Source: Sphingomonas sp. 67-36
Lineage (GTDB): Bacteria > Pseudomonadota > Alphaproteobacteria > Sphingomonadales > Sphingomonadaceae
DNA: 64,000 nucleotides
Direction of reading: 5' to 3'
NCBI GenBank assembly: GCA_001897375.1
Contig: MKSU01000005.1
Coordinates: 124,001 to 188,000, forward strand
Position 1 is the stretch's first letter. Each line of letters opens with the position of its first letter. The translations under genes were made by a program, and so were the position numbers. The notes beneath the pieces were generated by a model. It was not told the DNA's origin. It ran no database searches and worked only from the letters and a program-made list of their open reading frames with translations. Below, piece by piece: positions 1-64,000 of the stretch.

Positions 1-720
1 GCGGCGAACGGGCGCTCGCATCAGGGCGCGATCCTGCTGTTCGATCGCGGGAGCGGCGCGCCGGTGTGCGTCGTCGATGCCGGCGAGGTGACGGCGATCC
101 GCACCGCCTGCGCCTCCGCCGCCGCGACCGACGCGCTGGCGCGCGCCGACGCGACGCGGCTCGCGATCCTCGGCACCGGCGAGCAGGCGTGGCAGCATGC
201 GCTGGCGATCCGCCATGTCCGCCCGCTGGAGCGCATCGCGATCTGGGGCCGCGACATGGAGAAAGCGGCGGGCCTTGCCGGGCGGATCGCCGACGCGCTC
301 GCTTTGCCGGTCGAGGTCGCGCGGACCCCGGCCGAGGCGGTGCGCGATGCCGATATCGTCTGCACCACCACGGCGGCGGCGGAGCCGATTCTGTTCGACG
401 GCGATATCGCCCCCGGCACGCATCTCAACGTCGTGGGATCGAGCCGCGCCGGGCCGGTGGAGATCGACGACGCGCTGGTCCGCCGCGCGCGATTCTTCCC
501 CGATCACCGCGAGGGCGTGCTGGCGCAGGGCGCGGAATTCCTGCGCGCCAAGGCGGCCGGGCTGGTCGATGACGATCACGTCCTTGCCGAGATCGGCGCG
601 GTCTATGCCGGCACCGCGCCGGGCCGGCGCGACGCGCGGGAAGTGACGATCTACAAGTCGCTCGGCTCGATCGTGCAGGACCTCGCCTGCGCCGCCTGGC
701 TCCATCGCACGGCGGCATAG
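1..720 (+). CDS. Ornithine cyclodeaminase / mu-crystallin family protein, 5' truncated
   Basis: The reading frame is open from the first base, so the true start lies upstream; about 239 residues are present of a family that is usually 310-350 long. A Rossmann dinucleotide-binding motif is visible (LAILGTGEQAWQHALAI). It is followed by the family's typical stretch in which phosphate-binding residues lead to VVGSSRAGPVEID and a C-terminal EVTIYKSLGSIVQDLA. Family members deaminate and cyclise ornithine or reduce or oxidise other imino or amino acids with NAD(P); the substrate cannot be told from this fragment. It ends 15 bp before the response regulator and may be read together with it, but no functional tie is obvious. 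Confidence 0.85.
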   Translation, partial: AANGRSHQGAILLFDRGSGAPVCVVDAGEVTAIRTACASAAATDALARADATRLAILGTGEQAWQHALAIRHVRPLERIAIWGRDMEKAAGLAGRIADALALPVEVARTPAEAVRDADIVCTTTAAAEPILFDGDIAPGTHLNVVGSSRAGPVEIDDALVRRARFFPDHREGVLAQGAEFLRAKAAGLVDDDHVLAEIGAVYAGTAPGRRDAREVTIYKSLGSIVQDLACAAWLHRTAA

Positions 721-735
721 GCTAGCGGACGGACG

Positions 736-1413
736 ATGGCGCGCATCCTGATCGTGGAGGACAATCCGCGCCTCGCCGCCCTCATCGCCGGCGGGCTGGG
801 CGAGCGCGGCCATGTCTGCGACGTCGCGCACAGCCTCGCGGCGGCGGACGACGCGCTCGGCATCGCCGCGTTCGACGGCGTCGTGCTCGATCTCGGCCTG
901 CCCGACGGCGACGGGCTGGAATGGCTCGCCCACCGCCGTTCCGCCGATGCGCCGCCGTCGCTGATCCTCACCGCGCGCGACGCGCTGGAGGATCGGGTGA
1001 AGGGGCTGGACGCCGGCGCCGACGACTACCTCCCCAAGCCGTTCGCGATGGACGAGCTGGCCGCGCGGCTGCGTGCGATGCTGCGCCGGCCCGGCGCGCG
1101 GCAGGAGACGGCGCTGGCGGTCGGCGCGATCCGCTTCGACGCCGCCGCGCATGTCGCCACCGCCGGCGACGTTGCGCTCGATCTCACCCGGCGCGAGACG
1201 GCGCTGCTCGAACTCCTGCTGCGCCGGGCGGGGCAGGTCGTGCGGCGGCGGGCGATCGAGGACGCGCTCTATACGTTCGACGAGGCGGTGACCCCCAACG
1301 CGATCGATGCCACCGTCTCGCGGCTGCGGCGCAAGCTGGAGGAGGCGGGGGCGAGCGGCTGCCTGCATACGATACGCGGGGTCGGCTACCTCCTGCGCGA
1401 GGGCGCGGCATGA
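736..1413 (+). CDS. OmpR/PhoB-family response regulator
   Basis: 225 residues with the usual two-domain layout. The receiver domain (about 1-118) has the acidic pair E8/D9, phospho-acceptor D52 in VVLDLGLPDGDG, T79 and K101 in LPKPF. The C-terminal winged helix (about 130-222) ends in the typical TIRGVGYLL. Its stop overlaps the start of the kinase gene (ATGA), so the two are translationally coupled and form a cognate pair. The metal RND efflux genes begin 28 bp after the kinase, which suggests, but does not prove, that this pair controls metal efflux in the manner of CzcRS or CusRS. Confidence 0.93.
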   Translation: MARILIVEDNPRLAALIAGGLGERGHVCDVAHSLAAADDALGIAAFDGVVLDLGLPDGDGLEWLAHRRSADAPPSLILTARDALEDRVKGLDAGADDYLPKPFAMDELAARLRAMLRRPGARQETALAVGAIRFDAAAHVATAGDVALDLTRRETALLELLLRRAGQVVRRRAIEDALYTFDEAVTPNAIDATVSRLRRKLEEAGASGCLHTIRGVGYLLREGAA

Positions 1414-2450
1414 CGCCGGTGCCGTCGATCATCAGCCGCCTGACGCGCAGCCTCGCGCTGGTCGGCGCGCTCGGCGCGTTGCTGCTGCTGATCTTCATCG
1501 GCATCGAGTATCGCCTCACCTTCAGCGACGCTTTCAACAATCTCTCCAATCGCGCCGCGCTGGTGGAGGTGTTCCGCGAGCTTGCCGAACATGTGCTGCT
1601 GCCGCTGGCGGTGCTGATCGTGCCGATGGCGCTGGCCGGGCGCTGGGCGATCACCACCTCGGTGCGGCCGCTGATCGACGCCGCGCGGACGATCGACGCG
1701 CGCACCGGCGACGCGCGCGGCGTGCGCGTCGACACCACCGACTTCCCGATGGAGGCGCGTCCCTTCGCCGATGCGATCAACCGCGTGCTCGATCGCGTCG
1801 ATCGCGCCGCCGGCATGCACGAGGCGTTCGCGGCGGACGTGGCGCACGAATTGCGCACCCCGCTCACCCTGCTGTCGCTGGAGCTGGACCGGCTCGATCA
1901 CCCGGAGGCGCATCGGCTGCGCGGCGACGTGGCGCAGATGCGGCGGCTGATCGACCAGCTCATGCTGCTCGCCCAGATCGACGCCGATCGCGCGGCGCAG
2001 CTCAAGCCGGTGGCGGTGGACCTCGCCGATATCGCCGCGGCGGTGATCGCGCGGCTCGCCCCGATCGCCTTCGATCGCGGGGTGCGGATCGAGCTGGAGG
2101 CGGATGCGCCGGCGTCGGCGCGCGGGCGCGGCGAGGCGATCGCGGCGGCGCTGCGCAACCTGATCGAGAATGCGCTGCGCGTAACCCCGGAGGGCGGCCG
2201 CGTGACGGTCCGCGTCACCGCCGACCGGGTGATCGCGGTGCGGGATGAAGGCGCGGGGCTCAGCGAGGCGCGGCTGAAGGAGCTGGTGGAGCGTCATCGC
2301 CGCGCCGATCACGCCAGCAAGCATGGCGCGGGGCTGGGGCTGGCGATCGTCGACCGCATCATGCGCGCGCATGGCGGCACGCTGAGCGCCGACGAGGAGC
2401 GGCGCGAAATCCGGCTCGGTTTCCCGATGGAGCCGGCATCGTCAGATTGA
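1410..2450 (+). CDS. Membrane sensor histidine kinase
   Basis: 346 residues starting at the ATG that overlaps the regulator's stop. Two membrane segments are visible (about 15-32 and 60-80) around a very short periplasmic stretch of under 30 residues, then a HAMP-like linker. The HisKA H-box is VAHELRTPL with the phospho-accepting H146. A HATPase domain follows with N-box NLIENALRVTPEG and G-box DEGAGLSE / GAGLGLAIV. The small sensor domain leaves little room for a ligand pocket, so metal sensing near the membrane is only an inference from the efflux genes downstream. Confidence 0.92.
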   Translation: MTPVPSIISRLTRSLALVGALGALLLLIFIGIEYRLTFSDAFNNLSNRAALVEVFRELAEHVLLPLAVLIVPMALAGRWAITTSVRPLIDAARTIDARTGDARGVRVDTTDFPMEARPFADAINRVLDRVDRAAGMHEAFAADVAHELRTPLTLLSLELDRLDHPEAHRLRGDVAQMRRLIDQLMLLAQIDADRAAQLKPVAVDLADIAAAVIARLAPIAFDRGVRIELEADAPASARGRGEAIAAALRNLIENALRVTPEGGRVTVRVTADRVIAVRDEGAGLSEARLKELVERHRRADHASKHGAGLGLAIVDRIMRAHGGTLSADEERREIRLGFPMEPASSD

Positions 2451-2478
2451 CGTCAGTAACCTGCCCTAGCGGCGGGAC

Positions 2479-3597
2479 ATGGAACGTCGCACCTGGATGA
2501 TCGGGGGATCGGCCGCCGCTGCGCTGGCGGTCGCCGGGTTGTGGTGGCTGTCGCCGGGCGCGAAACCGGCGACGCCGGCCAAGGCTCCGCCCGCCGCCGC
2601 CGCGAAGCGCGCGGACTTCATCGCGCTGCGCCCGGATCAGGTGCGTGCGCTGCGGCTGGAACTGGCGGTCGCGGAGGCGGCGGCGAGCGTTCCCGTCGCG
2701 GTTCTCCCCGCGCGGATCGTCCCGCCGCCCAATGCGCGCGTCGCGGTCGCCGCGCAGCTTGCCGGCGTCGTCACGCGGGTGTTCGTGGTCGACGGGCAGG
2801 AGGTGCGCGCCGGCCAGCCGCTCGCCGCCGTCGCCAGCCGCGACATGGTGGGCCTCAACGCCGATCTGGCGCGCGCCCGGTCGCGCCAGGCGGTCGCGCG
2901 CGCCGATGCGGCGCGGCTGGCGCAGCTTTCCCGCGAGGGCATCATCGCCCCGGCCCGCGCCGATCAGGCCAGGGCGCTGGCGCGGCAGAGCGACGTGGAT
3001 GTCGGCGAGCAGGCGCGGCTGATCGCGCTCGCGGGCGGCGCGCATGGCGGCGGCGCGGGCTATACGCTCGTCGCGCCGATCGCCGGCCGGGTCAGCAGCA
3101 TGACCGCCGAGACCGGCAAGGCGCTCGACGTCGGCGCCGCGCCCTTCGTGATCGACGGCGGCGGCGCGTTGCAGGTGACGGCGCAGCTCCCCGAGCGGCT
3201 GTTCGGCACCGTCCGCCCCGGCATGCGCGTGCGGGTCGGCGATCATGGCGTCGGCACGGTGCTGGCGGTCGGCGGCGCGCTCGATCCCGAGACGCGCTCG
3301 ACCACCGTCACCGCCAGCGTGCCGGCCGCGCCGGGCGTGGTCGCCGGCGGCGCGATGCCGGTGACGATCGACGGCCCGGCCCCGGTGGGCGCGGTGAGCA
3401 TCCCCGCGCGATCGGTGGTCGACATCGACGGCCGCGCGACGGTGTTCGTGATCGCTCGCGGCGGCGTGGCGATCCGCGCCGTCACCACGATTCAGGGCGC
3501 GGGTGACCGCGCCATCGTCACCAGCGGCCTGCGCGCGGGCGAACGCGTGGTCAGCGCCGGGCTGAGCGAGCTGAAAATGCTCGCCGCCGCGCACTGA
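2479..3597 (+). CDS. RND efflux periplasmic adaptor subunit (CzcB/CusB/HlyD type)
   Basis: 372 residues. An N-terminal hydrophobic anchor (about 7-27) is followed by a periplasmic body. A split lipoyl (barrel-sandwich) domain surrounds a short alpha-hairpin rich in Ala and Arg (about 130-185), followed by beta-barrel and membrane-proximal segments (TLVAPIAGRVSSM, VGGALDPETRSTTVTA). Adaptors of this family bridge the inner-membrane pump and the outer-membrane channel. It lies 9 bp before the pump gene, and the channel gene is three genes on, so a complete tripartite system is encoded. No His/Met-rich metal-binding N-terminus is seen. Confidence 0.9.
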   Translation: MERRTWMIGGSAAAALAVAGLWWLSPGAKPATPAKAPPAAAAKRADFIALRPDQVRALRLELAVAEAAASVPVAVLPARIVPPPNARVAVAAQLAGVVTRVFVVDGQEVRAGQPLAAVASRDMVGLNADLARARSRQAVARADAARLAQLSREGIIAPARADQARALARQSDVDVGEQARLIALAGGAHGGGAGYTLVAPIAGRVSSMTAETGKALDVGAAPFVIDGGGALQVTAQLPERLFGTVRPGMRVRVGDHGVGTVLAVGGALDPETRSTTVTASVPAAPGVVAGGAMPVTIDGPAPVGAVSIPARSVVDIDGRATVFVIARGGVAIRAVTTIQGAGDRAIVTSGLRAGERVVSAGLSELKMLAAAH

Positions 3598-3606
3598 GGG
3601 CGGGCG

Positions 3607-6600
3607 ATGCTGCGCGGGCTGGTCGCATGGGCCTTGTCGTTCCGGCTGCTCGTCGTCGCGGCGGCGCTGACGATCGGCGTGCTGGGGGCGTGGACCTTCG
3701 TCAACCTGCCGATCGATGCCTATCCCGATATCGCGCCGACGCAGGTGAAGATCGTCCTCAAGGCGCCCGGCATGACGCCCGAGGAGGTCGAGACCCGCGT
3801 CATCGCGCCGATCGAGCAGGAGATGCTCGGCATCCCCCGGCAGGCGGTGATGCGGGCGACCGCCAAATATGCGATGGCCGACCTGACGATCGATTTCGAC
3901 GACGGCACCGACATCTATTGGGCACGCCAGCAGGTGAGCGAGCGGCTGGCCGGCGTGATGGGCGATCTGCCGGCCTCGGTCGGCGGCGGGCTGGCGCCGA
4001 TCTCCACCCCGCTGTCCGAGCTGTTCATGTTCACGATCGCCGGGCCGCTCAGCCTGGAGGAGAAGCGCACCCTGCTCGACTGGACGATCCGGCCGGCGCT
4101 GCGCACCGTGCCGGGGGTGGCGGACGTCAATGCGCTGGGCGGCTATGTCCGCACCTTCGAGGTGCGCCCGGACCCGATCGCGATCGCCTCAGCCGGATTG
4201 ACGCTGGCCGAGGTGAAGGCGGCGATCGAGGCCGGCAACCGCAACGACGGCGCGGGGCGGCTGGGTAACGGCGAGGACGCGCTGATCGTCCGCGCGGTCG
4301 GCGCGATCCGCACCGCCGCGGACCTGGAGGCGCTGGTGATCCGCGCGCGCGACGGGCACGTCCTGCGGCTCGGCGATATCGCGAGCGTCGGCACGGGCAG
4401 CCTGACCCGCTACGGCGCGCTGAGCGGCGATGCACGCGGCGAGACGGTCGAGGGGCTGGTGGTCGCGCTGCGCGGCGCGGATGCGCGCAAGGTGGTGGCT
4501 GGCGTCAAGGAACGGCTGGCGGAGCTGTCGCGCGGCCTGCCGCCCGGCACGCGGATCGACGTCTTCTATGACCGGTCGGACCTGATCGCCCGCGCGGTGG
4601 GCACGGTCGAGCATGCGCTGCTGGAGGCGACGGTGCTGGTCGTCGTGCTGCTGATCCTGTTCCTCGGCAACTGGCGCGCGGCGGCGATCGTCGCGGTGAC
4701 GCTGCCGATGGCGGCGCTGATCACCTTCCTCCTGATGCACTTCTGGGGGCTGACCGCCAACCTGATGAGCCTCGGCGGCCTTGCGATCGCGATCGGGATG
4801 CTGGTCGATGGCGCGGTGGTGGTGGTGGAGAATGTCGTCGAGCGCCTGTCCCATGCGCATGACGGGGACGGCGCGCCGCGCCTCAACCACGTCTTCCGCG
4901 CGACCGGCGACGTGGTGGTGCCGGTCTCCGCCGGCCTGCTGATCATCGCGCTGGTGTTCCTGCCGCTCGTCTCGCTGGAGGGGCTGGAAGGGAAATTGTT
5001 CGCGCCGGTCGCGCTCACCATCATCTTCGCGCTGGTCGGCTCGCTGGTGCTGGCGCTCACGCTGGTGCCGGTGCTTGCCTCGTTCGGGCTGAAGGCGGGC
5101 GCCCATGCCGATCCGTGGATCATGCGCGTGCTCACCCCGCGCTATCGCGCGCTGCTCGCCGCCGCCTTCGCGCGCAAGCGGCTGGTCTATGGCGTCGCCG
5201 GCGCGGGGCTGGCGGCGGCGGTGATCGCCTATGGCGCGGTCGGCAAGACCTTCATGCCGCAGATGGATGAAGGCTCGGTCGTCATGCAGACGGTCAAGAA
5301 CCCCAGCATCGGCCTCGCCCATTCGGTGCGCGGCGACATGGCGGCGCAGCGCGCGCTGATCGATCATGTGCCCGAGGTGGAGCGCGTGATCTCGCGCGTC
5401 GGATCGGACGAGCTGGGGCTGGACCCGATGGGCCTCAACGAAAGCGACACGTTCATCACGCTGCGCCCGCGTGGCGAATGGCGCGGCACGAAGGAGGAGA
5501 TCGTCGAGGCGATGCGTGCGGCGATGCAGCACCTGCCGGGGATCGAGGCGAGCTTCACCCAGCCGATCGAGATGCGCGTTTCCGAGATGCTGACCGGCGC
5601 GCGCGGCGATCTGGCGGTCAAGATCTTCGGGCCGGACGGCGCGACGCTCGGCCGCCTGGCGGGGCAGGTCCAGCGCGCGCTTCAGGAGACGCGCGGCGCG
5701 ACCGAGGTGATGACCGTCGCCAACGAACGCGTCGATTACCTCCAGATCGATATCGACCGGCTGGCGGCGGGGCGTGCCGGCTTCTCGATCGAGGCGATCG
5801 AGGATGCGCTGCGCACACAGCTCGAGGGGATGCGCGCGGGCATCGTCGCGGAAGGCGCGCGGCGCACGCCGATCGTGATCCGCGGCGCCGATGCGCTGCG
5901 CGACGACCCCCGGCTGTTCACCGACCTGCTGCTGCGCTCGCCGGAGGGCAGGACGGCGCGCATCAGCGATCTCGCCACGATCCGCCCGGTGGCGGGGCCG
6001 GTGAAGATCGATCACGAGAACGGCTCGCGCTATGCGCTGGTGCAGGCGTTCGTTTCCGGGCGCGATCTCGTCGGCTATGTCGAGGACGCGAAACGGGCGG
6101 TGGCGGCGAAGGTGGCGCTGCCCGCCGGCTATCGCCTCGTCTGGGGCGGGCAGTTCGAGAACCAGCAGCGCGCCGCCGCGCGGCTGTCGCTGGTGGTGCC
6201 GATCGCGCTCGTCCTGATCCTCATCGTGCTGCTCGCGACGCTTCGCTCGCTGCGCGCGTCGCTGCTGATCCTCGTCAACATCCCGTTCGCGATGGTCGGC
6301 GGGATCGTCGCCTTGTGGGTGTCGGGGCAGTATCTGTCGGTGCCCGCCTCGGTCGGCTTCATCGCGCTGCTCGGCATCGCCGTGCTCAACGGACTGGTGC
6401 TGGTATCCTGCTTCCGCCAGCTGCGCGCCGACGGCATGGCGATGGCGGAGGCGGTGCGCGTGGGCGCCGAGCGACGGCTGCGCCCGGTGCTGATGACCGC
6501 GAGCATCACCGCCTTCGGGCTGGTGCCGCTGTTGTTCGCCACCGGCCCCGGATCTGAGATCCAGCGGCCGCTGGCGATCGTCGTGATCGGCGGGCTGGTG

Positions 6601-6684
6601 ACCTCCACCTTGTTGACGCTGATCCTGTTGCCGATGCTGTTCGAGCGGTTCGGTGAATCCGCGCGGGAGCGCGGCGATGGCTGA
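3607..6684 (+). CDS. CusA/CzcA-family heavy-metal efflux RND pump
   Basis: 1025 residues, full length for the family, with the two-fold RND plan: an N-terminal transmembrane helix, two large periplasmic loops and two blocks of about five helices. The start MLRGLVAWALSFRLLVV and the segment LPIDAYPDIAPTQVKI are typical of HME-RND pumps. In transmembrane helix 4 the proton-relay region reads A395-I396-G397-M-L-V-D401-G-A. The DFG of Zn/Co/Ni exporters such as CzcA is therefore AIG here, while D401 is kept, resembling the monovalent or other HME subgroups. The exported metal is not settled by this. The gene end overlaps the DUF3240 gene by 8 bp. Confidence 0.93.
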   Translation: MLRGLVAWALSFRLLVVAAALTIGVLGAWTFVNLPIDAYPDIAPTQVKIVLKAPGMTPEEVETRVIAPIEQEMLGIPRQAVMRATAKYAMADLTIDFDDGTDIYWARQQVSERLAGVMGDLPASVGGGLAPISTPLSELFMFTIAGPLSLEEKRTLLDWTIRPALRTVPGVADVNALGGYVRTFEVRPDPIAIASAGLTLAEVKAAIEAGNRNDGAGRLGNGEDALIVRAVGAIRTAADLEALVIRARDGHVLRLGDIASVGTGSLTRYGALSGDARGETVEGLVVALRGADARKVVAGVKERLAELSRGLPPGTRIDVFYDRSDLIARAVGTVEHALLEATVLVVVLLILFLGNWRAAAIVAVTLPMAALITFLLMHFWGLTANLMSLGGLAIAIGMLVDGAVVVVENVVERLSHAHDGDGAPRLNHVFRATGDVVVPVSAGLLIIALVFLPLVSLEGLEGKLFAPVALTIIFALVGSLVLALTLVPVLASFGLKAGAHADPWIMRVLTPRYRALLAAAFARKRLVYGVAGAGLAAAVIAYGAVGKTFMPQMDEGSVVMQTVKNPSIGLAHSVRGDMAAQRALIDHVPEVERVISRVGSDELGLDPMGLNESDTFITLRPRGEWRGTKEEIVEAMRAAMQHLPGIEASFTQPIEMRVSEMLTGARGDLAVKIFGPDGATLGRLAGQVQRALQETRGATEVMTVANERVDYLQIDIDRLAAGRAGFSIEAIEDALRTQLEGMRAGIVAEGARRTPIVIRGADALRDDPRLFTDLLLRSPEGRTARISDLATIRPVAGPVKIDHENGSRYALVQAFVSGRDLVGYVEDAKRAVAAKVALPAGYRLVWGGQFENQQRAAARLSLVVPIALVLILIVLLATLRSLRASLLILVNIPFAMVGGIVALWVSGQYLSVPASVGFIALLGIAVLNGLVLVSCFRQLRADGMAMAEAVRVGAERRLRPVLMTASITAFGLVPLLFATGPGSEIQRPLAIVVIGGLVTSTLLTLILLPMLFERFGESARERGDG

Positions 6685-6976
6685 GCTGCTGCTGACCTTC
6701 CACTGCGCGGCGAATGATGCGGCGCCGATCGCCGAAGCGCTGCACGCGGCGGGCGAGGGGCCGGTGCACGTTCGTGCCGAGGCGGTGCTCGGCCGCGATT
6801 TCTCCGATGCCACCACCGCCGAGCGCGTCACCGGGCGGCTCGATCGCCGGGCAGTCGAACTGACCGTCGCGGAGAGCCGGCTCGCCACGCTGGTCGCGGC
6901 GGTGGAGACGGTGCGGCGCGGCGGCCCGGTGCGCTGGCACGCGACCCCGATCATCGCGCGAGGCAGGCTGGCATGA
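6677..6976 (+). CDS. DUF3240 family protein of the metal RND operon
   Basis: 99 residues, cytosolic, with no signal peptide or membrane segment. The fold looks like a small alpha/beta (ferredoxin-like, P-II-like) domain: LLLTFHCAANDAAPIAEALHA, then DATTAERVTGRLDRRAVE and a final strand GPVRWHATPIIARGRL. DUF3240 proteins are commonly encoded beside CzcA-type pumps; their role is unknown, and regulation or trimer association is a guess. The ATG is chosen because it gives an 8-bp overlap with the pump stop, and its own stop overlaps the next gene (ATGA). The three genes are therefore tightly coupled. Confidence 0.85.
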   Translation: MAELLLTFHCAANDAAPIAEALHAAGEGPVHVRAEAVLGRDFSDATTAERVTGRLDRRAVELTVAESRLATLVAAVETVRRGGPVRWHATPIIARGRLA

Positions 6977-8214
6977 AGCATCTGTTGTGGCTGGCGCTGG
7001 CCGCGAGCGCATCCCATGCCGAGCCGCGCGACGCGCGCCGGTCGCTGCCGCCGCCGGAGACGGTGCGCGACGCGCTCGACAATCATCCGACCGTGCTGGC
7101 GGCGGGCCATCGCGTGGGGGTGGCGCGCGCGCAGGCGGGGGCGCTGGCGAAGGGCAGCCACGAGATCGTGCTGACGGGCAGCGCCTTGCGCCGCAGCGTC
7201 GATCGCGAGGGGGATTACGCCGAGTTCGACGCGACGCTCACCCGCGCGGTCCGCCTGCCGGGCAAGGCGGCGCTCGATCGCCGCACCGGGGAAGCGGGCG
7301 TCGCGGCGGCGCAGAACCGCATGGCCGATGCGCGCCATCAGGCGGCGCTGGAACTGGCGCGCCTGTGGCTCGACTGGATCGGCGCGACCGCGCTGGCCGA
7401 CAGCGACATGCGCAATCTCGCCAGCCTGGAGCGCGAGGCGGCGGCGATCGAGCGGCGCGCGCAATTGCGCGATGCCGCCGCGCTGGATGTCGATCAGGCG
7501 CGGGCGGCGGTGGCGCGCGCGCGCGGGCAGCTCGCCGAATCGAAGGCCACGCTGGCGGAGGCGGAAGCGACGCTGCACGCCAATTTTCCCACGATCCCGC
7601 TGCCGCAAGCCGCCCCCGCGCCCGACGAGCCGGTCGAGCCGGCGGAGGGCTTCGCCGCGCTCGGGCGGCTGGTGATCGAGCGCAGCCATGAGATCGAGGC
7701 CGCGCAGGCGGAGGCGGACCGGCTCGGCTTCGCGGCGCGGCGCGCGCGGGCGGATCGCATCGCCGATCCCTCGCTCGGCGTGCGCGCGTTCAGCGAGCGT
7801 GGCGGGATGGAGCGCGGCATCGGGCTGGTCGCCTCCATGCCGCTCGGCGGCGGCTATCGCCGCTACCTCGCTGACGAGGCGGCAGCGCAATCATCGGCGG
7901 CGGTGAGCGACCTCGCCGCCGTCCGCCGCGCGATCGAGGCGACCGCGGCGGCGGACGTCGCGCTGGCGCGCACGCGGACCGACGGCTGGCGCTCGCTGCG
8001 CGAGGCGGCCGCCCGCGCGCAGGCGGTGGCGGAGCGCACCCGCGCCGGCAACCGGCTCGGCGCGATCGACCTCGCCGAACTGCTCTATGCCGAGCGGCAG
8101 GCGAACGACGCGCGGCGCGAGGAGATTCGCGCGCGCGTCGAGGCGCTGCGGGCGGTGCTCAGGCTGGAGATCGATTCCCACGTCGTCTGGATCGACGAGG
8201 ACGATCATGCGTGA
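6973..8214 (+). CDS. TolC family outer-membrane efflux protein
   Basis: 413 residues. A short hydrophobic N-terminus ending in ASASHA acts as a signal peptide. Long Ala/Arg/Glu-rich helices typical of the TolC periplasmic barrel occur in two homologous halves (about 40-220 and 225-405), with the family's repeated pattern of an amphipathic helix followed by a short beta segment (e.g. DPSLGVRAFSERGGMERGIG). It starts within the DUF3240 stop codon. It would form the outer-membrane channel of the tripartite metal efflux complex. It ends 6 bp from the convergent M20 gene, leaving no room for a separate terminator. Confidence 0.88.
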   Translation: MKHLLWLALAASASHAEPRDARRSLPPPETVRDALDNHPTVLAAGHRVGVARAQAGALAKGSHEIVLTGSALRRSVDREGDYAEFDATLTRAVRLPGKAALDRRTGEAGVAAAQNRMADARHQAALELARLWLDWIGATALADSDMRNLASLEREAAAIERRAQLRDAAALDVDQARAAVARARGQLAESKATLAEAEATLHANFPTIPLPQAAPAPDEPVEPAEGFAALGRLVIERSHEIEAAQAEADRLGFAARRARADRIADPSLGVRAFSERGGMERGIGLVASMPLGGGYRRYLADEAAAQSSAAVSDLAAVRRAIEATAAADVALARTRTDGWRSLREAAARAQAVAERTRAGNRLGAIDLAELLYAERQANDARREEIRARVEALRAVLRLEIDSHVVWIDEDDHA

Positions 8215-8220
8215 CGGGCG

Positions 8221-9612
8221 CTACTTCGCCGTCACGCCGTTGCCCGCCACCCCCAGCACCGCGAGCGCCAGCGTTTCCGCGCCGCGCCTGATCGTCGGCT
8301 CCGGCACCGGCGCGAAGAACGGCGAGTGGTTGACCGGCACGGGCTTTCCTTCCGCCTTGTAGCGCGCGATCATCGCCGGATCGTAGCCGCCGACCGCGAG
8401 GAACACCGAGGGCACGCCCGCCTCGATGAAGGCGGCGTAATCCTCGCTGGCGTTGCCGCCCGGCATGGTGGTCGGCACGAACGCGACTTGCTTGCCGAAC
8501 GCCGCCGCCAGCACCGAGGCGGTGCGCGCCGACAGCGCCGGATCGTTGTTGACCACCCCGGTGCCGGCCGGATGCGCCACCGCCGGTTCCGGCGCGCGCG
8601 CCATCTCCGCCACCGCGCGCGCGGTGCGGGTGATGCCGTCGAGCAGCAGCTTGCGCGTTGTCGCATCGCGCGAGCGCACCGTCAGTTGCAGGTCGGCGTG
8701 ATCGGGGATGATGTTGCCCACCGTCCCCGCGTGGAAGCTGCCGACCGAGATCACGCCGAACAAATTGGGGTCGCGCTCGCGGCTGATGATCGTCTGCACG
8801 TCCATCACGAAGCGGCTGCCCATCACCACCGGATCGATGCTCTTGTCGGGCATCGAGCCGTGCGCGCCGACGCCGTTGAAGGTGATGTTGACCTTGTCGG
8901 AGGCGGAAGTGACCGCGCCTTCCTTCACCACCACGCGGCCGACCTGATCGGGGCCGACATGCGCGGCGAAGCCGTAATCGGGCTTCGGCCAGCGCGTGAA
9001 CAGCCCGTCCGCGATCATCGCCTTGGCGCCGAGCAGCGTCTCCTCCGCCGGCTGGCCGATGAACATCAGGGTGCCGTGCCACTGGTCCTTCATCGCCACC
9101 AGCGCCGATGCCGCGCCGACCCACCAGGCCATATGGCTGTCATGCCCGCAGGCATGATCGACATAGGTCAGCTTGCCGTCGACCGTCTGCTGCGCGCGGC
9201 TGGCATAGGGAAGGCCGGTCTTCTCCTCCAGCGGCAGCGCGTCCAGCTCGGTGCGGACCATCACGACCGGCCCCTCGCCGTTCTTCAGGATCGCGACGAT
9301 CCCCGTCTTGCCCACCTTCTCGGTGACGGTGAAGCCCAGCTTGCGCATCTCCGCCGCCAGAATCCCGGCGGTGCGCACCTCCTGGAAGCTCACCTCGGGA
9401 TGCTGGTGCAGATCCTTGTAGAGCGCGTCGAGGTGCGGATATTGCTTGTCCAGCGACGCGACGATGCGTGCTTTCGCCGCCGCCACGTCGAAGCCCGGCG
9501 CGACCTGCGGGATCGGCGTGATCGGCGCGTCGTCCGGGATCGACGGCGTGATCTGCGCGGTCGCCGGCAGGGCGATGAGGGCGGTGGCGAGCATCAGCAG
9601 GGTCTTGCGCAT
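8221..9612 (-). CDS. Secreted M20-family amidohydrolase (peptidase M20/M25/M40)
   Basis: 463 residues with a clear Sec signal peptide (MRKTLLMLATALIALPATAQ). The metal-ligand motifs of M20D aminoacylases are present: DHACGHDSHMA, the catalytic glutamate pair in GQPAEETLLGAK, and the dimerisation-domain motif GVGAHGSMPDKSIDP. These enzymes hydrolyse N-acyl or peptide-like amide bonds (hippurate, N-acyl-amino acids, dipeptides). It lies 72 bp downstream of the DUF2891 gene on the same strand and may belong to the same operon. If so, it could feed the 5-oxoproline pathway by releasing amino acids in the periplasm; this is inference. Confidence 0.9.
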   Translation of the reverse strand: MRKTLLMLATALIALPATAQITPSIPDDAPITPIPQVAPGFDVAAAKARIVASLDKQYPHLDALYKDLHQHPEVSFQEVRTAGILAAEMRKLGFTVTEKVGKTGIVAILKNGEGPVVMVRTELDALPLEEKTGLPYASRAQQTVDGKLTYVDHACGHDSHMAWWVGAASALVAMKDQWHGTLMFIGQPAEETLLGAKAMIADGLFTRWPKPDYGFAAHVGPDQVGRVVVKEGAVTSASDKVNITFNGVGAHGSMPDKSIDPVVMGSRFVMDVQTIISRERDPNLFGVISVGSFHAGTVGNIIPDHADLQLTVRSRDATTRKLLLDGITRTARAVAEMARAPEPAVAHPAGTGVVNNDPALSARTASVLAAAFGKQVAFVPTTMPGGNASEDYAAFIEAGVPSVFLAVGGYDPAMIARYKAEGKPVPVNHSPFFAPVPEPTIRRGAETLALAVLGVAGNGVTAK

Positions 9613-9684
9613 CGAAAGCTGTCGTCCGGTTGGTTCAGGGATGGATAGTCTTATGGACGCGCGAGCCGGCTTTTGCCGCCAGTT

Positions 9685-10671
9685 TCAGCCGGTCAGCGCG
9701 AGCAGGGCGAAGCTCGCCAGCCAGTGCTCGCCCATGTAATCGCCCGCCACCTCGTCCAGCGCGGCGGCGAGATGGCGATCGGCCGCATCGCGCAGGATCG
9801 CCGGCTGGCCGCTCGCGTCGGCGATGGCGCGGAACGCCCAGGCGCGGCTGAGGTTGAGGCCGTCGAGATGCGCGATCTTGCCGTCGCTGCGGTCGCTGAC
9901 GATTGCGGGAGCGAACAATGTCGCCGGCTCGCGCGCGGCAAGGCGCGGGAGGAAGCCGGCCAGCCACGCGCGGAAGTCGCCCGGCGGCATCAGCGCCGCC
10001 ATCGCGCTCGCCTCCATCAGCGTCGGCGAGAGGAAGTCGTCGCCGCCCGGCTCCCAGCCTTGCGCGTCGCGATCCGCGCCGAACCAGTCGCGCGCGCGGT
10101 CCACGAGCAATGCGCGCAGCGAGGCGTCGCCCGTCACCTCCGCATAACGCGCCGCCAGCACCAGGGCGAAGGCGGTGTTGGCGTGAGTCCCGGCGCGTAC
10201 CGGATACGTGAGCAGCGGCAGGAAATCATGGAAGCGCTGGACGAAAACGCCGGTGAGCGGCCGCAATGTCGCCTCGTGCGGCGAGCCGCCCAGCCGCAAT
10301 TCCGCCGCGAGCATCAGCAGCCACGCCCAGCCATAGGGCCGCTCGAACCCGCGCGAGGCCGGGCGATCGAGATAGGCGCGTTCCACCTCCACCTTCGCGG
10401 GCGTGAAGGCGTCGGCGAACAGCGCGTCGATCCGCGCCGCCTCGGGCAGATCGGGGAACAGCCGCCGCACCCGCGCGAGCAGCCAATAGCCGTGGACGCA
10501 GCTATGCCAGTCGAAGCTGCCGAAGAAGATCGGATGGACGGCGCGCGGCCTATAGACGTCGCCGTCGCCGGTCATCACATGATCCGCCTTGTGCGGATAT
10601 TCGCGCGCGACATGGCCGAGCGCGATGCGTGCGAATTGGCTGGCGCGGTCGGCGGTGAGTTCATGGGTCAT
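9685..10671 (-). CDS. DUF2891 domain-containing protein
   Basis: 328 residues with no signal peptide or membrane segment. It is rich in helices with conserved aromatic and His residues (SFDWHSCVHGYW, GFERPYGWAWLL, THANTAFAL, GGDDFLSP), resembling an alpha/alpha-barrel enzyme. The function is unknown; histidines and acidic residues in these motifs could be catalytic. The start is set at the ATG that overlaps the DUF979 stop (ATGA), which shows translational coupling to the two membrane genes. Its company (DUF969, DUF979, 5-oxoprolinase) suggests a role around pyroglutamate or glutamyl compounds. Confidence 0.85.
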   Translation of the reverse strand: MTHELTADRASQFARIALGHVAREYPHKADHVMTGDGDVYRPRAVHPIFFGSFDWHSCVHGYWLLARVRRLFPDLPEAARIDALFADAFTPAKVEVERAYLDRPASRGFERPYGWAWLLMLAAELRLGGSPHEATLRPLTGVFVQRFHDFLPLLTYPVRAGTHANTAFALVLAARYAEVTGDASLRALLVDRARDWFGADRDAQGWEPGGDDFLSPTLMEASAMAALMPPGDFRAWLAGFLPRLAAREPATLFAPAIVSDRSDGKIAHLDGLNLSRAWAFRAIADASGQPAILRDAADRHLAAALDEVAGDYMGEHWLASFALLALTG

Positions 10672-11630
10672 CGGTGGGTTCCGGGCAGGACGAGGAATGT
10701 AAGGATCGCGATGTTGACCGCGAGCAGCGCCAGCGCTGTCGGTATCTGCACGCGGATCACGCCGTGCTTGTCGCGCAATTCCAGCGCGGCGACGGGCACG
10801 ATGTTGAAGTTCGCCGCCATCGGCGTCATCAGCGTGCCGCAGAAGCCGGAGAGCATCCCCAGCGCCGCGACCGGCGCGGGATCGCCGCCGAACTGATGGA
10901 TGATGAACGGCAGGCCGATCCCGGCGGTCATGATCGGGAAAGCGGCGAAGGCATTGCCCATCACGATCGTGAACAGCGCCATGCCGAGGCAATAGGCGAC
11001 CGCTGCGACCGCCGGCGTGTCGAGCGGCATCACGCTGGTGACGCCCGCCGCGATCCACTTGCCGACATTGGCGACGGCGAAGATCCCGCCGAGCGCGGCG
11101 AGCATCTGCGGCAGGATCATCGTCCAGCCGATCGCGTCGGTCAGCCGCCGCGCCTCCGCCGCCGGCGCGGCGCGCGGCGCGCGGGTCAGGCGGATCGCGA
11201 AGCCGAGCGCGACGATCGCCCCGGCGGCGAGCGAGACGAGCGTCACCTGCTTCGGATCGATCAGCGCATGGCCGGCGATCCTGCCGTCGGGGATCAGCAG
11301 GGTGCCGGCGAGCGTCACCACCGGGATGCACAAAGCGGGAAGGAACAGCCGCGATCCGAGCCGCCCGGCGCTCGCCGCGCGTTCCGCGTCGCTCGTGGTG
11401 GGGACGGGCGCGGGCCTGAGGCCGGCGGTGGCGAGCGCGACCATCGCCAGCACGATCACGCCGTTCGCCACATCGGGCAGCCATGGTCCGGCGATCAGGC
11501 TGGCGGCGAACAGCGCCCAGAAGCTCGCGCTGCGCCACCAGCCCGGCGTGGTGCGGTGCATGGCGTGGTGGATCGCCACCGCCGCCGGCAGCAGCCCCGC
11601 GACCGCGCCGATCGCGTCCAGCCCGATCAT
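10668..11630 (-). CDS. DUF979 family membrane protein, putative transporter half
   Basis: 320 residues with about eight to nine hydrophobic helices, e.g. an N-terminal GLDAIGAVAGLLPAAVAIHH. Conserved polar and glycine-rich segments resemble substrate loops (ANVGKWIAAGVTSVMP, MGNAFAAFPIMTAGIGLPF, GFCGTLMTPMAANFNIVP). DUF979 is nearly always encoded beside DUF969. Together they look like two halves of an ion-coupled carrier with re-entrant loops; this is inference from topology. The start overlaps the DUF969 stop by 4 bp. The neighbouring 5-oxoprolinase makes 5-oxoproline a candidate substrate. Confidence 0.85.
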   Translation of the reverse strand: MIGLDAIGAVAGLLPAAVAIHHAMHRTTPGWWRSASFWALFAASLIAGPWLPDVANGVIVLAMVALATAGLRPAPVPTTSDAERAASAGRLGSRLFLPALCIPVVTLAGTLLIPDGRIAGHALIDPKQVTLVSLAAGAIVALGFAIRLTRAPRAAPAAEARRLTDAIGWTMILPQMLAALGGIFAVANVGKWIAAGVTSVMPLDTPAVAAVAYCLGMALFTIVMGNAFAAFPIMTAGIGLPFIIHQFGGDPAPVAALGMLSGFCGTLMTPMAANFNIVPVAALELRDKHGVIRVQIPTALALLAVNIAILTFLVLPGTHR

Positions 11631-12292
11631 GCGGCGCGCTTCCGCAGCCTGCGATCGAGCAGCAGCAGCCGCGCGCCGTGGATCAGGAACGCCGAGATCG
11701 CGGTGGGGATCGCCCAGATCGCGACATGCAGCGGCGCGACGGTGATGCCGTTCTGCTCCAGCACCGCGCGGATCAGCAGGATCGATCCGATCGCGATGAA
11801 CACGTCCTCGCCGAAGAACAGGCCGATATTGTCGACCGCGGCGGCATTGGCGCGGATCAGCTCGCGCGTGTCCTCGTCCGGCGCCTCGCCGTCGCGCTCG
11901 GCCGCGCCCTCGGCCATCGGCGCGACGATCGGCCGCACCATCTGCACATGCCCGCCGAGCGAGGTGAGGCCGAGCGACGCGGTGAGCTGGCGCAGCGCGA
12001 GATAGCCGAGCAGCACCCGCCCAGTGGTCGCCCCGCGCAGCCGCCGCACCAGCGCGCGCGCATGATCGCGCAAGCCGGCGCGCTCCAGCAGCCCGATCGT
12101 CGGCAGCGCCAGCCACGCCACCGCGAGGAAGCGCCCGTCGACGAATGCCTTGCCGATCATGCCGATCACCTCGACCGGCCCGTGCCCGGCGGCCATCGCG
12201 CTGGCGAAGGCGGCAAGCGTCACCACCAGCAGCGGATTGATCCCCAGCGCGAAGCCAATGACGATGATCGCGATCCCGGACAGGACCAGCAT
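11627..12292 (-). CDS. DUF969 family membrane protein, putative transporter half
   Basis: 221 residues with about five to six transmembrane helices, beginning MLVLSGIAIIVIGFALGINPLLVVT. The conserved polar segments LGLTSLGGHVQMVRPIVAP and AAAVDNIGLFFGEDVFIAIGS lie where carriers often have re-entrant hairpins. It partners the adjacent DUF979 protein (4-bp overlap) and lies 13 bp after the MarR-like regulator gene, so all four genes form one transcription unit. A permease function is inferred; the reaction is not known from the sequence. Confidence 0.85.
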   Translation of the reverse strand: MLVLSGIAIIVIGFALGINPLLVVTLAAFASAMAAGHGPVEVIGMIGKAFVDGRFLAVAWLALPTIGLLERAGLRDHARALVRRLRGATTGRVLLGYLALRQLTASLGLTSLGGHVQMVRPIVAPMAEGAAERDGEAPDEDTRELIRANAAAVDNIGLFFGEDVFIAIGSILLIRAVLEQNGITVAPLHVAIWAIPTAISAFLIHGARLLLLDRRLRKRAA

Positions 12293-12305
12293 CGCTTTCC
12301 CCTTC

Positions 12306-12806
12306 CTAAAGCGTGGCGGCGGCGCGCGCCGCCTGGTTATACTGGCCGGAGATGCGCCGCAGCAGATCGGCCGCGTCGGACAGCGCCGCGTCGCCCGGCC
12401 CTTCCGCCGCCACCGCATCGGCGAGCAGCCGCTCGCGCACCTCGCGATAGGCGTCGCAGAACGCCACCCCTGCTTCCGTCGCGACGACCAGCTTCTCCTT
12501 GCCCTGCCGGCGCGTCTCCACGAAGCGCGCCTTTTCGAGCTTGCGGATGGCATAGGTGGCGAGGTGCGTATCCTCGATATCGAGGACGAGCGTGATGTCG
12601 CCGAGCCGCTTCGGCCGGTCGCGATGGCGGACGGTGTGGAGGATCAGCACCTCGATCGGCGACAGCGGCGCGCCCGCCGCCAGCGCGCAGCGCGCGAGCC
12701 AGCGCTGATAGGCGGTCGCGGCGAGGGTGAGGCTGAACTCCAGCTCCGACAAGGCGGGCGCCGCGCCATCGGCCAGATGCGCCGAGGAAACGATCGCGCG
12801 CTTCAT
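12306..12806 (-). CDS. MarR-like winged-helix transcriptional regulator
   Basis: 166 residues. A helical N-terminal part leads into a winged helix (about 55-125: LSPIEVLILHTV, DITLVLDIEDTHLATYAIRKLEKARFVETRR, with a basic wing QGKEKLVV), matching MarR/HTH_27-type regulators. The start is the ATG preceded by a strong purine-rich site (GGAGAAGGGGAAGG) on the minus strand. It is the first gene of the DUF969-DUF979-DUF2891 unit and divergent from the 5-oxoprolinase gene, with a 109-bp palindrome-bearing region between them. This is the standard layout for a local regulator of both sides. Confidence 0.85.
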   Translation of the reverse strand: MKRAIVSSAHLADGAAPALSELEFSLTLAATAYQRWLARCALAAGAPLSPIEVLILHTVRHRDRPKRLGDITLVLDIEDTHLATYAIRKLEKARFVETRRQGKEKLVVATEAGVAFCDAYREVRERLLADAVAAEGPGDAALSDAADLLRRISGQYNQAARAAATL

Positions 12807-12871
12807 ACCGCCTTCCCCTTCTCCTGAACCGGGCGGAGGTTTGCGTCTCGAATCCGGCTTGTCAACGATTG

Positions 12872-12903
12872 ATGATCGTATCATTGATAATTTATCGATA
12901 AAT
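12872..12903. promoter_or_regulatory. Candidate operator with nested palindromes between the regulator and the 5-oxoprolinase gene
   Basis: An AT-rich patch in an otherwise very GC-rich region contains three inverted repeats: ATGAT-CGT-ATCAT at 12872-12884, GATAA-T-TTATC at 12886-12896, and the 14-bp perfect palindrome ATTTATCGATAAAT at 12890-12903. The last ends just before the GGAGAG ribosome site of the plus-strand gene (12905-12910), so a bound regulator would block that gene. Binding by the adjacent MarR-like protein is inferred. Confidence 0.55.
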
Positions 12904-12915
12904 CGGAGAGATCGA

Positions 12916-15900
12916 ATGGGCTGGCAGTTCTGGGTCGATCGCGGCGGCACCTTCACCGACATCGTCGCCCGCGCGCCGGACGGCACGCTCTCCACCTCGA
13001 AGCTGCTGAGCGAGAATCCGGAACGCTATGACGACGCCGCGATCGCCGGCGTCCGCGCCGCGCTCGGCGTGACGGAAGGGGCTGAGCTTCCCTCCGACCT
13101 GATCGATCAGGTGAAGATGGGCACCACCGTCGCCACCAACGCGCTGCTGGAGCGCAAGGGCGCGCGGACCTTGCTGGTGGTCGATCGCGGCTTCGCGGAC
13201 CTGCTGACGATCGGCAATCAGGCGCGGCCCCGCCTGTTCGATCTTGCGATCCGCCTCCCCGCGCCGCTGCACGAGGCGGTGGAGGAGATCGGCGGCCGGA
13301 TCGACGCGGCGGGCAACACGCTCGTCCCGCTTGATGAGGAAGCGGTGCGCGCGATGTTCGCCCGCCGCCGCGCCGATGGGATCGAGGCCGTGGCGATCGC
13401 GCTCGCCCATGCCTGGGCCTTCCCGGAGACCGAGCGCCGCGTGGCGGAGCTGGCGCGCGAGGCGGGCTTCGCGCGGGTCTCCGCGAGCCATCGCGTCAGC
13501 CCGCTCACCGGCCTCGTCGCGCGCGGGCGGACGAGCGTGGTGGACGCCTATCTCTCCCCCGTGCTGCGCCGTTATGTCGACACGGTGGCGGGCGCTTTGG
13601 GCGACACGCCGCTCGCCTTCATGCAGTCGAACGGCGGTCTGGCCGACGCGCGCGCTTTTCAGGGCAAGGACGCGATCCTCTCCGGCCCGGCGGGCGGCGT
13701 GGTCGCGGCGGCGCGAACGGCGGAGGCCGCGGGGTTCGATCGCGTGATCGGCTTCGACATGGGCGGCACCTCCACGGATGTGATGCTCTACGCCGGGCGG
13801 TTCGAGCGCGCGTTCGATACCGAGGTGGCGGGCGTGGAGCTGCGCGTGCCGATGATGGCGATCGAAACGGTCGCGGCGGGCGGCGGCTCGATCCTGCATT
13901 TCGACGGCGCGCGCTATCGCGTCGGGCCGGACAGCGCCGGCGCGAATCCCGGCCCGGCCTGCTACCGGCGCGGCGGGCCGCTCACCGTCACCGACGCCAA
14001 TGTGATGACGGGCAAGATCCAGCCGGAGCATTTCCCCGCGATCTTCGGGCCTGACGGCAACCTCCCGCTCGATCGCGCGGCGGTGGAGGCGCGCTTCGCC
14101 GCGCTGGCCGGCGAGATCGCCGTCGCCACCGGACGCCCGCAGGAGCCGCGCGACGTCGCCGAGGGGTTCCTGACGATCGCGGTCGCCAACATGGCCGCCG
14201 CGATCAAGCGCGTCGCGCTGGAGCGGGGAGAGGACGCCACCCGCTTCGTGCTGCAATGCTTCGGCGGCGCGGGCGGGCAGCACGCCTGCAAGGTCGCGGA
14301 AACCCTGGGGATGCGGACCGTGCTGATCCACCCCTTCGCGGGCGTGCTGTCAGCTTACGGCATGGGGCTGGCGGACCAGTCCGCGATGCGCCAGCGCTCG
14401 CTCGAACGCGCGCTGGACGCGGCGGCGCTGGCGGAGATCGCTGCGTTGGCGGAAACGCTCGGCGACGAGGCCGCGCGGGAAGTGGGCGGGGAAGCGCGGC
14501 GCGAGGCGAGCGTCAACCTGCGCTATGCCGGCACCGACACCGCCCTTCCGGTCCCGGTCGGCGCGCTGGGGGAGATGCGCGCCGCGTTCGAGGCGGCGCA
14601 CCGCGCGCGCTTCGGCTTCGTCAGCCCCGATCGCGCGATCGTCGCGGAAAGCGTGGTGGTGGAGGCGATCCTGCCCGGCACGCCCGTCGCCATGCCGGCG
14701 CTCGCAGACCGCAAGGGTGCGCTGCCCGCGCCGCTGGAGGCGATCGCGCTGTGGAGCGGCGGGCGCGAGCATCGCGCGCCCGTCCACGACCGTGATGCTT
14801 TGCGCCCCGGCGACCGTATCGCCGGCCCCGCGCTGATCCGCGAGGCGATCGCCACCACCGTCGTCGAGCCCGGCTGGCGGCTGGAGGTCGGCGCGGCGGG
14901 CGAACTGATCCTCCATCACGAAAGCGCGGCGCGCGTCGCGACGGACGATCCTCGCGCGGCCGATCCGGTGCAGCTCGAACTGTTCAACGCGCAGTTCATG
15001 GGCATCGCCGACCGGATGGGCGTGGTGCTGCGCAACACCTCCAGCAGCGTCAACATGAAGGAGCGGCTCGATTTCTCCTGCGCGCTGTTCGACGCCGCCG
15101 GCAACCTGATCGCCAACGCGCCGCACGTCCCCGTCCATCTCGGCGCGATGGGGGAGAGCGTGCGCGCGGTGATCGCCAGCCGGGGCGGCAGGCTCCGGCC
15201 CGGCGACGCGGTGGCGCTCAACAACCCGTTCAACGGCGGCACGCATTTGCCGGACGTGACGGTGATCTCCCCGGTGTTCGACGAGGCGGGGCGCGAGATC
15301 CGCTTCTTCGTCGCCAATCGCGGGCACCATGCCGATATCGGCGGCCTCACCCCCGGCTCCACCCCGCCGGATTCGCGCACGCTGGAGGACGAGGGTGTCG
15401 TGATCGACGATTTCCTGCTGGTCGACGGCGGGGAGATGCGCGAGGCGGCATTCCGCGCGCTGCTCGCCGGCGCGCGCTGGCCGGCGCGCAGCCCGGACGT
15501 CAACGTCGCGGACATCAAGGCGCAGCTCGCCGCCAACGAGACCGGCATCGCCGAGCTGCGCGCGCTGGTGGAGGCGCGCGGCTGGCCGATGGTCTCGGCC
15601 TATATGGGGCATGTGATGGCCAATGCGGAGGAGAGCATCCGCCGCGTCGTCACGCGCCTGTCGGACGGCGGCTTCGACTATCCGATGGATGACGGCGCGC
15701 GGATCGTGGTGCAGGTGACGGTCGATCATGCCGCCCGCGCCGCCACGATCGACTTCACCGGCACCAGCCCCGCCAGCACGGGCAATTTCAACGCCCCCCC
15801 GGCGGTGACGCGCGCGGTGGTGCTCTACGCCTTCCGCTGCCTCGTCGGCGAGGACCTGCCGCTCAACGAGGGCTGCCTCGCGCCGCTCACCATCATCCTG

Positions 15901-16482
15901 CCGGAGGGGAGCTTCCTGTCGCCGCCGCCGGGAAGCGCGGTGGTGGCGGGCAATACGGAGGTGAGCCAGGCGGTGTGCAACGCGCTGCTCGGCGCGCTCG
16001 GCGCGGAGGCGGCCTCGCAGGGGACGATGAACAACTTCCTGTTCGGCAACGACCGCTTCCAATATTATGAGACGATCTGCGGCGGCTCGGGCGCCGGCCC
16101 CGATTTCGACGGCGCGAGCGCGGTGCACACGCACATGACCAACACGCGCATCACCGATCCCGAGATACTGGAGATGCGCTATCCGGTGCGGCTCGACACC
16201 TTCGCGATCCGGCGCGGATCGGGCGGCGCGGGGCGGCATCGCGGCGGCGATGGCGTGGTCCGCGCGATCACCGCGCTGGAGCCGATGACCGCGACGATCG
16301 TCGCCTCGCGCCGCACGATCGCCCCGTTCGGATTGGCCGGCGGCAGCGATGGCGCGCCCGGCCGGCAGTGGGTGGAGCGCCACGGCGGCGCGCGCGAGAT
16401 GCTCGGCGGCCGCGATCAGGCGGCGCTGGCGGCGGGCGACCGCTTCGTGATCGAGACGCCCGGCGGCGGGGGATATGGCTGA
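12916..16482 (+). CDS. ATP-dependent 5-oxoprolinase / hydantoinase, fused HyuA-HyuB type
   Basis: 1188 residues, about the usual length for single-chain 5-oxoprolinases. The N-terminal HyuA half (about 1-690) has the nucleotide-binding DRGGTFTD (8-15) and a second FDMGGTSTD. The C-terminal HyuB half (about 700-1188) has [23 protein letters not shown], the Gly-rich NFNAPPAVT and [13 protein letters not shown]. The reaction is ATP-driven opening of 5-oxoproline to glutamate. Hydantoin or acetone substrates are possible in the family, but the fused form and the DUF969/DUF979 neighbours favour 5-oxoproline. The start ATG follows GGAGAG at 5-bp spacing. Confidence 0.9.
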
Positions 16483-16486
16483 GGCG

Positions 16487-17056
16487 TCAGGCCTCCAGCT
16501 CGACGTCCCAATAGAGCCAGTCGCGCCAGGTCTCGTGCAGGTAATTGGGCGGGAAGCGGCGGCCGTGCTCCTGCAGGTGCCAGCTCGTCGGACGGATCGG
16601 TTCGATATGCAGCGGCATCTTCGCTTCCGCCGGCGTGCGCCCGCCCTTGCGCAGGTTGCACGGCGCGCAGGCGGTGACGACATTCTCCCATGTCGTCCGC
16701 CCGCCATAGGCGCGCGGCACGACGTGATCGAACGTCAGGTCGCGATGCGTCGAGCCGCAATATTGGCAGGCGAAGCGATCGCGCAGGAACAGGTTGAAGC
16801 GCGTGAAGGCCGGGAATTGCGACGGCCGCACATATTGCTTGAGCGCGATCACCGAGGGCAGCCTGATCGAGCGGGTCGGGCTGCGCACCTCGCGCTCGTA
16901 ATGCGCGACGATGTCGACGCGATCGAGGAACACCGCCTTCACCGCCGTCTGCCACGGCCAGATCGAGAGCGGATAATAGGAAAGCGGCGTGTAATCGGCG
17001 TTCAGGACGAGCGTCGGGCAAGAGTCCGGATGGCGGATCAGATCGGGATGGAACAA
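16487..17056 (-). CDS. HNH endonuclease family protein
   Basis: 189 residues. The HNH core lies in the middle: CQYCGSTHRDLTFDHVVPRAYGG, then NVVTACAPCNLRKGGRTP. The catalytic His is in DHVVPR, the Asn in WENVV, and two CxxC pairs bind a structural zinc. The N-terminal third (LVLNADYTPLSYYPLS) is typical of a chromosomal HNH family widespread in alphaproteobacteria, so it is probably a housekeeping or DNA-metabolism nuclease, not a homing enzyme. It converges with the oxoprolinase gene at a 4-bp gap. Confidence 0.88.
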   Translation of the reverse strand: MFHPDLIRHPDSCPTLVLNADYTPLSYYPLSIWPWQTAVKAVFLDRVDIVAHYEREVRSPTRSIRLPSVIALKQYVRPSQFPAFTRFNLFLRDRFACQYCGSTHRDLTFDHVVPRAYGGRTTWENVVTACAPCNLRKGGRTPAEAKMPLHIEPIRPTSWHLQEHGRRFPPNYLHETWRDWLYWDVELEA

Positions 17057-17220
17057 GCCCGTGTTCCTTTCGATACCGTGTCGCGCCGCCCTTACGACGC
17101 AGGCGATGACCGCATGATGACAGAGGGCGAATCACGCGGTCAAGAGTCGAAAGGGCCGGAATCCGCGAGTCGCGGGTTGAACGGTTGATCGCGTCGGCGG
17201 CGCGGCGACGCCCCCCGGAA

Positions 17221-17619
17221 TTACGCCGCGCGCGCCTGCGCCCAGGCGGCGGCGATCTCGGAAAGGTTGTCCGCGACCATGCGGAACGGCGCGCCGTCTC
17301 GCCCGATGCTGGCGCGGATCACCTCGCCGCGCGCGCCGGCGTAGAGCCGCGCGAGCGTCGTCGAGACCTCGCCGCCCTTCTCGAAATCGAGATTGGCCTC
17401 CAGCGCGAACAGGATCGCGATGGCGCGCGTCACGCGCTCGCTCCTGGTCTCGTGCTGGCCGCGCTCGGCCGCCCAGGCGGCGACGCGCAGTGCCTGGATC
17501 AGTTCCTCGTAGAGCAACGACACCAGCGCCGGGCCGTCCGCATTGGCGGTGCGCCCGGCAAGGTCGATCTCGCGATAGGTCTGCGCCGGATTGCGCAGCA
17601 GCGCGCTCGCATAGGCCAT
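17221..17619 (-). CDS. fliS: FliS, flagellin export chaperone
   Basis: 132 residues, helical, with the family pattern at the N-terminus (MAYASALLRNPAQTYREIDLAGRT, compare YxxxxVxTASPxxL), PALVSLLYEELIQALRVAA and a C-terminal helix. FliS binds flagellin's C-terminal D0 helix in the cytosol and prevents premature polymerisation. The ATG 2 bp after the fliD stop is preferred; a GTG at 17646 inside fliD would add nine residues. It is the last gene of the 15-kb minus-strand flagellar unit. FliS is unusual for alphaproteobacteria, which often use FlbT/FlaF instead. Confidence 0.82.
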   Translation of the reverse strand: MAYASALLRNPAQTYREIDLAGRTANADGPALVSLLYEELIQALRVAAWAAERGQHETRSERVTRAIAILFALEANLDFEKGGEVSTTLARLYAGARGEVIRASIGRDGAPFRMVADNLSEIAAAWAQARAA

Positions 17620-17621
17620 CG

Positions 17622-19163
<1,542 letters not shown>

Positions 19164-19173
19164 GATGAGTCTC

Positions 19174-19200
19174 CAAACGACCGGAGCCGGCCGATCTTTA
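19174..19200 (-). promoter_or_regulatory. Candidate sigma-28 (FliA) promoter for fliD-fliS
   Basis: TAAA (19200-19197), exactly 15 bp, then GTCGTTTG (19181-19174). The -35 TAAA contains the flhB stop codon. The -10 matches that of the flagellin promoter (GTCGTTT). The spacing to the fliD ATG is very short: transcription would begin only about 4 bases upstream, so the message would be nearly leaderless. Confidence 0.55.
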
Positions 19201-20328
19201 CCCCTGTTTCACGCCATTTTCGTCGAAGCGCGCGGTGGGCGGCACCTCGATCGCCGGCGGCGCGCGGCCGCCCATCGCGGCGTTGAGGTTGAACACGAAC
19301 GCCAGCACCGTCGCGATCGCGAGATAGAGGTCGTCGCGGATCTCCTGTCCCTCGCGGCTGGTGTAATAGACGGCGCGGGCGAGCTGCGGATATTCGAGCA
19401 CCGGCACCGCATAGTCGGTGGCCGTCTCGCGGATCGCCAGCGCGGTCGCGCCGCGCCCCTTGGCCACCACCACCGGCACCTGATCCTGCCCGCGGTCGTA
19501 GCGCAGCGCGACCGCGAAATGCGTCGGGTTGGTCAGCACGACATGCGCCTCCGCCAGCGCCTTCTTCATCGAGCGGGAGAGGATCGCACGCTGCTTCGCC
19601 CGGATATGGCCCTTCAGCTCCGGGTTGCCCTCGCTCTCCTTGTGCTCGTCCTTCACCTCCTGCTTGGTCATGCGCAGCTTGCCGAGGAGCTGGACGATCT
19701 GCACCGGCACGTCGACCATCGCGATCGCGACCAGGCCCAGCGCCATGACGATCAGGATATGCGTCAGCGTGCCGCCGAGCGTCCCCACCGCCGTCTCCAC
19801 GTCGGACGAGGCGAGGCCGAACATCGCGCGCGAGGAGGACATCAGCAGCCACGCGCCGACCGATCCGAGCAGCACCACCTTGAGCAGCGACTTGCCCAGC
19901 TCGATCCACCCGGTCGGGCCGAAGATGCGCTTGAGGCCGGAGGCCGGGTTGATGCGCGACGCCTTGGGGGCGAGCAGCCCGCCGTTGAAGCCGAGCGAGC
20001 CGAGCGACGCCTGGCTCAATATCCCCGCCGCGACGGTGATCGCGAACAGCGAGCCGAGCGCCGGGGCGAGCTGCCATCCGGCCTCCACCAGCGGGCGCCA
20101 CGGCTGGAAATCCTCCACGTCGCCGCGATCGAAGCGGAAGGCCGCCGCCATCACCGCCTTGCACGCTTTGAGCAGCGACGATCCGAACAGCGCGACCCAT
20201 GCGACGCCCGCCAGCACGACCAGCGCGGTGGCGAAATCGCGGCTCTTGAGCAGTTCGCCGCGTTCGCGCGCGTCCTTGCGCCGCTTCTGGGTTGGGGCTT
20301 CCGTCCGCTCGCCGAACTGCTCCGCCAT
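19198..20328 (-). CDS. flhB: FlhB, flagellar export switch protein
   Basis: 376 residues. The N-terminus carries the family signature GERTEAPTQKRRKDARERGE, followed by four transmembrane segments and a cytoplasmic domain. The self-cleavage motif N-P-T-H is at residues 267-270. Cleavage between N and P switches export from rod-hook to filament substrates together with FliK. The gene start shares one base with the fliR stop, so it is coupled to the fliP-Q-R export-gate genes. Confidence 0.96.
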   Translation of the reverse strand: MAEQFGERTEAPTQKRRKDARERGELLKSRDFATALVVLAGVAWVALFGSSLLKACKAVMAAAFRFDRGDVEDFQPWRPLVEAGWQLAPALGSLFAITVAAGILSQASLGSLGFNGGLLAPKASRINPASGLKRIFGPTGWIELGKSLLKVVLLGSVGAWLLMSSSRAMFGLASSDVETAVGTLGGTLTHILIVMALGLVAIAMVDVPVQIVQLLGKLRMTKQEVKDEHKESEGNPELKGHIRAKQRAILSRSMKKALAEAHVVLTNPTHFAVALRYDRGQDQVPVVVAKGRGATALAIRETATDYAVPVLEYPQLARAVYYTSREGQEIRDDLYLAIATVLAFVFNLNAAMGGRAPPAIEVPPTARFDENGVKQG

Positions 20329-21101
20329 CAGCCGAGCACCAGCGAGGAGGTGGCCGCGAGCGCCTCGCGGATCATCACCTGCATGTAATCACCCATCGCG
20401 GGGAAGGCGATGGCGAGGCTGACGACGCCGACCGCGAGGCTCGCCGGCAGGCCGACCGCGAACAGGTTGAGCGCCGGCGCGGAGCGCGACAGCATCCCCA
20501 CCACGAGGTTGAGGCACAGGAGCAGGAAGCCGACCGGCAGCGCCAGCAGCAGGCCGGCGAGGAAGGTGTAGCCGCCGAACATCGCGATGTCGCGCATCTG
20601 CCCGGTCGCCAGCCACGCCGCGCCGGGCGGCAACGCGGTATAGCTCCTCAGGATCATGTCGACGAGGACGAGGTGCCCGTCGAGCGACAGGAACAGCAGG
20701 GTCAGCATCACCGACAGGAACTGTCCGATCGCCGGCGACGAGCGGCCGGAGTTGGGATCGAGCATGTTGGCGAAGCCGATCCCCATCGATCCGCCGATCA
20801 CTTCTCCCGCCACCAGCGGCGCGGCGAAGGCGATCTGGAGCACGAAGCCGAGCGCGAGGCCGACCAGCGCCTCCGCCGCGACGGAGAGGAAGGTCGTCAC
20901 CGCGAAGATCTGCGCCGGCGGCTGGATCGGGTGGCTCGCCAGCACCAGCACGCCGATCGCGCCCGACAGCGCGACACGCACCGGCAAGGGCACGGACAGG
21001 TTGCCGAACACGGGCGCGGCGACGAACGCGCTCCCCACGCGCACCATCACGAAGATGAGCGCCCAGAGCTGCGGCTCGATCGCGAGGCCGAAGCCGAGCA
21101 T
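20328..21101 (-). CDS. fliR: FliR, flagellar export gate protein
   Basis: 257 residues with about six hydrophobic helices. Conserved FliR segments are visible (RVGSAFVAAPVFGNLSVPLPVRVALSGAIG, IGFANMLDPNSGRSSPAIGQF). It forms the FliP5-Q4-R1 gate inside the MS ring. It starts 3 bp after the fliQ stop. Confidence 0.95.
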   Translation of the reverse strand: MLGFGLAIEPQLWALIFVMVRVGSAFVAAPVFGNLSVPLPVRVALSGAIGVLVLASHPIQPPAQIFAVTTFLSVAAEALVGLALGFVLQIAFAAPLVAGEVIGGSMGIGFANMLDPNSGRSSPAIGQFLSVMLTLLFLSLDGHLVLVDMILRSYTALPPGAAWLATGQMRDIAMFGGYTFLAGLLLALPVGFLLLCLNLVVGMLSRSAPALNLFAVGLPASLAVGVVSLAIAFPAMGDYMQVMIREALAATSSLVLG

Positions 21102-21104
21102 GGA

Positions 21105-21377
21105 TCAGCGCACCAGATCCGGGATGCGGTTGAAGATATCGACCGTGAAGTCGCTCAGCAGCCCCATGATCATCCCGCCGAACACCATGATCGAGATCGC
21201 CACGACGATCAGCTTGGGGACGAAGGTCAGCGTCTGCTCGTTGATCGAGGTCGCCGCCTGGATCATGCCGAAGATCAGGCCGGAAACGAGCGCCGGGATC
21301 AGGATCGGCGCGGCGGCGAGCGCCAGCACCCACATCGTCTGATTCGCGACGGTGAGGAAATAATCTGCGTCAGCCAT
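21105..21377 (-). CDS. fliQ: FliQ, flagellar export gate protein
   Basis: 90 residues with two transmembrane helices and the family's polar loop (GMIQAATSINEQTLTFVPKL). Part of the FliPQR gate. The gene follows fliP at 7 bp and precedes fliR at 3 bp. Confidence 0.95.
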   Translation of the reverse strand: MADADYFLTVANQTMWVLALAAAPILIPALVSGLIFGMIQAATSINEQTLTFVPKLIVVAISIMVFGGMIMGLLSDFTVDIFNRIPDLVR

Positions 21378-21384
21378 GTTGAAC

Positions 21385-22275
21385 TCACGTCGCGAAAGAA
21401 TTTGCCAGACTGCCCATCGTCAGCGCCCAGCCGTCGACGAGGACGAACAGCAGCAGCTTGAACGGCAGCGAGATGATCGACGGCGACAGCATCATCATGC
21501 CGAGCGACATGAGCACCGTCGCCACCACCAGATCGATGACGATGAACGGCAGGAAGATCAGGAAGCCGATCTGGAACGCGGTCTTCAGCTCGCTCGTCAC
21601 GAACGCGGGGAGCAGCACCGAATAGGGCACGTCCTTCGGGTTGGCGTAGGGGCCGGATTTCGCCATCTCGGCGAACATGGTGAGGTCCTTCACCCGCGTC
21701 TGCTTCGTCATGAAGGCGTGGAGCGGCTCGCCGGCGGTCCTTATCATCTCCGTGCCGGCCAGCTTGCCGGCGGCATAGGGCTGGATCGCATTGGCGTTGA
21801 TCTGGTTGATCGCGGGCGCCATCACGAAGAAGGACAGGAACAGCGACAGGCCGATCAGCACCTGGTTGGGCGGCGTCTGCTGCAATCCCAGCGCCTGCCG
21901 CAGCAGCGACAGCACGATGATGATCCGCGTGAAGCTGGTCATCATCAGGATGATGCCCGGCAGGATCGTCAGCAGGCCCATGATGATGAGGACCTGCAGC
22001 GACAGCGAGAGCGAGCCGTTGCCGGTCTGCCCCGATGCCGCGCCGCTGGAAAGCTGGCCGAGCGCGCGGTCCACCGCGTCGCCGACGCCCGGCGCCGCCG
22101 GGGCGGCGGGCGCCGCGGGCGGCGTCACCTGCGCGAAGGCGGGGAGGGCGATCATCAGCGCGACGGCGATGGCGAGCAGCGCCAGCACCGCCTTGCCCCA
22201 TGAAAAGCCGCCGCGTCGCCGGGCGGCGCGCGCGCGGAACAGCATCGGGCCGTCGCCGGTGCGCGTCAGGCTCAT
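21385..22275 (-). CDS. fliP: FliP, flagellar export gate protein
   Basis: 296 residues. A leading hydrophobic segment ([26 protein letters not shown]) serves as the signal peptide. A Pro/Ala-rich linker follows, then the FliP core: [60 protein letters not shown] and the C-terminal GWALTMGSL. The start codon overlaps the fliO stop (ATGA). An in-frame upstream extension is open but reads through the fliO antisense frame and is not used. Confidence 0.95.
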
Positions 22276-22541
22276 GCGATCTCGCCCCGCGCGACCGTCT
22301 TGTCGACCAGGGTCACTCCGCCGCGCCCGACCGAGACGAGCAGGCGCGAGCCTTCGAAATCCACCACCGCGAGGCGGACGCTGGGCGAGATCATCATCGT
22401 CTCGCGCACCGCGATCATCCGCGTCGGCGACTTGCCGGGCAAGCGGCTCTCCAGCCGCCGCCACAGATAGAGCGAGCCGATCATCAGCCCGCATACGAGC
22501 GGCAGCAGGATGACCAGCTTCAGGACATAGGCCCACATCAT
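22272..22541 (-). CDS. fliO: FliO, flagellar biosynthesis protein
   Basis: 89 residues: one N-terminal membrane helix ([21 protein letters not shown]) and a small cytoplasmic domain ending in a beta-rich segment ([24 protein letters not shown]) typical of FliO/FliZ-type proteins. FliO scaffolds FliP assembly. The position between fliN and fliP is the classical one and supports the assignment more than the sequence does. Confidence 0.88.
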
Positions 22542-22548
22542 CGCCGGA

Positions 22549-22851
22549 TCAGCCGCGCTTCTCGGGATTGACCAGCTCGGTCATGCGCACGCCGAAACGC
22601 TCGCCGACCGTCACCACCTCGCCGCGCCCGATCAGCGTGCCGTTGACGAACACTTCCAGCAGCTCGTTGGCCTGCCGGTCCAGCTCGATCACGCTCGATT
22701 CGCCGAGCGCCAGCAATTCGCGCAGCGTGAGCTGGGCCGAGCCGATCTCGACCGTCAGCTTGACGTCGACATCCTGCAACAGCCGGAAATTGGCGGCCAC
22801 CGCGCCGGAGGCGTCGGGGTCGACCGGAAAGGCGCCGGCCATGTCGTTCAT
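22549..22851 (-). CDS. fliN: FliN, flagellar motor switch protein
   Basis: 100 residues consisting mainly of a SpoA/SPOA domain (LLQDVDVKLTVEIGSAQLTLRELLALGESSVIELDRQANELLEVFVNGTLIGRGEVVTVGERFGVRMTEL). It forms the lower C-ring with FliM. The start overlaps the fliM stop by 4 bp; an internal ATG at codon 4 is possible. Confidence 0.95.
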   Translation of the reverse strand: MNDMAGAFPVDPDASGAVAANFRLLQDVDVKLTVEIGSAQLTLRELLALGESSVIELDRQANELLEVFVNGTLIGRGEVVTVGERFGVRMTELVNPEKRG

Positions 22852-23786
22852 GCGTTGGTTCCTTCAAGGCTCGCGAGTTTGGTGAGGCGGATGGCGGCAT
22901 GGCCGTTGGCGGTGCCGACGGTGCCGGTGCCGAGCCGGTCGTTGCCGACCATCACGGGCACGTCGTTGGTGAAATGGATCGGGATGACGTCGCCGGGCTT
23001 CAGCTCCATCAGCCGGGCGAGGCTGATCACCGGCTCGGCGAGGACGGAGCGGACCGGGAAGCGCACCTGCATCGCCGCGCGGGTGAGCGCGGCGGTCCAT
23101 TGCGCGTCCTGCTCGACCGATTTGGCGACGACCTTGCCGGTCAGCGCGGTGCCGTGCGGCTTCAGCGCCGTGACCGGATAGACGAGATCGATGAACACCG
23201 GCTTGGCGTGGCCGCGCGCGATGCCGAAGCGGGTGACGATCATCGCGTCGTCCGCCTCGATATTGGTGAGCATCGCGGCATTGGCCTCGCAGCGCCCGAC
23301 CGTGAAGTGGACGCGCGCCAGCGGCTCCCAAGCGGCGGTGAGCGGGGCGGCGATCATCTCGCCGAGCCGCGCCACCATCGCCTCGGCGGCGGGCGAGAAT
23401 TCGTGCGGCAGCTCGGCCGGCACATGGCCGATCCCGCCGAAGAACAGGTCGAGCAGCTCCAGCACGAAGCGGCCGTCGAGCACGCACAGCGCGGTGCGCT
23501 CGTCCATGCCGAGCGGCAGCCACGCGGTGAGCTGGTCCGGGCGCTCGACGCGGTAATCGGCGAAGCGCTGCACCATCAGCGGCTCCGCCCACGTCCTCAC
23601 CTCCTGCCGGAGCACCGGCTCGAACACGCCGCGCAGGCTCCGCGCGAGGCGCGCGGAGAGATGCTGCAACGTATGCAGGTCGCCGAACGGATTGAGCTTG
23701 GCCTGCCCCAGGCCGCCCGGCTGGACGGTCTCGGTGCGGGCGCGCTCGCGACGTTCGGCGTCAGAAGGTGAAGCGGCGTTAACCAT
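22848..23786 (-). CDS. fliM: FliM, flagellar motor switch protein lacking the CheY-binding N-terminus
   Basis: 312 residues. The middle domain carries FFGGIGHVP, corresponding to the FliM GGxG loop that contacts FliG. The C-terminal SpoA domain reads VLAEPVISLARLMELKPGDVIPIHF. The N-terminus (MVNAASPSDAERRERARTET) does not contain the EIDALL-like motif by which FliM normally binds phospho-CheY. The gene lies 6 bp after fliL and overlaps fliN. The missing motif is seen directly; loss of directional switching control is inferred. Confidence 0.92.
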   Translation of the reverse strand: MVNAASPSDAERRERARTETVQPGGLGQAKLNPFGDLHTLQHLSARLARSLRGVFEPVLRQEVRTWAEPLMVQRFADYRVERPDQLTAWLPLGMDERTALCVLDGRFVLELLDLFFGGIGHVPAELPHEFSPAAEAMVARLGEMIAAPLTAAWEPLARVHFTVGRCEANAAMLTNIEADDAMIVTRFGIARGHAKPVFIDLVYPVTALKPHGTALTGKVVAKSVEQDAQWTAALTRAAMQVRFPVRSVLAEPVISLARLMELKPGDVIPIHFTNDVPVMVGNDRLGTGTVGTANGHAAIRLTKLASLEGTNA

Positions 23787-23792
23787 GCCTGC

Positions 23793-24428
23793 TCACTGAA
23801 CAACGAAATTGGTAAAGTAGACGTTACCAACGCCGCCGAATCCTTCCTTTTCCTTAAGAACCTTGTTGATCGCGGCGGCGAGCCGCTTCGCCAGCACCTC
23901 CTTGCCCTGCGAACTGAACACCTGATCCTCGCTGGTGTCGCCCAGCGTCATCAGCACGGCGGAGCGCACCGCGATGTCGTTGGTCTTGATGTTGCGGATG
24001 ACGGTGTCGTCGTAAGGCGTGGAGATGGCGATGCCGACCTGGAGGAAATGCACCGAATCCTGAAGGTTGGCGGTGAAGTCCTTCTCCATCGCGTAATAAT
24101 TGGAGGCATAGCGGTCGCCGCCCTCGCCGGCCGGGGTGGGCATCCCGTGATTCTCGGCCGGCTTGGCCTCGGCGCTCTCGCCGCCGCCGCCATGGCCGCC
24201 TTCCTCCTTGCCGTCGCCGGGGCGCTTCTGCTCGCTCTTGGGAACGAGGCGCGGGCCGGTCGCTTCGGCTTTCGCCTTGCCGCCGATCAGCCCGGCGCCG
24301 GCGGCATACAGCCCCGCCCCGACGCCGCCGCCGACCAGCGCCAGCGCGCCGACCCCCAGCATGATGATCCTGGGCAGCTTGCTCTTCTTCTTGGCCGGCG
24401 CGTCGGGCTTGGCTTCGGTGTCGCTCAT
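23793..24428 (-). CDS. fliL: FliL, flagellar basal body-associated protein
   Basis: 211 residues: a Lys-rich cytosolic start, one transmembrane helix (LPRIIMLGVGALALVGGGVGAGLYAA), a Gly/Glu/His-rich linker (about 70-105) and the periplasmic FliL domain (YYAMEKDFTANLQDSVHFLQVGIAIST, ending VYFTNFVVQ). FliL surrounds the stator and supports motor torque. The linker is longer than usual and low in complexity. Confidence 0.93.
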   Translation of the reverse strand: MSDTEAKPDAPAKKKSKLPRIIMLGVGALALVGGGVGAGLYAAGAGLIGGKAKAEATGPRLVPKSEQKRPGDGKEEGGHGGGGESAEAKPAENHGMPTPAGEGGDRYASNYYAMEKDFTANLQDSVHFLQVGIAISTPYDDTVIRNIKTNDIAVRSAVLMTLGDTSEDQVFSSQGKEVLAKRLAAAINKVLKEKEGFGGVGNVYFTNFVVQ

Positions 24429-24445
24429 ATCGATGTCCTTGGGTG

Positions 24446-25780
24446 TCAGGCGATGCGGCCGTCGGCCGCGACGGTGTCGTTCGCCTCGGCCGTCGCGCGC
24501 GGCGGCGCGGCGGGCGTGGCGGCGGATTGATGGGCGCGCTGCTGCTGTTGCTGTTGCGACAGCGTCTGCCCGGCGGTGTCGGCGGAACCGCCGGTGGTGG
24601 CGGAGAGCTTGATCCCGCGCGCTTCGGCCAGCTCCGTGAGGCGCGGCTGCGCGTCGGCGAGGATCTGCCGCGTCTCCGGCTGATGCGCGTCGAGCCGCAC
24701 GGACACGCCGTCGCCCTCGCGCTTCAGCGTCACGTCGATCTTGCCGAGCGCGTCGGGGATCAGGCGGATGCTGGCGTCATTGGCGTTGGCGGCGTCGCGC
24801 AGCGCGTCGATCCGCTGGATCATCTGCTGCGGCCAGTTGTCCTGCTTCATGTCGAGCGCGGCGTGGCGCGAATCGGCCGTCGCAGCGACCGCGTGGAGCG
24901 TGTTGTCGGTGCCGGCGGGCGGCGCGGCGAGCATCGGCTGGCCGGTCGCCGGGCGGTCCTCGACGGCGGCGCGCTGGATCGCGGCGGCGAACACCTGCGC
25001 GGCGGGCGCGATCCGCGCCGCTTGCGGCTCGGCCGGAGCGGGCGCCGCAATCGCGAGGGGAACAGCGGATGCGCCCGGCTGCGATTCGGGCTTCGCCGTT
25101 GGCGACGCCTGCATCGCCGCAACCTTGTCCGGTATCGCGGGGGCGACCTTCATGGCCTGCGCGACCAGTGATGCCTGCGCAGCATCGGCGGGCGCGGGCG
25201 ACGAATCCGGTGTCGCGGGAACGGTGACGGGCGATGACTGGGCGGTCTGCGCCGGATCGAGCGCCGGGATCGGAGATTGCGTCGATGCGGCGTTCGCGAC
25301 GGTCCCGCCCGACGGCGGGGCGAGATCGGGTTGCGGCGTGCCGACGGGCGTGGGCCGATCGGCCGTCACTTCCGGTTGCGTGGCGGTGACGACCGACGAG
25401 TCCGTGGCCTGCGCCGGTACGGCCGGCTCCTGATCGGCGATGACGGGAAGCTGCATCTGCGGGCGCGGGGCCGGCGCCGTCACCGGCAATGCCGCTGCAT
25501 CCGCTTTGGCTGGCGTGGGCGGCGCGGTCGGGGCAACGAGAATCGACACCAGCGCCGGCGCGATCCACGCAAGGTCTTCGGCGTGATCCTCGCTGTCGCC
25601 GTCCGGCAAATCCTTGCCGGGCGCGGCATCCTTTTGCCGGGGGTCGGCCGCGTCGTCGACGGCGCCTGCCACAGGGGCGAGCAGCGCGGGGAAAGCGCTG
25701 GCCGACGGCGCCGCGCCGGGCGCGGCGACGGGAATCCCGCTCTTTGGTGTCGTCAGTGCCAGGGTTGAAACTGCGGTCAT
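24446..25780 (-). CDS. fliK: FliK-like flagellar hook-length control protein
   Basis: 444 residues. The first 300 are Ala/Pro/Thr-rich and of low complexity. The C-terminal domain (about 325-420) has the FliK hook-length motif pattern: QQMIQRIDALRDAANANDASIRLIPDALGKIDVTLKREGDGVSVRL. It is followed by a Gln-rich tail. FliK measures the hook and triggers the FlhB substrate switch. The ATG at 25780 lies 40 bp after fliJ and about 32 bp downstream of the predicted start site of a sigma-54 promoter in the fliJ 3' end. Confidence 0.88.
   Translation of the reverse strand: MTAVSTLALTTPKSGIPVAAPGAAPSASAFPALLAPVAGAVDDAADPRQKDAAPGKDLPDGDSEDHAEDLAWIAPALVSILVAPTAPPTPAKADAAALPVTAPAPRPQMQLPVIADQEPAVPAQATDSSVVTATQPEVTADRPTPVGTPQPDLAPPSGGTVANAASTQSPIPALDPAQTAQSSPVTVPATPDSSPAPADAAQASLVAQAMKVAPAIPDKVAAMQASPTAKPESQPGASAVPLAIAAPAPAEPQAARIAPAAQVFAAAIQRAAVEDRPATGQPMLAAPPAGTDNTLHAVAATADSRHAALDMKQDNWPQQMIQRIDALRDAANANDASIRLIPDALGKIDVTLKREGDGVSVRLDAHQPETRQILADAQPRLTELAEARGIKLSATTGGSADTAGQTLSQQQQQQRAHQSAATPAAPPRATAEANDTVAADGRIA
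25603..25620. promoter_or_regulatory. CGGCAA-N4-TTGCCG palindrome in early fliK
   Basis: CCGGCAA-ATCC-TTGCCGG forms 7-bp perfect arms around 4 bp. The same core (CGGCAA, 4 bp, TTGCCG) occurs in the flgB/motA-like promoter region and in the transglycosylase gene. It is a candidate site for the flagellar sigma-54 activator, about 190 bp downstream of the predicted fliK start site. Confidence 0.4.
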
Positions 25781-25820
25781 GAGCACCTGCGTGTCGCCGG
25801 GATTGGCCCCGCAGGACCGT

Positions 25821-26240
25821 TCAGCAAGGATCGTGCCGAATCTTCCGCACCGGCGGCGCATCGCGCAATGCGCGGATTTCGCGCAGCGCCGCTTCGGCCA
25901 GCCCGCGCTCGATCAGCTTCTCCACCGCGCTCTGGTCGCGCTTCGCGGCACGGGTCGCCTCGGCGGCGCGCGCGGCCTCCGCCTCGGCGGTGCGGACGCG
26001 GTCGGCGGCGGTTTCGGCCGAGCGGTGCAGCCGATCGCGGTAATGCGCCGCCGCCGCGAGCGAGAAACCCGCCGCGCGATCCTCCACCGGGGAGACCTGC
26101 TCGGCGAGCCGGGCGATGCGCGAGGACAGCGCCGATTCCTGCTCATGCGCCGCCCGCGCGCGCATCTCGTCCGCCTGCGCGAGGCCGAGCTGGAGCGTCC
26201 GCACGCGCAGCACCCGCGCGAGCTTGGCGGGATCAGCCAT
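25821..26240 (-). CDS. fliJ: FliJ, flagellar export protein
   Basis: 139 residues, almost entirely alpha-helical coiled coil with many Ala, Arg and Glu (ADEMRARAAHEQESALSSRIARLAEQVSPVEDRAAG). FliJ is the central stalk of the export ATPase, like the gamma subunit of F1. Sequence conservation is low; the assignment rests on size, coiled-coil nature and position directly after fliI (8-bp overlap). Confidence 0.85.
   Translation of the reverse strand: MADPAKLARVLRVRTLQLGLAQADEMRARAAHEQESALSSRIARLAEQVSPVEDRAAGFSLAAAAHYRDRLHRSAETAADRVRTAEAEAARAAEATRAAKRDQSAVEKLIERGLAEAALREIRALRDAPPVRKIRHDPC
25824..25838 (-). promoter_or_regulatory. Sigma-54 promoter for fliK
   Basis: Minus strand reads CGGCACG-ATCC-TTGC, matching the -24/-12 consensus TGGCACG-N4-TTGC at all but the first base. 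It lies inside the 3' end of fliJ. Predicted transcription starts near 25812, leaving a 31-base leader with AGGTG before the fliK ATG. Confidence 0.75.
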
Positions 26241-27561
26241 CGCCGAACACGCCGGTCAGCTCGGCGATCGAATCCTCCAGCGGCACGACCGCGTCGGCGT
26301 CCTGCCGCACGAACTCCATCACGGCGGGGTGATAGGCGATGGCGGCGTCGATCTCCGGGTCGCTGCCGCTGCGATAGGCGCCCATCAGCACCAGATCGCG
26401 ATTCTCCTCATAAGTCGCGAGATGCCGGCGCAGCACGCGCGCGGCGCGCAGATGCGCGGGCGCGGCGATATCGGTCATCACGCGGCTCACCGATTTCGAC
26501 ACGTCGATCGCCGGATAGACCGCGCGTTCGGCGAGCGCGCGGCTCAGCACGATATGCCCGTCGAGGATCGAGCGCGCCGAATCGACCACCGGGTCGTTGC
26601 CGTCGTCGCCGTCCGCCAGCACGGTGTAGATCGCGGTGATCGACCCGCCGGAGGTGACGTCCGTCCCCGCCCGCTCGATCAGATTGGGCAGCATCGCGAT
26701 CGCCGACGGCGGATAGCCGCGCGCCGATGCCGGTTCGCCCAGCGCCAGCCCGATCTCGCGCCCGGCATGGGCGACGCGGGTCAGCGAATCCATGATGAGC
26801 AGCACGTCCTTGCCCTCGGCGCGGAAGCCTTCCGCGATGGCGGTGGCGCGCAGCGCGCCCCTGATGCGCAGCACCGGCGAATGGTTGGCCGGCACCGCGA
26901 CGACGACGCTCTTGGCGCGCGCCTCGCCCGCCACCTTGGTCTCGAGGAAGTCGGCCACCTCGCGGCTGCGCTCGCCGATCAGCCCGATGACGATCACGTC
27001 GGCCCTGGCGGCGCGCACCATCATGCCGAGCAGCACCGATTTGCCGACGCCCGATCCGGCCATGATGCCGATGCGCTGGCCCTTGCCGATCGTCAGCAGC
27101 CCGTTGATCGCGCGCACGCCGACATCGAGCGGCTGGAGCACGCGCCCGCGATCGAGCGGCGACTGGAGCTTGCCGGCGAGCGGCCATGCGCCCGCGCCGC
27201 GGATCGCGCCCAGCCCGTCGATCGGTCGCCCCGCCCCGTCGACCACGCGGCCGAGCAGCGCCGCGCCGACCTCCGCCTCGCCCGGCGGGCCGATCGGGCG
27301 CACCGGGGCGTGCGGCAGCAGCGCCGCCGGGCCGCCGAGGTTCATCAGCAAGGTGCGGCCGTTGCGGAAACCGATCACCTCGGCCTCGACGCCCGCCCCC
27401 TTCTCGCCGACCTGGCAGACGGTGCCGACCGGCAGGTTCAGCCCGATCGCCTCCATCAGCAGCCCGTCGAACGAGGCGAGCCGGCCGGAAACCTTCGGCG
27501 CGGGCCGGAAATCGGCATCGGCCAGCGCGGTGAGATAATCGTCGGCGAACAGGTTCAGCAT
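26233..27561 (-). CDS. fliI: FliI, flagellum-specific export ATPase
   Basis: 442 residues starting at MLNLFADDYL; the A of the ATG is the last base of the fliH stop. The F1-type ATPase core is clear: Walker A AGSGVGKS at 168-175, Walker B VLLIMDSLTR, and the catalytic-glutamate region VIVIGLIGERSREV. It energises export with FliH and FliJ. An upstream in-frame ATG lies inside fliH and is not used. Confidence 0.96.
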   Translation of the reverse strand: MLNLFADDYLTALADADFRPAPKVSGRLASFDGLLMEAIGLNLPVGTVCQVGEKGAGVEAEVIGFRNGRTLLMNLGGPAALLPHAPVRPIGPPGEAEVGAALLGRVVDGAGRPIDGLGAIRGAGAWPLAGKLQSPLDRGRVLQPLDVGVRAINGLLTIGKGQRIGIMAGSGVGKSVLLGMMVRAARADVIVIGLIGERSREVADFLETKVAGEARAKSVVVAVPANHSPVLRIRGALRATAIAEGFRAEGKDVLLIMDSLTRVAHAGREIGLALGEPASARGYPPSAIAMLPNLIERAGTDVTSGGSITAIYTVLADGDDGNDPVVDSARSILDGHIVLSRALAERAVYPAIDVSKSVSRVMTDIAAPAHLRAARVLRRHLATYEENRDLVLMGAYRSGSDPEIDAAIAYHPAVMEFVRQDADAVVPLEDSIAELTGVFGDG

Positions 27562-28316
27562 CAGTGCGCGTCGCCGTCGGGAAGCGCCACCTTGTCCAGT
27601 GTCCGGGCGAGCTGCTCCAGCCACAGCTCCGGCCCGTCCTCCACGATGGTCGAGGCGGCCTCCATCACGAAGCTGCCGCGCGCCACGCCGGCGTCGCCGG
27701 CCGCGAAGACCGTGTCGGGCAGATGACCCTCCAGCAGCGCGATGTCGGCCGGGTTGACACGCAGGATCGCGCTTTCCGCCGCATCGGCCAGCAGGTCGGT
27801 CGCGGCGTTGACCCGCGCGGCGAGCAGCGCGCCGGACACGCCGGTCTCGCCGACCAGCCGGGTCACGAGATGCAGCACCGTCTGGCGCAGGTTGCGCGCC
27901 AGTTGCTCGCGATCGATCCGCGTGTCGGAACGCAGCGCCTCGACCAGCCGGGCAAGCATCGCGCGGTCGCGCTCCGCCGCCTCGCCCTGCTCGGCGTGCG
28001 CGGCGGCGATACCCTCCGCGAAGCCGGCGTCGTGCGCCGCCTGCCGCGCCACCTCCGCCGGGTCGATGAACGGCGTCGGCTCCGCATCCGAATCGAGCGG
28101 GTCCCAGCCCTTCGTCGGCATGGCGTCGCGGTTGGCCGGCGTATAGCCGCGCGGCGCCTCGCCGGTTTCGCCGCCGCCGCCGAACGCCTGCCTGATCCGC
28201 GCGATGAGATCGGCGGGGGCGAAGCCGCTCGGCTGCTCAGCGAACATGCGTTGCAGGCGGATCGCGGCATCGTCGTGCCGCGCGGAAAGGCCCGCGACGA
28301 AAGCGTGCTCAGACAT
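27561..28316 (-). CDS. fliH: FliH, flagellar export ATPase regulator
   Basis: 251 residues. An acidic, Gly-rich N-terminal half leads to a helix with GxxxG-like and Ala/Glu-rich segments (ARQAAHDAGFAEGIAAAHAEQGEAAERD) and a C-terminal V-ATPase-E-like domain (LEGHLPDTVFAAGDAGVARGSFVMEAASTIVEDGPELWLEQLARTLD, the usual last block). FliH binds FliI and anchors it to the C-ring through FliN. It overlaps fliG by 8 bp. Confidence 0.88.
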   Translation of the reverse strand: MSEHAFVAGLSARHDDAAIRLQRMFAEQPSGFAPADLIARIRQAFGGGGETGEAPRGYTPANRDAMPTKGWDPLDSDAEPTPFIDPAEVARQAAHDAGFAEGIAAAHAEQGEAAERDRAMLARLVEALRSDTRIDREQLARNLRQTVLHLVTRLVGETGVSGALLAARVNAATDLLADAAESAILRVNPADIALLEGHLPDTVFAAGDAGVARGSFVMEAASTIVEDGPELWLEQLARTLDKVALPDGDAH

Positions 28317-29340
28317 AATCGTCCTCGCCTCCGCCCATCTGGATCGTGCCGTCCTTGGCGAGGTTGCGCGCGATCTGGATGATCGCCTTCTGCGCCTCCA
28401 GCACTTCGGATAGCTTCATCGGGCCGCGCGCCTCCATCTCGTCGCGGATGCCGTCCGCCGCGCGGGCCGACATGCAGCCGAGGAAGCGGCTGCGCGCCGC
28501 TTCGTCCACGCCCTTCAGCGCGCGGGTCAGGATGTCGCCGTCGATGTTGCGGATCAGCGTGCCGAGGTTCTTGTCGTCCATGTCGAGCAGATTGTCGAAC
28601 ACGAACAGCGCCTCCTCGATCGCCTTGGCGGTTTCCTTGTCGAGCTTGAACAGCTTGGGCATCACGCGCTGCTCGGTCGCCTTGCGCGCGCTCTGCAGGA
28701 TCTTCGCCGCCTCGCGCGTGCCGCCGAGCTGCACCTGCGTCGCCTGCTGGCCCGCGCCGCTGCGGTTGGCGAGCATGTGGCGCAGCGTCTCCACCGCTTC
28801 GGGTGTGATCGGGCCGAGCTTGGCGATGCGATGCAGGATTTCGGGCTGGATCGCGTCGGGCAGCAATTCGAGCACCTGGCTGCCGACCGACGGATCGAGA
28901 TTGGCGATCAGCACGGCGGCGATCTGCGGATGTTCCTTCTCGATCATGCCGGCGATCTCGCTCGCGTCGAGCCAGTCGAGCAGGTCGATCTCGCACGCGG
29001 CTTCCGCCGGGGTGATGCGGGCGAGCACGCTGTCGGCCTTTTCCTGGCCGAGCGCGCGGTGCATCACCGCCTCGATCTTCGGGCGCGGGTCGAAGGCGAT
29101 GCCGGTGCGCTCGCGCGCGCGGCCGACGAAATCGTCGAGCACGCCTTCCACCTCCGCCTCGCTCACGTCGGCGACGGTGAACATCGCCTTGCCGAGCTGG
29201 CGCACCTCGTCGGGTTCCAGTTTCTGGAGGATGGCGGCGGCTTCCTCCTCGCCGACCAGCATCATCAGCACGGCGGCGCGCTCGACGCCGCTGAAGCTGC
29301 GGACGAGGGCGGTCGTGGGGGCGGTCGTCGGCGCGTTCAC
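28309..29340 (-). CDS. fliG: FliG, flagellar motor switch protein
   Basis: 343 residues with the three FliG domains: N-terminal (ERAAVLMMLVGEEEAAAILQKLEPDEVRQLG), middle EHPQ motif (MIEKEHPQIAAVLIANLD) and C-terminal torque domain (FVFDNLLDMDDKNLGTLIRNIDGDILTRALKGVDEAARSRFLGCMSARAADGIRDEMEARGPMKLSEV). The charged torque-helix residues (D, R, E) that contact the stator are present. It overlaps fliF by 4 bp. Confidence 0.96.
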   Translation of the reverse strand: MNAPTTAPTTALVRSFSGVERAAVLMMLVGEEEAAAILQKLEPDEVRQLGKAMFTVADVSEAEVEGVLDDFVGRARERTGIAFDPRPKIEAVMHRALGQEKADSVLARITPAEAACEIDLLDWLDASEIAGMIEKEHPQIAAVLIANLDPSVGSQVLELLPDAIQPEILHRIAKLGPITPEAVETLRHMLANRSGAGQQATQVQLGGTREAAKILQSARKATEQRVMPKLFKLDKETAKAIEEALFVFDNLLDMDDKNLGTLIRNIDGDILTRALKGVDEAARSRFLGCMSARAADGIRDEMEARGPMKLSEVLEAQKAIIQIARNLAKDGTIQMGGGEDDYV

Positions 29341-31055
29341 CGGCCGTCCGCCTTGATCATGTCGCGCACCGCCAGCGCGGCGCGGGCGGGATTGTCGCGG
29401 GTGAAGCCGCGCACCGCGCCGACGCGCTCCTCATAGCTTTGCGCGCTTTCGAGGTCGTCGATGCTGACCGGGCCGGTGACGCGGATGCCGCCTTCGGCCG
29501 CGCCGCCCTCGCCGGTGGCGCTGCCCATCGGCATCCCGTCCGGCCCCACCAGCGCCGGCCTGGCGCCGGGGGTGGAGGCTTCCTCGCGCTTCTTCATCAG
29601 CGCGGCGGCGAGCGGGCGGACGCCGAGCAGCAGCACCAGCAGCGCGATGACGATCGCGGTGAGGTTGCGCGCGATCATCGGCAGCCAGCTGTTGTCATAC
29701 CATTTCGGCCCGCTGGCGGCGTCGGCGGCATCGGCGAACTTCTTGCTGATGACGGTGACATTGTCCTGCCGGCTGGCGTCGAAGCCGACCGCCGACTTCA
29801 CCAGATCGGTGATCTGGCCGATCTCCATCGCGGTGCGCCGGCCTTTTTCCGGTTCGCGCAGCAGGACGGCGACGGACAGCCGCTTGATCCCGCCCGGCGC
29901 GGCGCGCGTCACCGAGACTTCCTTGCCGAGGTCGTAGGCGCGCTGGAACTGGTCGGACTGTTTGTTCGCGTCGGGCGCGGGGCCGCCGGCGACCGGGGTC
30001 GGCGAGGCGGCCGGTTGCGGCTGGCCGCTGTCGCCGGTCGCGGGCTGCGGCTTCTGCAACATGCTGGCCGGGGGCGGGGTGTTGCTCAGCGCGCCGGGGA
30101 TGCCGCCGGGCGTCGGCGTTCCGTTCGTCGCCTGATTCCCCGTCCAGTTCCCCGCCTCGGCGCGCAGGGCGCCCTGCTTGTCGTAGCTTTCGCGCGTCGC
30201 CTGCGTCTCGTCGAGGTTGACGTCGGCCTGCACCTCGGCGGTGAAATTGCCCGCGCCGACCAGCGGCGTCAGGAGCTGGAGGAGCTGCTGGCGATATTTG
30301 TCTTCGATCTGGCGCTGGAAACGGATACGCTGCTCGCTGCCATTGTCCACCTGGCCGCCGGACTTGGACAGCAACGCGCCCATCTGGTCGACCACCGTGA
30401 CATTGTCCGGCTTCATCCCCGGCACCGACGAGGCAACGAGGTTGACGATCGAGGCGACCTGCGCGTCGGATAGCGACCGCCCCGGCTGGAGCTTCAGCAC
30501 CACCGAGGCGGAGGGCGCGGCATTGTCGCGCACGAACACGCTGGCTTCGGGCGTCGCGAGATGCACGCGCGCCTCGACCACCGCGTCGATCTCCTGGATC
30601 GAGCGTGCGATCTCCGTCTCGCGCGCCTGCCGCAGCCGCTCGCCTTCCACCGCGCGGGACACGCCCATCGGAAGCTGGTCGAGGATGGCGTAGCCGGCGG
30701 GCGCGGTCTTGGGCAGGCCCTGCCCGGCGAGCAGCATCCGCGCCTTGGCGAAATCCTCGTCCGCAACCGTGATCGAATCCGTGCCGGTATCGACATGGCT
30801 CTTGATGTTCGCGGCGGTCAGCGCGGAGGTGACAGCGGCCTTGTCGCCGTCGGCCAGGCCGGAGAACAAAGTCTTCTGCGGCGGCGTCGACAGCATCGAC
30901 CAGGCAAGCGCGGCCGCGCCGATCAGGCCGATCAGCAAGGCCATCGGCCCGGCACGGCGCACCGCGGGCTGCGCGAGCATGCCCTGGATCTGCCGGAGCG
31001 GATTGGCGAACCTCTCGGGAATCACCGGGTTTGCGGGGGTAAGTGCGTTGGCCAT
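29337..31055 (-). CDS. fliF: FliF, flagellar MS-ring protein
   Basis: 572 residues, typical length. Two transmembrane segments (about 38-56 and 462-480) flank the periplasmic ring-building motifs (LFSGLADGDKAAVTSALTAANI, RVHLATPEASVFVRDNAAPSASVVL). The C-terminal FliG-binding tail (QSYEERVGAVRGFTRDNPARAALAVRDMIK) is intact. The gene starts 3 bp after fliE. Confidence 0.96.
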   Translation of the reverse strand: MANALTPANPVIPERFANPLRQIQGMLAQPAVRRAGPMALLIGLIGAAALAWSMLSTPPQKTLFSGLADGDKAAVTSALTAANIKSHVDTGTDSITVADEDFAKARMLLAGQGLPKTAPAGYAILDQLPMGVSRAVEGERLRQARETEIARSIQEIDAVVEARVHLATPEASVFVRDNAAPSASVVLKLQPGRSLSDAQVASIVNLVASSVPGMKPDNVTVVDQMGALLSKSGGQVDNGSEQRIRFQRQIEDKYRQQLLQLLTPLVGAGNFTAEVQADVNLDETQATRESYDKQGALRAEAGNWTGNQATNGTPTPGGIPGALSNTPPPASMLQKPQPATGDSGQPQPAASPTPVAGGPAPDANKQSDQFQRAYDLGKEVSVTRAAPGGIKRLSVAVLLREPEKGRRTAMEIGQITDLVKSAVGFDASRQDNVTVISKKFADAADAASGPKWYDNSWLPMIARNLTAIVIALLVLLLGVRPLAAALMKKREEASTPGARPALVGPDGMPMGSATGEGGAAEGGIRVTGPVSIDDLESAQSYEERVGAVRGFTRDNPARAALAVRDMIKADGR

Positions 31056-31058
31056 ATC

Positions 31059-31417
31059 TTACACCGGCATGCTCATGATGTCCTTGTAGGCGGACAGGAT
31101 CTTGTTGCGGACCTGCAGCGTCGCCTCGAAGCCGACCGAGGCTTCCTGACGCGCCAGCATCACCTTGGCGATGTCGACGGTCTCGCCGCGCTCATAGGAT
31201 TCGGAGAGGGCGGACGCTTTTTGTTGCGTGTCGTTGACCTTGGAGAGCGCGCTCTCCATCGACTGCGCGAAGCTGGTCGACGGGGCGGCGGTGGAGGTGC
31301 CGCCGGCCTGCGGCGCGCCGATCGACTCGCTGGCGCGCGACAGCGCCTGGTTGCGCTCCAGGATCTGCGCGCGCAGCGCCATCACCCGGTCGATGCCGCC
31401 GAGGCTGTCGATGCCGC

Positions 31418-31421
<4 letters not shown>
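31059..31421 (-). CDS. fliE: FliE, flagellar hook-basal body adaptor
   Basis: 120 residues. The conserved C-terminal helix pair is clear (SFAQSMESALSKVNDTQQKASALSESYERGETVDIAKVMLARQEASVGFEATLQVRNKILSAYKDIMSMPV). FliE joins the MS ring to the rod and is the first exported component. The start overlaps the stop of the sigma-54 activator gene by 4 bp. Confidence 0.94.
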
Positions 31422-32677
<1,256 letters not shown>

Positions 32678-32867
32678 TTTCCCCCTCGTTCCCTGTGCGA
32701 TCGAAACTGCGGGAAAAAGGTTAACGAGCGGTATAGGACGTTGCCGGCCGGCAGATTTTTTCCGGGCGCGCGCGGCCGCTGCGTGCCCCCGTGCGCAAGC
32801 GTATGCGGCGCGCGCGCGTGTCCGCACATTGGCCGGGGGACGGCGGAATTTTTTTGCAGGCGAGTGC

Positions 32868-32894
32868 TAAATCGCGCCGGCGCCCGGTCGTTTC
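32868..32894 (+). promoter_or_regulatory. Candidate sigma-28 (FliA) promoter for flagellin
   Basis: TAAA (32868-32871), 15 bp, GTCGTTTC (32887-32894). The spacing and the CGTTT core match the flgM and fliD candidates. The predicted leader is about 60 bases with GGAGAA at 32953-32958 before the flagellin ATG. Confidence 0.6.
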
Positions 32895-32963
32895 GGGTGG
32901 TGACGGCCCGGCCATCCGCACATCGGGGGGCGGCGGACCCGTCAGCCACGACGGAGAACGATT

Positions 32964-33794
32964 ATGACGGTTATCGCAACCAACACCGCCGCAATGCGCG
33001 CCACTGCGGCCTCGGTCAGCGCCAACAGCGCGCTTTCGACCGCGATGGAGCGCCTTTCGACGGGCAAGCGCATCAACTCGGCCAAGGACGACGCCGCCGG
33101 CCTCGCCATCGCCGCGTCGATGACCTCGCAGATCCGCGGCATGAGCCAGGGCATCCGCAACGCCAATGACGGCATCTCGATGGCGCAGACCGCCGAAGGC
33201 GCGCTGGACGAAGTGACCAACATGCTCCAGCGTATGCGCGAACTGGCGGTGCAGGCCGGTAACGACACCTATTCGAGCGACGACAAGGCGAATATCGCCA
33301 AGGAGCAGAAGGCGCTCGCCACCCAGATCGACTCTGTGCTGAAGAACACCGTGTTCAACAACCAGCATCTGTTCGACGGCACGGCCGGCACGAGCGGGAC
33401 GGTGACGATCCAGGCGGGTGCGAACTCGTCCGACACGGTGACGCTGGACCTGTCCACGGACCTGACCGCTTCCAGCAGCAAGACCACCACGGTCACCGCC
33501 GCCGCCAGCGACACGACGCCGATCACCGATCTGTCGCAGTTCGACGATGCGATCACCGAGATCTCCGGAACCCGTGCTGGCCTCGGCGCTTCGCAGAACC
33601 AGCTCGAATCGGCGGTCAACAACCTGACGTCGAACGTCACCAACCTGTCCGACGCGCAGAGCCGGATCGAGGACGCCGATTTCTCGACCGAATCGACCAA
33701 CCTCGCCAAGGCGCAGATCCTGAGCCAGGCGTCCACCGCGATGCTCGCGCAAGCCAATCAGTCGCAGCAGGGCGTGCTGAAGCTGCTCCAGTAA
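32964..33794 (+). CDS. fliC: Flagellin
   Basis: 276 residues. Conserved D0/D1 N-terminal ([46 protein letters not shown]) and C-terminal halves ([35 protein letters not shown]...GVLKLLQ) are joined by a short Thr/Ser-rich middle (about 145-195). D2/D3 surface domains are therefore essentially absent. GGAGAA gives a good ribosome site. The gene has its own promoter and a strong terminator, so it is monocistronic. It is divergent from the activator gene. Confidence 0.97.
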
Positions 33795-33847
33795 GCGAGT
33801 GATCGGTTTCGGCGCCGCCCCCCCAAAGGGTGTCGGAGCCGATTGCG

Positions 33848-33880
33848 AACCCCGGCAGCCGCAAGGTTGCCGGGGTTTTC
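33848..33880 (+). terminator. Rho-independent terminator after flagellin
   Basis: A perfect 10-bp stem AACCCCGGCA / TGCCGGGGTT (33848-33857 and 33868-33877) with a 10-base loop, running into TTTTC and then TTTG. It lies 54 bp after the flagellin stop. Confidence 0.88.
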
Positions 33881-33988
33881 GTTTGTGGGAATAGGGATGA
33901 CAAGAAGCTCCCCTTTTCTCGAGGAAAGACCGGGGGGCAGTGCCGCAGGCGAATGTCCCGGTGAAACGGTGCCTCCTCCGGCCCTGAG

Positions 33989-34738
33989 TTAGCGCGGCGT
34001 CAGGGCCTTCTTCAGTCTCGCGTGCGCGGCGGCCTTGATCTGGCACACGCGCGCGGCGCCGACGCCCAGCACCTGCCCGATCTCCTCGAGGTTCAGTTCC
34101 TCGACGTGATAGAGGTGGATCACCAGCCGCTCCCGCTCGGGCAGCGCGGCGACCGCGTCGGTCAGCAGGTCGCGCACCTCGCCTTCGGCGAGTTGGTCGA
34201 ATGCGCTCGGCTCGTCGCTGGCGAACCAGGGCTGGTCGTCGGCATAGACCTCGTCGATCGGATCGAAGCGCACCGCCTCGGCGGTGGCATATTCGGCGCG
34301 GAGCTTCTCCACCGTCACGCCCAGCCGCGCGGCCGTCTCGCCGTCGGTCGGGGCGCGGCCAAGCTCGCCCGCGAGCTGCCCGGTCACGCGCTGATAGTCG
34401 CGGCGGCGGCGGATCGCGCCGCGCGTCATCGCGGCGTGGCGGCGCAGTTCGTCGATCATCGCGCCGCGTAGCCGCGTCGTGAGATATTGCCGGAACGTCA
34501 CCTGCCCGCGATCCTCGAACGCGGCGGCTGCCTCGACCAGCGCGACGAGGCCGACCTGCACGAGATCCTCCACCTCCACCGCCGTCGAGACGCTGCCGTG
34601 GACATGCCACGCCAGCCGCCGGACAAGCGGCAGATGCTCGTGGACCAGCGCATTCTCGTCCTTCACGCGCGCGCGCGGACTATAAGTGAGCGGAGCGGCG
34701 CCGGCGAAGGCGTCGCGGTGCGGCAGCTCGGCGCTCAT
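33989..34738 (-). CDS. fliA: FliA, sigma-28 factor for late flagellar genes
   Basis: 249 residues. Region 2 (NALVHEHLPLVRRLAWHVHGSVSTAVEVEDLVQVGLVALVEAAAAF, TFRQYLTTRLRGAMIDELRR) and region 4 (LPERERLVIHLYHVEELNLEEIGQVLGVGAARVCQIKAAAHARLKKAL) are intact with a region 3 between. The start overlaps the flhA stop (ATGA). It is transcribed from the sigma-54 promoter upstream of the transglycosylase, which makes it the middle step of the cascade; FlgM, encoded nearby, is its antagonist. Confidence 0.94.
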   Translation of the reverse strand: MSAELPHRDAFAGAAPLTYSPRARVKDENALVHEHLPLVRRLAWHVHGSVSTAVEVEDLVQVGLVALVEAAAAFEDRGQVTFRQYLTTRLRGAMIDELRRHAAMTRGAIRRRRDYQRVTGQLAGELGRAPTDGETAARLGVTVEKLRAEYATAEAVRFDPIDEVYADDQPWFASDEPSAFDQLAEGEVRDLLTDAVAALPERERLVIHLYHVEELNLEEIGQVLGVGAARVCQIKAAAHARLKKALTPR

Positions 34739-36795
34739 GCGGGCAGCGCTTCCGGCGCGCCGATAATGGCGACGACTTCGACGGCCTTGTCTTCCGGTAC
34801 TTCGAAGAAGCTCATGACAGGGGTATCCGGCAGCACGGTTTTGACGAGTTTGCGGATCGCGACGCGGATCGCCGGCTGGACGACCAGCGCGAACGGCTTC
34901 GCTTCGTTGATGAGCGGCTGGGCGGCGCGTTGCAGCGCATCGACGATGCGGCGGCCGAGGTCCGGCTCGATCACATGCCGGCGCGACGGATCGCCGCGCA
35001 CCGCCTGGCCCAGCAGGCCTTCTAGCTGACCCTCCAGCGTCATCACGCGCAGCGGCTCGCGCACGCCGCACAGCTTCTGGATGATCAGCGGGCCGAGTTC
35101 GGGCCGGATCAGCTCGACGATCTCCTCGGCGTCCTGCGTCTTCTGCGCGACGACCGCGATCGCGGAGGCGATGCGGCGGAACTCCCGGAGCGGCACGCCC
35201 TCGGCGAGCAGGCTGCGCAGCACCGTCGTCAACGTCGTGATCGGCAACGGCTGCGGCGAGAGCGAGGCGACGAGCTGCGGGTTGCGCTCCTTGAGGCCGT
35301 CGAGCAGCGCCTGCGTCTCGTCGGCGCTCAGCAGGTCGGCGGCATTGGCGCCGAGGACGTGGTTGAGGTGCGTCGCGATGACGGTGCCCGAATCGACCAC
35401 CAGATAGCCGGCGCCGGTCGCGGCGTCGGCGTCGCCCGGCGCGATCCATGTCGCGTCGAGGCCGAAGGTCGGGTCCTTCGCCTTCTTGCCCTTGAGGTCG
35501 CCGAAGCCGGTGCCGGTGTCGAGCGCCAGCATCTCGTCGGGCGAGACCTGATCCTCGCCGAGCACCACGCCGCCGACCAGCAGGCGATAGGTATAAGGCG
35601 CGAGGTTGATGTCGTCGCGCACCTTCACCTGCGGCACGACGAAGCCGAGTTCCTTGGAGAGCTGACGCCTGACGCCGGTGATCCGCGACATCAGCGGGCT
35701 GCCCTTGCGCTCGTCGACCAGCGGCACGAGGCCGTAGCCGATATCGAGGTTTATCATCATCCCGTCGGTCACCTCGTCCCAGCCGATGCGGGACTGGTCG
35801 ACCGGCTCGGGCGTCACTTCCGTCACCGGGGCGGGGCGGTTGGCGATCTGGCGCAGCTTCCACGCGGTGAAGCCGGCGATCGCGGCGGCGGGCAGGATCA
35901 CCAGATGCGGCATCCCCGGCAGCACGCCGAGCAGGAACAGGATTCCCGCCACCGGCGTCCAGGTGCGCGGCGATCCGAACTGGCTGCCGATCTGGCCGGC
36001 GAGGTCCTTGTCGGATGAGACGCGGGTGACGATCGCGGCGGCGGCGATCGACAGCATCAGGCTGGGAAGCTGCGCGACGAGCGCGTCGCCGATCGCGAGC
36101 AGGGTATAGCCCTTCGCCGCCGCGCCGATCGACATGCCGTGGCTTACGGGTCCGAGGATCAGTCCGCCGACGATGTTCGCCGCGAGGATCAGGATGGCGG
36201 CGATCGCGTCGCCCTTCACGAACTTGGACGAACCGTCCATCGATCCGTAGAAATCCGCCTCGGTCGCCACCTCGACGCGGCGCTTCTTGGCCTCGTCCGG
36301 GGTGATGAGGCCGGCGTTTAGATCGGCGTCGATCGCCATCTGCTTGCCGGGCAGCGCGTCGAGGGTGAAGCGCGCCGACACTTCGGAGACGCGGCCGGCG
36401 CCCTTGGTCACCACGATCAGGTTGATGATCATCAGGATCGCGAAGACGAAGATGCCGACGACATAGTCGCCGCCGATCAGGAAGGTGCCGAACGCCTCGA
36501 TCACATGGCCGGCGGCGCTCTCCCCCTCATGCCCGTGCACCAGCACGACGCGGGTGGAGGCGACGTTGAGGCCGAGCCGGAACAGGGTGGCGAACAGCAG
36601 CACCGTCGGGAAGGCGGAGAAGTCGAGCGGCTTCTGCGCGTTCAACGCCACCATCAGCACCGCGAGGCTGATCGCGATATTGGCGACGAAGAACACGTCG
36701 AGCAGCGCCGCCGGGATCGGCACCACCATCACGACGACCAGCAGCAGGATCGCCAGCGGCAGCGCGGCGGCGCGGGGATTGCCGAGGAACTTCAT
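34735..36795 (-). CDS. flhA: FlhA, flagellar export component
   Basis: 686 residues. The membrane half (about 1-330) has eight hydrophobic segments and the conserved cytoplasmic FHIPEP-type loop (KPLDFSAFPTVLLFATLFRLGLNVASTRVVL, GDYVVGIFVFAILMIINLIVVTKGAGRVSEVSARFTLDALPGKQMAIDADLNAG). The cytoplasmic domain (about 350-686) is the docking platform for chaperone-substrate complexes. It lies 6 bp after the transglycosylase gene. Confidence 0.96.
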   Translation of the reverse strand: MKFLGNPRAAALPLAILLLVVVMVVPIPAALLDVFFVANIAISLAVLMVALNAQKPLDFSAFPTVLLFATLFRLGLNVASTRVVLVHGHEGESAAGHVIEAFGTFLIGGDYVVGIFVFAILMIINLIVVTKGAGRVSEVSARFTLDALPGKQMAIDADLNAGLITPDEAKKRRVEVATEADFYGSMDGSSKFVKGDAIAAILILAANIVGGLILGPVSHGMSIGAAAKGYTLLAIGDALVAQLPSLMLSIAAAAIVTRVSSDKDLAGQIGSQFGSPRTWTPVAGILFLLGVLPGMPHLVILPAAAIAGFTAWKLRQIANRPAPVTEVTPEPVDQSRIGWDEVTDGMMINLDIGYGLVPLVDERKGSPLMSRITGVRRQLSKELGFVVPQVKVRDDINLAPYTYRLLVGGVVLGEDQVSPDEMLALDTGTGFGDLKGKKAKDPTFGLDATWIAPGDADAATGAGYLVVDSGTVIATHLNHVLGANAADLLSADETQALLDGLKERNPQLVASLSPQPLPITTLTTVLRSLLAEGVPLREFRRIASAIAVVAQKTQDAEEIVELIRPELGPLIIQKLCGVREPLRVMTLEGQLEGLLGQAVRGDPSRRHVIEPDLGRRIVDALQRAAQPLINEAKPFALVVQPAIRVAIRKLVKTVLPDTPVMSFFEVPEDKAVEVVAIIGAPEALPA

Positions 36796-36801
36796 CGCGG
36801 C

Positions 36802-37656
36802 TTAGCCCCCCATCCGTGCGAGCATCATATAGGCCAGCCGGGCGGTGTCCGGCGTCGGGCGCAGCAGGCTCGCCGCCTGCGCCTGCGCACCGCGCGCGCC
36901 GAGCGCGGCGCTGGCCCAGCTCAGCGCGTCGGTCGCGCTCTGGTTCGCGCCGGTGACGACGGTGGCGCCGTCCATGTCGAGTGCCTGCGCGGCGAACTGC
37001 ATGGCCGGCAATCCGTTGCCGGTATTGCCGGCATTGCCGCTGCCGTCCCCCAGCTTGGCGGCGAAGCGCTGGTAGACGTCGGCCAGTGATCGCGCGCTGC
37101 CGTCGCTGTTGTAGAACACGCCGCGATTGGCGCGCGCGGCGGCCGGGAACAGGCCGGCGGCGCTGGTGCCGGGGTTGCTCTGCATGTTGGCGAGGAAGCG
37201 CCGCGCGCCGCCCAGCCCAAGGAAATGCGCCATATAGAGGTCGGTGCCGGTCGCCTCGCGGCCGGTGGCGCTTTCCAGCGCGTCCTTGTTGTCGGAGGCG
37301 TGCTCGGCGGCCATTGCGGAGGCGATCTCCGGGTTGTTGCGCAGGGCAAGGATCGCCTGTTTCGTCGCGCTGTCGCTGACCGTCATGCGGCCGGACGCGT
37401 TGCGACTGATCGCGTCGGCGGCCCAGCCGAGGCCGTATTCGCTGCCGTGCTGCTTCATCACCGACAGCCAGCTCTGCTCGACGAACTGGTACAGCCCGCG
37501 CGCCGAGGAGGTCGTAGCGGAAGCGCTGGCGTTGAGGCCGCTTTCGACCTTCGCCTGGCCGAGCAGATAGTCGAAATCGATCCCGGTGCGCGCAGCCGCC
37601 CGCTGGATCGCGGACTGGATACGGCCGGAGTTCGAGGCAATGGCGTTGACGGTCAT
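36802..37656 (-). CDS. Lytic transglycosylase (SLT domain), flagellum-associated
   Basis: 284 residues. The family-1 transglycosylase signature is at the N-terminus: catalytic E38 in AKVESGLN, then SSARGLYQFVEQSWL. A helical domain and an Ala/Gly-rich C-terminus follow. It should open peptidoglycan for the rod, the job done by the muramidase half of FlgJ in enterics; the FlgJ here lacks that half. No Sec signal peptide is seen (MTVNAIASNSGRIQSAIQRA), so export through the flagellar apparatus itself is likely. It heads an operon with flhA and fliA behind a sigma-54 promoter. Confidence 0.88.
   Translation of the reverse strand: MTVNAIASNSGRIQSAIQRAAARTGIDFDYLLGQAKVESGLNASASATTSSARGLYQFVEQSWLSVMKQHGSEYGLGWAADAISRNASGRMTVSDSATKQAILALRNNPEIASAMAAEHASDNKDALESATGREATGTDLYMAHFLGLGGARRFLANMQSNPGTSAAGLFPAAARANRGVFYNSDGSARSLADVYQRFAAKLGDGSGNAGNTGNGLPAMQFAAQALDMDGATVVTGANQSATDALSWASAALGARGAQAQAASLLRPTPDTARLAYMMLARMGG
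37005..37022. promoter_or_regulatory. CGGCAA-N4-TTGCCG palindrome in the transglycosylase gene
   Basis: CCGGCAA-TCCG-TTGCCGG with 7-bp perfect arms, the same core and spacing as the sites at 25603 and 40248. It is about 660 bp downstream of the operon's predicted start site. It encodes a Gly-Asn-Gly-Leu stretch, so codon content may partly explain it. Confidence 0.3.
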
Positions 37657-37691
37657 CGTGCTGCGTCGGTTCCCTGTTCGGGATTAACACA

Positions 37692-37706
37692 GCAAGGATC
37701 GTGCCA
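37692..37706 (-). promoter_or_regulatory. Sigma-54 promoter for the transglycosylase-flhA-fliA operon
   Basis: Minus strand reads TGGCACG-ATCC-TTGC, an exact match to the -24/-12 consensus. The predicted start is near 37680, giving a 24-base leader to the ATG at 37656. Confidence 0.88.
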
Positions 37707-37745
37707 ATTCGTTAACCAACCCGCCCGCCAACGCGGCGGCGGGGA

Positions 37746-38060
37746 TCAGGCGTAGGCGGCGACCGGCCCGCGCCGATAGGCGTTGCCGCCCTCGCCGCTC
37801 AGCATCTGGAGCCGGCGGCGGACGTTGGCGGCCATCAGGTTGACGTAGATGCGGCACGTCTCGTTGAGCCGGTCCGCCTCGCTCGCCAGTTCCCGAAGCT
37901 CGGGGCCGGCGGGGCCGTCGCCGAGCGCGCGGAGCGTTTCGATCGCGGCGAGCTTGTCCGCCGTCGCGCGTTCCAGCCCGGCGATGTCGTTCGCCTTCAG
38001 CGCCGCGATCTCGGCATGGAGCGTCTCGATCACGCGGATCAGTGCGTCACGCCGGGTCAT
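37746..38060 (-). CDS. flgN: FlgN-like export chaperone
   Basis: 104 residues, fully helical (LIRVIETLHAEIAALKANDIAGLERATADKLAAIETL, then LNETCRIYVNLMAANVRRRLQML), with size and heptad pattern of FlgN, the chaperone of the hook-filament junction proteins FlgK and FlgL. The assignment depends mainly on its place after flgM (14-bp overlap), the classical gene pair. Confidence 0.82.
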   Translation of the reverse strand: MTRRDALIRVIETLHAEIAALKANDIAGLERATADKLAAIETLRALGDGPAGPELRELASEADRLNETCRIYVNLMAANVRRRLQMLSGEGGNAYRRGPVAAYA

Positions 38061-38349
38061 TGGACAGCCAGTCGTAGCGCAGCGCGATCAGCCGGTCGGC
38101 GAGCGTCGCTGGGGAAATCGGGAAAGTGCCGTTCGCCAATGCTTCCTTGATCCGCTTCACGCGATCCGCATCGACCGGCGGTTTCGTGGCGAGCTGCGAG
38201 GCGAGCGTCTGCGGCTGCCGGCTCTGCGACACCGAGGTATCGGACTGGCTGGAGACCGCCGGCACCGCATCGGGAGCCTGGACGCGCACGACCGGCACGA
38301 CCGGCAGGTCGTTTGTCGTGACAGGCTTCGCGCCGATCGAATCCACCAT
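38047..38349 (-). CDS. flgM: FlgM, anti-sigma-28 factor
   Basis: 100 residues with a disordered N-terminus and the FlgM C-terminal sigma-binding helices (VDADRVKRIKEALANGTFPISPATLADRLIALRYDWL). FlgM holds FliA inactive until it is exported through the finished hook. It has its own sigma-28 promoter, so it is under feedback control by FliA, as in enterics. AAAGGTG serves as ribosome site. Confidence 0.9.
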   Translation of the reverse strand: MVDSIGAKPVTTNDLPVVPVVRVQAPDAVPAVSSQSDTSVSQSRQPQTLASQLATKPPVDADRVKRIKEALANGTFPISPATLADRLIALRYDWLSNDPA

Positions 38350-38382
38350 GTCCGCACCTTTCCGGTTTCGCTGACATGGCGA

Positions 38383-38409
38383 TAAACGGCGGCTTGCGGA
38401 AAAGTTTTA
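38383..38409 (-). promoter_or_regulatory. Sigma-28 (FliA) promoter for flgM-flgN
   Basis: TAAA (38409-38406), exactly 15 bp, GCCGTTTA (38390-38383), matching GCCGATAA at six of eight bases. The predicted start is about 27 bases before the flgM ATG, with AAAGGTG inside that leader. It lies in the 96-bp gap after flgA, which holds nothing else evident. Confidence 0.75.
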
Positions 38410-38445
38410 GAAACTTTTTTCGCGGCGCCGGGGCAAGGGACGACA

Positions 38446-38949
38446 TCACTGCTCGGTCCAGCCCGGCAGCGTCGCGCGGCCCGGCTCGACCGCGACCGCC
38501 TGAACCGGCGCGCGCGAATTGTCGACCTTCACCATCAGCCGCTCGCCGGCGGCGGCATCGCCCATCGCGACGCCCTCGCGCGTGATCGAGAAGCCGTCCG
38601 ATCCAGCCTCGATCGTCAGCGGGTCGCCGCGCTTGATGACCTTTTCCGCGTTCCGCGCCGCGGCGGGCGCGGCGGCGGGAGCGGAGATGATCGTGGTGCG
38701 CGCCGGCATCACCACCGGCACGAAGACGCGCCATTCCGGCCCGGTGCAGGTGACGACCACCGCGTCATGCGCGTCGGTGCGCCACGCCATCGACACCATC
38801 GGGCATGACGCGAGGCGCAGGCGCGAATCGACCGGCGCGCGCGCGCCGCCCTCCTCCCCGATCGGCCGCCCCGTGAAGGCGGCGACGCCGCGATCGAGCG
38901 CGGGGATATCCTGGAACGAGGCTGCGGCGAGCAGGGCGAGAACGATCAT
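38446..38949 (-). CDS. flgA: FlgA, P-ring assembly chaperone
   Basis: 167 residues. A short signal peptide (MIVLALLAAASFQD) is followed by a SAF-like beta domain: IKRGDPLTIEAGSDGFSITREGVAMGDAAAGERLMVKVDNSRAPVQAVAVEPG. This is the typical C-terminal FlgA block. It assists FlgI assembly in the periplasm. The ATG overlaps the stop of the MotB-like gene. Shorter than enteric FlgA (about 220), with a reduced N-terminal region. Confidence 0.88.
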   Translation of the reverse strand: MIVLALLAAASFQDIPALDRGVAAFTGRPIGEEGGARAPVDSRLRLASCPMVSMAWRTDAHDAVVVTCTGPEWRVFVPVVMPARTTIISAPAAAPAAARNAEKVIKRGDPLTIEAGSDGFSITREGVAMGDAAAGERLMVKVDNSRAPVQAVAVEPGRATLPGWTEQ

Positions 38950-39488
38950 CTGGCGTTTCCTTCGCCCGCGAACGCGAGCGTGACGGTGACCCGGCGTTGG
39001 CCGGGGCGGTTGGTGGTGGCGACGAGGATGCGGCCGGGCGCGACCTGGCCCAACGCGGCGGCGACGGCGCGGGCGCGATCGGCGGCGAGCACCGCGGCGC
39101 TGCCGGTGGAAGGGTCGACATCGGCGGGCGTGCCGTCCGTGCCGCCGGTGACGGTGAGCGCTACGCGCGGATCGCGCGCCGCTTCCCGCGCCCATCCGAC
39201 CAGCGCGTCCGGCGCCGCCGGCAGCGCGGCCGAGCCGGGCGCGAAGCCGCCGAGCGCATTGGCGGCGATCGGCATGGCTGGCGGTGTCGGCGCGCTCACC
39301 GGCTGGTCGCTCGCGCCGAAACCCTCACGCATCCCGTTGGCGAGGCGGCGCGGATCGAGATGGTGGTTGGCCTGCAGCAGCACGAAGAAGCCGACCAGCA
39401 GCAGCGCCAGGTCGGCGAGCGTGATCAGCCACAGCGGGCGGCCCGGCGCGCGCGCGGGAAATTCGTCGAAGGCGTCGGCGTCGGTCAC
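38946..39488 (-). CDS. MotB-like / OmpA-like stator protein, compact second copy
   Basis: 180 residues from a GTG that overlaps the MotA-like stop (GTGA). One transmembrane helix (LWLITLADLALLLVGFFVLLQ) carries D26, in register with the proton-binding aspartate of MotB. A short linker leads to a reduced C-terminal OmpA-like domain (VALTVTGGTDGTPADV, SAAVLAADRARAVAAAL, RVTVTLAF). The usual peptidoglycan-binding residues (TDxxG...N..LSxxRA) are only partly kept. It is clearly not the main MotB, which is at 50134. It could be an accessory stator or a TolR/ExbD-like energiser. Confidence 0.75.
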   Translation of the reverse strand: MTDADAFDEFPARAPGRPLWLITLADLALLLVGFFVLLQANHHLDPRRLANGMREGFGASDQPVSAPTPPAMPIAANALGGFAPGSAALPAAPDALVGWAREAARDPRVALTVTGGTDGTPADVDPSTGSAAVLAADRARAVAAALGQVAPGRILVATTNRPGQRRVTVTLAFAGEGNAR

Positions 39489-40156
39489 GATGCCTCCTCG
39501 CGCGCGGGTGAGAAGCTGACCGGGGCGATCGCTCGCGGCGCCTCGCGCGTGGCGAGCGCCGCGAGCGGCGTTTCCAGCCGGGCGCGCTCGAACGCCTCGG
39601 CGCGCGCGGCGGCGCGCAGCCGGCTGGCGACCGGCATGGCGAGGAGGTTGGCGACGATCGCGCCATAGAGCGTGGCGAGCAGCGCCACCGCCATCGCCTG
39701 ACCGATCGCGCGCGGGTCGCTCATCTGCGTGAACATCGCGACGAGGCCGACGAGCGTGCCGACCATGCCCATCGCGGGCGCGGCCTCGGCCATTCCCGCC
39801 CAGGCGTCGGCGGCGGCGGCATGGCGCTCGATCCGCGCGCGGCGGCGGTGGCGCAATTCCTGCGCGACCGTCTCGCCGCCCTCGCCGTCGACGATCATCG
39901 CGATGCCGGCGGCGAGATCGGGATCGACGATCACCGTGCGGTCGAGCGCGATCGTGCCGTGGCGGCGCGCGATGCGCGACAGCGAATGGATCTGCTCCAG
40001 CAGCGGCTCGGCGCTGAAGTCGCGGCGCGGCAGCGTGACGAGCGCCTTCAGCGCGCGCGCCAGATCGGCGGACGGCGTGCGCAGCATCGCCGCGACGATC
40101 GTGCCGCCGCCGACGATCACCGCCGCATAGGGGTCGAGGAACGTGCCGGGTGTCAT
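39485..40156 (-). CDS. MotA/TolQ/ExbB-family proton channel protein, second copy
   Basis: 223 residues with four hydrophobic segments. The conserved channel helices are EAAPAMGMVGTLVGLVAMF and AMAVALLATLYGAIVANLLAMPVASRL, and the cytoplasmic loop lies between helices 2 and 3. It is shorter than the canonical MotA at 49215. The ATG is only about one base downstream of the predicted start of its sigma-54 promoter, so the message would be leaderless. It is the first gene of an operon with the MotB-like gene and flgA, which ties it to the flagellum. Confidence 0.78.
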   Translation of the reverse strand: MTPGTFLDPYAAVIVGGGTIVAAMLRTPSADLARALKALVTLPRRDFSAEPLLEQIHSLSRIARRHGTIALDRTVIVDPDLAAGIAMIVDGEGGETVAQELRHRRRARIERHAAAADAWAGMAEAAPAMGMVGTLVGLVAMFTQMSDPRAIGQAMAVALLATLYGAIVANLLAMPVASRLRAAARAEAFERARLETPLAALATREAPRAIAPVSFSPAREEAS

Positions 40157-40168
40157 GCCCGCCCTTCC

Positions 40169-40183
40169 GCAAGGTGCGTGCCA
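40169..40183 (-). promoter_or_regulatory. Sigma-54 promoter for the motA-like/motB-like/flgA operon
   Basis: Minus strand reads TGGCACG-CACC-TTGC, an exact consensus match and identical to the flgB promoter on the other strand. C of the -12 GC is at 40169, so the start is near 40157, next to the ATG at 40156. Confidence 0.85.
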
Positions 40184-40226
40184 ATTGCCGGCTGGAGGAG
40201 GAGAGGCCCGCCACCCGGCCATCAGG

Positions 40227-40263
40227 CGGCAACCGTTGCCGGCCGCCCGGCAACATCTTGCCG
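40227..40263. promoter_or_regulatory. Paired palindromes, candidate activator sites between two divergent sigma-54 promoters
   Basis: CGGCAAC-C-GTTGCCG (40227-40241) and CGGCAA-CATC-TTGCCG (40248-40263) sit almost exactly midway between the two -24/-12 elements. This is the usual place for an enhancer serving both. The same core occurs at 25603 and 37005. The rest of the 205-bp gap holds only the two promoters and the flgB ribosome site. Confidence 0.55.
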
Positions 40264-40306
40264 CTTCCCGGTGCCGCAACCCGCGCCGCGCCGCCGCGCC
40301 GGCAGT

Positions 40307-40322
40307 TGGCACGCACCTTGCT
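40307..40322 (+). promoter_or_regulatory. Sigma-54 promoter for the flgB-L operon
   Basis: TGGCACG-CACC-TTGCT, an exact match to the -24/-12 consensus. The predicted start is near 40333, giving a 29-base leader with AGGAGA (40348-40353) before the flgB ATG. Confidence 0.92.
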
Positions 40323-40361
40323 GATAGTTCCGCGCACATTCCCGTGCAGGAGACCCGGCCG

Positions 40362-40706
40362 ATGGCCAGCGACACGTTGTTCGGAGTTCACGCCGCCGCC
40401 CTCCAGGTGCGCTCGCAGCGCATGGGGCTGCTCGCGTCGAACATCGCCAACGCCTCCACCCCAGGCTTCAAGGCGCGCGACGTCAACTTCCAGCAGGCGC
40501 TGGGCGCGGTCGAGCAGTCCGGCGACAACGGCTTCGACGCGAGCGTGAAATATCGCGTGCCGCTCGAACCCTCGATGGACGGCAACACCGTCGACCTCAG
40601 CCAGGAGCAGACTGCCTTCGCCGAGAACGCCGTCCAGTATCAGACGACATTGTCCTTCCTGAACGGGCGGATCGGCCAGATCACCCGCGCGCTGAAGGGA
40701 GAATGA
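40362..40706 (+). CDS. flgB: FlgB, proximal rod protein
   Basis: 114 residues with the N-terminal rod motif (LLASNIANASTPGFKARDVNFQQAL) and C-terminal helix (AENAVQYQTTLSFLNGRIGQITRALKGE). The start is fixed by AGGAGA at 8 bp; longer in-frame extensions would cover the sigma-54 promoter. First gene of the hook-basal body operon. Confidence 0.95.
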   Translation: MASDTLFGVHAAALQVRSQRMGLLASNIANASTPGFKARDVNFQQALGAVEQSGDNGFDASVKYRVPLEPSMDGNTVDLSQEQTAFAENAVQYQTTLSFLNGRIGQITRALKGE

Positions 40707-41116
40707 GCATGGCCCAGCCGCTCTCGATCTTCCAGGTCGCCGGGCGCGCGATGTCCGCGCAACTCGTGCGCATGAACACCACCGCGTCGAATCTCGCCAA
40801 CGCCGGCGGCATCGCCGGATCGGAGGCGGAAGCCTATCGCACGATCAAGCCGGTGTTCCGCACCAGCTACGACGCGGCCTCGGGCATGTCGACGGTGGAC
40901 GCCGTGCAGGTCGTCACCGCCGGCGGCACGCCGACCAAGCGCTACGATCCGAGCAACCCGATCGCCGACAAGGACGGCAATATCTACGAGGCCGCCGTCG
41001 ACGAGACCCGCGAGCTGGTCGACATGATGGAGACGGCGCGCAGCTACCAGAACAACGTCGAGGTGATGAACACCGCCAAGTCGTTGATCCTCGACACCAT
41101 CAAATTGGGGCGCTGA
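40703..41116 (+). CDS. flgC: FlgC, proximal rod protein
   Basis: 137 residues. N-terminal RMNTTASNLANAGGIAGSEAEAYRTIKPVFRT and C-terminal ELVDMMETARSYQNNVEVMNTAKSLILDTIKLGR are the family hallmarks. Starts within the flgB stop (ATGA). Confidence 0.96.
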   Translation: MSMAQPLSIFQVAGRAMSAQLVRMNTTASNLANAGGIAGSEAEAYRTIKPVFRTSYDAASGMSTVDAVQVVTAGGTPTKRYDPSNPIADKDGNIYEAAVDETRELVDMMETARSYQNNVEVMNTAKSLILDTIKLGR

Positions 41117-41119
41117 TAG

Positions 41120-41812
41120 ATGACCACCACCACCGACAGCACGTTCGATTCGACGCTCGCCTCGCTCGGCATCGCCCGATCGACCGACAGTTCCTCGACC
41201 GCGAACACCACCGGCCAGACCACGCTCGGTCAGGCGGATTTCCTGAAGCTGATGACGGCGCAGATGCAGAACCAGGATCCGTTCTCGCCGGTCGACAACA
41301 CCCAGATGGTTGCGCAGATGGCGCAATTCTCCTCGCTCGCCGGCATTTCGGACATGTCGACGACGCTGAAGGCGATCGCCGACAAGCTCGGCGCCACCAC
41401 CACATCGGACGCGGTGAGCTATATCGGCAAGACCGTGCTGGTTCCCGGCAACGTCGCTTACGGCCGAACCTCGGGCGGCCTCACCGGCGCGGTCGAGCTG
41501 GGCGGCGACGCCACCAACGTCAACGTCACCATCTCCGATTCGAACGGCGAGGTGCTCAAGACGATCAAGCTGGGCGCGCAGTCCAAGGGCATCGTCAACT
41601 ACGACTGGGACGGCACCACCGACCAGGGCGCCGATGCCGGCACCGGCCCGTTCAACGTGACGGTCACCGCGCAGGACAACGGCGCCACCGTTGCCGCGAC
41701 CGGCCTCGTCTGGGCGCCGGTCACCTCGGTTTCCACCACCAGCGGCAGCGCCGTGCTTTCCCTTCCCGGTCTCGGCGACACCAACGCCTCCGCCGTCCGC
41801 CAGATCGGCTGA
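41120..41812 (+). CDS. flgD: FlgD, hook scaffolding (cap) protein
   Basis: 230 residues. The conserved N-terminal block is LGQADFLKLMTAQMQNQDPFSPVDNTQMVAQMAQFSSLAGI; Ig-like/tudor domains follow (GKTVLVPGNVAYG, DWDGTTDQGADAGTGPFNVTVTA). It caps the growing hook. 3 bp after flgC. Confidence 0.95.
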   Translation: MTTTTDSTFDSTLASLGIARSTDSSSTANTTGQTTLGQADFLKLMTAQMQNQDPFSPVDNTQMVAQMAQFSSLAGISDMSTTLKAIADKLGATTTSDAVSYIGKTVLVPGNVAYGRTSGGLTGAVELGGDATNVNVTISDSNGEVLKTIKLGAQSKGIVNYDWDGTTDQGADAGTGPFNVTVTAQDNGATVAATGLVWAPVTSVSTTSGSAVLSLPGLGDTNASAVRQIG

Positions 41813-41833
41813 ATCTCACAGGAGTAAACCCCC

Positions 41834-43096
41834 ATGGCCTTCTACACCTCGCTCACCGGCCTTCAGGCGGCGCAGACCGACATGTCGGTCATCAGCCACA
41901 ATCTGGCGAACGTCGCCACCAACGGCTTCAAGAAGTCGCGTTCCGAATTCGCGGACGTGATCGCCAGCAACATCTCCACCTCGCCCACCTCGATGGTCGG
42001 CTCGGGCGTGGTGGTGAAGGGCAATATCCAGCAGTTCACGCAGGGCAGCTTCACCCAGTCGGGCAACGCGCTCGATCTGGCGATCTCCGGCGACGGCTTC
42101 TTCGCCGTGAAGCCCGATCCGGAAGCGGCGAAGGTCAACTTCACCCGCAACGGCGGCTTCAGCGTCGACGCCAACCACTATGTCGTCGATTCGAACGGCG
42201 GGCATCTTCAGGTCTATCCGGTCGACGGTTCGGGTGCGGTGGTCGCATCCGGCCTCGATTCGACCGTCTCGCTCCAGCTTCCGGCGACCAGCGGCGTCGC
42301 GGTCGCCACGTCGAACGTGAAATACACGCTCAACCTGTCGTCCAGCACCGGCCTGCCGACCAACGCGACCTTCGACCGGTTCGATCCGACGAGCTACAAC
42401 AACTCGACGTCGAGCACCGTCTATGACGCGAACGGCAACGCGCTGACGATGACCACCTATTTCAAGCGCGACAGCCTGCCGGACGCGTCCGGCAACAGCA
42501 CCTGGTCCGCCTACAGCTACATCGGCGACCAGCAGCTCACCACCGGCGGCACGCCGGGCACGACGCTGACGTTCAACAGCACGGGCCAGCTCACCTCCGG
42601 CAACCTCAACACTTTCGATCCGGTGACGCCCTCGGGCGCGACCGCCGCGCAGACGGTGACGGTCGATTTCGGCTCGTCGACGACGATGATCGCCTCGCCG
42701 TTCAACGTCTCGGCGCGCTCGCAGGACGGTTCCTCGGTCGGCCAGATCGCCGGCGTGACGATCGACGAGACCGGTCTCGTCAAGGCGAGCTATTCGAACG
42801 GCGACGTGCGCAATCTCGGCAAGGTGGCGATCATCAACTTCGCCAACCCGGCGGGCCTCAGGCAGATCGGATCGAGCTACTGGCAGGCGACCGGCCTGTC
42901 GGGCGACGCGGTGGCCGGCTCGGCCAGCCAGAACGGCCTCGGCTCACTGATGACCGGCACGATCGAGCGGTCGAACGTCGACATCACCGAGGAACTGGTC
43001 AACCTGATCGCGGCGCAGCGCAATTTCCAGGCGAATTCCAAGGCGCTCGATACCGACAACCAGATCTCGCAGACGATCCTGAACATCCGGTCGTGA
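41834..43096 (+). CDS. flgE: FlgE, flagellar hook protein
   Basis: 420 residues. Starts MAFYTSLTGLQAAQTDMSVISHNLANVATNGFKKSRSEF; a Ser/Thr/Gly-rich variable core follows; ends with SNVDITEELVNLIAAQRNFQANSKALDTDNQISQTILNIRS. It preserves both D0 parts that mesh with rod and hook proteins. Preceded by CAGGAG. 21 bp after flgD. Confidence 0.96.
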   Translation: MAFYTSLTGLQAAQTDMSVISHNLANVATNGFKKSRSEFADVIASNISTSPTSMVGSGVVVKGNIQQFTQGSFTQSGNALDLAISGDGFFAVKPDPEAAKVNFTRNGGFSVDANHYVVDSNGGHLQVYPVDGSGAVVASGLDSTVSLQLPATSGVAVATSNVKYTLNLSSSTGLPTNATFDRFDPTSYNNSTSSTVYDANGNALTMTTYFKRDSLPDASGNSTWSAYSYIGDQQLTTGGTPGTTLTFNSTGQLTSGNLNTFDPVTPSGATAAQTVTVDFGSSTTMIASPFNVSARSQDGSSVGQIAGVTIDETGLVKASYSNGDVRNLGKVAIINFANPAGLRQIGSSYWQATGLSGDAVAGSASQNGLGSLMTGTIERSNVDITEELVNLIAAQRNFQANSKALDTDNQISQTILNIRS

Positions 43097-43122
43097 TCGC
43101 GGGAAGGGCGCGGGAGGCGTAG

Positions 43123-43875
43123 ATGGACAAACTGGTCTATACGGCGGCGACCGGCCTGCGTGCGCACATGCAGGCGCAGGCGGCGATCGCCAACAACATG
43201 GCCAACGTCTCCACCACCGGCTTCCGCGCCGATCGCGTGGTGTTCGACCAGATCCAGCTCAAGGGCGGCGGCGCGTCGCTGATGGCGCGCTCGCCCACCT
43301 CGTCGGAGGTGACGGACGCCGATCGGCAGCAGGGCGCGCTGATCTCCACCGGGCGCAGCCTCGACGTGGCGGTTTCCGGCCGCGACGACTGGATCGCGGT
43401 GCAGGCGCCCGACGGCGGCGAGGCCTATACGCGGCGGGGCGATCTTTCCGTCTCCGCGTCCGGCACGCTGCAGACGGGCGACGGCTTCCTGGTGATGGGC
43501 CAGTCCGGCCCGATCACCATCCCGCCGTACAATTCGCTGTCGATCGGCTCGGACGGCTCGATCTCGATCGTGCCGCAGGGCGATTCCAGCGGCAAGCCGC
43601 AGGTGATCGACAAGATCAAGCTCGTCTCCGACACCGGCGCCGACACCGTGAAGGGGCTGGACAACCTGCTCCACGTCCGCGGCGGCGGCGCACTGCCGGA
43701 GAATCTCGACGGGCAGGTCGTCTCGGGCACGCTCGAGGGATCGAACGTCAACATGACGCAGGCGCTGGTCGACATGATCGAGAACCAGCGCAGCTACGAG
43801 GTGCAGGCCAGCCTGCTCAAGAACGCCAAGGACATGGACGAGGGCGCCGCATCCGTGATGCGCCTGCCGAGCTGA
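43123..43875 (+). CDS. flgF: FlgF, proximal rod protein
   Basis: 250 residues. MDKLVYTAATGLRAHMQAQAAIANNMANVSTTGFRADR at the start; LEGSNVNMTQALVDMIENQRSYEVQASLLKNAKDMDEGAASVMRLPS at the end. Ribosome site GGGAGG in the 26-bp gap after flgE. Confidence 0.95.
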   Translation: MDKLVYTAATGLRAHMQAQAAIANNMANVSTTGFRADRVVFDQIQLKGGGASLMARSPTSSEVTDADRQQGALISTGRSLDVAVSGRDDWIAVQAPDGGEAYTRRGDLSVSASGTLQTGDGFLVMGQSGPITIPPYNSLSIGSDGSISIVPQGDSSGKPQVIDKIKLVSDTGADTVKGLDNLLHVRGGGALPENLDGQVVSGTLEGSNVNMTQALVDMIENQRSYEVQASLLKNAKDMDEGAASVMRLPS

Positions 43876-43887
43876 GGAAGATAGACG

Positions 43888-44676
43888 ATGACCACCGCCG
43901 CCATGCACATCGCGCGCACCGGGCTGGACGCCCAGGACATGCGTATGCGTGTCATCTCGAACAATCTGGCGAACGTGAACACCACCGCGTTCAAGCGCGA
44001 CCGCGCGAATTTCGCGACGCTCGGCTATCAGGTGGTGACCGCGCCGGGCGCGCAGTCGACGCAATCGACGCAATATGCCACCGGCCTGAACCTCGGCACC
44101 GGCGTGCGCGTGCAGGGCACCGCGCGGATCGACACCGAAGGCTCGCTCAACACCACCGGCAACAGCCTCGACCTGGCGATCGATGGCGACGGCTATTTCC
44201 AGGTGCAGATGCCGGGCGGCGAGCTGGGCTACACCCGCGCGGGCAATTTCTCGCGCTCGCCGGAGGGGCTGCTCGTCACCAGCGACGGCTATCAGGTGAT
44301 GCCGGGGATCACCATCCCGCAGGGCGCCAGCTCGATCACGATCGGCACCGACGGCACCGTCTCCGCCACGCTGCCGGGGCAGACCGCGGCGCAGACGCTG
44401 GGGCAGATCCAGGTCGCCAACTTCCCCAATGCCGCGGGCCTGCAGAGCATGGGGGACAATTACGTCAAGGAGACCGCCGCCTCGGGCGCGGCCGATCTCG
44501 GCGTGCCCGGCGAGAACGGGCGCGGCACCGTGCGGCAGGGCATGCTGGAGGCGTCGAACGTCAATGTCGTCGAGGAGCTGGTCGACATGATCGAGACGCA
44601 GCGCGCCTATGAGGTCAATTCCAAGATGATCTCGGCGACCGACGACATGCTCAAATACGTCAACCAGAACATCTGA
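43888..44676 (+). CDS. flgG: FlgG, distal rod protein
   Basis: 262 residues, the usual length. MHIARTGLDAQDMRMRVISNNLANVNTTAFKRDRANF at the N-terminus and LEASNVNVVEELVDMIETQRAYEVNSKMISATDDMLKYVNQNI at the C-terminus. The stop shares a base with the flgH start. Confidence 0.96.
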   Translation: MTTAAMHIARTGLDAQDMRMRVISNNLANVNTTAFKRDRANFATLGYQVVTAPGAQSTQSTQYATGLNLGTGVRVQGTARIDTEGSLNTTGNSLDLAIDGDGYFQVQMPGGELGYTRAGNFSRSPEGLLVTSDGYQVMPGITIPQGASSITIGTDGTVSATLPGQTAAQTLGQIQVANFPNAAGLQSMGDNYVKETAASGAADLGVPGENGRGTVRQGMLEASNVNVVEELVDMIETQRAYEVNSKMISATDDMLKYVNQNI

Positions 44677-45380
44677 TGCCAGGACCGGACATGATGCGCG
44701 CTTCCTTTTCCCTCGCCGGTCTCGCCGCCGCGCTGCTCGCCACGTCGGCGGCCGACGCGAAGCTGTTCGGCAAGAAGGCGCCGGCGGAGGATTTCACCGC
44801 CGCCCGCCTCGCGCCGCTGCCGCAGCCGGCGGCCGACGCGCAGCCCAACGGCGCGATCTTCCAGGTGGCGAGCGGCTATGCCGCGCTGCACGAGGGGTGG
44901 CGCGCGCGCCGCGTCGGCGACCTGCTGACGATCGTGCTGGTCGAGCGCACCGCCGCTTCCAAGTCCGCCTCGTCGAAGCTCGATTCGGGCGGCGGCTTCG
45001 GCCTCACTCCGCCGAGCACCGGCCCGCTTTCGCTGTTCAAGTCGACCGACGCGTCGGCCAGCGGCACGCGCAACTTCACCGGCGCGGGCACCACCGATCA
45101 GGCCAATTCGCTCACCGGCGCGATCTCGGTGACGGTAGCGAAGATCTATCCCAACGGCACCTTGCTGGTGCAGGGGCAGAAGCATGTCACGCTCAATCGC
45201 GGCGACGAGGTGGTGCAGATCAAGGGCATCGTCCGCACCGCCGACATCGATCTCGACAACAGCGTGCCCTCGACGCGCGTCGCCGATGCGCAGATCGCCT
45301 ATACCGGCAAGGGCGACGTCGCCCGCGCCAGCCGCCAGGGCTGGCTGAGCCGCTTCTTCCAGGTGGTGAGCCCGTTCTGA
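44676..45380 (+). CDS. flgH: FlgH, L-ring protein without a lipobox cysteine
   Basis: 234 residues. The FlgH core is clear: ARRVGDLLTIVLVERTAASKSASS, then NSLTGAISVTVAKIYPNGTLLVQGQKHVTLNRGDEVVQIKGIVRTADI and SRFFQVVSPF. The N-terminus is a Sec-type signal (FSLAGLAAALLATSAADAK). Unlike the standard outer-membrane lipoprotein, the whole protein has no cysteine, so it cannot be lipidated. Start overlaps flgG stop by one base; a second ATG lies five codons in. Confidence 0.93.
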   Translation: MPGPDMMRASFSLAGLAAALLATSAADAKLFGKKAPAEDFTAARLAPLPQPAADAQPNGAIFQVASGYAALHEGWRARRVGDLLTIVLVERTAASKSASSKLDSGGGFGLTPPSTGPLSLFKSTDASASGTRNFTGAGTTDQANSLTGAISVTVAKIYPNGTLLVQGQKHVTLNRGDEVVQIKGIVRTADIDLDNSVPSTRVADAQIAYTGKGDVARASRQGWLSRFFQVVSPF

Positions 45381-46537
45381 TGCACAGCCTCGCTTCTCCC
45401 TTTCCGCGTCCGCGCCGCTCGATCCGCTCGGATCGCGAAATCTGGTGGCTGGCGGCGCTCGCGCTGCTGGTCGCGATCCTGTCGGCCAGCCCGGCCTCGG
45501 CCGATCGCATCAAGGATCTCGGCGGCTTCCAGGGCATCCGCTCCAACCAGCTCACCGGCTACGGCATCGTGGTCGGCCTGCCGGGGACGGGGGACGACAA
45601 TCTCGAATTCACCGTCCAGTCGGTGAAGGCGGTGGCCTCGCGCTTCGGCCTCCAGCTTCCCTCTAACGTCAATCCGGGGCTGAAGAACGCCGCCGTGGTG
45701 ATGGTCACGGCGGAACTGCCCGCCTTCGCCAAGCCGGGGCAACGGATTGACATCACCGTCGCCTCGATGGGCAAGGCCAAGTCACTGCGCGGCGGCGCGC
45801 TGGTGCTGACGCCGCTGCTCGGCGCCGACGGGCAGATCTATGCGATGGCGCAGGGCAACCTCGCGGTCGGCGGGCTGGGCGCGGAGGGCAAGGACGGGTC
45901 GCAGATCGTCGTCAACGTCCCCTCCACCGGCCGCATCCCCGAAGGGGCGACTGTCGAGCGCGCGGTGGCGACCGGCTTCGACCAGACGCCGATGCTCACC
46001 TTCAACCTCGCGCGCGCCGATTTCACCACCGCGCAGAATGTCGCGGCGGCGATCAACCGGCGGCTCGGCGCGGGCAGCGCGGAGGCGAAGGACGGGGTGT
46101 CGATCGCGGTGAAGGCCCCCCTCGGAGCGGACGTGCGCGCGACGCTGATGTCGGAGATCGAGAACCTCGACGTGGTCGCCGCCGAGCCGCCCGCAAAAGT
46201 AATTGTTAATGCCCGGACGGGAACGGTCGTTATTAACTCAGCGGTACGGGTAGGTCCGGCCGCGGTGACGCACGGCAAGCTGACCGTGCGCATCGACGAG
46301 AACCAGCGGGTCAGCCAGCCTGGCCCGTTCAGCCAGGGCCAGACCGCGGTTCAGCAGAAATCGCGCGTCTCGGTCGATGAGGAGCGCCGACCCATGTTCC
46401 TGCTCGCACCGGGACCGAAGCTCGCCGATGTGGTGAAGGCGGTGAACGCGATCGGCGCGTCGCCGGCCGATCTCGTCGCGATCCTCGAGGCGCTGAAGGA
46501 AGCCGGCGCGCTGAAGGCGGATCTGGTGGTGCTATGA
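45380..46537 (+). CDS. flgI: FlgI, P-ring protein
   Basis: 385 residues. A long basic N-region precedes a membrane segment ending SASPASA (signal peptide about 42 residues). The core motifs follow: DRIKDLGGFQGIRSNQLTGYGIVVGLPGTGDD, MGKAKSLRGGALVLTPLLGADGQIYAMAQG and a C-terminal SPADLVAILEALKEAGALKADLVVL. It forms the periplasmic peptidoglycan-level bushing. Start shares a base with the flgH stop. Confidence 0.95.
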   Translation: MHSLASPFPRPRRSIRSDREIWWLAALALLVAILSASPASADRIKDLGGFQGIRSNQLTGYGIVVGLPGTGDDNLEFTVQSVKAVASRFGLQLPSNVNPGLKNAAVVMVTAELPAFAKPGQRIDITVASMGKAKSLRGGALVLTPLLGADGQIYAMAQGNLAVGGLGAEGKDGSQIVVNVPSTGRIPEGATVERAVATGFDQTPMLTFNLARADFTTAQNVAAAINRRLGAGSAEAKDGVSIAVKAPLGADVRATLMSEIENLDVVAAEPPAKVIVNARTGTVVINSAVRVGPAAVTHGKLTVRIDENQRVSQPGPFSQGQTAVQQKSRVSVDEERRPMFLLAPGPKLADVVKAVNAIGASPADLVAILEALKEAGALKADLVVL

Positions 46538-46875
46538 CGGCCGATGTCGCCAGCGCGGTCGCGAAGACGCAGATCACCGGCGCGACGGGGCTGGACACCG
46601 GCCTGTCGCGCGCCGCGTCGAAGGAAAACCTCGCCAAGGCGGGGCAGCAGTTCGAATCGGTGTTCACCGGCATGATGCTGAAATCCATGCGGCAGGCGAA
46701 GCTGGCGGACCCGCTGTTCGACAGCCAGGCGCTCGACACCTTCCGCGACATGCAGGACCAGAAGGTCGTGCAGCAGATGGCCGAGCACGCCCCGCTTGGT
46801 ATCGGCAAGGCGATGACCGAGTTCCTCGCGCGTTCTCAACCCGATCTTAACCACGCTTCGTCCACCAAGAGCTGA
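46534..46875 (+). CDS. flgJ: FlgJ, rod-binding protein (single-domain form)
   Basis: 113 residues, corresponding only to the N-terminal rod-cap domain (AGQQFESVFTGMMLKSMRQAKLADPLFDSQALDTFRDMQDQKVVQQMAE). The muramidase half of enteric FlgJ is absent, as is common in alphaproteobacteria; the SLT protein at 36802 probably supplies that activity. Overlaps flgI by 4 bp. Confidence 0.92.
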   Translation: MTADVASAVAKTQITGATGLDTGLSRAASKENLAKAGQQFESVFTGMMLKSMRQAKLADPLFDSQALDTFRDMQDQKVVQQMAEHAPLGIGKAMTEFLARSQPDLNHASSTKS

Positions 46876-48221
46876 TGGCCGACCTGCTCTCCATCGGCGC
46901 CTCGGGCGTGCGCACGTACCAGACGGCGCTTTCGACGGTGTCGGAGAACATCGCGAACGTCGGCAATTCGTCCTATTCGCGCCGCTCGATCGACGTGAAG
47001 GAGGTCGGCGCGCCGACCACCCTGTTCACCGCCGCCAATGCGATGAACGGCTATGGCTCGATCGCGGCCGGGGTGAACCGCGCGTCGGACATGTTCAAGG
47101 CGGAGGCGGTGCGCTCCTCCGGCGCCGATCTCGCGCGGACGCAGACGGGGTCGGTGTGGCTGGATCGCATCCAGTCGGCGCTGACCGGGCCGGACCTGTC
47201 GACCAGCCTGACCAATTTCTTCAACGCCGCCAAGTCGGTCGCCGCCGATCCCGCCTCGGCGGCGCCGCGCGCGACGATGCTGGAGAACGCCACCACCGTC
47301 GCCAACGCCTTCACCGCCACCGGCAACGCGCTGGCGCAGGTGACGGCCGATCTCGACGCGACCGCCGATCAGGCGACCGGCAGCCTCAGCACGCTCGCCA
47401 CCGCGCTCGCCAAGGTGAACGACGGGCTGGGCCGCGCCGGGGCGAACACCGCCCAGTCGGCCAACCTGCTCGATCAGCGCGATTCGATCCTCGATCAGAT
47501 GAGCGCGCTGGTCGACGTCAACGTCACCTTCGACGACGCCGGCCGCGCCACGGTGCGTGGCGGCGGATCGGGCGGCCCGGTGCTGGTGTCGGGCACCGAC
47601 GCCGCGACCGTCACCTATGCGCGCAACGCGGCGGGCACCGTCTCCTTCGCGGTGCAGAGCAACGGCAATTTTTCGGTGCTGACGCCGAACGGCGGCGCGC
47701 TCGGCGGCATCGTCGACGGGGCGCAGCGGATCGCCGACACGCGCGACCAGCTCAACGATCTCGCCACCGGCTTCGTCAACGGCGTCAACGCGCTCCAGGC
47801 GCAGGGCCGCGATCTCAACAACAATGCCGGGCAGCCGATGTTCAGCGTCGGCGCCGCGCCGACCGACGTGTCGCTCGCGCTGACCGACCCCAACGGCATC
47901 GCCGCCGCGGCGGTCGGCGGGGGGACGCGCGACAACAGCAACATCCTGCAGTTCGATACGCTGCGCTCGACCGGCGGGTTCGAGAACAAGGTGACGACGA
48001 TCGTCTCCGCCAACGCCGCCGCGCTCCAGAACCGCAACACCGTCGCCGCCGCGCAGAGCTCGATCCACGACGGCGCTGTCTCGGCGCGCGACGCGGTGAC
48101 GGGCGTCGATCTCGATACCGAGGCGGTCGACCTGCTGCGCTTTCAGCAGGCCTATTCCGCGTCGAGCCGCGTCATCCAGGTGGCGCGCGACACCTTCCAG
48201 ACAATCCTGGATATCCGCTGA
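46875..48221 (+). CDS. flgK: FlgK, hook-filament junction protein 1
   Basis: 448 residues, shorter than enteric FlgK. Start MADLLSIGASGVRTYQTALSTVSENIANVGNSSYSRRSIDVKE; a helical D1 core; end AVDLLRFQQAYSASSRVIQVARDTFQTILDIR. Start and stop overlap flgJ and flgL by one base each. Confidence 0.94.
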   Translation: MADLLSIGASGVRTYQTALSTVSENIANVGNSSYSRRSIDVKEVGAPTTLFTAANAMNGYGSIAAGVNRASDMFKAEAVRSSGADLARTQTGSVWLDRIQSALTGPDLSTSLTNFFNAAKSVAADPASAAPRATMLENATTVANAFTATGNALAQVTADLDATADQATGSLSTLATALAKVNDGLGRAGANTAQSANLLDQRDSILDQMSALVDVNVTFDDAGRATVRGGGSGGPVLVSGTDAATVTYARNAAGTVSFAVQSNGNFSVLTPNGGALGGIVDGAQRIADTRDQLNDLATGFVNGVNALQAQGRDLNNNAGQPMFSVGAAPTDVSLALTDPNGIAAAAVGGGTRDNSNILQFDTLRSTGGFENKVTTIVSANAAALQNRNTVAAAQSSIHDGAVSARDAVTGVDLDTEAVDLLRFQQAYSASSRVIQVARDTFQTILDIR

Positions 48222-49111
48222 TGACGATCGCCCCTTCGACCAACCTGTTCTATGACCGCACGGCGACCTCGATGCGCTCGCTCACCGGTCAGGCCGACCG
48301 GCTGAACCAGCAGATCACGTCCGAGACCAACATCCTCGCGCCGTCCGACAACAGCGTCGCATGGCAGCGGCTGCAAAACCTGTCGCTCGCCGATTCCAAC
48401 GACAGCGCGTACACCGCCAATATCTCGGTGGCGAAATCGGTGCTGCAGCAGGCGGACACGTCGCTCGGCCAGATCGGCGACCAGCTCCAGCAGATCTCGA
48501 CGCTCGTCGTGCAGGCCGGCAACGGCACGCTGGACGCGGGCGGCAAGGCCGCGATCGCCACGCAGATCCAGGATCTGTACACCTCGATCCTCGCCACCGC
48601 CAACGCGACTGACATGCGCGGCGGTCCGCTATTCGGCGGCAGCGGCAGCGGCAAGGCGGTAACGCAGAATACCGATGGCACGCTTTCCTTCACCGCCGGA
48701 GAGGCGGCGTCGATCCCGATCGGCGACGGGCAGTCGGTGCAGCCGAGCAACAATGCCGCCAGCTTCCTGACGACCGGCACGAGCGATATCGGGGCGTCGA
48801 TCGCCGCGATCGTCGCCGCGCTCAACGGCGGCGGGACGATCCCGGCGGATGCGAAGGATACGCTCCAGCAGATCTCGGACAAGGTAACCGCGACGCAGGC
48901 GTCGATCGGCGCGCGCGCGGCGCGGGTGGATATCGTCTCCGGGCAGATCTCCAGCGCCCAGATCGACCGGTCGCAGGCGCGCACCGATGTCGACGGGTTC
49001 GATTATTCGACCGCGATCACCGAGCTGCAAAAGACGATGACCGTGCTCCAGGCGACGCAGGCGAGCTTCACCAAGCTCTCCAGCATGTCGCTGTTCGATT
49101 ATCTGAAGTGA
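48221..49111 (+). CDS. flgL: FlgL, hook-filament junction protein 3
   Basis: 296 residues. Flagellin-like N-terminus (FYDRTATSMRSLTGQADRLNQQITSETNILAPSDNSVAWQRLQNLSLAD) and C-terminus (DFDYS-like FDYSTAITELQKTMTVLQATQASFTKLSSMSLFDYLK). Start set at the ATG sharing a base with the flgK stop; the long upstream open frame is antisense-like shadow of flgK. Last gene of the flgB operon. Confidence 0.94.
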   Translation: MTIAPSTNLFYDRTATSMRSLTGQADRLNQQITSETNILAPSDNSVAWQRLQNLSLADSNDSAYTANISVAKSVLQQADTSLGQIGDQLQQISTLVVQAGNGTLDAGGKAAIATQIQDLYTSILATANATDMRGGPLFGGSGSGKAVTQNTDGTLSFTAGEAASIPIGDGQSVQPSNNAASFLTTGTSDIGASIAAIVAALNGGGTIPADAKDTLQQISDKVTATQASIGARAARVDIVSGQISSAQIDRSQARTDVDGFDYSTAITELQKTMTVLQATQASFTKLSSMSLFDYLK

Positions 49112-49214
49112 GCGCGGCGCGTGGTGCGCAAGTAAAAACAAGGCTGGTTAACCGGATGGCGACGAACGCGCGGTAACCACGAATCAACTGACTGACTGCC
49201 CGGGGGGTTCTCTG

Positions 49215-50078
49215 ATGTTTCCGGCCATTGGCCTCGTTGTCCTCCTCGGCATGGTCTTCGGCGGCTTCGCCATCACCGGCGGCGCGCTCGGCCCGGTGTT
49301 CGAGGCGATCCCGCACGAATTGCTCATCATCGGCGGCGCTGCGGCCGGCGCGCTCATCATCGGCAATTCGGGCAAGGAGCTGAAGGCGATGGGCGGGGGC
49401 CTCGCCAAGGTTTTCAAGGGCCCGAAATACAAGAAGCAGGATTATCTCGACACGATCTTCCTCGTCTCGAAGCTGATGAAGATGCTGCGGATGGAAGGGC
49501 CGATCGCGCTCGAGCCGCATGTCGAGGACCCCAAGTCCTCCGCCGTCTTCGCGGAATATCCGCGCCTGCTCGCCGATCATACCCTGGTCAACCTGATCGC
49601 CGACACGCTGCGGCTGGTCGTCGTCTCCTCCGGCACGCTCGACGTTCATGCCGTGGAGGAGGTGATGGACAACGCCATCAAGACGCATCACCACGAGGTG
49701 GAGGGGCCGCAGCACACGCTCAGCAGCCTCGCCGACGCGCTGCCCGCGCTCGGCATCGTCGCGGCGGTGCTGGGCATCGTCAAGACGATGGGCTCGATCG
49801 ACAAGCCGCCGTCGATCCTCGGCGCGATGATCGGTTCGGCGCTGGTCGGCACGTTCATGGGCGTGCTGCTCGCCTATGGCATCGTCAGTCCGCTCGCCAA
49901 CCGGCTGAAGCAGGTGATCGATGCCGATGCGGCGATCTACCACGTCGTGAAGCAGATCATCGTCGCCTCGCTGCACGGCCACCCGCAGCCGCTGGTGATC
50001 GAGGCCGCCCGCTCGGGCATCGCGCACAAGAACCAGCCCGGTTTCGCCGAGGTGTTCGACGGGTTGAGGGGCAGGTGA
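49215..50078 (+). CDS. motA: MotA, flagellar stator protein
   Basis: 287 residues, canonical length. Four transmembrane segments: FPAIGLVVLLGMVFGGFAITGG, ELLIIGGAAAGALIIG, ALPALGIVAAVLGIVKTMGS and MIGSALVGTFMGVLLAYGIVSPLANRL. The large cytoplasmic loop has charged residues for FliG contact. Located 103 bp after flgL; that gap has no convincing promoter. Followed by motB. Confidence 0.95.
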   Translation: MFPAIGLVVLLGMVFGGFAITGGALGPVFEAIPHELLIIGGAAAGALIIGNSGKELKAMGGGLAKVFKGPKYKKQDYLDTIFLVSKLMKMLRMEGPIALEPHVEDPKSSAVFAEYPRLLADHTLVNLIADTLRLVVVSSGTLDVHAVEEVMDNAIKTHHHEVEGPQHTLSSLADALPALGIVAAVLGIVKTMGSIDKPPSILGAMIGSALVGTFMGVLLAYGIVSPLANRLKQVIDADAAIYHVVKQIIVASLHGHPQPLVIEAARSGIAHKNQPGFAEVFDGLRGR

Positions 50079-50133
50079 TGTCTGATCGGCTCGTGCCGAT
50101 GGGCCGGTGCCGGCGCACCGGAGGCGCCGAATA

Positions 50134-51042
50134 ATGGCCGCGCGCGCGCCGCACGGCTCGAACCAGCCGCCCAAGATCATCTACAAGAAAATCTACATCG
50201 AAGGTGGTGGGGGCCATCACGGTGGCGCGTGGAAGGTCGCCTACGCCGATTTCGTGACGGCGATGATGGCCTTCTTCCTGCTGCTGTGGCTGCTCGGGGC
50301 GACCACCGAGAAGCAGCGCAAGGGCATCGCCGACTATTTCGCGCCGACCATTCTCAACACCAAGTCGCTGGGCATCGGCGGCTCGGGCCTGTTCGGCGGC
50401 AAGTCCGTCACCAGTGAGGAGAAGATCGGGCCGGAGGACGGCAATTCGCGCCTGCCCACGCTGGTCGCGCGGATCGACAACAATGCCGGCGGCAAGCAGA
50501 TGGGCGCGGGCAAGAAAGGCTCGCTGCGCAGCCCCGAATCGGTCGCCGCCGAGGATCGCAGGAACTTCGCCGCCCTGCGCCGCCAGGTGCTGGAGCGGAT
50601 CGCGGCCAGCGCCAACCTCAGCAAGCTTGCCCGTCACATCCGCTTCGTGATGACGCAGGATGGGATGCGCATCGACCTGATCGACGATGCCAATTATTCG
50701 ATGTTCGCGCTCGGCACGACCGTGCTGGAGCCTTCCGCGTCGGAGCTGATCGGCATGGTCGGCGAGAGCATCGCCAGGACCGGCAACCCGATCATGATCC
50801 GGGGGCATACCGATTCGGTGCCCTATGGCGATCCGCGCGCGATGAACAACTGGACGCTCGCCACCGGCCGGGCGGAGGCGACGCGCCGCCGGCTCGCGCT
50901 GGCCGGCATCCCGGAGGCGCGCTTCAACCGGATCGAGGGCGTCGCCGATCGCGAGCCGATGATCGCGGACAATCCCGCCGACCCGCGCAACCGCCGCGTC
51001 GCCGTCACCCTGCTCTATCGCGCGGGCGTGTTCGGCCGCTGA
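50134..51042 (+). CDS. motB: MotB, flagellar stator protein
   Basis: 302 residues from the ATG with GGAGG at 9 bp. The Plug/TM region contains proton-carrying D39 in KVAYADFVTAMMAFFLLLWLLG. The OmpA-like peptidoglycan-binding domain has MIRGHTDSVPYGD and NNWTLATGRAEATRRRLALAGI. It anchors MotA to the cell wall. Its last 28 bp overlap a small convergent lipoprotein gene. Confidence 0.95.
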   Translation: MAARAPHGSNQPPKIIYKKIYIEGGGGHHGGAWKVAYADFVTAMMAFFLLLWLLGATTEKQRKGIADYFAPTILNTKSLGIGGSGLFGGKSVTSEEKIGPEDGNSRLPTLVARIDNNAGGKQMGAGKKGSLRSPESVAAEDRRNFAALRRQVLERIAASANLSKLARHIRFVMTQDGMRIDLIDDANYSMFALGTTVLEPSASELIGMVGESIARTGNPIMIRGHTDSVPYGDPRAMNNWTLATGRAEATRRRLALAGIPEARFNRIEGVADREPMIADNPADPRNRRVAVTLLYRAGVFGR

Positions 51043-51167
51043 GCCTCGGGCGTCGCCGCCGGCCGCGCGCGCACCTCGCTCGTCCCGGTGCGCGAGGTGA
51101 CATTGGCCGGCTCGTCCGAACAGCCGGCGAGCGCAAGCAGCACGAGGATCGCGATGCGGCATGTCAT
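51015..51167 (-). CDS. Small lipoprotein (50 residues)
   Basis: A short open frame encodes MTCRIAILVLLALAGCSDEP followed by a hydrophilic tail of 30 residues rich in Arg, Thr and Pro. The signal peptide and lipobox LALAGC are textbook, predicting lipidation at C16. The minus-strand stop TAG lies inside the end of motB (28-bp convergent overlap). AAGG stands 5-8 bp before the ATG. No family is recognised; the function is unknown. Confidence 0.7.
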   Translation of the reverse strand: MTCRIAILVLLALAGCSDEPANVTSRTGTSEVRARPAATPEAQRPNTPAR

Positions 51168-51242
51168 GCCGCCTTCTAACCTGGCTGGCGTCGCGCGCGA
51201 AACCCGCTATGCGACCGGCGGGTTTTTCCACGGAGGCGACAG

Positions 51243-52112
51243 ATGCAGTCAGTTGGCGTGATCGGTGCGGGGCAGATGGGCGCGGGGATCGCGCAGGTCG
51301 CCGCGCAGGCGGGCTTTCACGTCCTGCTCGCCGACGTCGACAAGCCGCGCGCCGAGGCGGGCAAGGCGGGGATCGCCAAACGGCTCGCGCGTGACGTGGA
51401 GAAGGGCAAGATCGACGGCGAGGCGCGCGACCAGCTTCTGGCGCGGATCGAGCCGGTCGACGGCCTCGCCGCGATGGGCCCGTGCGCGCTGGTGATCGAG
51501 GCGGCGACCGAACGCGAGGAGATCAAGCGCGCGATCTTCGCCGAGGTCGGCAAGGTGCTGGGCAAGGATGCGGTGCTCGCCTCGAACACCTCGTCGATCC
51601 CGATCACGCGGCTGGCGCAGGCGTCGCCCGACGCGGCGCGCTTCATCGGCGTGCATTTCTTCAATCCCGTCCCGGTGATGGGGCTGATCGAGGTGATCCG
51701 CGGCCTTGCCACCGCCGACGCGACGGTGAAGCTGGTCGAGCAGTTCGCGCAGGCGCTGGGCAAGCAGGTGGTCCATGCCAACGACGCGCCCGGCTTCATC
51801 GTCAATCGCGTGTTGATGCCGATGCTGAACGAGGCGTGCTTCGCGCTCGGCGAGGGCGTCGCGACGATCCGCGATATCGATCTCGCCTGCCAGCTCGGCC
51901 TCAATCATCCGATGGGGCCGCTGACGCTGGCCGACTTCATCGGGCTGGATACATGCCTTGAGATCACCCGCGTGCTGTTCGAGGGGACGGGCGATCCCAA
52001 GTTCCGCCCCGCGCCGCTGCTGGTGAAATATGTCGAGGCCGGCTGGTACGGCCGCAAGACCGGGCGCGGCTTCTACGATTATTCCGGAGAAACGCCGGTT
52101 CCGACGCGTTGA
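51243..52112 (+). CDS. 3-hydroxyacyl-CoA (3-hydroxybutyryl-CoA) dehydrogenase
   Basis: 289 residues, the single-function length. NAD-binding [12 protein letters not shown] (7-18), catalytic His region [15 protein letters not shown], substrate region [26 protein letters not shown] and C-terminal [16 protein letters not shown]. It oxidises (S)-3-hydroxybutyryl-CoA to acetoacetyl-CoA or the reverse. It stands alone, preceded by GGAGGCGAC, and converges with rdgB. Confidence 0.94.
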
Positions 52113-52125
52113 TCTGACCTCAAAA

Positions 52126-52752
52126 TCAGAACACCGCCGCCACTAGCTGCCGGAACGCGTCGGCGCGGTGGCTGATGTCGTGCTTGCGCGCCTGGTCCAT
52201 CTCGCCGAACGTCTCGCGCTCGCCGTCCGGCAGGAACATCGGGTCGTAGCCGAAGCCCCTGTCGCCGCGCGGCGGCCAGACGAGCGTGCCGTCGACCCGG
52301 CCCTCGAACCATTCGACATGCCCATCGGGCCACGCCAGCGCCAGCGCGCAGACGAAATGCGCGTCGCGCGGCGGGTTGTCGAGCCGGCCGAGATTGTCCT
52401 CGATCCGGCGCATCGCCTCGTCGAAGTCCTTCGTCTCGCCCGCCCAGCGCGCCGAGAAGATGCCGGGATCGCCCCCCAGCGCCTCGACGCACAGCCCCGA
52501 ATCGTCGGCCAGCGCGGGCAGGCCGGAGAGGTCGGCGGCCGCGCGCGCCTTCAGCTCGGCATTGGCGACGAAGGTGGTGCCGGTCTCCTCCGGCTCGGGC
52601 AGGTCGAGCGCGCCGGCGGAAACCACCTCAAGCCCGTGCCCGTCGAGCAGTTCGGCGATTTCGCGCACCTTGCCGGGATTGTGGCTGGCGATCACCAGCT
52701 TGCCCGCGGCGAGCTTGCGGATCGCCTGCGGCTCCTTGCCCTCGCCGCTCAT
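52126..52752 (-). CDS. rdgB: RdgB/HAM1, non-canonical purine NTP pyrophosphatase
   Basis: 208 residues. Nucleotide-binding [15 protein letters not shown] near the N-terminus, [24 protein letters not shown] in the middle, and [23 protein letters not shown] with [10 protein letters not shown] at the end. It removes ITP, dITP and XTP from the nucleotide pool. Start overlaps the rph stop (ATGA), a pair often kept in alphaproteobacteria. Confidence 0.95.
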
Positions 52753-53462
52753 GCGACCGCTTTCGCCTGCGCCGCGAAGATCTCGCCGCAGCCGATCCGC
52801 GCGAGGCGGAGCAGGCGGAGCAACGCCTCCTCGTCATAGGTGGCGTGCTCGGCGGTGGCCTGCGCCTCCGCGATATGGCCGTTTTCGAGCAGCACGAAAT
52901 TGGCGTCGGCGTCCGCGTTCGAATCCTCGTCGTAATCGAGGTCGAGCACCGGATTGCCCTGATAGATGCCGCAACTGATCGCCGCGACCTTCTGCCCGAT
53001 CGGGTCGCGCGTCAGCTTGCCCTCGCGCAGCAGCCCGTTGACCGCCAGCCGCAGCGCCACCCACGCGCCGGAGATCGAGGCGGTGCGCGTGCCGCCGTCC
53101 GCCTGGATCACGTCGCAGTCGAGCGTGATCTGCCGCTCGCCCAGCGCGGAAAGGTCGGTGACGGCGCGCAGGCTGCGGCCGATCAGCCGCTGGATTTCCT
53201 GCGTGCGGCCGGATTGCTTGCCCTTCGCCGCCTCGCGGCTGCCGCGCGTGTGGGTGGCGCGGGGCAGCATACCATATTCCGCCGTGACCCAGCCCTGCCC
53301 CTTGCCGCGCAGGAACGGCGGCACGCGCTCCTCCACGCTGGCGGTGACGAGCACCTTGGTGTCGCCGAAGCCGATCAGCACCGATCCTTCCGCATGGCGG
53401 GTGAAATGGGGCTCGATGGTGATCGCGCGCATCTGGTCGGGGGCGCGGCCGCTGGGGCGCAT
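52749..53462 (-). CDS. rph: Ribonuclease PH
   Basis: 237 residues, typical. [18 protein letters not shown] start, [13 protein letters not shown]-like [59 protein letters not shown] and [19 protein letters not shown]. This phosphorolytic 3'-5' exonuclease trims tRNA 3' ends. The upstream in-frame extension is ignored because MRPSGR is the family's standard start. Confidence 0.96.
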
Positions 53463-53488
53463 GGGGGCAGTCTCCTGTGATTTCGCGT

Positions 53489-53509
53489 CCGCGCCCGTAA
53501 GGGGCGCGG
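53489..53509. promoter_or_regulatory. GC-rich hairpin in the leader of rph
   Basis: CCGCGCCC-GTAAG-GGGCGCGG: a perfect 8-bp stem with a 5-base loop, 27 bp upstream of the rph ATG, between rph and the divergent lipoprotein gene. A related GTAAGG-CGCG sequence follows at about 53537. The role is unknown; the rest of this 160-bp gap shows nothing else. Confidence 0.4.
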
Positions 53510-53622
53510 CCAGCCGTGGCAATGAAAACCGGGCGCGTCGTAAGGCGCGTGTCAGCATCTTCATGGAACAACCGGGGGTACTGGCGCGATCGTGCGTCAC
53601 CGGGGTTGCAGGAGAGATTGCG

Positions 53623-54144
53623 ATGACCACGGTTTCGAGAATGTCCCCCCTTCCGCTGGTGGCGCTGGTCGCCGCCGGCGCGCTCGCCGGATGTACCACC
53701 ACGGGCACCGGCGTCGGCGATTCCGGCGCGTCGGGCCTGACCGCGACCTTCAGCTGGAAGGCGCAAGGGTCGCGCACTGGCGAGATGACCGCGCAGCTCT
53801 CCAGCGGCCAGACATATGCCGGCACCTTCTTCCAGATCACGCAGGAAACGCGGGTCGACGAACTCGGGCCGCTATGGGCCGGCTGGGGCCCGATCGGCCC
53901 CTATCGCGGCTGGGGCCGGCGTGGCTGGGGCTGGGGCGGCGGCTGGGGCTATTGGGGCCCGTCGCAGGATTTCGTGACGCATTATTCGGGCAAGGTGCTG
54001 GCCAATCTGTCCGGCCCGAACGGCCGGATGCGCTGCCGCTTCACGCTGATCCGCCCGTCGATGGGCATGAGCGGCGGCGGCGAGGGCCAGTGCCAGGTGC
54101 CGGGCGGCGGCGACCTCAACGCCACCTTCCCGCCGTCACGATGA
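53623..54144 (+). CDS. Lipoprotein with Gly/Trp-rich middle
   Basis: 173 residues. Lipobox in [15 protein letters not shown] predicts lipidation at C24. A beta-rich domain follows ([38 protein letters not shown]), then a low-complexity Gly/Trp/Tyr/Arg stretch (about 92-115) and a C-terminal [35 protein letters not shown]. Two cysteines there could form a disulfide. Ribosome site GGAGAG. No named family is recognised; it is probably an outer-membrane-attached protein. Confidence 0.8.
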
Positions 54145-54162
54145 GCGGGCGCCGCCGGAGCG

Positions 54163-54483
54163 ATGCAGCCCGACGACGCCGAGCGGCCGGCGGCGCCCCC
54201 TCCGGGCGCCGCGCCGCCCAAGAGCCACCACATCCTGAACGGCGCGTCCAACCTGCTGGGGGTGACGTTCGTGATCATCACCGGATTGAAGCTCACTTCA
54301 TACGGAGACCGGTCCTTCGCGGACGAGGCGGCGCTCGGCGCGGCGGTGCTGCTCACGGCGAGCTGCTTCTTCTCCTATCAGTCGATTCGCGGCGGGCCGG
54401 ACTGGTGGGAGGGGATCGCCGACCGGCTGTTCCTCGCCGCGCAGCTCCTGCTGCTCGGTGCGGTGTCGCTGCTGTGGCTCTAG
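54163..54483 (+). CDS. Small hypothetical membrane protein
   Basis: 106 residues. A Pro/Ala-rich cytosolic N-terminus (1-25) is followed by three hydrophobic segments (LLGVTFVIITGLKL, EAALGAAVLLTASCFFSYQSI, LFLAAQLLLLGAVSLLWL). It ends 16 bp before the response regulator gene and lies in the same direction, so it may be part of that operon. Function unknown. Confidence 0.75.
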   Translation: MQPDDAERPAAPPPGAAPPKSHHILNGASNLLGVTFVIITGLKLTSYGDRSFADEAALGAAVLLTASCFFSYQSIRGGPDWWEGIADRLFLAAQLLLLGAVSLLWL

Positions 54484-54499
54484 GCGGGAGCCTCCTGCG

Positions 54500-55168
54500 G
54501 TGCGCCTGCTGATCGTCGACGACAACCGCGAGCTGGCCGAGGCGCTCGCCGCCGCGTTCCTGAAGCGCGACATCCGCTGCGACATCGCCGGCACCGCGCG
54601 CGACGCCGAGCAACTCGCCACCACCACCGATTATGCCGCGATGGTGCTCGATCTCGGGCTGCCCGACGAGGACGGGCTGACCCTGCTCCGCCGCCTGCGC
54701 GCGCAGCGCCGCACCGTGCCGGTGATCGTGCTCAGCGCGCGTGGCGCGGGGGAGATGCGCGTGCTCGGGCTGGAAAGCGGCGCCGACGATTATCTCGTCA
54801 AGCCGTTCCTGTTCGTCGAACTGCACGCGCGGCTGTCGGCGATCCTGCGGCGGCAGGGCGGCTATGTCGAGGACGTGCTGCGCGCCGCCGACCTGACGCT
54901 CGACACGCGCAGCCGCGAGGTGCGCGCGGCCGGCGCGCCGGTGCCGCTGTCGGTGCGCGAGATCGAGCTGCTCGAGCTGCTGATGCGCCGCGCCGGCCAT
55001 GTCGTGCCCAAGCGCGTGCTGGCGGACCAGCTTTTCGGCGCGGGCGACGCGCTCGGCTCGAATGCGGTCGACGTCTATGTCCACCGCGTTCGCCGCAAGC
55101 TGGAGGATTGCGCGGCGGTGAAGGTGCAGACGGTGCGCGGGATCGGATACATGCTATCCACCCCATGA
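54500..55168 (+). CDS. OmpR/PhoB-family response regulator (second system)
   Basis: 222 residues from a GTG with GGGAG at 9 bp. Acidic pair D7/D8, phospho-acceptor D51 in VLDLGLPDEDG, K101 in LVKPF; winged helix with VRGIGYML at the end. The stop overlaps the kinase start (ATGATG). The GTG start is chosen because residues before it match no receiver domain. Confidence 0.92.
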   Translation: MRLLIVDDNRELAEALAAAFLKRDIRCDIAGTARDAEQLATTTDYAAMVLDLGLPDEDGLTLLRRLRAQRRTVPVIVLSARGAGEMRVLGLESGADDYLVKPFLFVELHARLSAILRRQGGYVEDVLRAADLTLDTRSREVRAAGAPVPLSVREIELLELLMRRAGHVVPKRVLADQLFGAGDALGSNAVDVYVHRVRRKLEDCAAVKVQTVRGIGYMLSTP

Positions 55169-56478
55169 TGGCCCGCCTCCCCCGTTCGTTGTTCGGCAAG
55201 CTGCTGCTCGGGCAGATCGCGATCGTCCTGATGGTGGCGATCGCGCTGCCGCTGCTGCTGTCGCGGATGCTGAACGACACCGCCGACACCTTCATCTCCG
55301 CCCGGCTGGAGCGCGAGGCGGAGGCTTTCGTGCGCGGCAATGCGGTGGGTGAGGGGCCGCGCGACCGCGGCGACCGCTTCTTCGCGCTGTTCGATACGCA
55401 CGGCAACGCGCTTCAGGCGCGGCCGCAGGCGCTGCCCTTCGACCTGGACGACCTGCCGCACGGCGCGGCGCGCGCCTTCACCACCTGGGGCCGGTATGAC
55501 GTGCTCACGCGGCCGGTGGCATTGCCCGGCGGCGGATCGGGCTGGGTGGTGGTCGCACAGGACCGCACCCATCCGGAGGAGATCGTCGACGACGTCGTCC
55601 GCTCCTTCCTGCGCCGTTTCGCCTGGGTGATCGGCGCGGCTTTGCTCGGCTCGCTGCTGCTGTCGTTCATCGTGCTGCGCCACGTCACCGGCATGTTCCG
55701 CGACGCCGCCGCCGACGCCGATGCGATTGGCCTGTCGCGTCTCGACGGACGGATCGAGGAAGCGCGGATGCCGAGCGAGGCGATGCCGCTGGTCCACGCC
55801 ACCAATCGCGCACTCGACCGGCTGGAGGCGGGCTATCGCGCGCAGGGCGATTTCGTCGGCAATGTCGCGCACGAACTGCGCACCCCGCTGGCGCTGATCT
55901 CGCTGCGGCTGGAGCAGCTTCCAGTGTCGCCGGAGCGCGACCAGATCGGCCGCGCGGTCGATCAGGCCAACCACGTCATCCGCCAGCTCATCGATCTCGC
56001 CGCGATCGACCGGCTGCATCCGCAGCTCGCCATGATCGACCCGGCCGCATTGGCGCGCGACGCGGTGGAGGCGATGGTGCCGATCGTCTATCGCTCGGGC
56101 CACAGCATCGCCTTCGAGGAGCCGGACACGCCGCCAAGCCGCGTGCGCGGCGTGGCGGAGCTGCTGCTGATCGCGATCACCAACCTGATCGACAATGCGG
56201 TGCGCCACACGCCCGCCGGATCGTCGATCGTCGTCTCCGCCGCGCCGGACGGCAGCGTGACGGTGGAGGATGACGGCCCCGGCCTCGCGGTCGACGCCCG
56301 CGATCCCGTCGCGCGCCGCTTCCGCCGCAGCGACATCGCGCGCAGCGACAGCGCCGGGCTGGGCCTGTCGATCGTCGAGCGCATCCTCGGCGTGTGCGGC
56401 GGCGTGCTGGAAACCGGGAGCAGCGCGGGCGGCGGGGCGCTGCTGCGCCTCCGGCTGGATGCGACGCCGCTGGCGTAG
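55165..56478 (+). CDS. Membrane sensor histidine kinase (second system)
   Basis: 437 residues. Two transmembrane helices (about 12-32 and 153-172) enclose a 120-residue periplasmic sensor domain. HAMP-like linker, H-box [12 protein letters not shown] with H236, N-box [14 protein letters not shown]-boxes DDGPGLAVD and SAGLGLSIV. The layout resembles QseC/TctE-type kinases. The stimulus cannot be read from sequence. Confidence 0.92.
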
Positions 56479-56506
56479 CGCCGCACCGAACCCTAAGACG
56501 CGGGAC

Positions 56507-57895
<1,389 letters not shown>

Positions 57896-57913
57896 GGGGA
57901 CGGTGAGCGCGAA

Positions 57914-58006
57914 ACGGCGCGGCGAGGCCGCGCCGTCGGACGGCGGGTGACGAAGCACCCGCCGCCGGCCGGGCTTGTCCGTCTGGCGGGTAGCAGGGCT
58001 ACCCGC
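57914..58006. terminator. Three tandem perfect hairpins between sdaA and aceA
   Basis: ACGGCGCGGC-GAG-GCCGCGCCGT (57914-57936), CGGCGGGTG-ACGAAG-CACCCGCCG (57941-57964) and GCGGGTAGC-AGG-GCTACCCGC (57986-58006). Stems are 9-10 bp without mismatch. A fourth, overlapping palindrome GCCGTC-G-GACGGC (57932-57944) could compete with the first two. No U-run follows, so they are more likely bidirectional Rho-dependent or RNA-stabilising structures for the two convergent genes. Confidence 0.6.
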
Positions 58007-58013
58007 GTGCGGA

Positions 58014-59609
58014 CTACGCCGCGAACTGGTTCATCGTGTTGTGCGCGCCGCCGGCCTTCAGCGCGGCTTCTCCGGCGAAATATTCCTTGTGGTCGTCGCC
58101 GATGTCGCTGCCCGACATGTTCTGGTGCTTCACGCAGGCGATGCCCTGGCGGATTTCCTGCCGCTGCACGCCCTTGACATAGCCCAGCATCGCCGCCTCG
58201 CCGAAATATTCCCTGGCGAGATTGTCGGTGCTCAGCGCCGCCGTGTGATAGGTCGGCAGCGTGATGAGATGGTGGAAGATCCCCGCCCGCGCCGCCGCGT
58301 CCTTCTGGAAGGTGCGGATCTTCTCATCCGCCTCGCGCGCCAGATCGGTGTCGTCGTAATCGACGCTCATCAGCTTCGCGCGATCATAGGCGGACACGTC
58401 CTTTCCTTCCGCCGCCCAGCGGTCATAGACCTGCTGGCGGAAGTTGAGCGTCCAGTTGAAGCTCGGCGAATTGTTATAGACCAGCTTCGCGTTGGGCACC
58501 GCCTCGCGGATGCGATCGACCATGCTGGCGATCTGCTCGATATGCGGCTTCTCCGTCTCGATCCACAAGAGGTCCGCGCCGTTCTGCAGCGAGGTGATGC
58601 AATCGAGCACGCAGCGATCCGCCCCCGTGCCCTCGCGGAACTGATAGAGGTTCGACGGCAGCCGCTTCGGGCGCACCAGCTTGCCGTCGCGCTCGATCAC
58701 CACGTCGCCGCGCAGGTTGGTGAGGTCCGTCACCTCCTCGCAATCGAGGAAGGCGTTATACTGATCGCCGAGATCGCCCTTCTCGCGGCTGTACGCGATC
58801 TGCTTGGTGAGCCCGGCGCCCAGCGAATCGGTGCGCGTGACGATGATGCCGTCCTCCACGCCCAGTTCGAGGAAGGCGTAGCGGCAGGCGCGGACCTTCT
58901 GGAGGAAGTCCTCGTGCGGCACGGTGACCTTGCCGTCCTGATGGCCGCACTGCTTCTCGTCGGAAACCTGATTCTCGATCTGGAGCGCGCAGGCCCCCGC
59001 CTCGATCATCTTCTTCGCGAGCAGATAGGTCGCCTCCGCATTGCCGAAGCCGGCGTCGATGTCGGCGATGATCGGCACGACATGCGTCTCGTAATTGTCG
59101 ATTCCGTGGATCAGCCGCTGCGCCTCCACCTCGTTGCCGCTCTCGCGCGCCTTGTCCAGCTCGCGGAACATCAGGCTCAGCTCGCGCGCGTCGGCCTGCT
59201 TGAGGAAGGTGTACAGCTCCTCGATCAGCGCGGGAACGCTGGTCTTCTCGTGCATCGACTGGTCGGGCAGCGGGCCGAACTCGCTGCGCAGCGCGGCGAC
59301 CATCCAGCCGGAGAGATAGAGGTACTTCCCCTTGGTCGTGCCGAAATGCTTCTTGATCGAGATGAGCTTCTGCTGCCCGATGAAGCCATGCCAGCAGCCC
59401 AGCGACTGGGTGTAATTGGCCGGATCGGCGTCATAGGCGGCCATGTCGCGGCGCATGATCGCGGCGGTATGGCGCGCGATGTCGAGGCCGGTGCGGAAGC
59501 GGTTCTGGAGCTGCATCCGCGCGACCGACTCCGCGTCGATGCCGTCCCACGTCCCGTTATAGCCGCGGATCAGCGTGGCGGCGCCGGCGATTTGTTCCTG
59601 ATAGGTCAC
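58014..59609 (-). CDS. aceA: Isocitrate lyase
   Basis: 531 residues, the long bacterial/fungal-like subclass. The catalytic loop reads KQCGHQDGK with C221-G-H223. Further motifs: IADIDAGFGN for metal binding, ENQVSDEKQ, YNNSPSFNW. It splits isocitrate to glyoxylate and succinate for growth on acetate and fatty acids. A 51-residue protein gene is 94 bp upstream in the same direction, and an ScfR-type regulator is divergent from both. Confidence 0.96.
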   Translation of the reverse strand: MTYQEQIAGAATLIRGYNGTWDGIDAESVARMQLQNRFRTGLDIARHTAAIMRRDMAAYDADPANYTQSLGCWHGFIGQQKLISIKKHFGTTKGKYLYLSGWMVAALRSEFGPLPDQSMHEKTSVPALIEELYTFLKQADARELSLMFRELDKARESGNEVEAQRLIHGIDNYETHVVPIIADIDAGFGNAEATYLLAKKMIEAGACALQIENQVSDEKQCGHQDGKVTVPHEDFLQKVRACRYAFLELGVEDGIIVTRTDSLGAGLTKQIAYSREKGDLGDQYNAFLDCEEVTDLTNLRGDVVIERDGKLVRPKRLPSNLYQFREGTGADRCVLDCITSLQNGADLLWIETEKPHIEQIASMVDRIREAVPNAKLVYNNSPSFNWTLNFRQQVYDRWAAEGKDVSAYDRAKLMSVDYDDTDLAREADEKIRTFQKDAAARAGIFHHLITLPTYHTAALSTDNLAREYFGEAAMLGYVKGVQRQEIRQGIACVKHQNMSGSDIGDDHKEYFAGEAALKAGGAHNTMNQFAA

Positions 59610-59703
59610 GGATATTGCTCCTTCGATTCTGGCCTGCGCGATGAAATGTCCGCCGACGCGACAGGCGCGCCGGCGGACACCTTCCTCCCCAGGAAGCGTG
59701 CGT

Positions 59704-59859
59704 TCAGCCGAGCCGGCCGAGACGGTGGTAGAGATTGGAGAATTTGGCCGAGCGCGGATCGTCGGCGATCTGCTTCACGTAGTTCGCGACCGCTTCCTTC
59801 ATCAGCCCGAAATCCTCGGTGGAGAACACGGCGCGGCTGCGCTGCGGTTCCTTGCTCAT
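59704..59859 (-). CDS. Small conserved-looking protein upstream of aceA
   Basis: 51 residues (MSKEPQRSRAVFSTEDFGLM...NLYHRLGRLG), soluble, charged. AGGAG stands 7 bp before the ATG. It lies between aceA and its divergent regulator, in the same direction as aceA, probably in the same transcript. Earlier in-frame starts are possible but the strong ribosome site favours this one. No family recognised. Confidence 0.7.
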   Translation of the reverse strand: MSKEPQRSRAVFSTEDFGLMKEAVANYVKQIADDPRSAKFSNLYHRLGRLG

Positions 59860-59993
59860 GTCGTGGCTCCTGCGTTCGTTCGGCATCTGCGCCGGATGGG
59901 AGTGTGCTAATCCACGAAATCGCCAGCAATCAGCGCAATTCGCACTGAAATCGTGTCGCAAGGTGGGCGAAAAGGCGTTAATACAGGTTATAT

Positions 59994-60009
59994 TGTAAAG
60001 TAATTTACA
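59994..60009. promoter_or_regulatory. Candidate operator TGTAAA-N4-TTTACA
   Basis: Perfect 6-bp arms around GTAA, in the only AT-rich part of the 163-bp gap, ending 13 bp before the regulator's ATG. A TATATT stretch (59989-59994) abuts it and may be a -10 element. The position suggests autoregulation and control of the divergent aceA side by the adjacent ScfR/RamB-type protein. Confidence 0.5.
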
Positions 60010-60022
60010 GGATGATGAGGCT

Positions 60023-61400
<1,378 letters not shown>

Positions 61401-61420
<20 letters not shown>

Positions 61421-62831
61421 CAGGGCTCCACCCCAGCCCGAGCGCCTTCTGGAGCGCGACATAATCGGCGGTCATCGCCGCCGTCGCCTGGCTCAGCGCC
61501 TGTTCCGCCGACACGCGCTGGCGCTCGGCGTCGAGCACGTCGATCAGCGTCGCGGTGCCGGCGTCGAAACGCTGGCGCATCAGCCTGGCCGAGCGGTCGG
61601 CGGTGGCGAGGCTGCGCGCCGCGCTCGCCACGGTCAGCCGCCGCGCGGCATAGCGCGAGAGCGAATCCTCCGCGTCGCGAAGCGCGCCGAGCACCGCGCC
61701 GCGATATTGCGCCGCCGCCTCGTCGCGCGCGCCCTCGGCCTGTCCGACGCGCGCGGCGTTGCGCCCGAAATCGAGGAAATTCCACGAAAGCTGCGGCGCG
61801 GCGATCGCGGAGATATTGCCGAGATCGAACAGGTCGCCCGGCTTGCTGCCGCCGATCCCGATCAGCCCCATGAAGCTGAGGCGTGGGAATTTCGCCGCCT
61901 CCGCCACGCCGATCTTCGCGGTGGCCGAAGCTAGCTGGCGTTCCGCCGCGCGCACGTCGGGACGGCGCTGGAGCAGCGCGGCGGGGTCGCCGACCGCCAC
62001 CTCGGCCGGCGGCAGCGGCACCGCGCGCACCTCGCCCAGCAGCGCGTCGAGCGCGCCCGGCGCCTCGCCCGCCAGCACGGCGAGCGCGTTGAGATAGGCG
62101 TCGCGCTCGGCGGTGAGCGGCAGGATCGCCGCGTCGCTCTGCTCGACCAGCCCGCGGAGGCGCTCGACGTCCAGCGCGGAGGCGGTGCCCGCCGCCTCGC
62201 GCTGTTCGGTCAGCTTCAGCATCGCGCGCTGCCGCTCCGCCGCCTGCCGCGCCAGCACGATGCGCTGCTGGCGGTCGCGCAGGTTGACATAGGCCTGCCC
62301 CACCTCGGCGGTGAGGCTCACCTGCGCGTCGGCGACATTCGCCTCCGCCGCGCCGATCGAGGCGCGCGCCGCCTCCACCTTGCGACGCTGCCCGCCGAAC
62401 AGGTCGATCTCCCAGCTCGCGTCGAAGCCGGCGTTGTAGAGATCGAGCGCGGTCGATCCGCCGCCGCCCGATCCGCTGAGGTCGAAGCCGGGAAGCTGGG
62501 CGTGGAGATAGGTCGCGTTGGCGCTGCCGCTCGGCAAGGCGTTGGCGCGCTCCAGCCGCAGCGATGCGCGCGCCTGTTTCAGCCGCGCTTCCGCCACCTG
62601 CACATTGGGATTGGCGGCGAGCGCACGGCGTTCCAGCTCGTCGAGCGTCGCGTCGCCCAGTGCGTTCCACCACGGCGCGACGGCGGGCGCGGCGGTGCTG
62701 GCGCCGTCGGCCGCGCGGACGAAGCCGGCCGGCGGCTTGACCGCCCCGGCGGAGGAAGGGCCGGCATAGTTCGGGCCGACCGTGCAGGCCGCGAGCACGG
62801 CGAGCGGCAACAGGACGAGGGGAGTGCGCAT
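61401..62831 (-). CDS. NodT-family outer-membrane efflux lipoprotein
   Basis: 476 residues. Lipobox in LLPLAVLAACTVGPNY (C16). Two TolC-type repeats with conserved NPNVQVAEARLKQARASLRLERA, GFDASWEIDLFGGQRRKVEAARA and RPDVRAAERQLASATAKIGVAEAAKFPRLSF. It is the outer-membrane channel of a tripartite drug exporter. It starts 10 bp after the MFS gene, so both are in one operon; an EmrA/HlyD adaptor would be expected upstream, outside the window. Confidence 0.93.
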
Positions 62832-62841
62832 GGCGAAAACC

Positions 62842-64000
62842 TCAGTGCATCGCGATCGACTGCCCCTTGGGCAGCGGCCGCAGGAACAGGACGAGCGGGA
62901 TCACGCACAGGATGCCGACCGCGAGCAGCCAGAAGATGTCGTTGAACGTCATTACCAGCGCGTCGCGCTGGATCGTCCCGGCCATCGCGCGCAGCGCCGC
63001 GTCCGCGCCGCCGAGCGCCTGGCCGAGACCATTGAGATAATCCTGCACCATCCCCGAATTGGCATCGAGCGATTCCTCCATCCGCCGGCTGTGCAGCCAC
63101 ATGCGCTGATCCTGGATCGTCGCGATCCCGGCGAGCGCGAACGACCCGCCGAGGTTGCGCACCGCGTTGAACAGCCCGGCCGCGTCGCCGGCGTCCTCCG
63201 GCGGGACGGAGGCGATCGCCGCCTGGTTGAGGAACAGGAAGCACAGGATCGTGCCGACGCCGCGCAGCAATTGCGAATCGACGAAGGAGCCGCCGGTCGA
63301 TTGCGCGGTCAGTACGGTATCGATCCCGCAGCTCGTCGCCATGATCAGCATCCCCGCCGCCACCGCGATGCGGATGTCGAGATGGCGGATCATCAGCGGG
63401 GTGAAGGGCATCAGCATCAGGCTGGGAATGCCCGACAGCAGCACCACCTTGCCCGACTGGAGTGCGTCGTAATCGGCGATCGCGGCGAGGAACTGGGGAA
63501 TCACATAGGAGGTGCCGTAGAGTACCATGCCGACGACGATGCCCATCATCGCCACCGAGCCGAACTGGCGATCGAGCAGCAGGCTGAGCTTGATCACCGG
63601 CCGCCGCGCGAAGACCTGCCCCGCGAACAGCAGGACGAAGCCGATCGCGGAGAGGATCGAGAGCATGACGATCTCGTGGCTCTGGAACCATTGCTCGCGC
63701 TGCCCTTCCTCCAGCACCACGGTCAGCCCGCCGAGGCCGAGCGCGAGGCCGGCGATGCCCAGCCAGTCGGCATTGAGCAGCTCGCCGAGCTGCGCCTTGC
63801 GATGCGGCATGGTGACGAGCAGCAGCGTGACCAGGGTGATGCCCACCGGCAGGTTGAGGAAGAAGGCGTAATGCCAGCTCATATTCTCGGTCAGCCAGCC
63901 ACCGACCAGCGGGCCGAGCACCGGCCCCAGGATCGCGGTGACGCCGAACAGCGCGTTGCCGATCGGCTGTTGCGCGCGCGGCAGGCGCGTCGCGATGATC
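62842..64000 (-). CDS. DHA2-family (EmrB/QacA-type) MFS drug exporter, 5' truncated
   Basis: About 386 residues present; the frame stays open to the window edge. The DHA2 motif C is complete: TAILGPVLGPLVGGWLTENMSWHYAFFLNLPVGI. At least ten more hydrophobic segments follow, ending with LLAVGILCVIPLVLFLRPLPKG. EmrB-type pumps have 14 helices and about 510 residues, so roughly 120 residues are missing. The substrate is unknown. Confidence 0.92.
   Translation of the reverse strand, partial: IIATRLPRAQQPIGNALFGVTAILGPVLGPLVGGWLTENMSWHYAFFLNLPVGITLVTLLLVTMPHRKAQLGELLNADWLGIAGLALGLGGLTVVLEEGQREQWFQSHEIVMLSILSAIGFVLLFAGQVFARRPVIKLSLLLDRQFGSVAMMGIVVGMVLYGTSYVIPQFLAAIADYDALQSGKVVLLSGIPSLMLMPFTPLMIRHLDIRIAVAAGMLIMATSCGIDTVLTAQSTGGSFVDSQLLRGVGTILCFLFLNQAAIASVPPEDAGDAAGLFNAVRNLGGSFALAGIATIQDQRMWLHSRRMEESLDANSGMVQDYLNGLGQALGGADAALRAMAGTIQRDALVMTFNDIFWLLAVGILCVIPLVLFLRPLPKGQSIAMH

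What the first reader, a model, noticed from the sequence alone, without database searches (positions are those of the whole stretch)
25603..40263. Recurring palindrome CGGCAA-N3/4-TTGCCG at flagellar sigma-54 loci
The core CGGCAA, 4 bp, TTGCCG occurs at 25603-25620 (early fliK), 37005-37022 (inside the transglycosylase gene) and 40248-40263, with an N3 variant at 40227-40241. Each lies in or near a transcription unit that also has a -24/-12 promoter. By eye I found no other copy in the window; from base composition alone about 0.01 would be expected in 64 kb. Activators of the FlbD/FleQ type can bind both up- and downstream of their promoters. This looks like the recognition site of the activator at 31418.
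Basis: partly seen in the sequence, partly recalled or inferred. Interest (0 to 1): 0.75.

Follow-up and report, generated by a model that had tools for sequence, protein, structure and literature searches.

The report
Flagellar enhancer hidden inside fliK
A 16-base mirror-image DNA sequence beside flagellum genes of a Sphingomonas bacterium looks like the landing site of the gene-activating protein encoded next door, and one copy sits inside a protein-coding gene at a similar place in related bacteria and in one Pseudomonas record.

Summary
The 4.0-Mb genome holds three exact CGGCAA-N4-TTGCCG sites and three strict sigma-54 promoters, each site near one promoter, all in this flagellar cluster. 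The fliK copy is kept within one mismatch in 95 of 98 sphingomonad loci (mean 0.42 for 89 permuted palindromes) and the flgB copy in 43 of 43. Different reading frames and distances inside fliK argue for selection on DNA.

Best reading: the enhancer of the activator at 31418-32677. That protein is FleR/FlrC-like, without a recognisable receiver domain or FliX; it is not a member of FlbD. One P. aeruginosa record (fleR-fliEFGHIJ) has an exact copy at a similar place in fliK. FlbD/FliX loci favour an N3 version, on partly biased evidence, and nine Sphingomonas genomes seem to carry both systems.

Site 37006 is weaker: the same promoter usually has its site upstream. Activators acting from downstream of flagellar sigma-54 promoters are known (FlrC, FlbD), and a FleR motif is in print whose letters I could not see. 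Possibly new: this operator in this lineage, its depth in fliK, the N4/N3 split. No binding is shown.

The parts
25604..25619 (.). Site A1, exact CGGCAA-N4-TTGCCG inside fliK, centre about +200 from the predicted start of the fliK sigma-54 promoter
   Evidence: conserved
25624..25639 (.). Site A2, one-mismatch copy, centre 20 bp from A1 and in another reading frame of fliK, about +180
   Evidence: 20-bp spacing in 17 of 24 loci that have two or more sites
25823..25838 (-). sigma-54 promoter of the fliK operon, CGGCACGATCCTTGCT
24446..25780 (-). fliK, the gene that holds sites A1 and A2
   Evidence: Pfam Flg_hook; start inferred
31418..32677 (-). FleR/FlrC-like sigma-54 activator (419 aa from the inferred ATG), first gene before fliEFGHIJ; the 469-aa GTG reading frame is probably too long
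32719..32737 (.). CtrA-like box GGTTAACGAGCGGTATAGG before the activator gene (degenerate TTAA-N7-TTAA; the consensus is recalled)
   Evidence: similar in many of the 20 aligned loci
32749..32764 (.). Imperfect site CGGCAGATTTTTTCCG in the activator-fliC intergenic region, candidate autoregulatory site
37006..37021 (.). Site B, exact palindrome inside the transglycosylase-like gene, about +667 from its promoter; kept downstream in 6 of 39 loci
   Evidence: the SLT match of the gene is under Pfam's cut-off, the gene at this place in Qipengyuania is annotated as transglycosylase
37691..37706 (-). sigma-54 promoter of the transglycosylase-flhA unit, TGGCACGATCCTTGCT
40168..40183 (-). sigma-54 promoter of the MotA/ExbB-like gene
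40227..40241 (.). Site C1, exact N3 copy, about -77 and -99 from the two divergent predicted starts
40248..40263 (.). Site C2, exact N4 copy, about -98 and -78 from the two divergent predicted starts; conserved
40307..40322 (+). sigma-54 promoter of the flgB operon, TGGCACGCACCTTGCT

Best explanation
CGGCAA-N4-TTGCCG is the operator (enhancer) of the FleR/FlrC-like activator encoded at 31418-32677. A dimer binds each palindrome through its Fis-type helix-turn-helix. Paired sites about 20 bp (two helical turns) apart help the AAA+ ring assemble, DNA loops, and the ring remodels sigma-54 polymerase at the four -24/-12 promoters. One pair between the MotA/ExbB-like gene and flgB serves both divergent promoters. 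A pair about 180-200 bp downstream, inside fliK, serves the fliK operon. A site about 670 bp downstream serves transglycosylase-flhA. A weaker site beside a CtrA-like box before the activator's own operon is probably autoregulatory. Shown here by sequence: the sites, the promoters, rarity, conservation, DNA-level constraint and the shared recognition helix. Inferred: binding, looping, activation and autoregulation.
For: One-to-one pairing in the whole genome: 3 exact N4 palindromes and 3 strict sigma-54 promoters, all here.

fliK 5' stretch: exact N4 in 73 of 98 loci and at most one mismatch in 95 of 98; 89 permuted palindromes gave 0 exact and a mean of 0.42 (maximum 3) within one mismatch. 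flgB upstream: exact N4 in 41 of 43, at most one mismatch in 43 of 43. Stretches inside fliI, fliG, fliF, flhA and the activator gene: 0 exact in 104, 106, 114, 42 and 114, and 1, 0, 0, 0, 0 within one mismatch. Of the 3 fliK misses, two loci show no fliK or fliL in the stretch held, and the third (L133) has an exact copy just outside the tested stretch.

The fliK site is read in different frames: in the window A1 reads GKDLP and A2 reads RQKDA; across 97 loci about 69 are in one frame and 21 in another by a heuristic. Its distance from the first in-frame start varies from 87 to 619 (heuristic). Distance to the predicted promoter start: median 212, range 168-620 in 66 loci.

Across classes: the P. 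aeruginosa record's only two exact copies in 847 kb lie inside fliK and flaG, and its FleR has nearly the same recognition helix (ISxRTLRYxLA) and gene order. Both exact copies on a Qipengyuania plasmid lie in the gene at the place of fliK and before flgB. FlrC sites downstream of starts act as true enhancers (review PMC6504787, passages seen).
Against: No binding or expression data. Related genomes are not independent. Site B is kept downstream in only 6 of 39 loci, and 6 of 39 have no site within one mismatch. In 30 of 96 loci with a fliK site my score found no promoter over the threshold. The arms also occur with other spacers: in the fliK stretch N1 in 5, N5 in 3, N11 in 9 of 98; before flgB N5 in 9, N6 in 6, N11 in 9 of 43, perhaps from neighbouring half-sites. 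Exact-copy counts per genome do not separate genomes with and without the activator: G002, G018, G023, G029 and G039 lack it at E 1e-80 yet hold 3, 1, 7, 8 and 8 copies. G029 has an exact flgB site although no activator was found. The motif search itself favours TTG leucine codons, so the codon counts (TTG 64 of 68 at the site; 367 of 3129 elsewhere) are biased.
Confidence: 0.86

Rival explanations
1. The palindromes bind a different regulator, for example a repressor or a nucleoid protein, that marks flagellar genes.
For: No binding data tie the site to this activator; G029 keeps the flgB site although no activator was found.
Against: One-to-one pairing with strict sigma-54 promoters; a FleR-type recognition helix, the gene order and a fliK site recur together in a P. 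aeruginosa record; loci of FlbD, which has a related helix, show the same arms.
Confidence: 0.08
2. The fliK copy reflects a conserved peptide (GKxLP-like) rather than a DNA site.
For: About 69 of 97 loci read the site in the same frame, as does P. aeruginosa fliK.
Against: Other loci and site A2 read it in another frame; the distance from the start codon varies widely; the same sequence lies before flgB, outside that gene.
Confidence: 0.03
3. Site B in the transglycosylase-like gene is a chance or relic match; only the fliK and flgB sites work.
For: Downstream copy in 6 of 39 loci; 28 of 39 have a site upstream of the promoter; it lies in a Gly-Asn-rich coding stretch.
Against: Exact arms with five different spacers among the 6 loci, 685 to 702 bases from the promoter, and L043 carries both positions.
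Confidence: 0.35

Closest known systems
FlrC enhancers of Vibrio cholerae (Correa and Klose 2005, via review PMC6504787, passages seen)
   Same: Flagellar sigma-54 activator whose sites lie typically downstream of the start yet act as true enhancers; the fliKLMNOPQRflhB operon is in its class. Chains named flagellar regulatory protein C are the best PDB matches of the activator's AAA+ domain.
   Different: FlrC has a receiver phosphorylated by FlrB; this activator has no recognisable receiver and no kinase gene beside it. I did not see the FlrC site sequence.
FleR of Pseudomonas
   Same: Upstream of fliEFGHIJ, recognition helix nearly the same, exact N4 palindrome inside fliK downstream of a sigma-54-like promoter in one P. 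aeruginosa record.
   Different: FleR has a receiver and the kinase FleS. A FleR motif from HT-SELEX in P. syringae is in print, with sites named at fliE and fliH (PMC7532196, passages seen); its letters were not in the passages, so whether it equals this palindrome is open.
FlbD and ftr elements of Caulobacter (PMC3930126 and PMC3096577, passages seen; primary papers not held)
   Same: Same arms near FlbD and FliX loci; action of FlbD at ftr sites, repression of fliF included, and by title downstream and divergent elements, are in print.
   Different: N3 favoured near FliX, another residue after RTLR, works with FliX, which is absent here. The ftr letters were not seen.
FleQ/FleT of Rhodobacter sphaeroides Fla1 (PMC7277832, passages seen)
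   Same: A second activator (FleT) shares an operon with fliEFGHIJ in an alphaproteobacterium.
   Different: Acts as a complex with FleQ; site sequence not seen; no sequence comparison made.

Membership tests
FleR/FlrC-like sigma-54 activators | AAA+ sigma-54 domain with Walker A and GAFTGA | tested here: met
   Pfam Sigma54_activat 7.4e-67; sequence shows GPTGTGKE and GAFTGA
FleR/FlrC-like sigma-54 activators | Fis-type HTH with the FleR recognition helix | tested here: met
   HTH_8; ISERTLRYRLA against ISPRTLRYKLA in FleR
FleR/FlrC-like sigma-54 activators | Encoded directly before fliEFGHIJ | tested here: met
   (fliJ here by position only, no family match)
FleR/FlrC-like sigma-54 activators | N-terminal phosphorylatable receiver domain | tested here: not met
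FleR/FlrC-like sigma-54 activators | Adjacent cognate kinase (FleS/FlrB) | tested here: not met
   Neighbours are fliE and flagellin; kinases elsewhere in the genome not searched
FlbD (NF050807) | Score over the curated cut-off | tested here: not met
   314 bits against 750, though it is the best-scoring NCBIfam model
FlbD (NF050807) | FliX partner in the genome | tested here: not met
   0 FliX matches in G000; Caulobacter control positive
FleQ | Master regulator activating early genes, with c-di-GMP binding | not testable with these tools
   AAA+ match to FleQ in PDB is weaker than to FlrC (222 against 269.5 bits)
sigma-54 enhancer site | Binding by the activator | not testable with these tools
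   sequence evidence only

The most novel reading that the evidence does not exclude
A one-base difference in spacer separates two flagellar regulons in the same cell. The FleR-like activator reads CGGCAA-N4-TTGCCG and FlbD/FliX reads CGGCAA-N3-TTGCCG with the same arms, so Sphingomonas species with both flagellar systems avoid cross-talk by half-site spacing alone. In nine genomes with both systems, all nine have exact N4 sites at fliK and at flgB, while seven of the nine FliX stretches have N3 sites within one mismatch (11 in all, one exact) and N4 there is near chance (2). Against strict exclusion: an exact N3 copy before flgB in 7 of 43 loci, and N4 as well as N5 near-copies around FlbD elsewhere in the class. 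I lowered this probability from 0.35 on re-checking, because four of the seven order-level FliX loci were chosen after N3 sites had been seen there.
Probability: 0.3. Interest if true: 0.72.

Novelty: new variant of a known kind. Interest (0 to 1): 0.48.

Why it matters
It gives a precise, testable operator for flagellar control in a large bacterial group. It shows a regulatory site kept deep inside a coding gene across genera, with a copy at a similar place in one P. aeruginosa fliK. It also offers a natural pair of systems in which half-site spacing may decide which of two related activators binds.

Tried and rejected
Counting exact palindromes per genome was not informative: genomes without the activator have similar counts, and the class-wide counts for N3 and N4 were not turned into a test. 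Single-mismatch sites genome-wide are near background. The invariant flgN site CGGCGAACATTTGCCG was not taken as strong evidence, because in the right frame it encodes a conserved AANVRR peptide. Sites in the V. campbellii and A. caviae stretches were unconvincing; the one exact copy found in each of those two records was not placed in a gene. No Caulobacter DNA was fetched; FlbD/FliX sites come from 18 class-level, 7 order-level and 13 genus loci. Codon counts were set aside as biased by the search. Frame calls of the fliK site are heuristic: 24 of 97 were flagged. The sigma-54 promoter score uses weights of my own, and start sites assume 12 bases after the -12 GC. In the one-mismatch count the two P. 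aeruginosa stretches L261 and L271 overlap, so that count is not used.
Full report
What is there. The window is from the genus Sphingomonas, judging by the titles of its closest relatives. It holds a flagellar cluster: fliK, fliL, fliM, an operon from a sigma-54 activator through fliE, F, G, H, I to a fliJ-like gene, flagellin, flhA, a transglycosylase-like gene, flgN, flgM, flgA, a MotA/ExbB-like gene and the flgB operon (FlgB named from its sequence; the SLT match is under Pfam's cut-off). A simple score finds four strong -24/-12 promoters inside the cluster, plus a weaker hit at 7355.

Is it chance? No. In 4,000,194 bases there are three exact N4 palindromes and three strict promoters; each palindrome lies near one promoter, all within about 15 kb. 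Relaxing to one mismatch gives 65 against 51 for the reversed control, so outside conserved places only exact sites carry weight.

Conservation. I took stretches of up to 20 kb around the activator from the 43 of 48 other genus genomes of the sample that have it, and from one order-level outgroup, plus 80 named loci, of which 10 duplicates were dropped. The fliK 5' stretch could be tested in 98 loci, the window included; 7 others ended too early, loci without fliI could not be tested, and the outgroup L056, where a separate search found no site, was left out. An exact N4 copy is in 73 and a copy within one mismatch in 95; 89 permuted palindromes gave none exact and a mean of 0.42 loci within one mismatch. 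Control stretches inside five other genes gave no exact copy and one copy within one mismatch. Upstream of flgB, 43 of 43 loci have a copy within one mismatch, 41 of them exact N4, next to a sigma-54 promoter and usually with a divergent one. The arms also occur with other spacers in some of these stretches, perhaps from neighbouring half-sites.

DNA or protein? The fliK site occurs in more than one reading frame across species (heuristic) and within the window, at variable distance from the start codon, with changing spacers. Paired sites are spaced 20 bp in 17 of 24 loci with two or more sites; where a promoter was found (66 of 96 loci), the site lies 168-620 bases downstream of the predicted start, median 212. 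The same sequence lies before flgB, outside that gene. I take this as a DNA site.

Site B. Of 39 loci with the transglycosylase promoter, 6 have the site downstream in that gene (685-702 bases), 28 have one upstream, one of these (L043) has both, and 6 have neither within one mismatch. The upstream sites sit at several positions in flgN. I read this as turnover of the site, with lower confidence; the commonest flgN version also encodes a conserved peptide.

The activator. Its best PDB match is the AAA+ domain of FlrC. In the plasmid collection a Qipengyuania gene is closest (60.0%), followed by an unannotated A. caviae gene (52.0%), FleR of P. aeruginosa (49.6%) and an unannotated V. campbellii gene (49.5%), over about two thirds of the protein; FlbD proteins of 18 class-level genomes give 42-48%. 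Among NCBIfam models FlbD scores best, but at 314 bits against a 750-bit cut-off. The genome has no FliX match. Its N-terminus shows no receiver by Pfam or alignment. Its recognition helix matches FleR almost exactly and FlbD partly. The start is more likely the ATG at 32677 than the GTG at 32827. Upstream lie a CtrA-like box and an imperfect palindrome, similar in many of 20 aligned loci; this resembles the control of early genes by CtrA and FlbD described for Caulobacter and suggests autoregulation, which is inference.

Across classes. The P. aeruginosa record has two exact copies in 847 kb, none for the reversed control, both in flagellar genes. One lies inside fliK, 269 bases from the start codon and, by arithmetic, about 318 downstream of a predicted sigma-54 start; the other lies in flaG. 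flgF has a one-mismatch copy with a two-mismatch neighbour 21 bp away, and flgB a two-mismatch copy upstream; one-mismatch copies also occur in other genes there. This is one record and the near copies are weak, but the fliK placement is striking. Records of A. caviae and V. campbellii hold one exact copy each, not placed.

N3 against N4. Around 18 FlbD genes elsewhere in the class, exact N3 copies number 5 and N4 3, against permuted means of 0.12 and 0.02; within one mismatch N3 18, N4 11 and N5 17. Around FliX in 7 order-level genomes exact N3 is 8 and N4 0; all 8 lie in the four genomes (G051, G057, G061, G063) that I picked after searches had shown an N3 site beside fliX, so this count is biased; the other three have no exact copy of either kind. 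In 13 Sphingomonas stretches chosen by FliX alone, N3 is 2 exact and 12 within one mismatch (0 of 89 permuted palindromes reach either), and N4 0 and 2 (34 of 89 reach 2). Nine Sphingomonas genomes hold this activator, FliX and an FlbD-like gene of 334-478 bits, none over the 750-bit cut-off. This is the basis of the bold reading.

Known and not known. Downstream enhancers of flagellar sigma-54 promoters are in print for FlrC and, by titles in a reference list, for Caulobacter. A FleR motif from P. syringae is in print, letters not seen. My searches of the held library and the passages seen in the papers opened showed no statement of this palindrome as a FleR, FlrC or FlbD site. Most subscription papers are not held, and supplementary files and figures were not read, so a published motif may exist; I lowered interest slightly for that reason.

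Noticed in passing
window 32677-32827: The activator's 469-aa GTG reading frame overlaps the conserved intergenic region; homologues start near the ATG at 32677, so that start would be 50 codons too long.
   Followed up: yes
window 32866-32893: TAAA-N15-GTCGTTT-like element before flagellin, similar in relatives, resembling a sigma-28 promoter (consensus recalled).
   Followed up: partly
L239-L243, L245, L248, L250, L251 with L049, L062, L065, L067, L072-L074, L076, L077: Nine Sphingomonas genomes appear to carry two flagellar control systems, this activator and FlbD/FliX.
   Followed up: partly
L262, L269 (NZ_CP098495.1): A flagellar cluster of this type lies on a 270-kb plasmid of Qipengyuania citrea, with both of its exact palindromes at the fliK and flgB places.
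   Followed up: yes
L261, L270, L271 (NZ_CP131792.1): An 847-kb P. aeruginosa record labelled a conjugative plasmid carries what look like core flagellar genes; it may hold chromosomal DNA.
   Followed up: no
L040-L079, about 130-220 bp beyond flhA: A recurring sigma-54-like match TGGCACGTCCATGGCA (or close to it) just beyond flhA in many loci, without a palindrome; perhaps coding conservation.
   Followed up: no
G000 C8:94275 (L005): The only exact N3 palindrome of the genome outside this cluster lies in a reading frame that looks TolC-like by eye, probably chance.
   Followed up: partly
L173 (G029): flgB keeps its exact site although no activator of this type was found in the genome.
   Followed up: no
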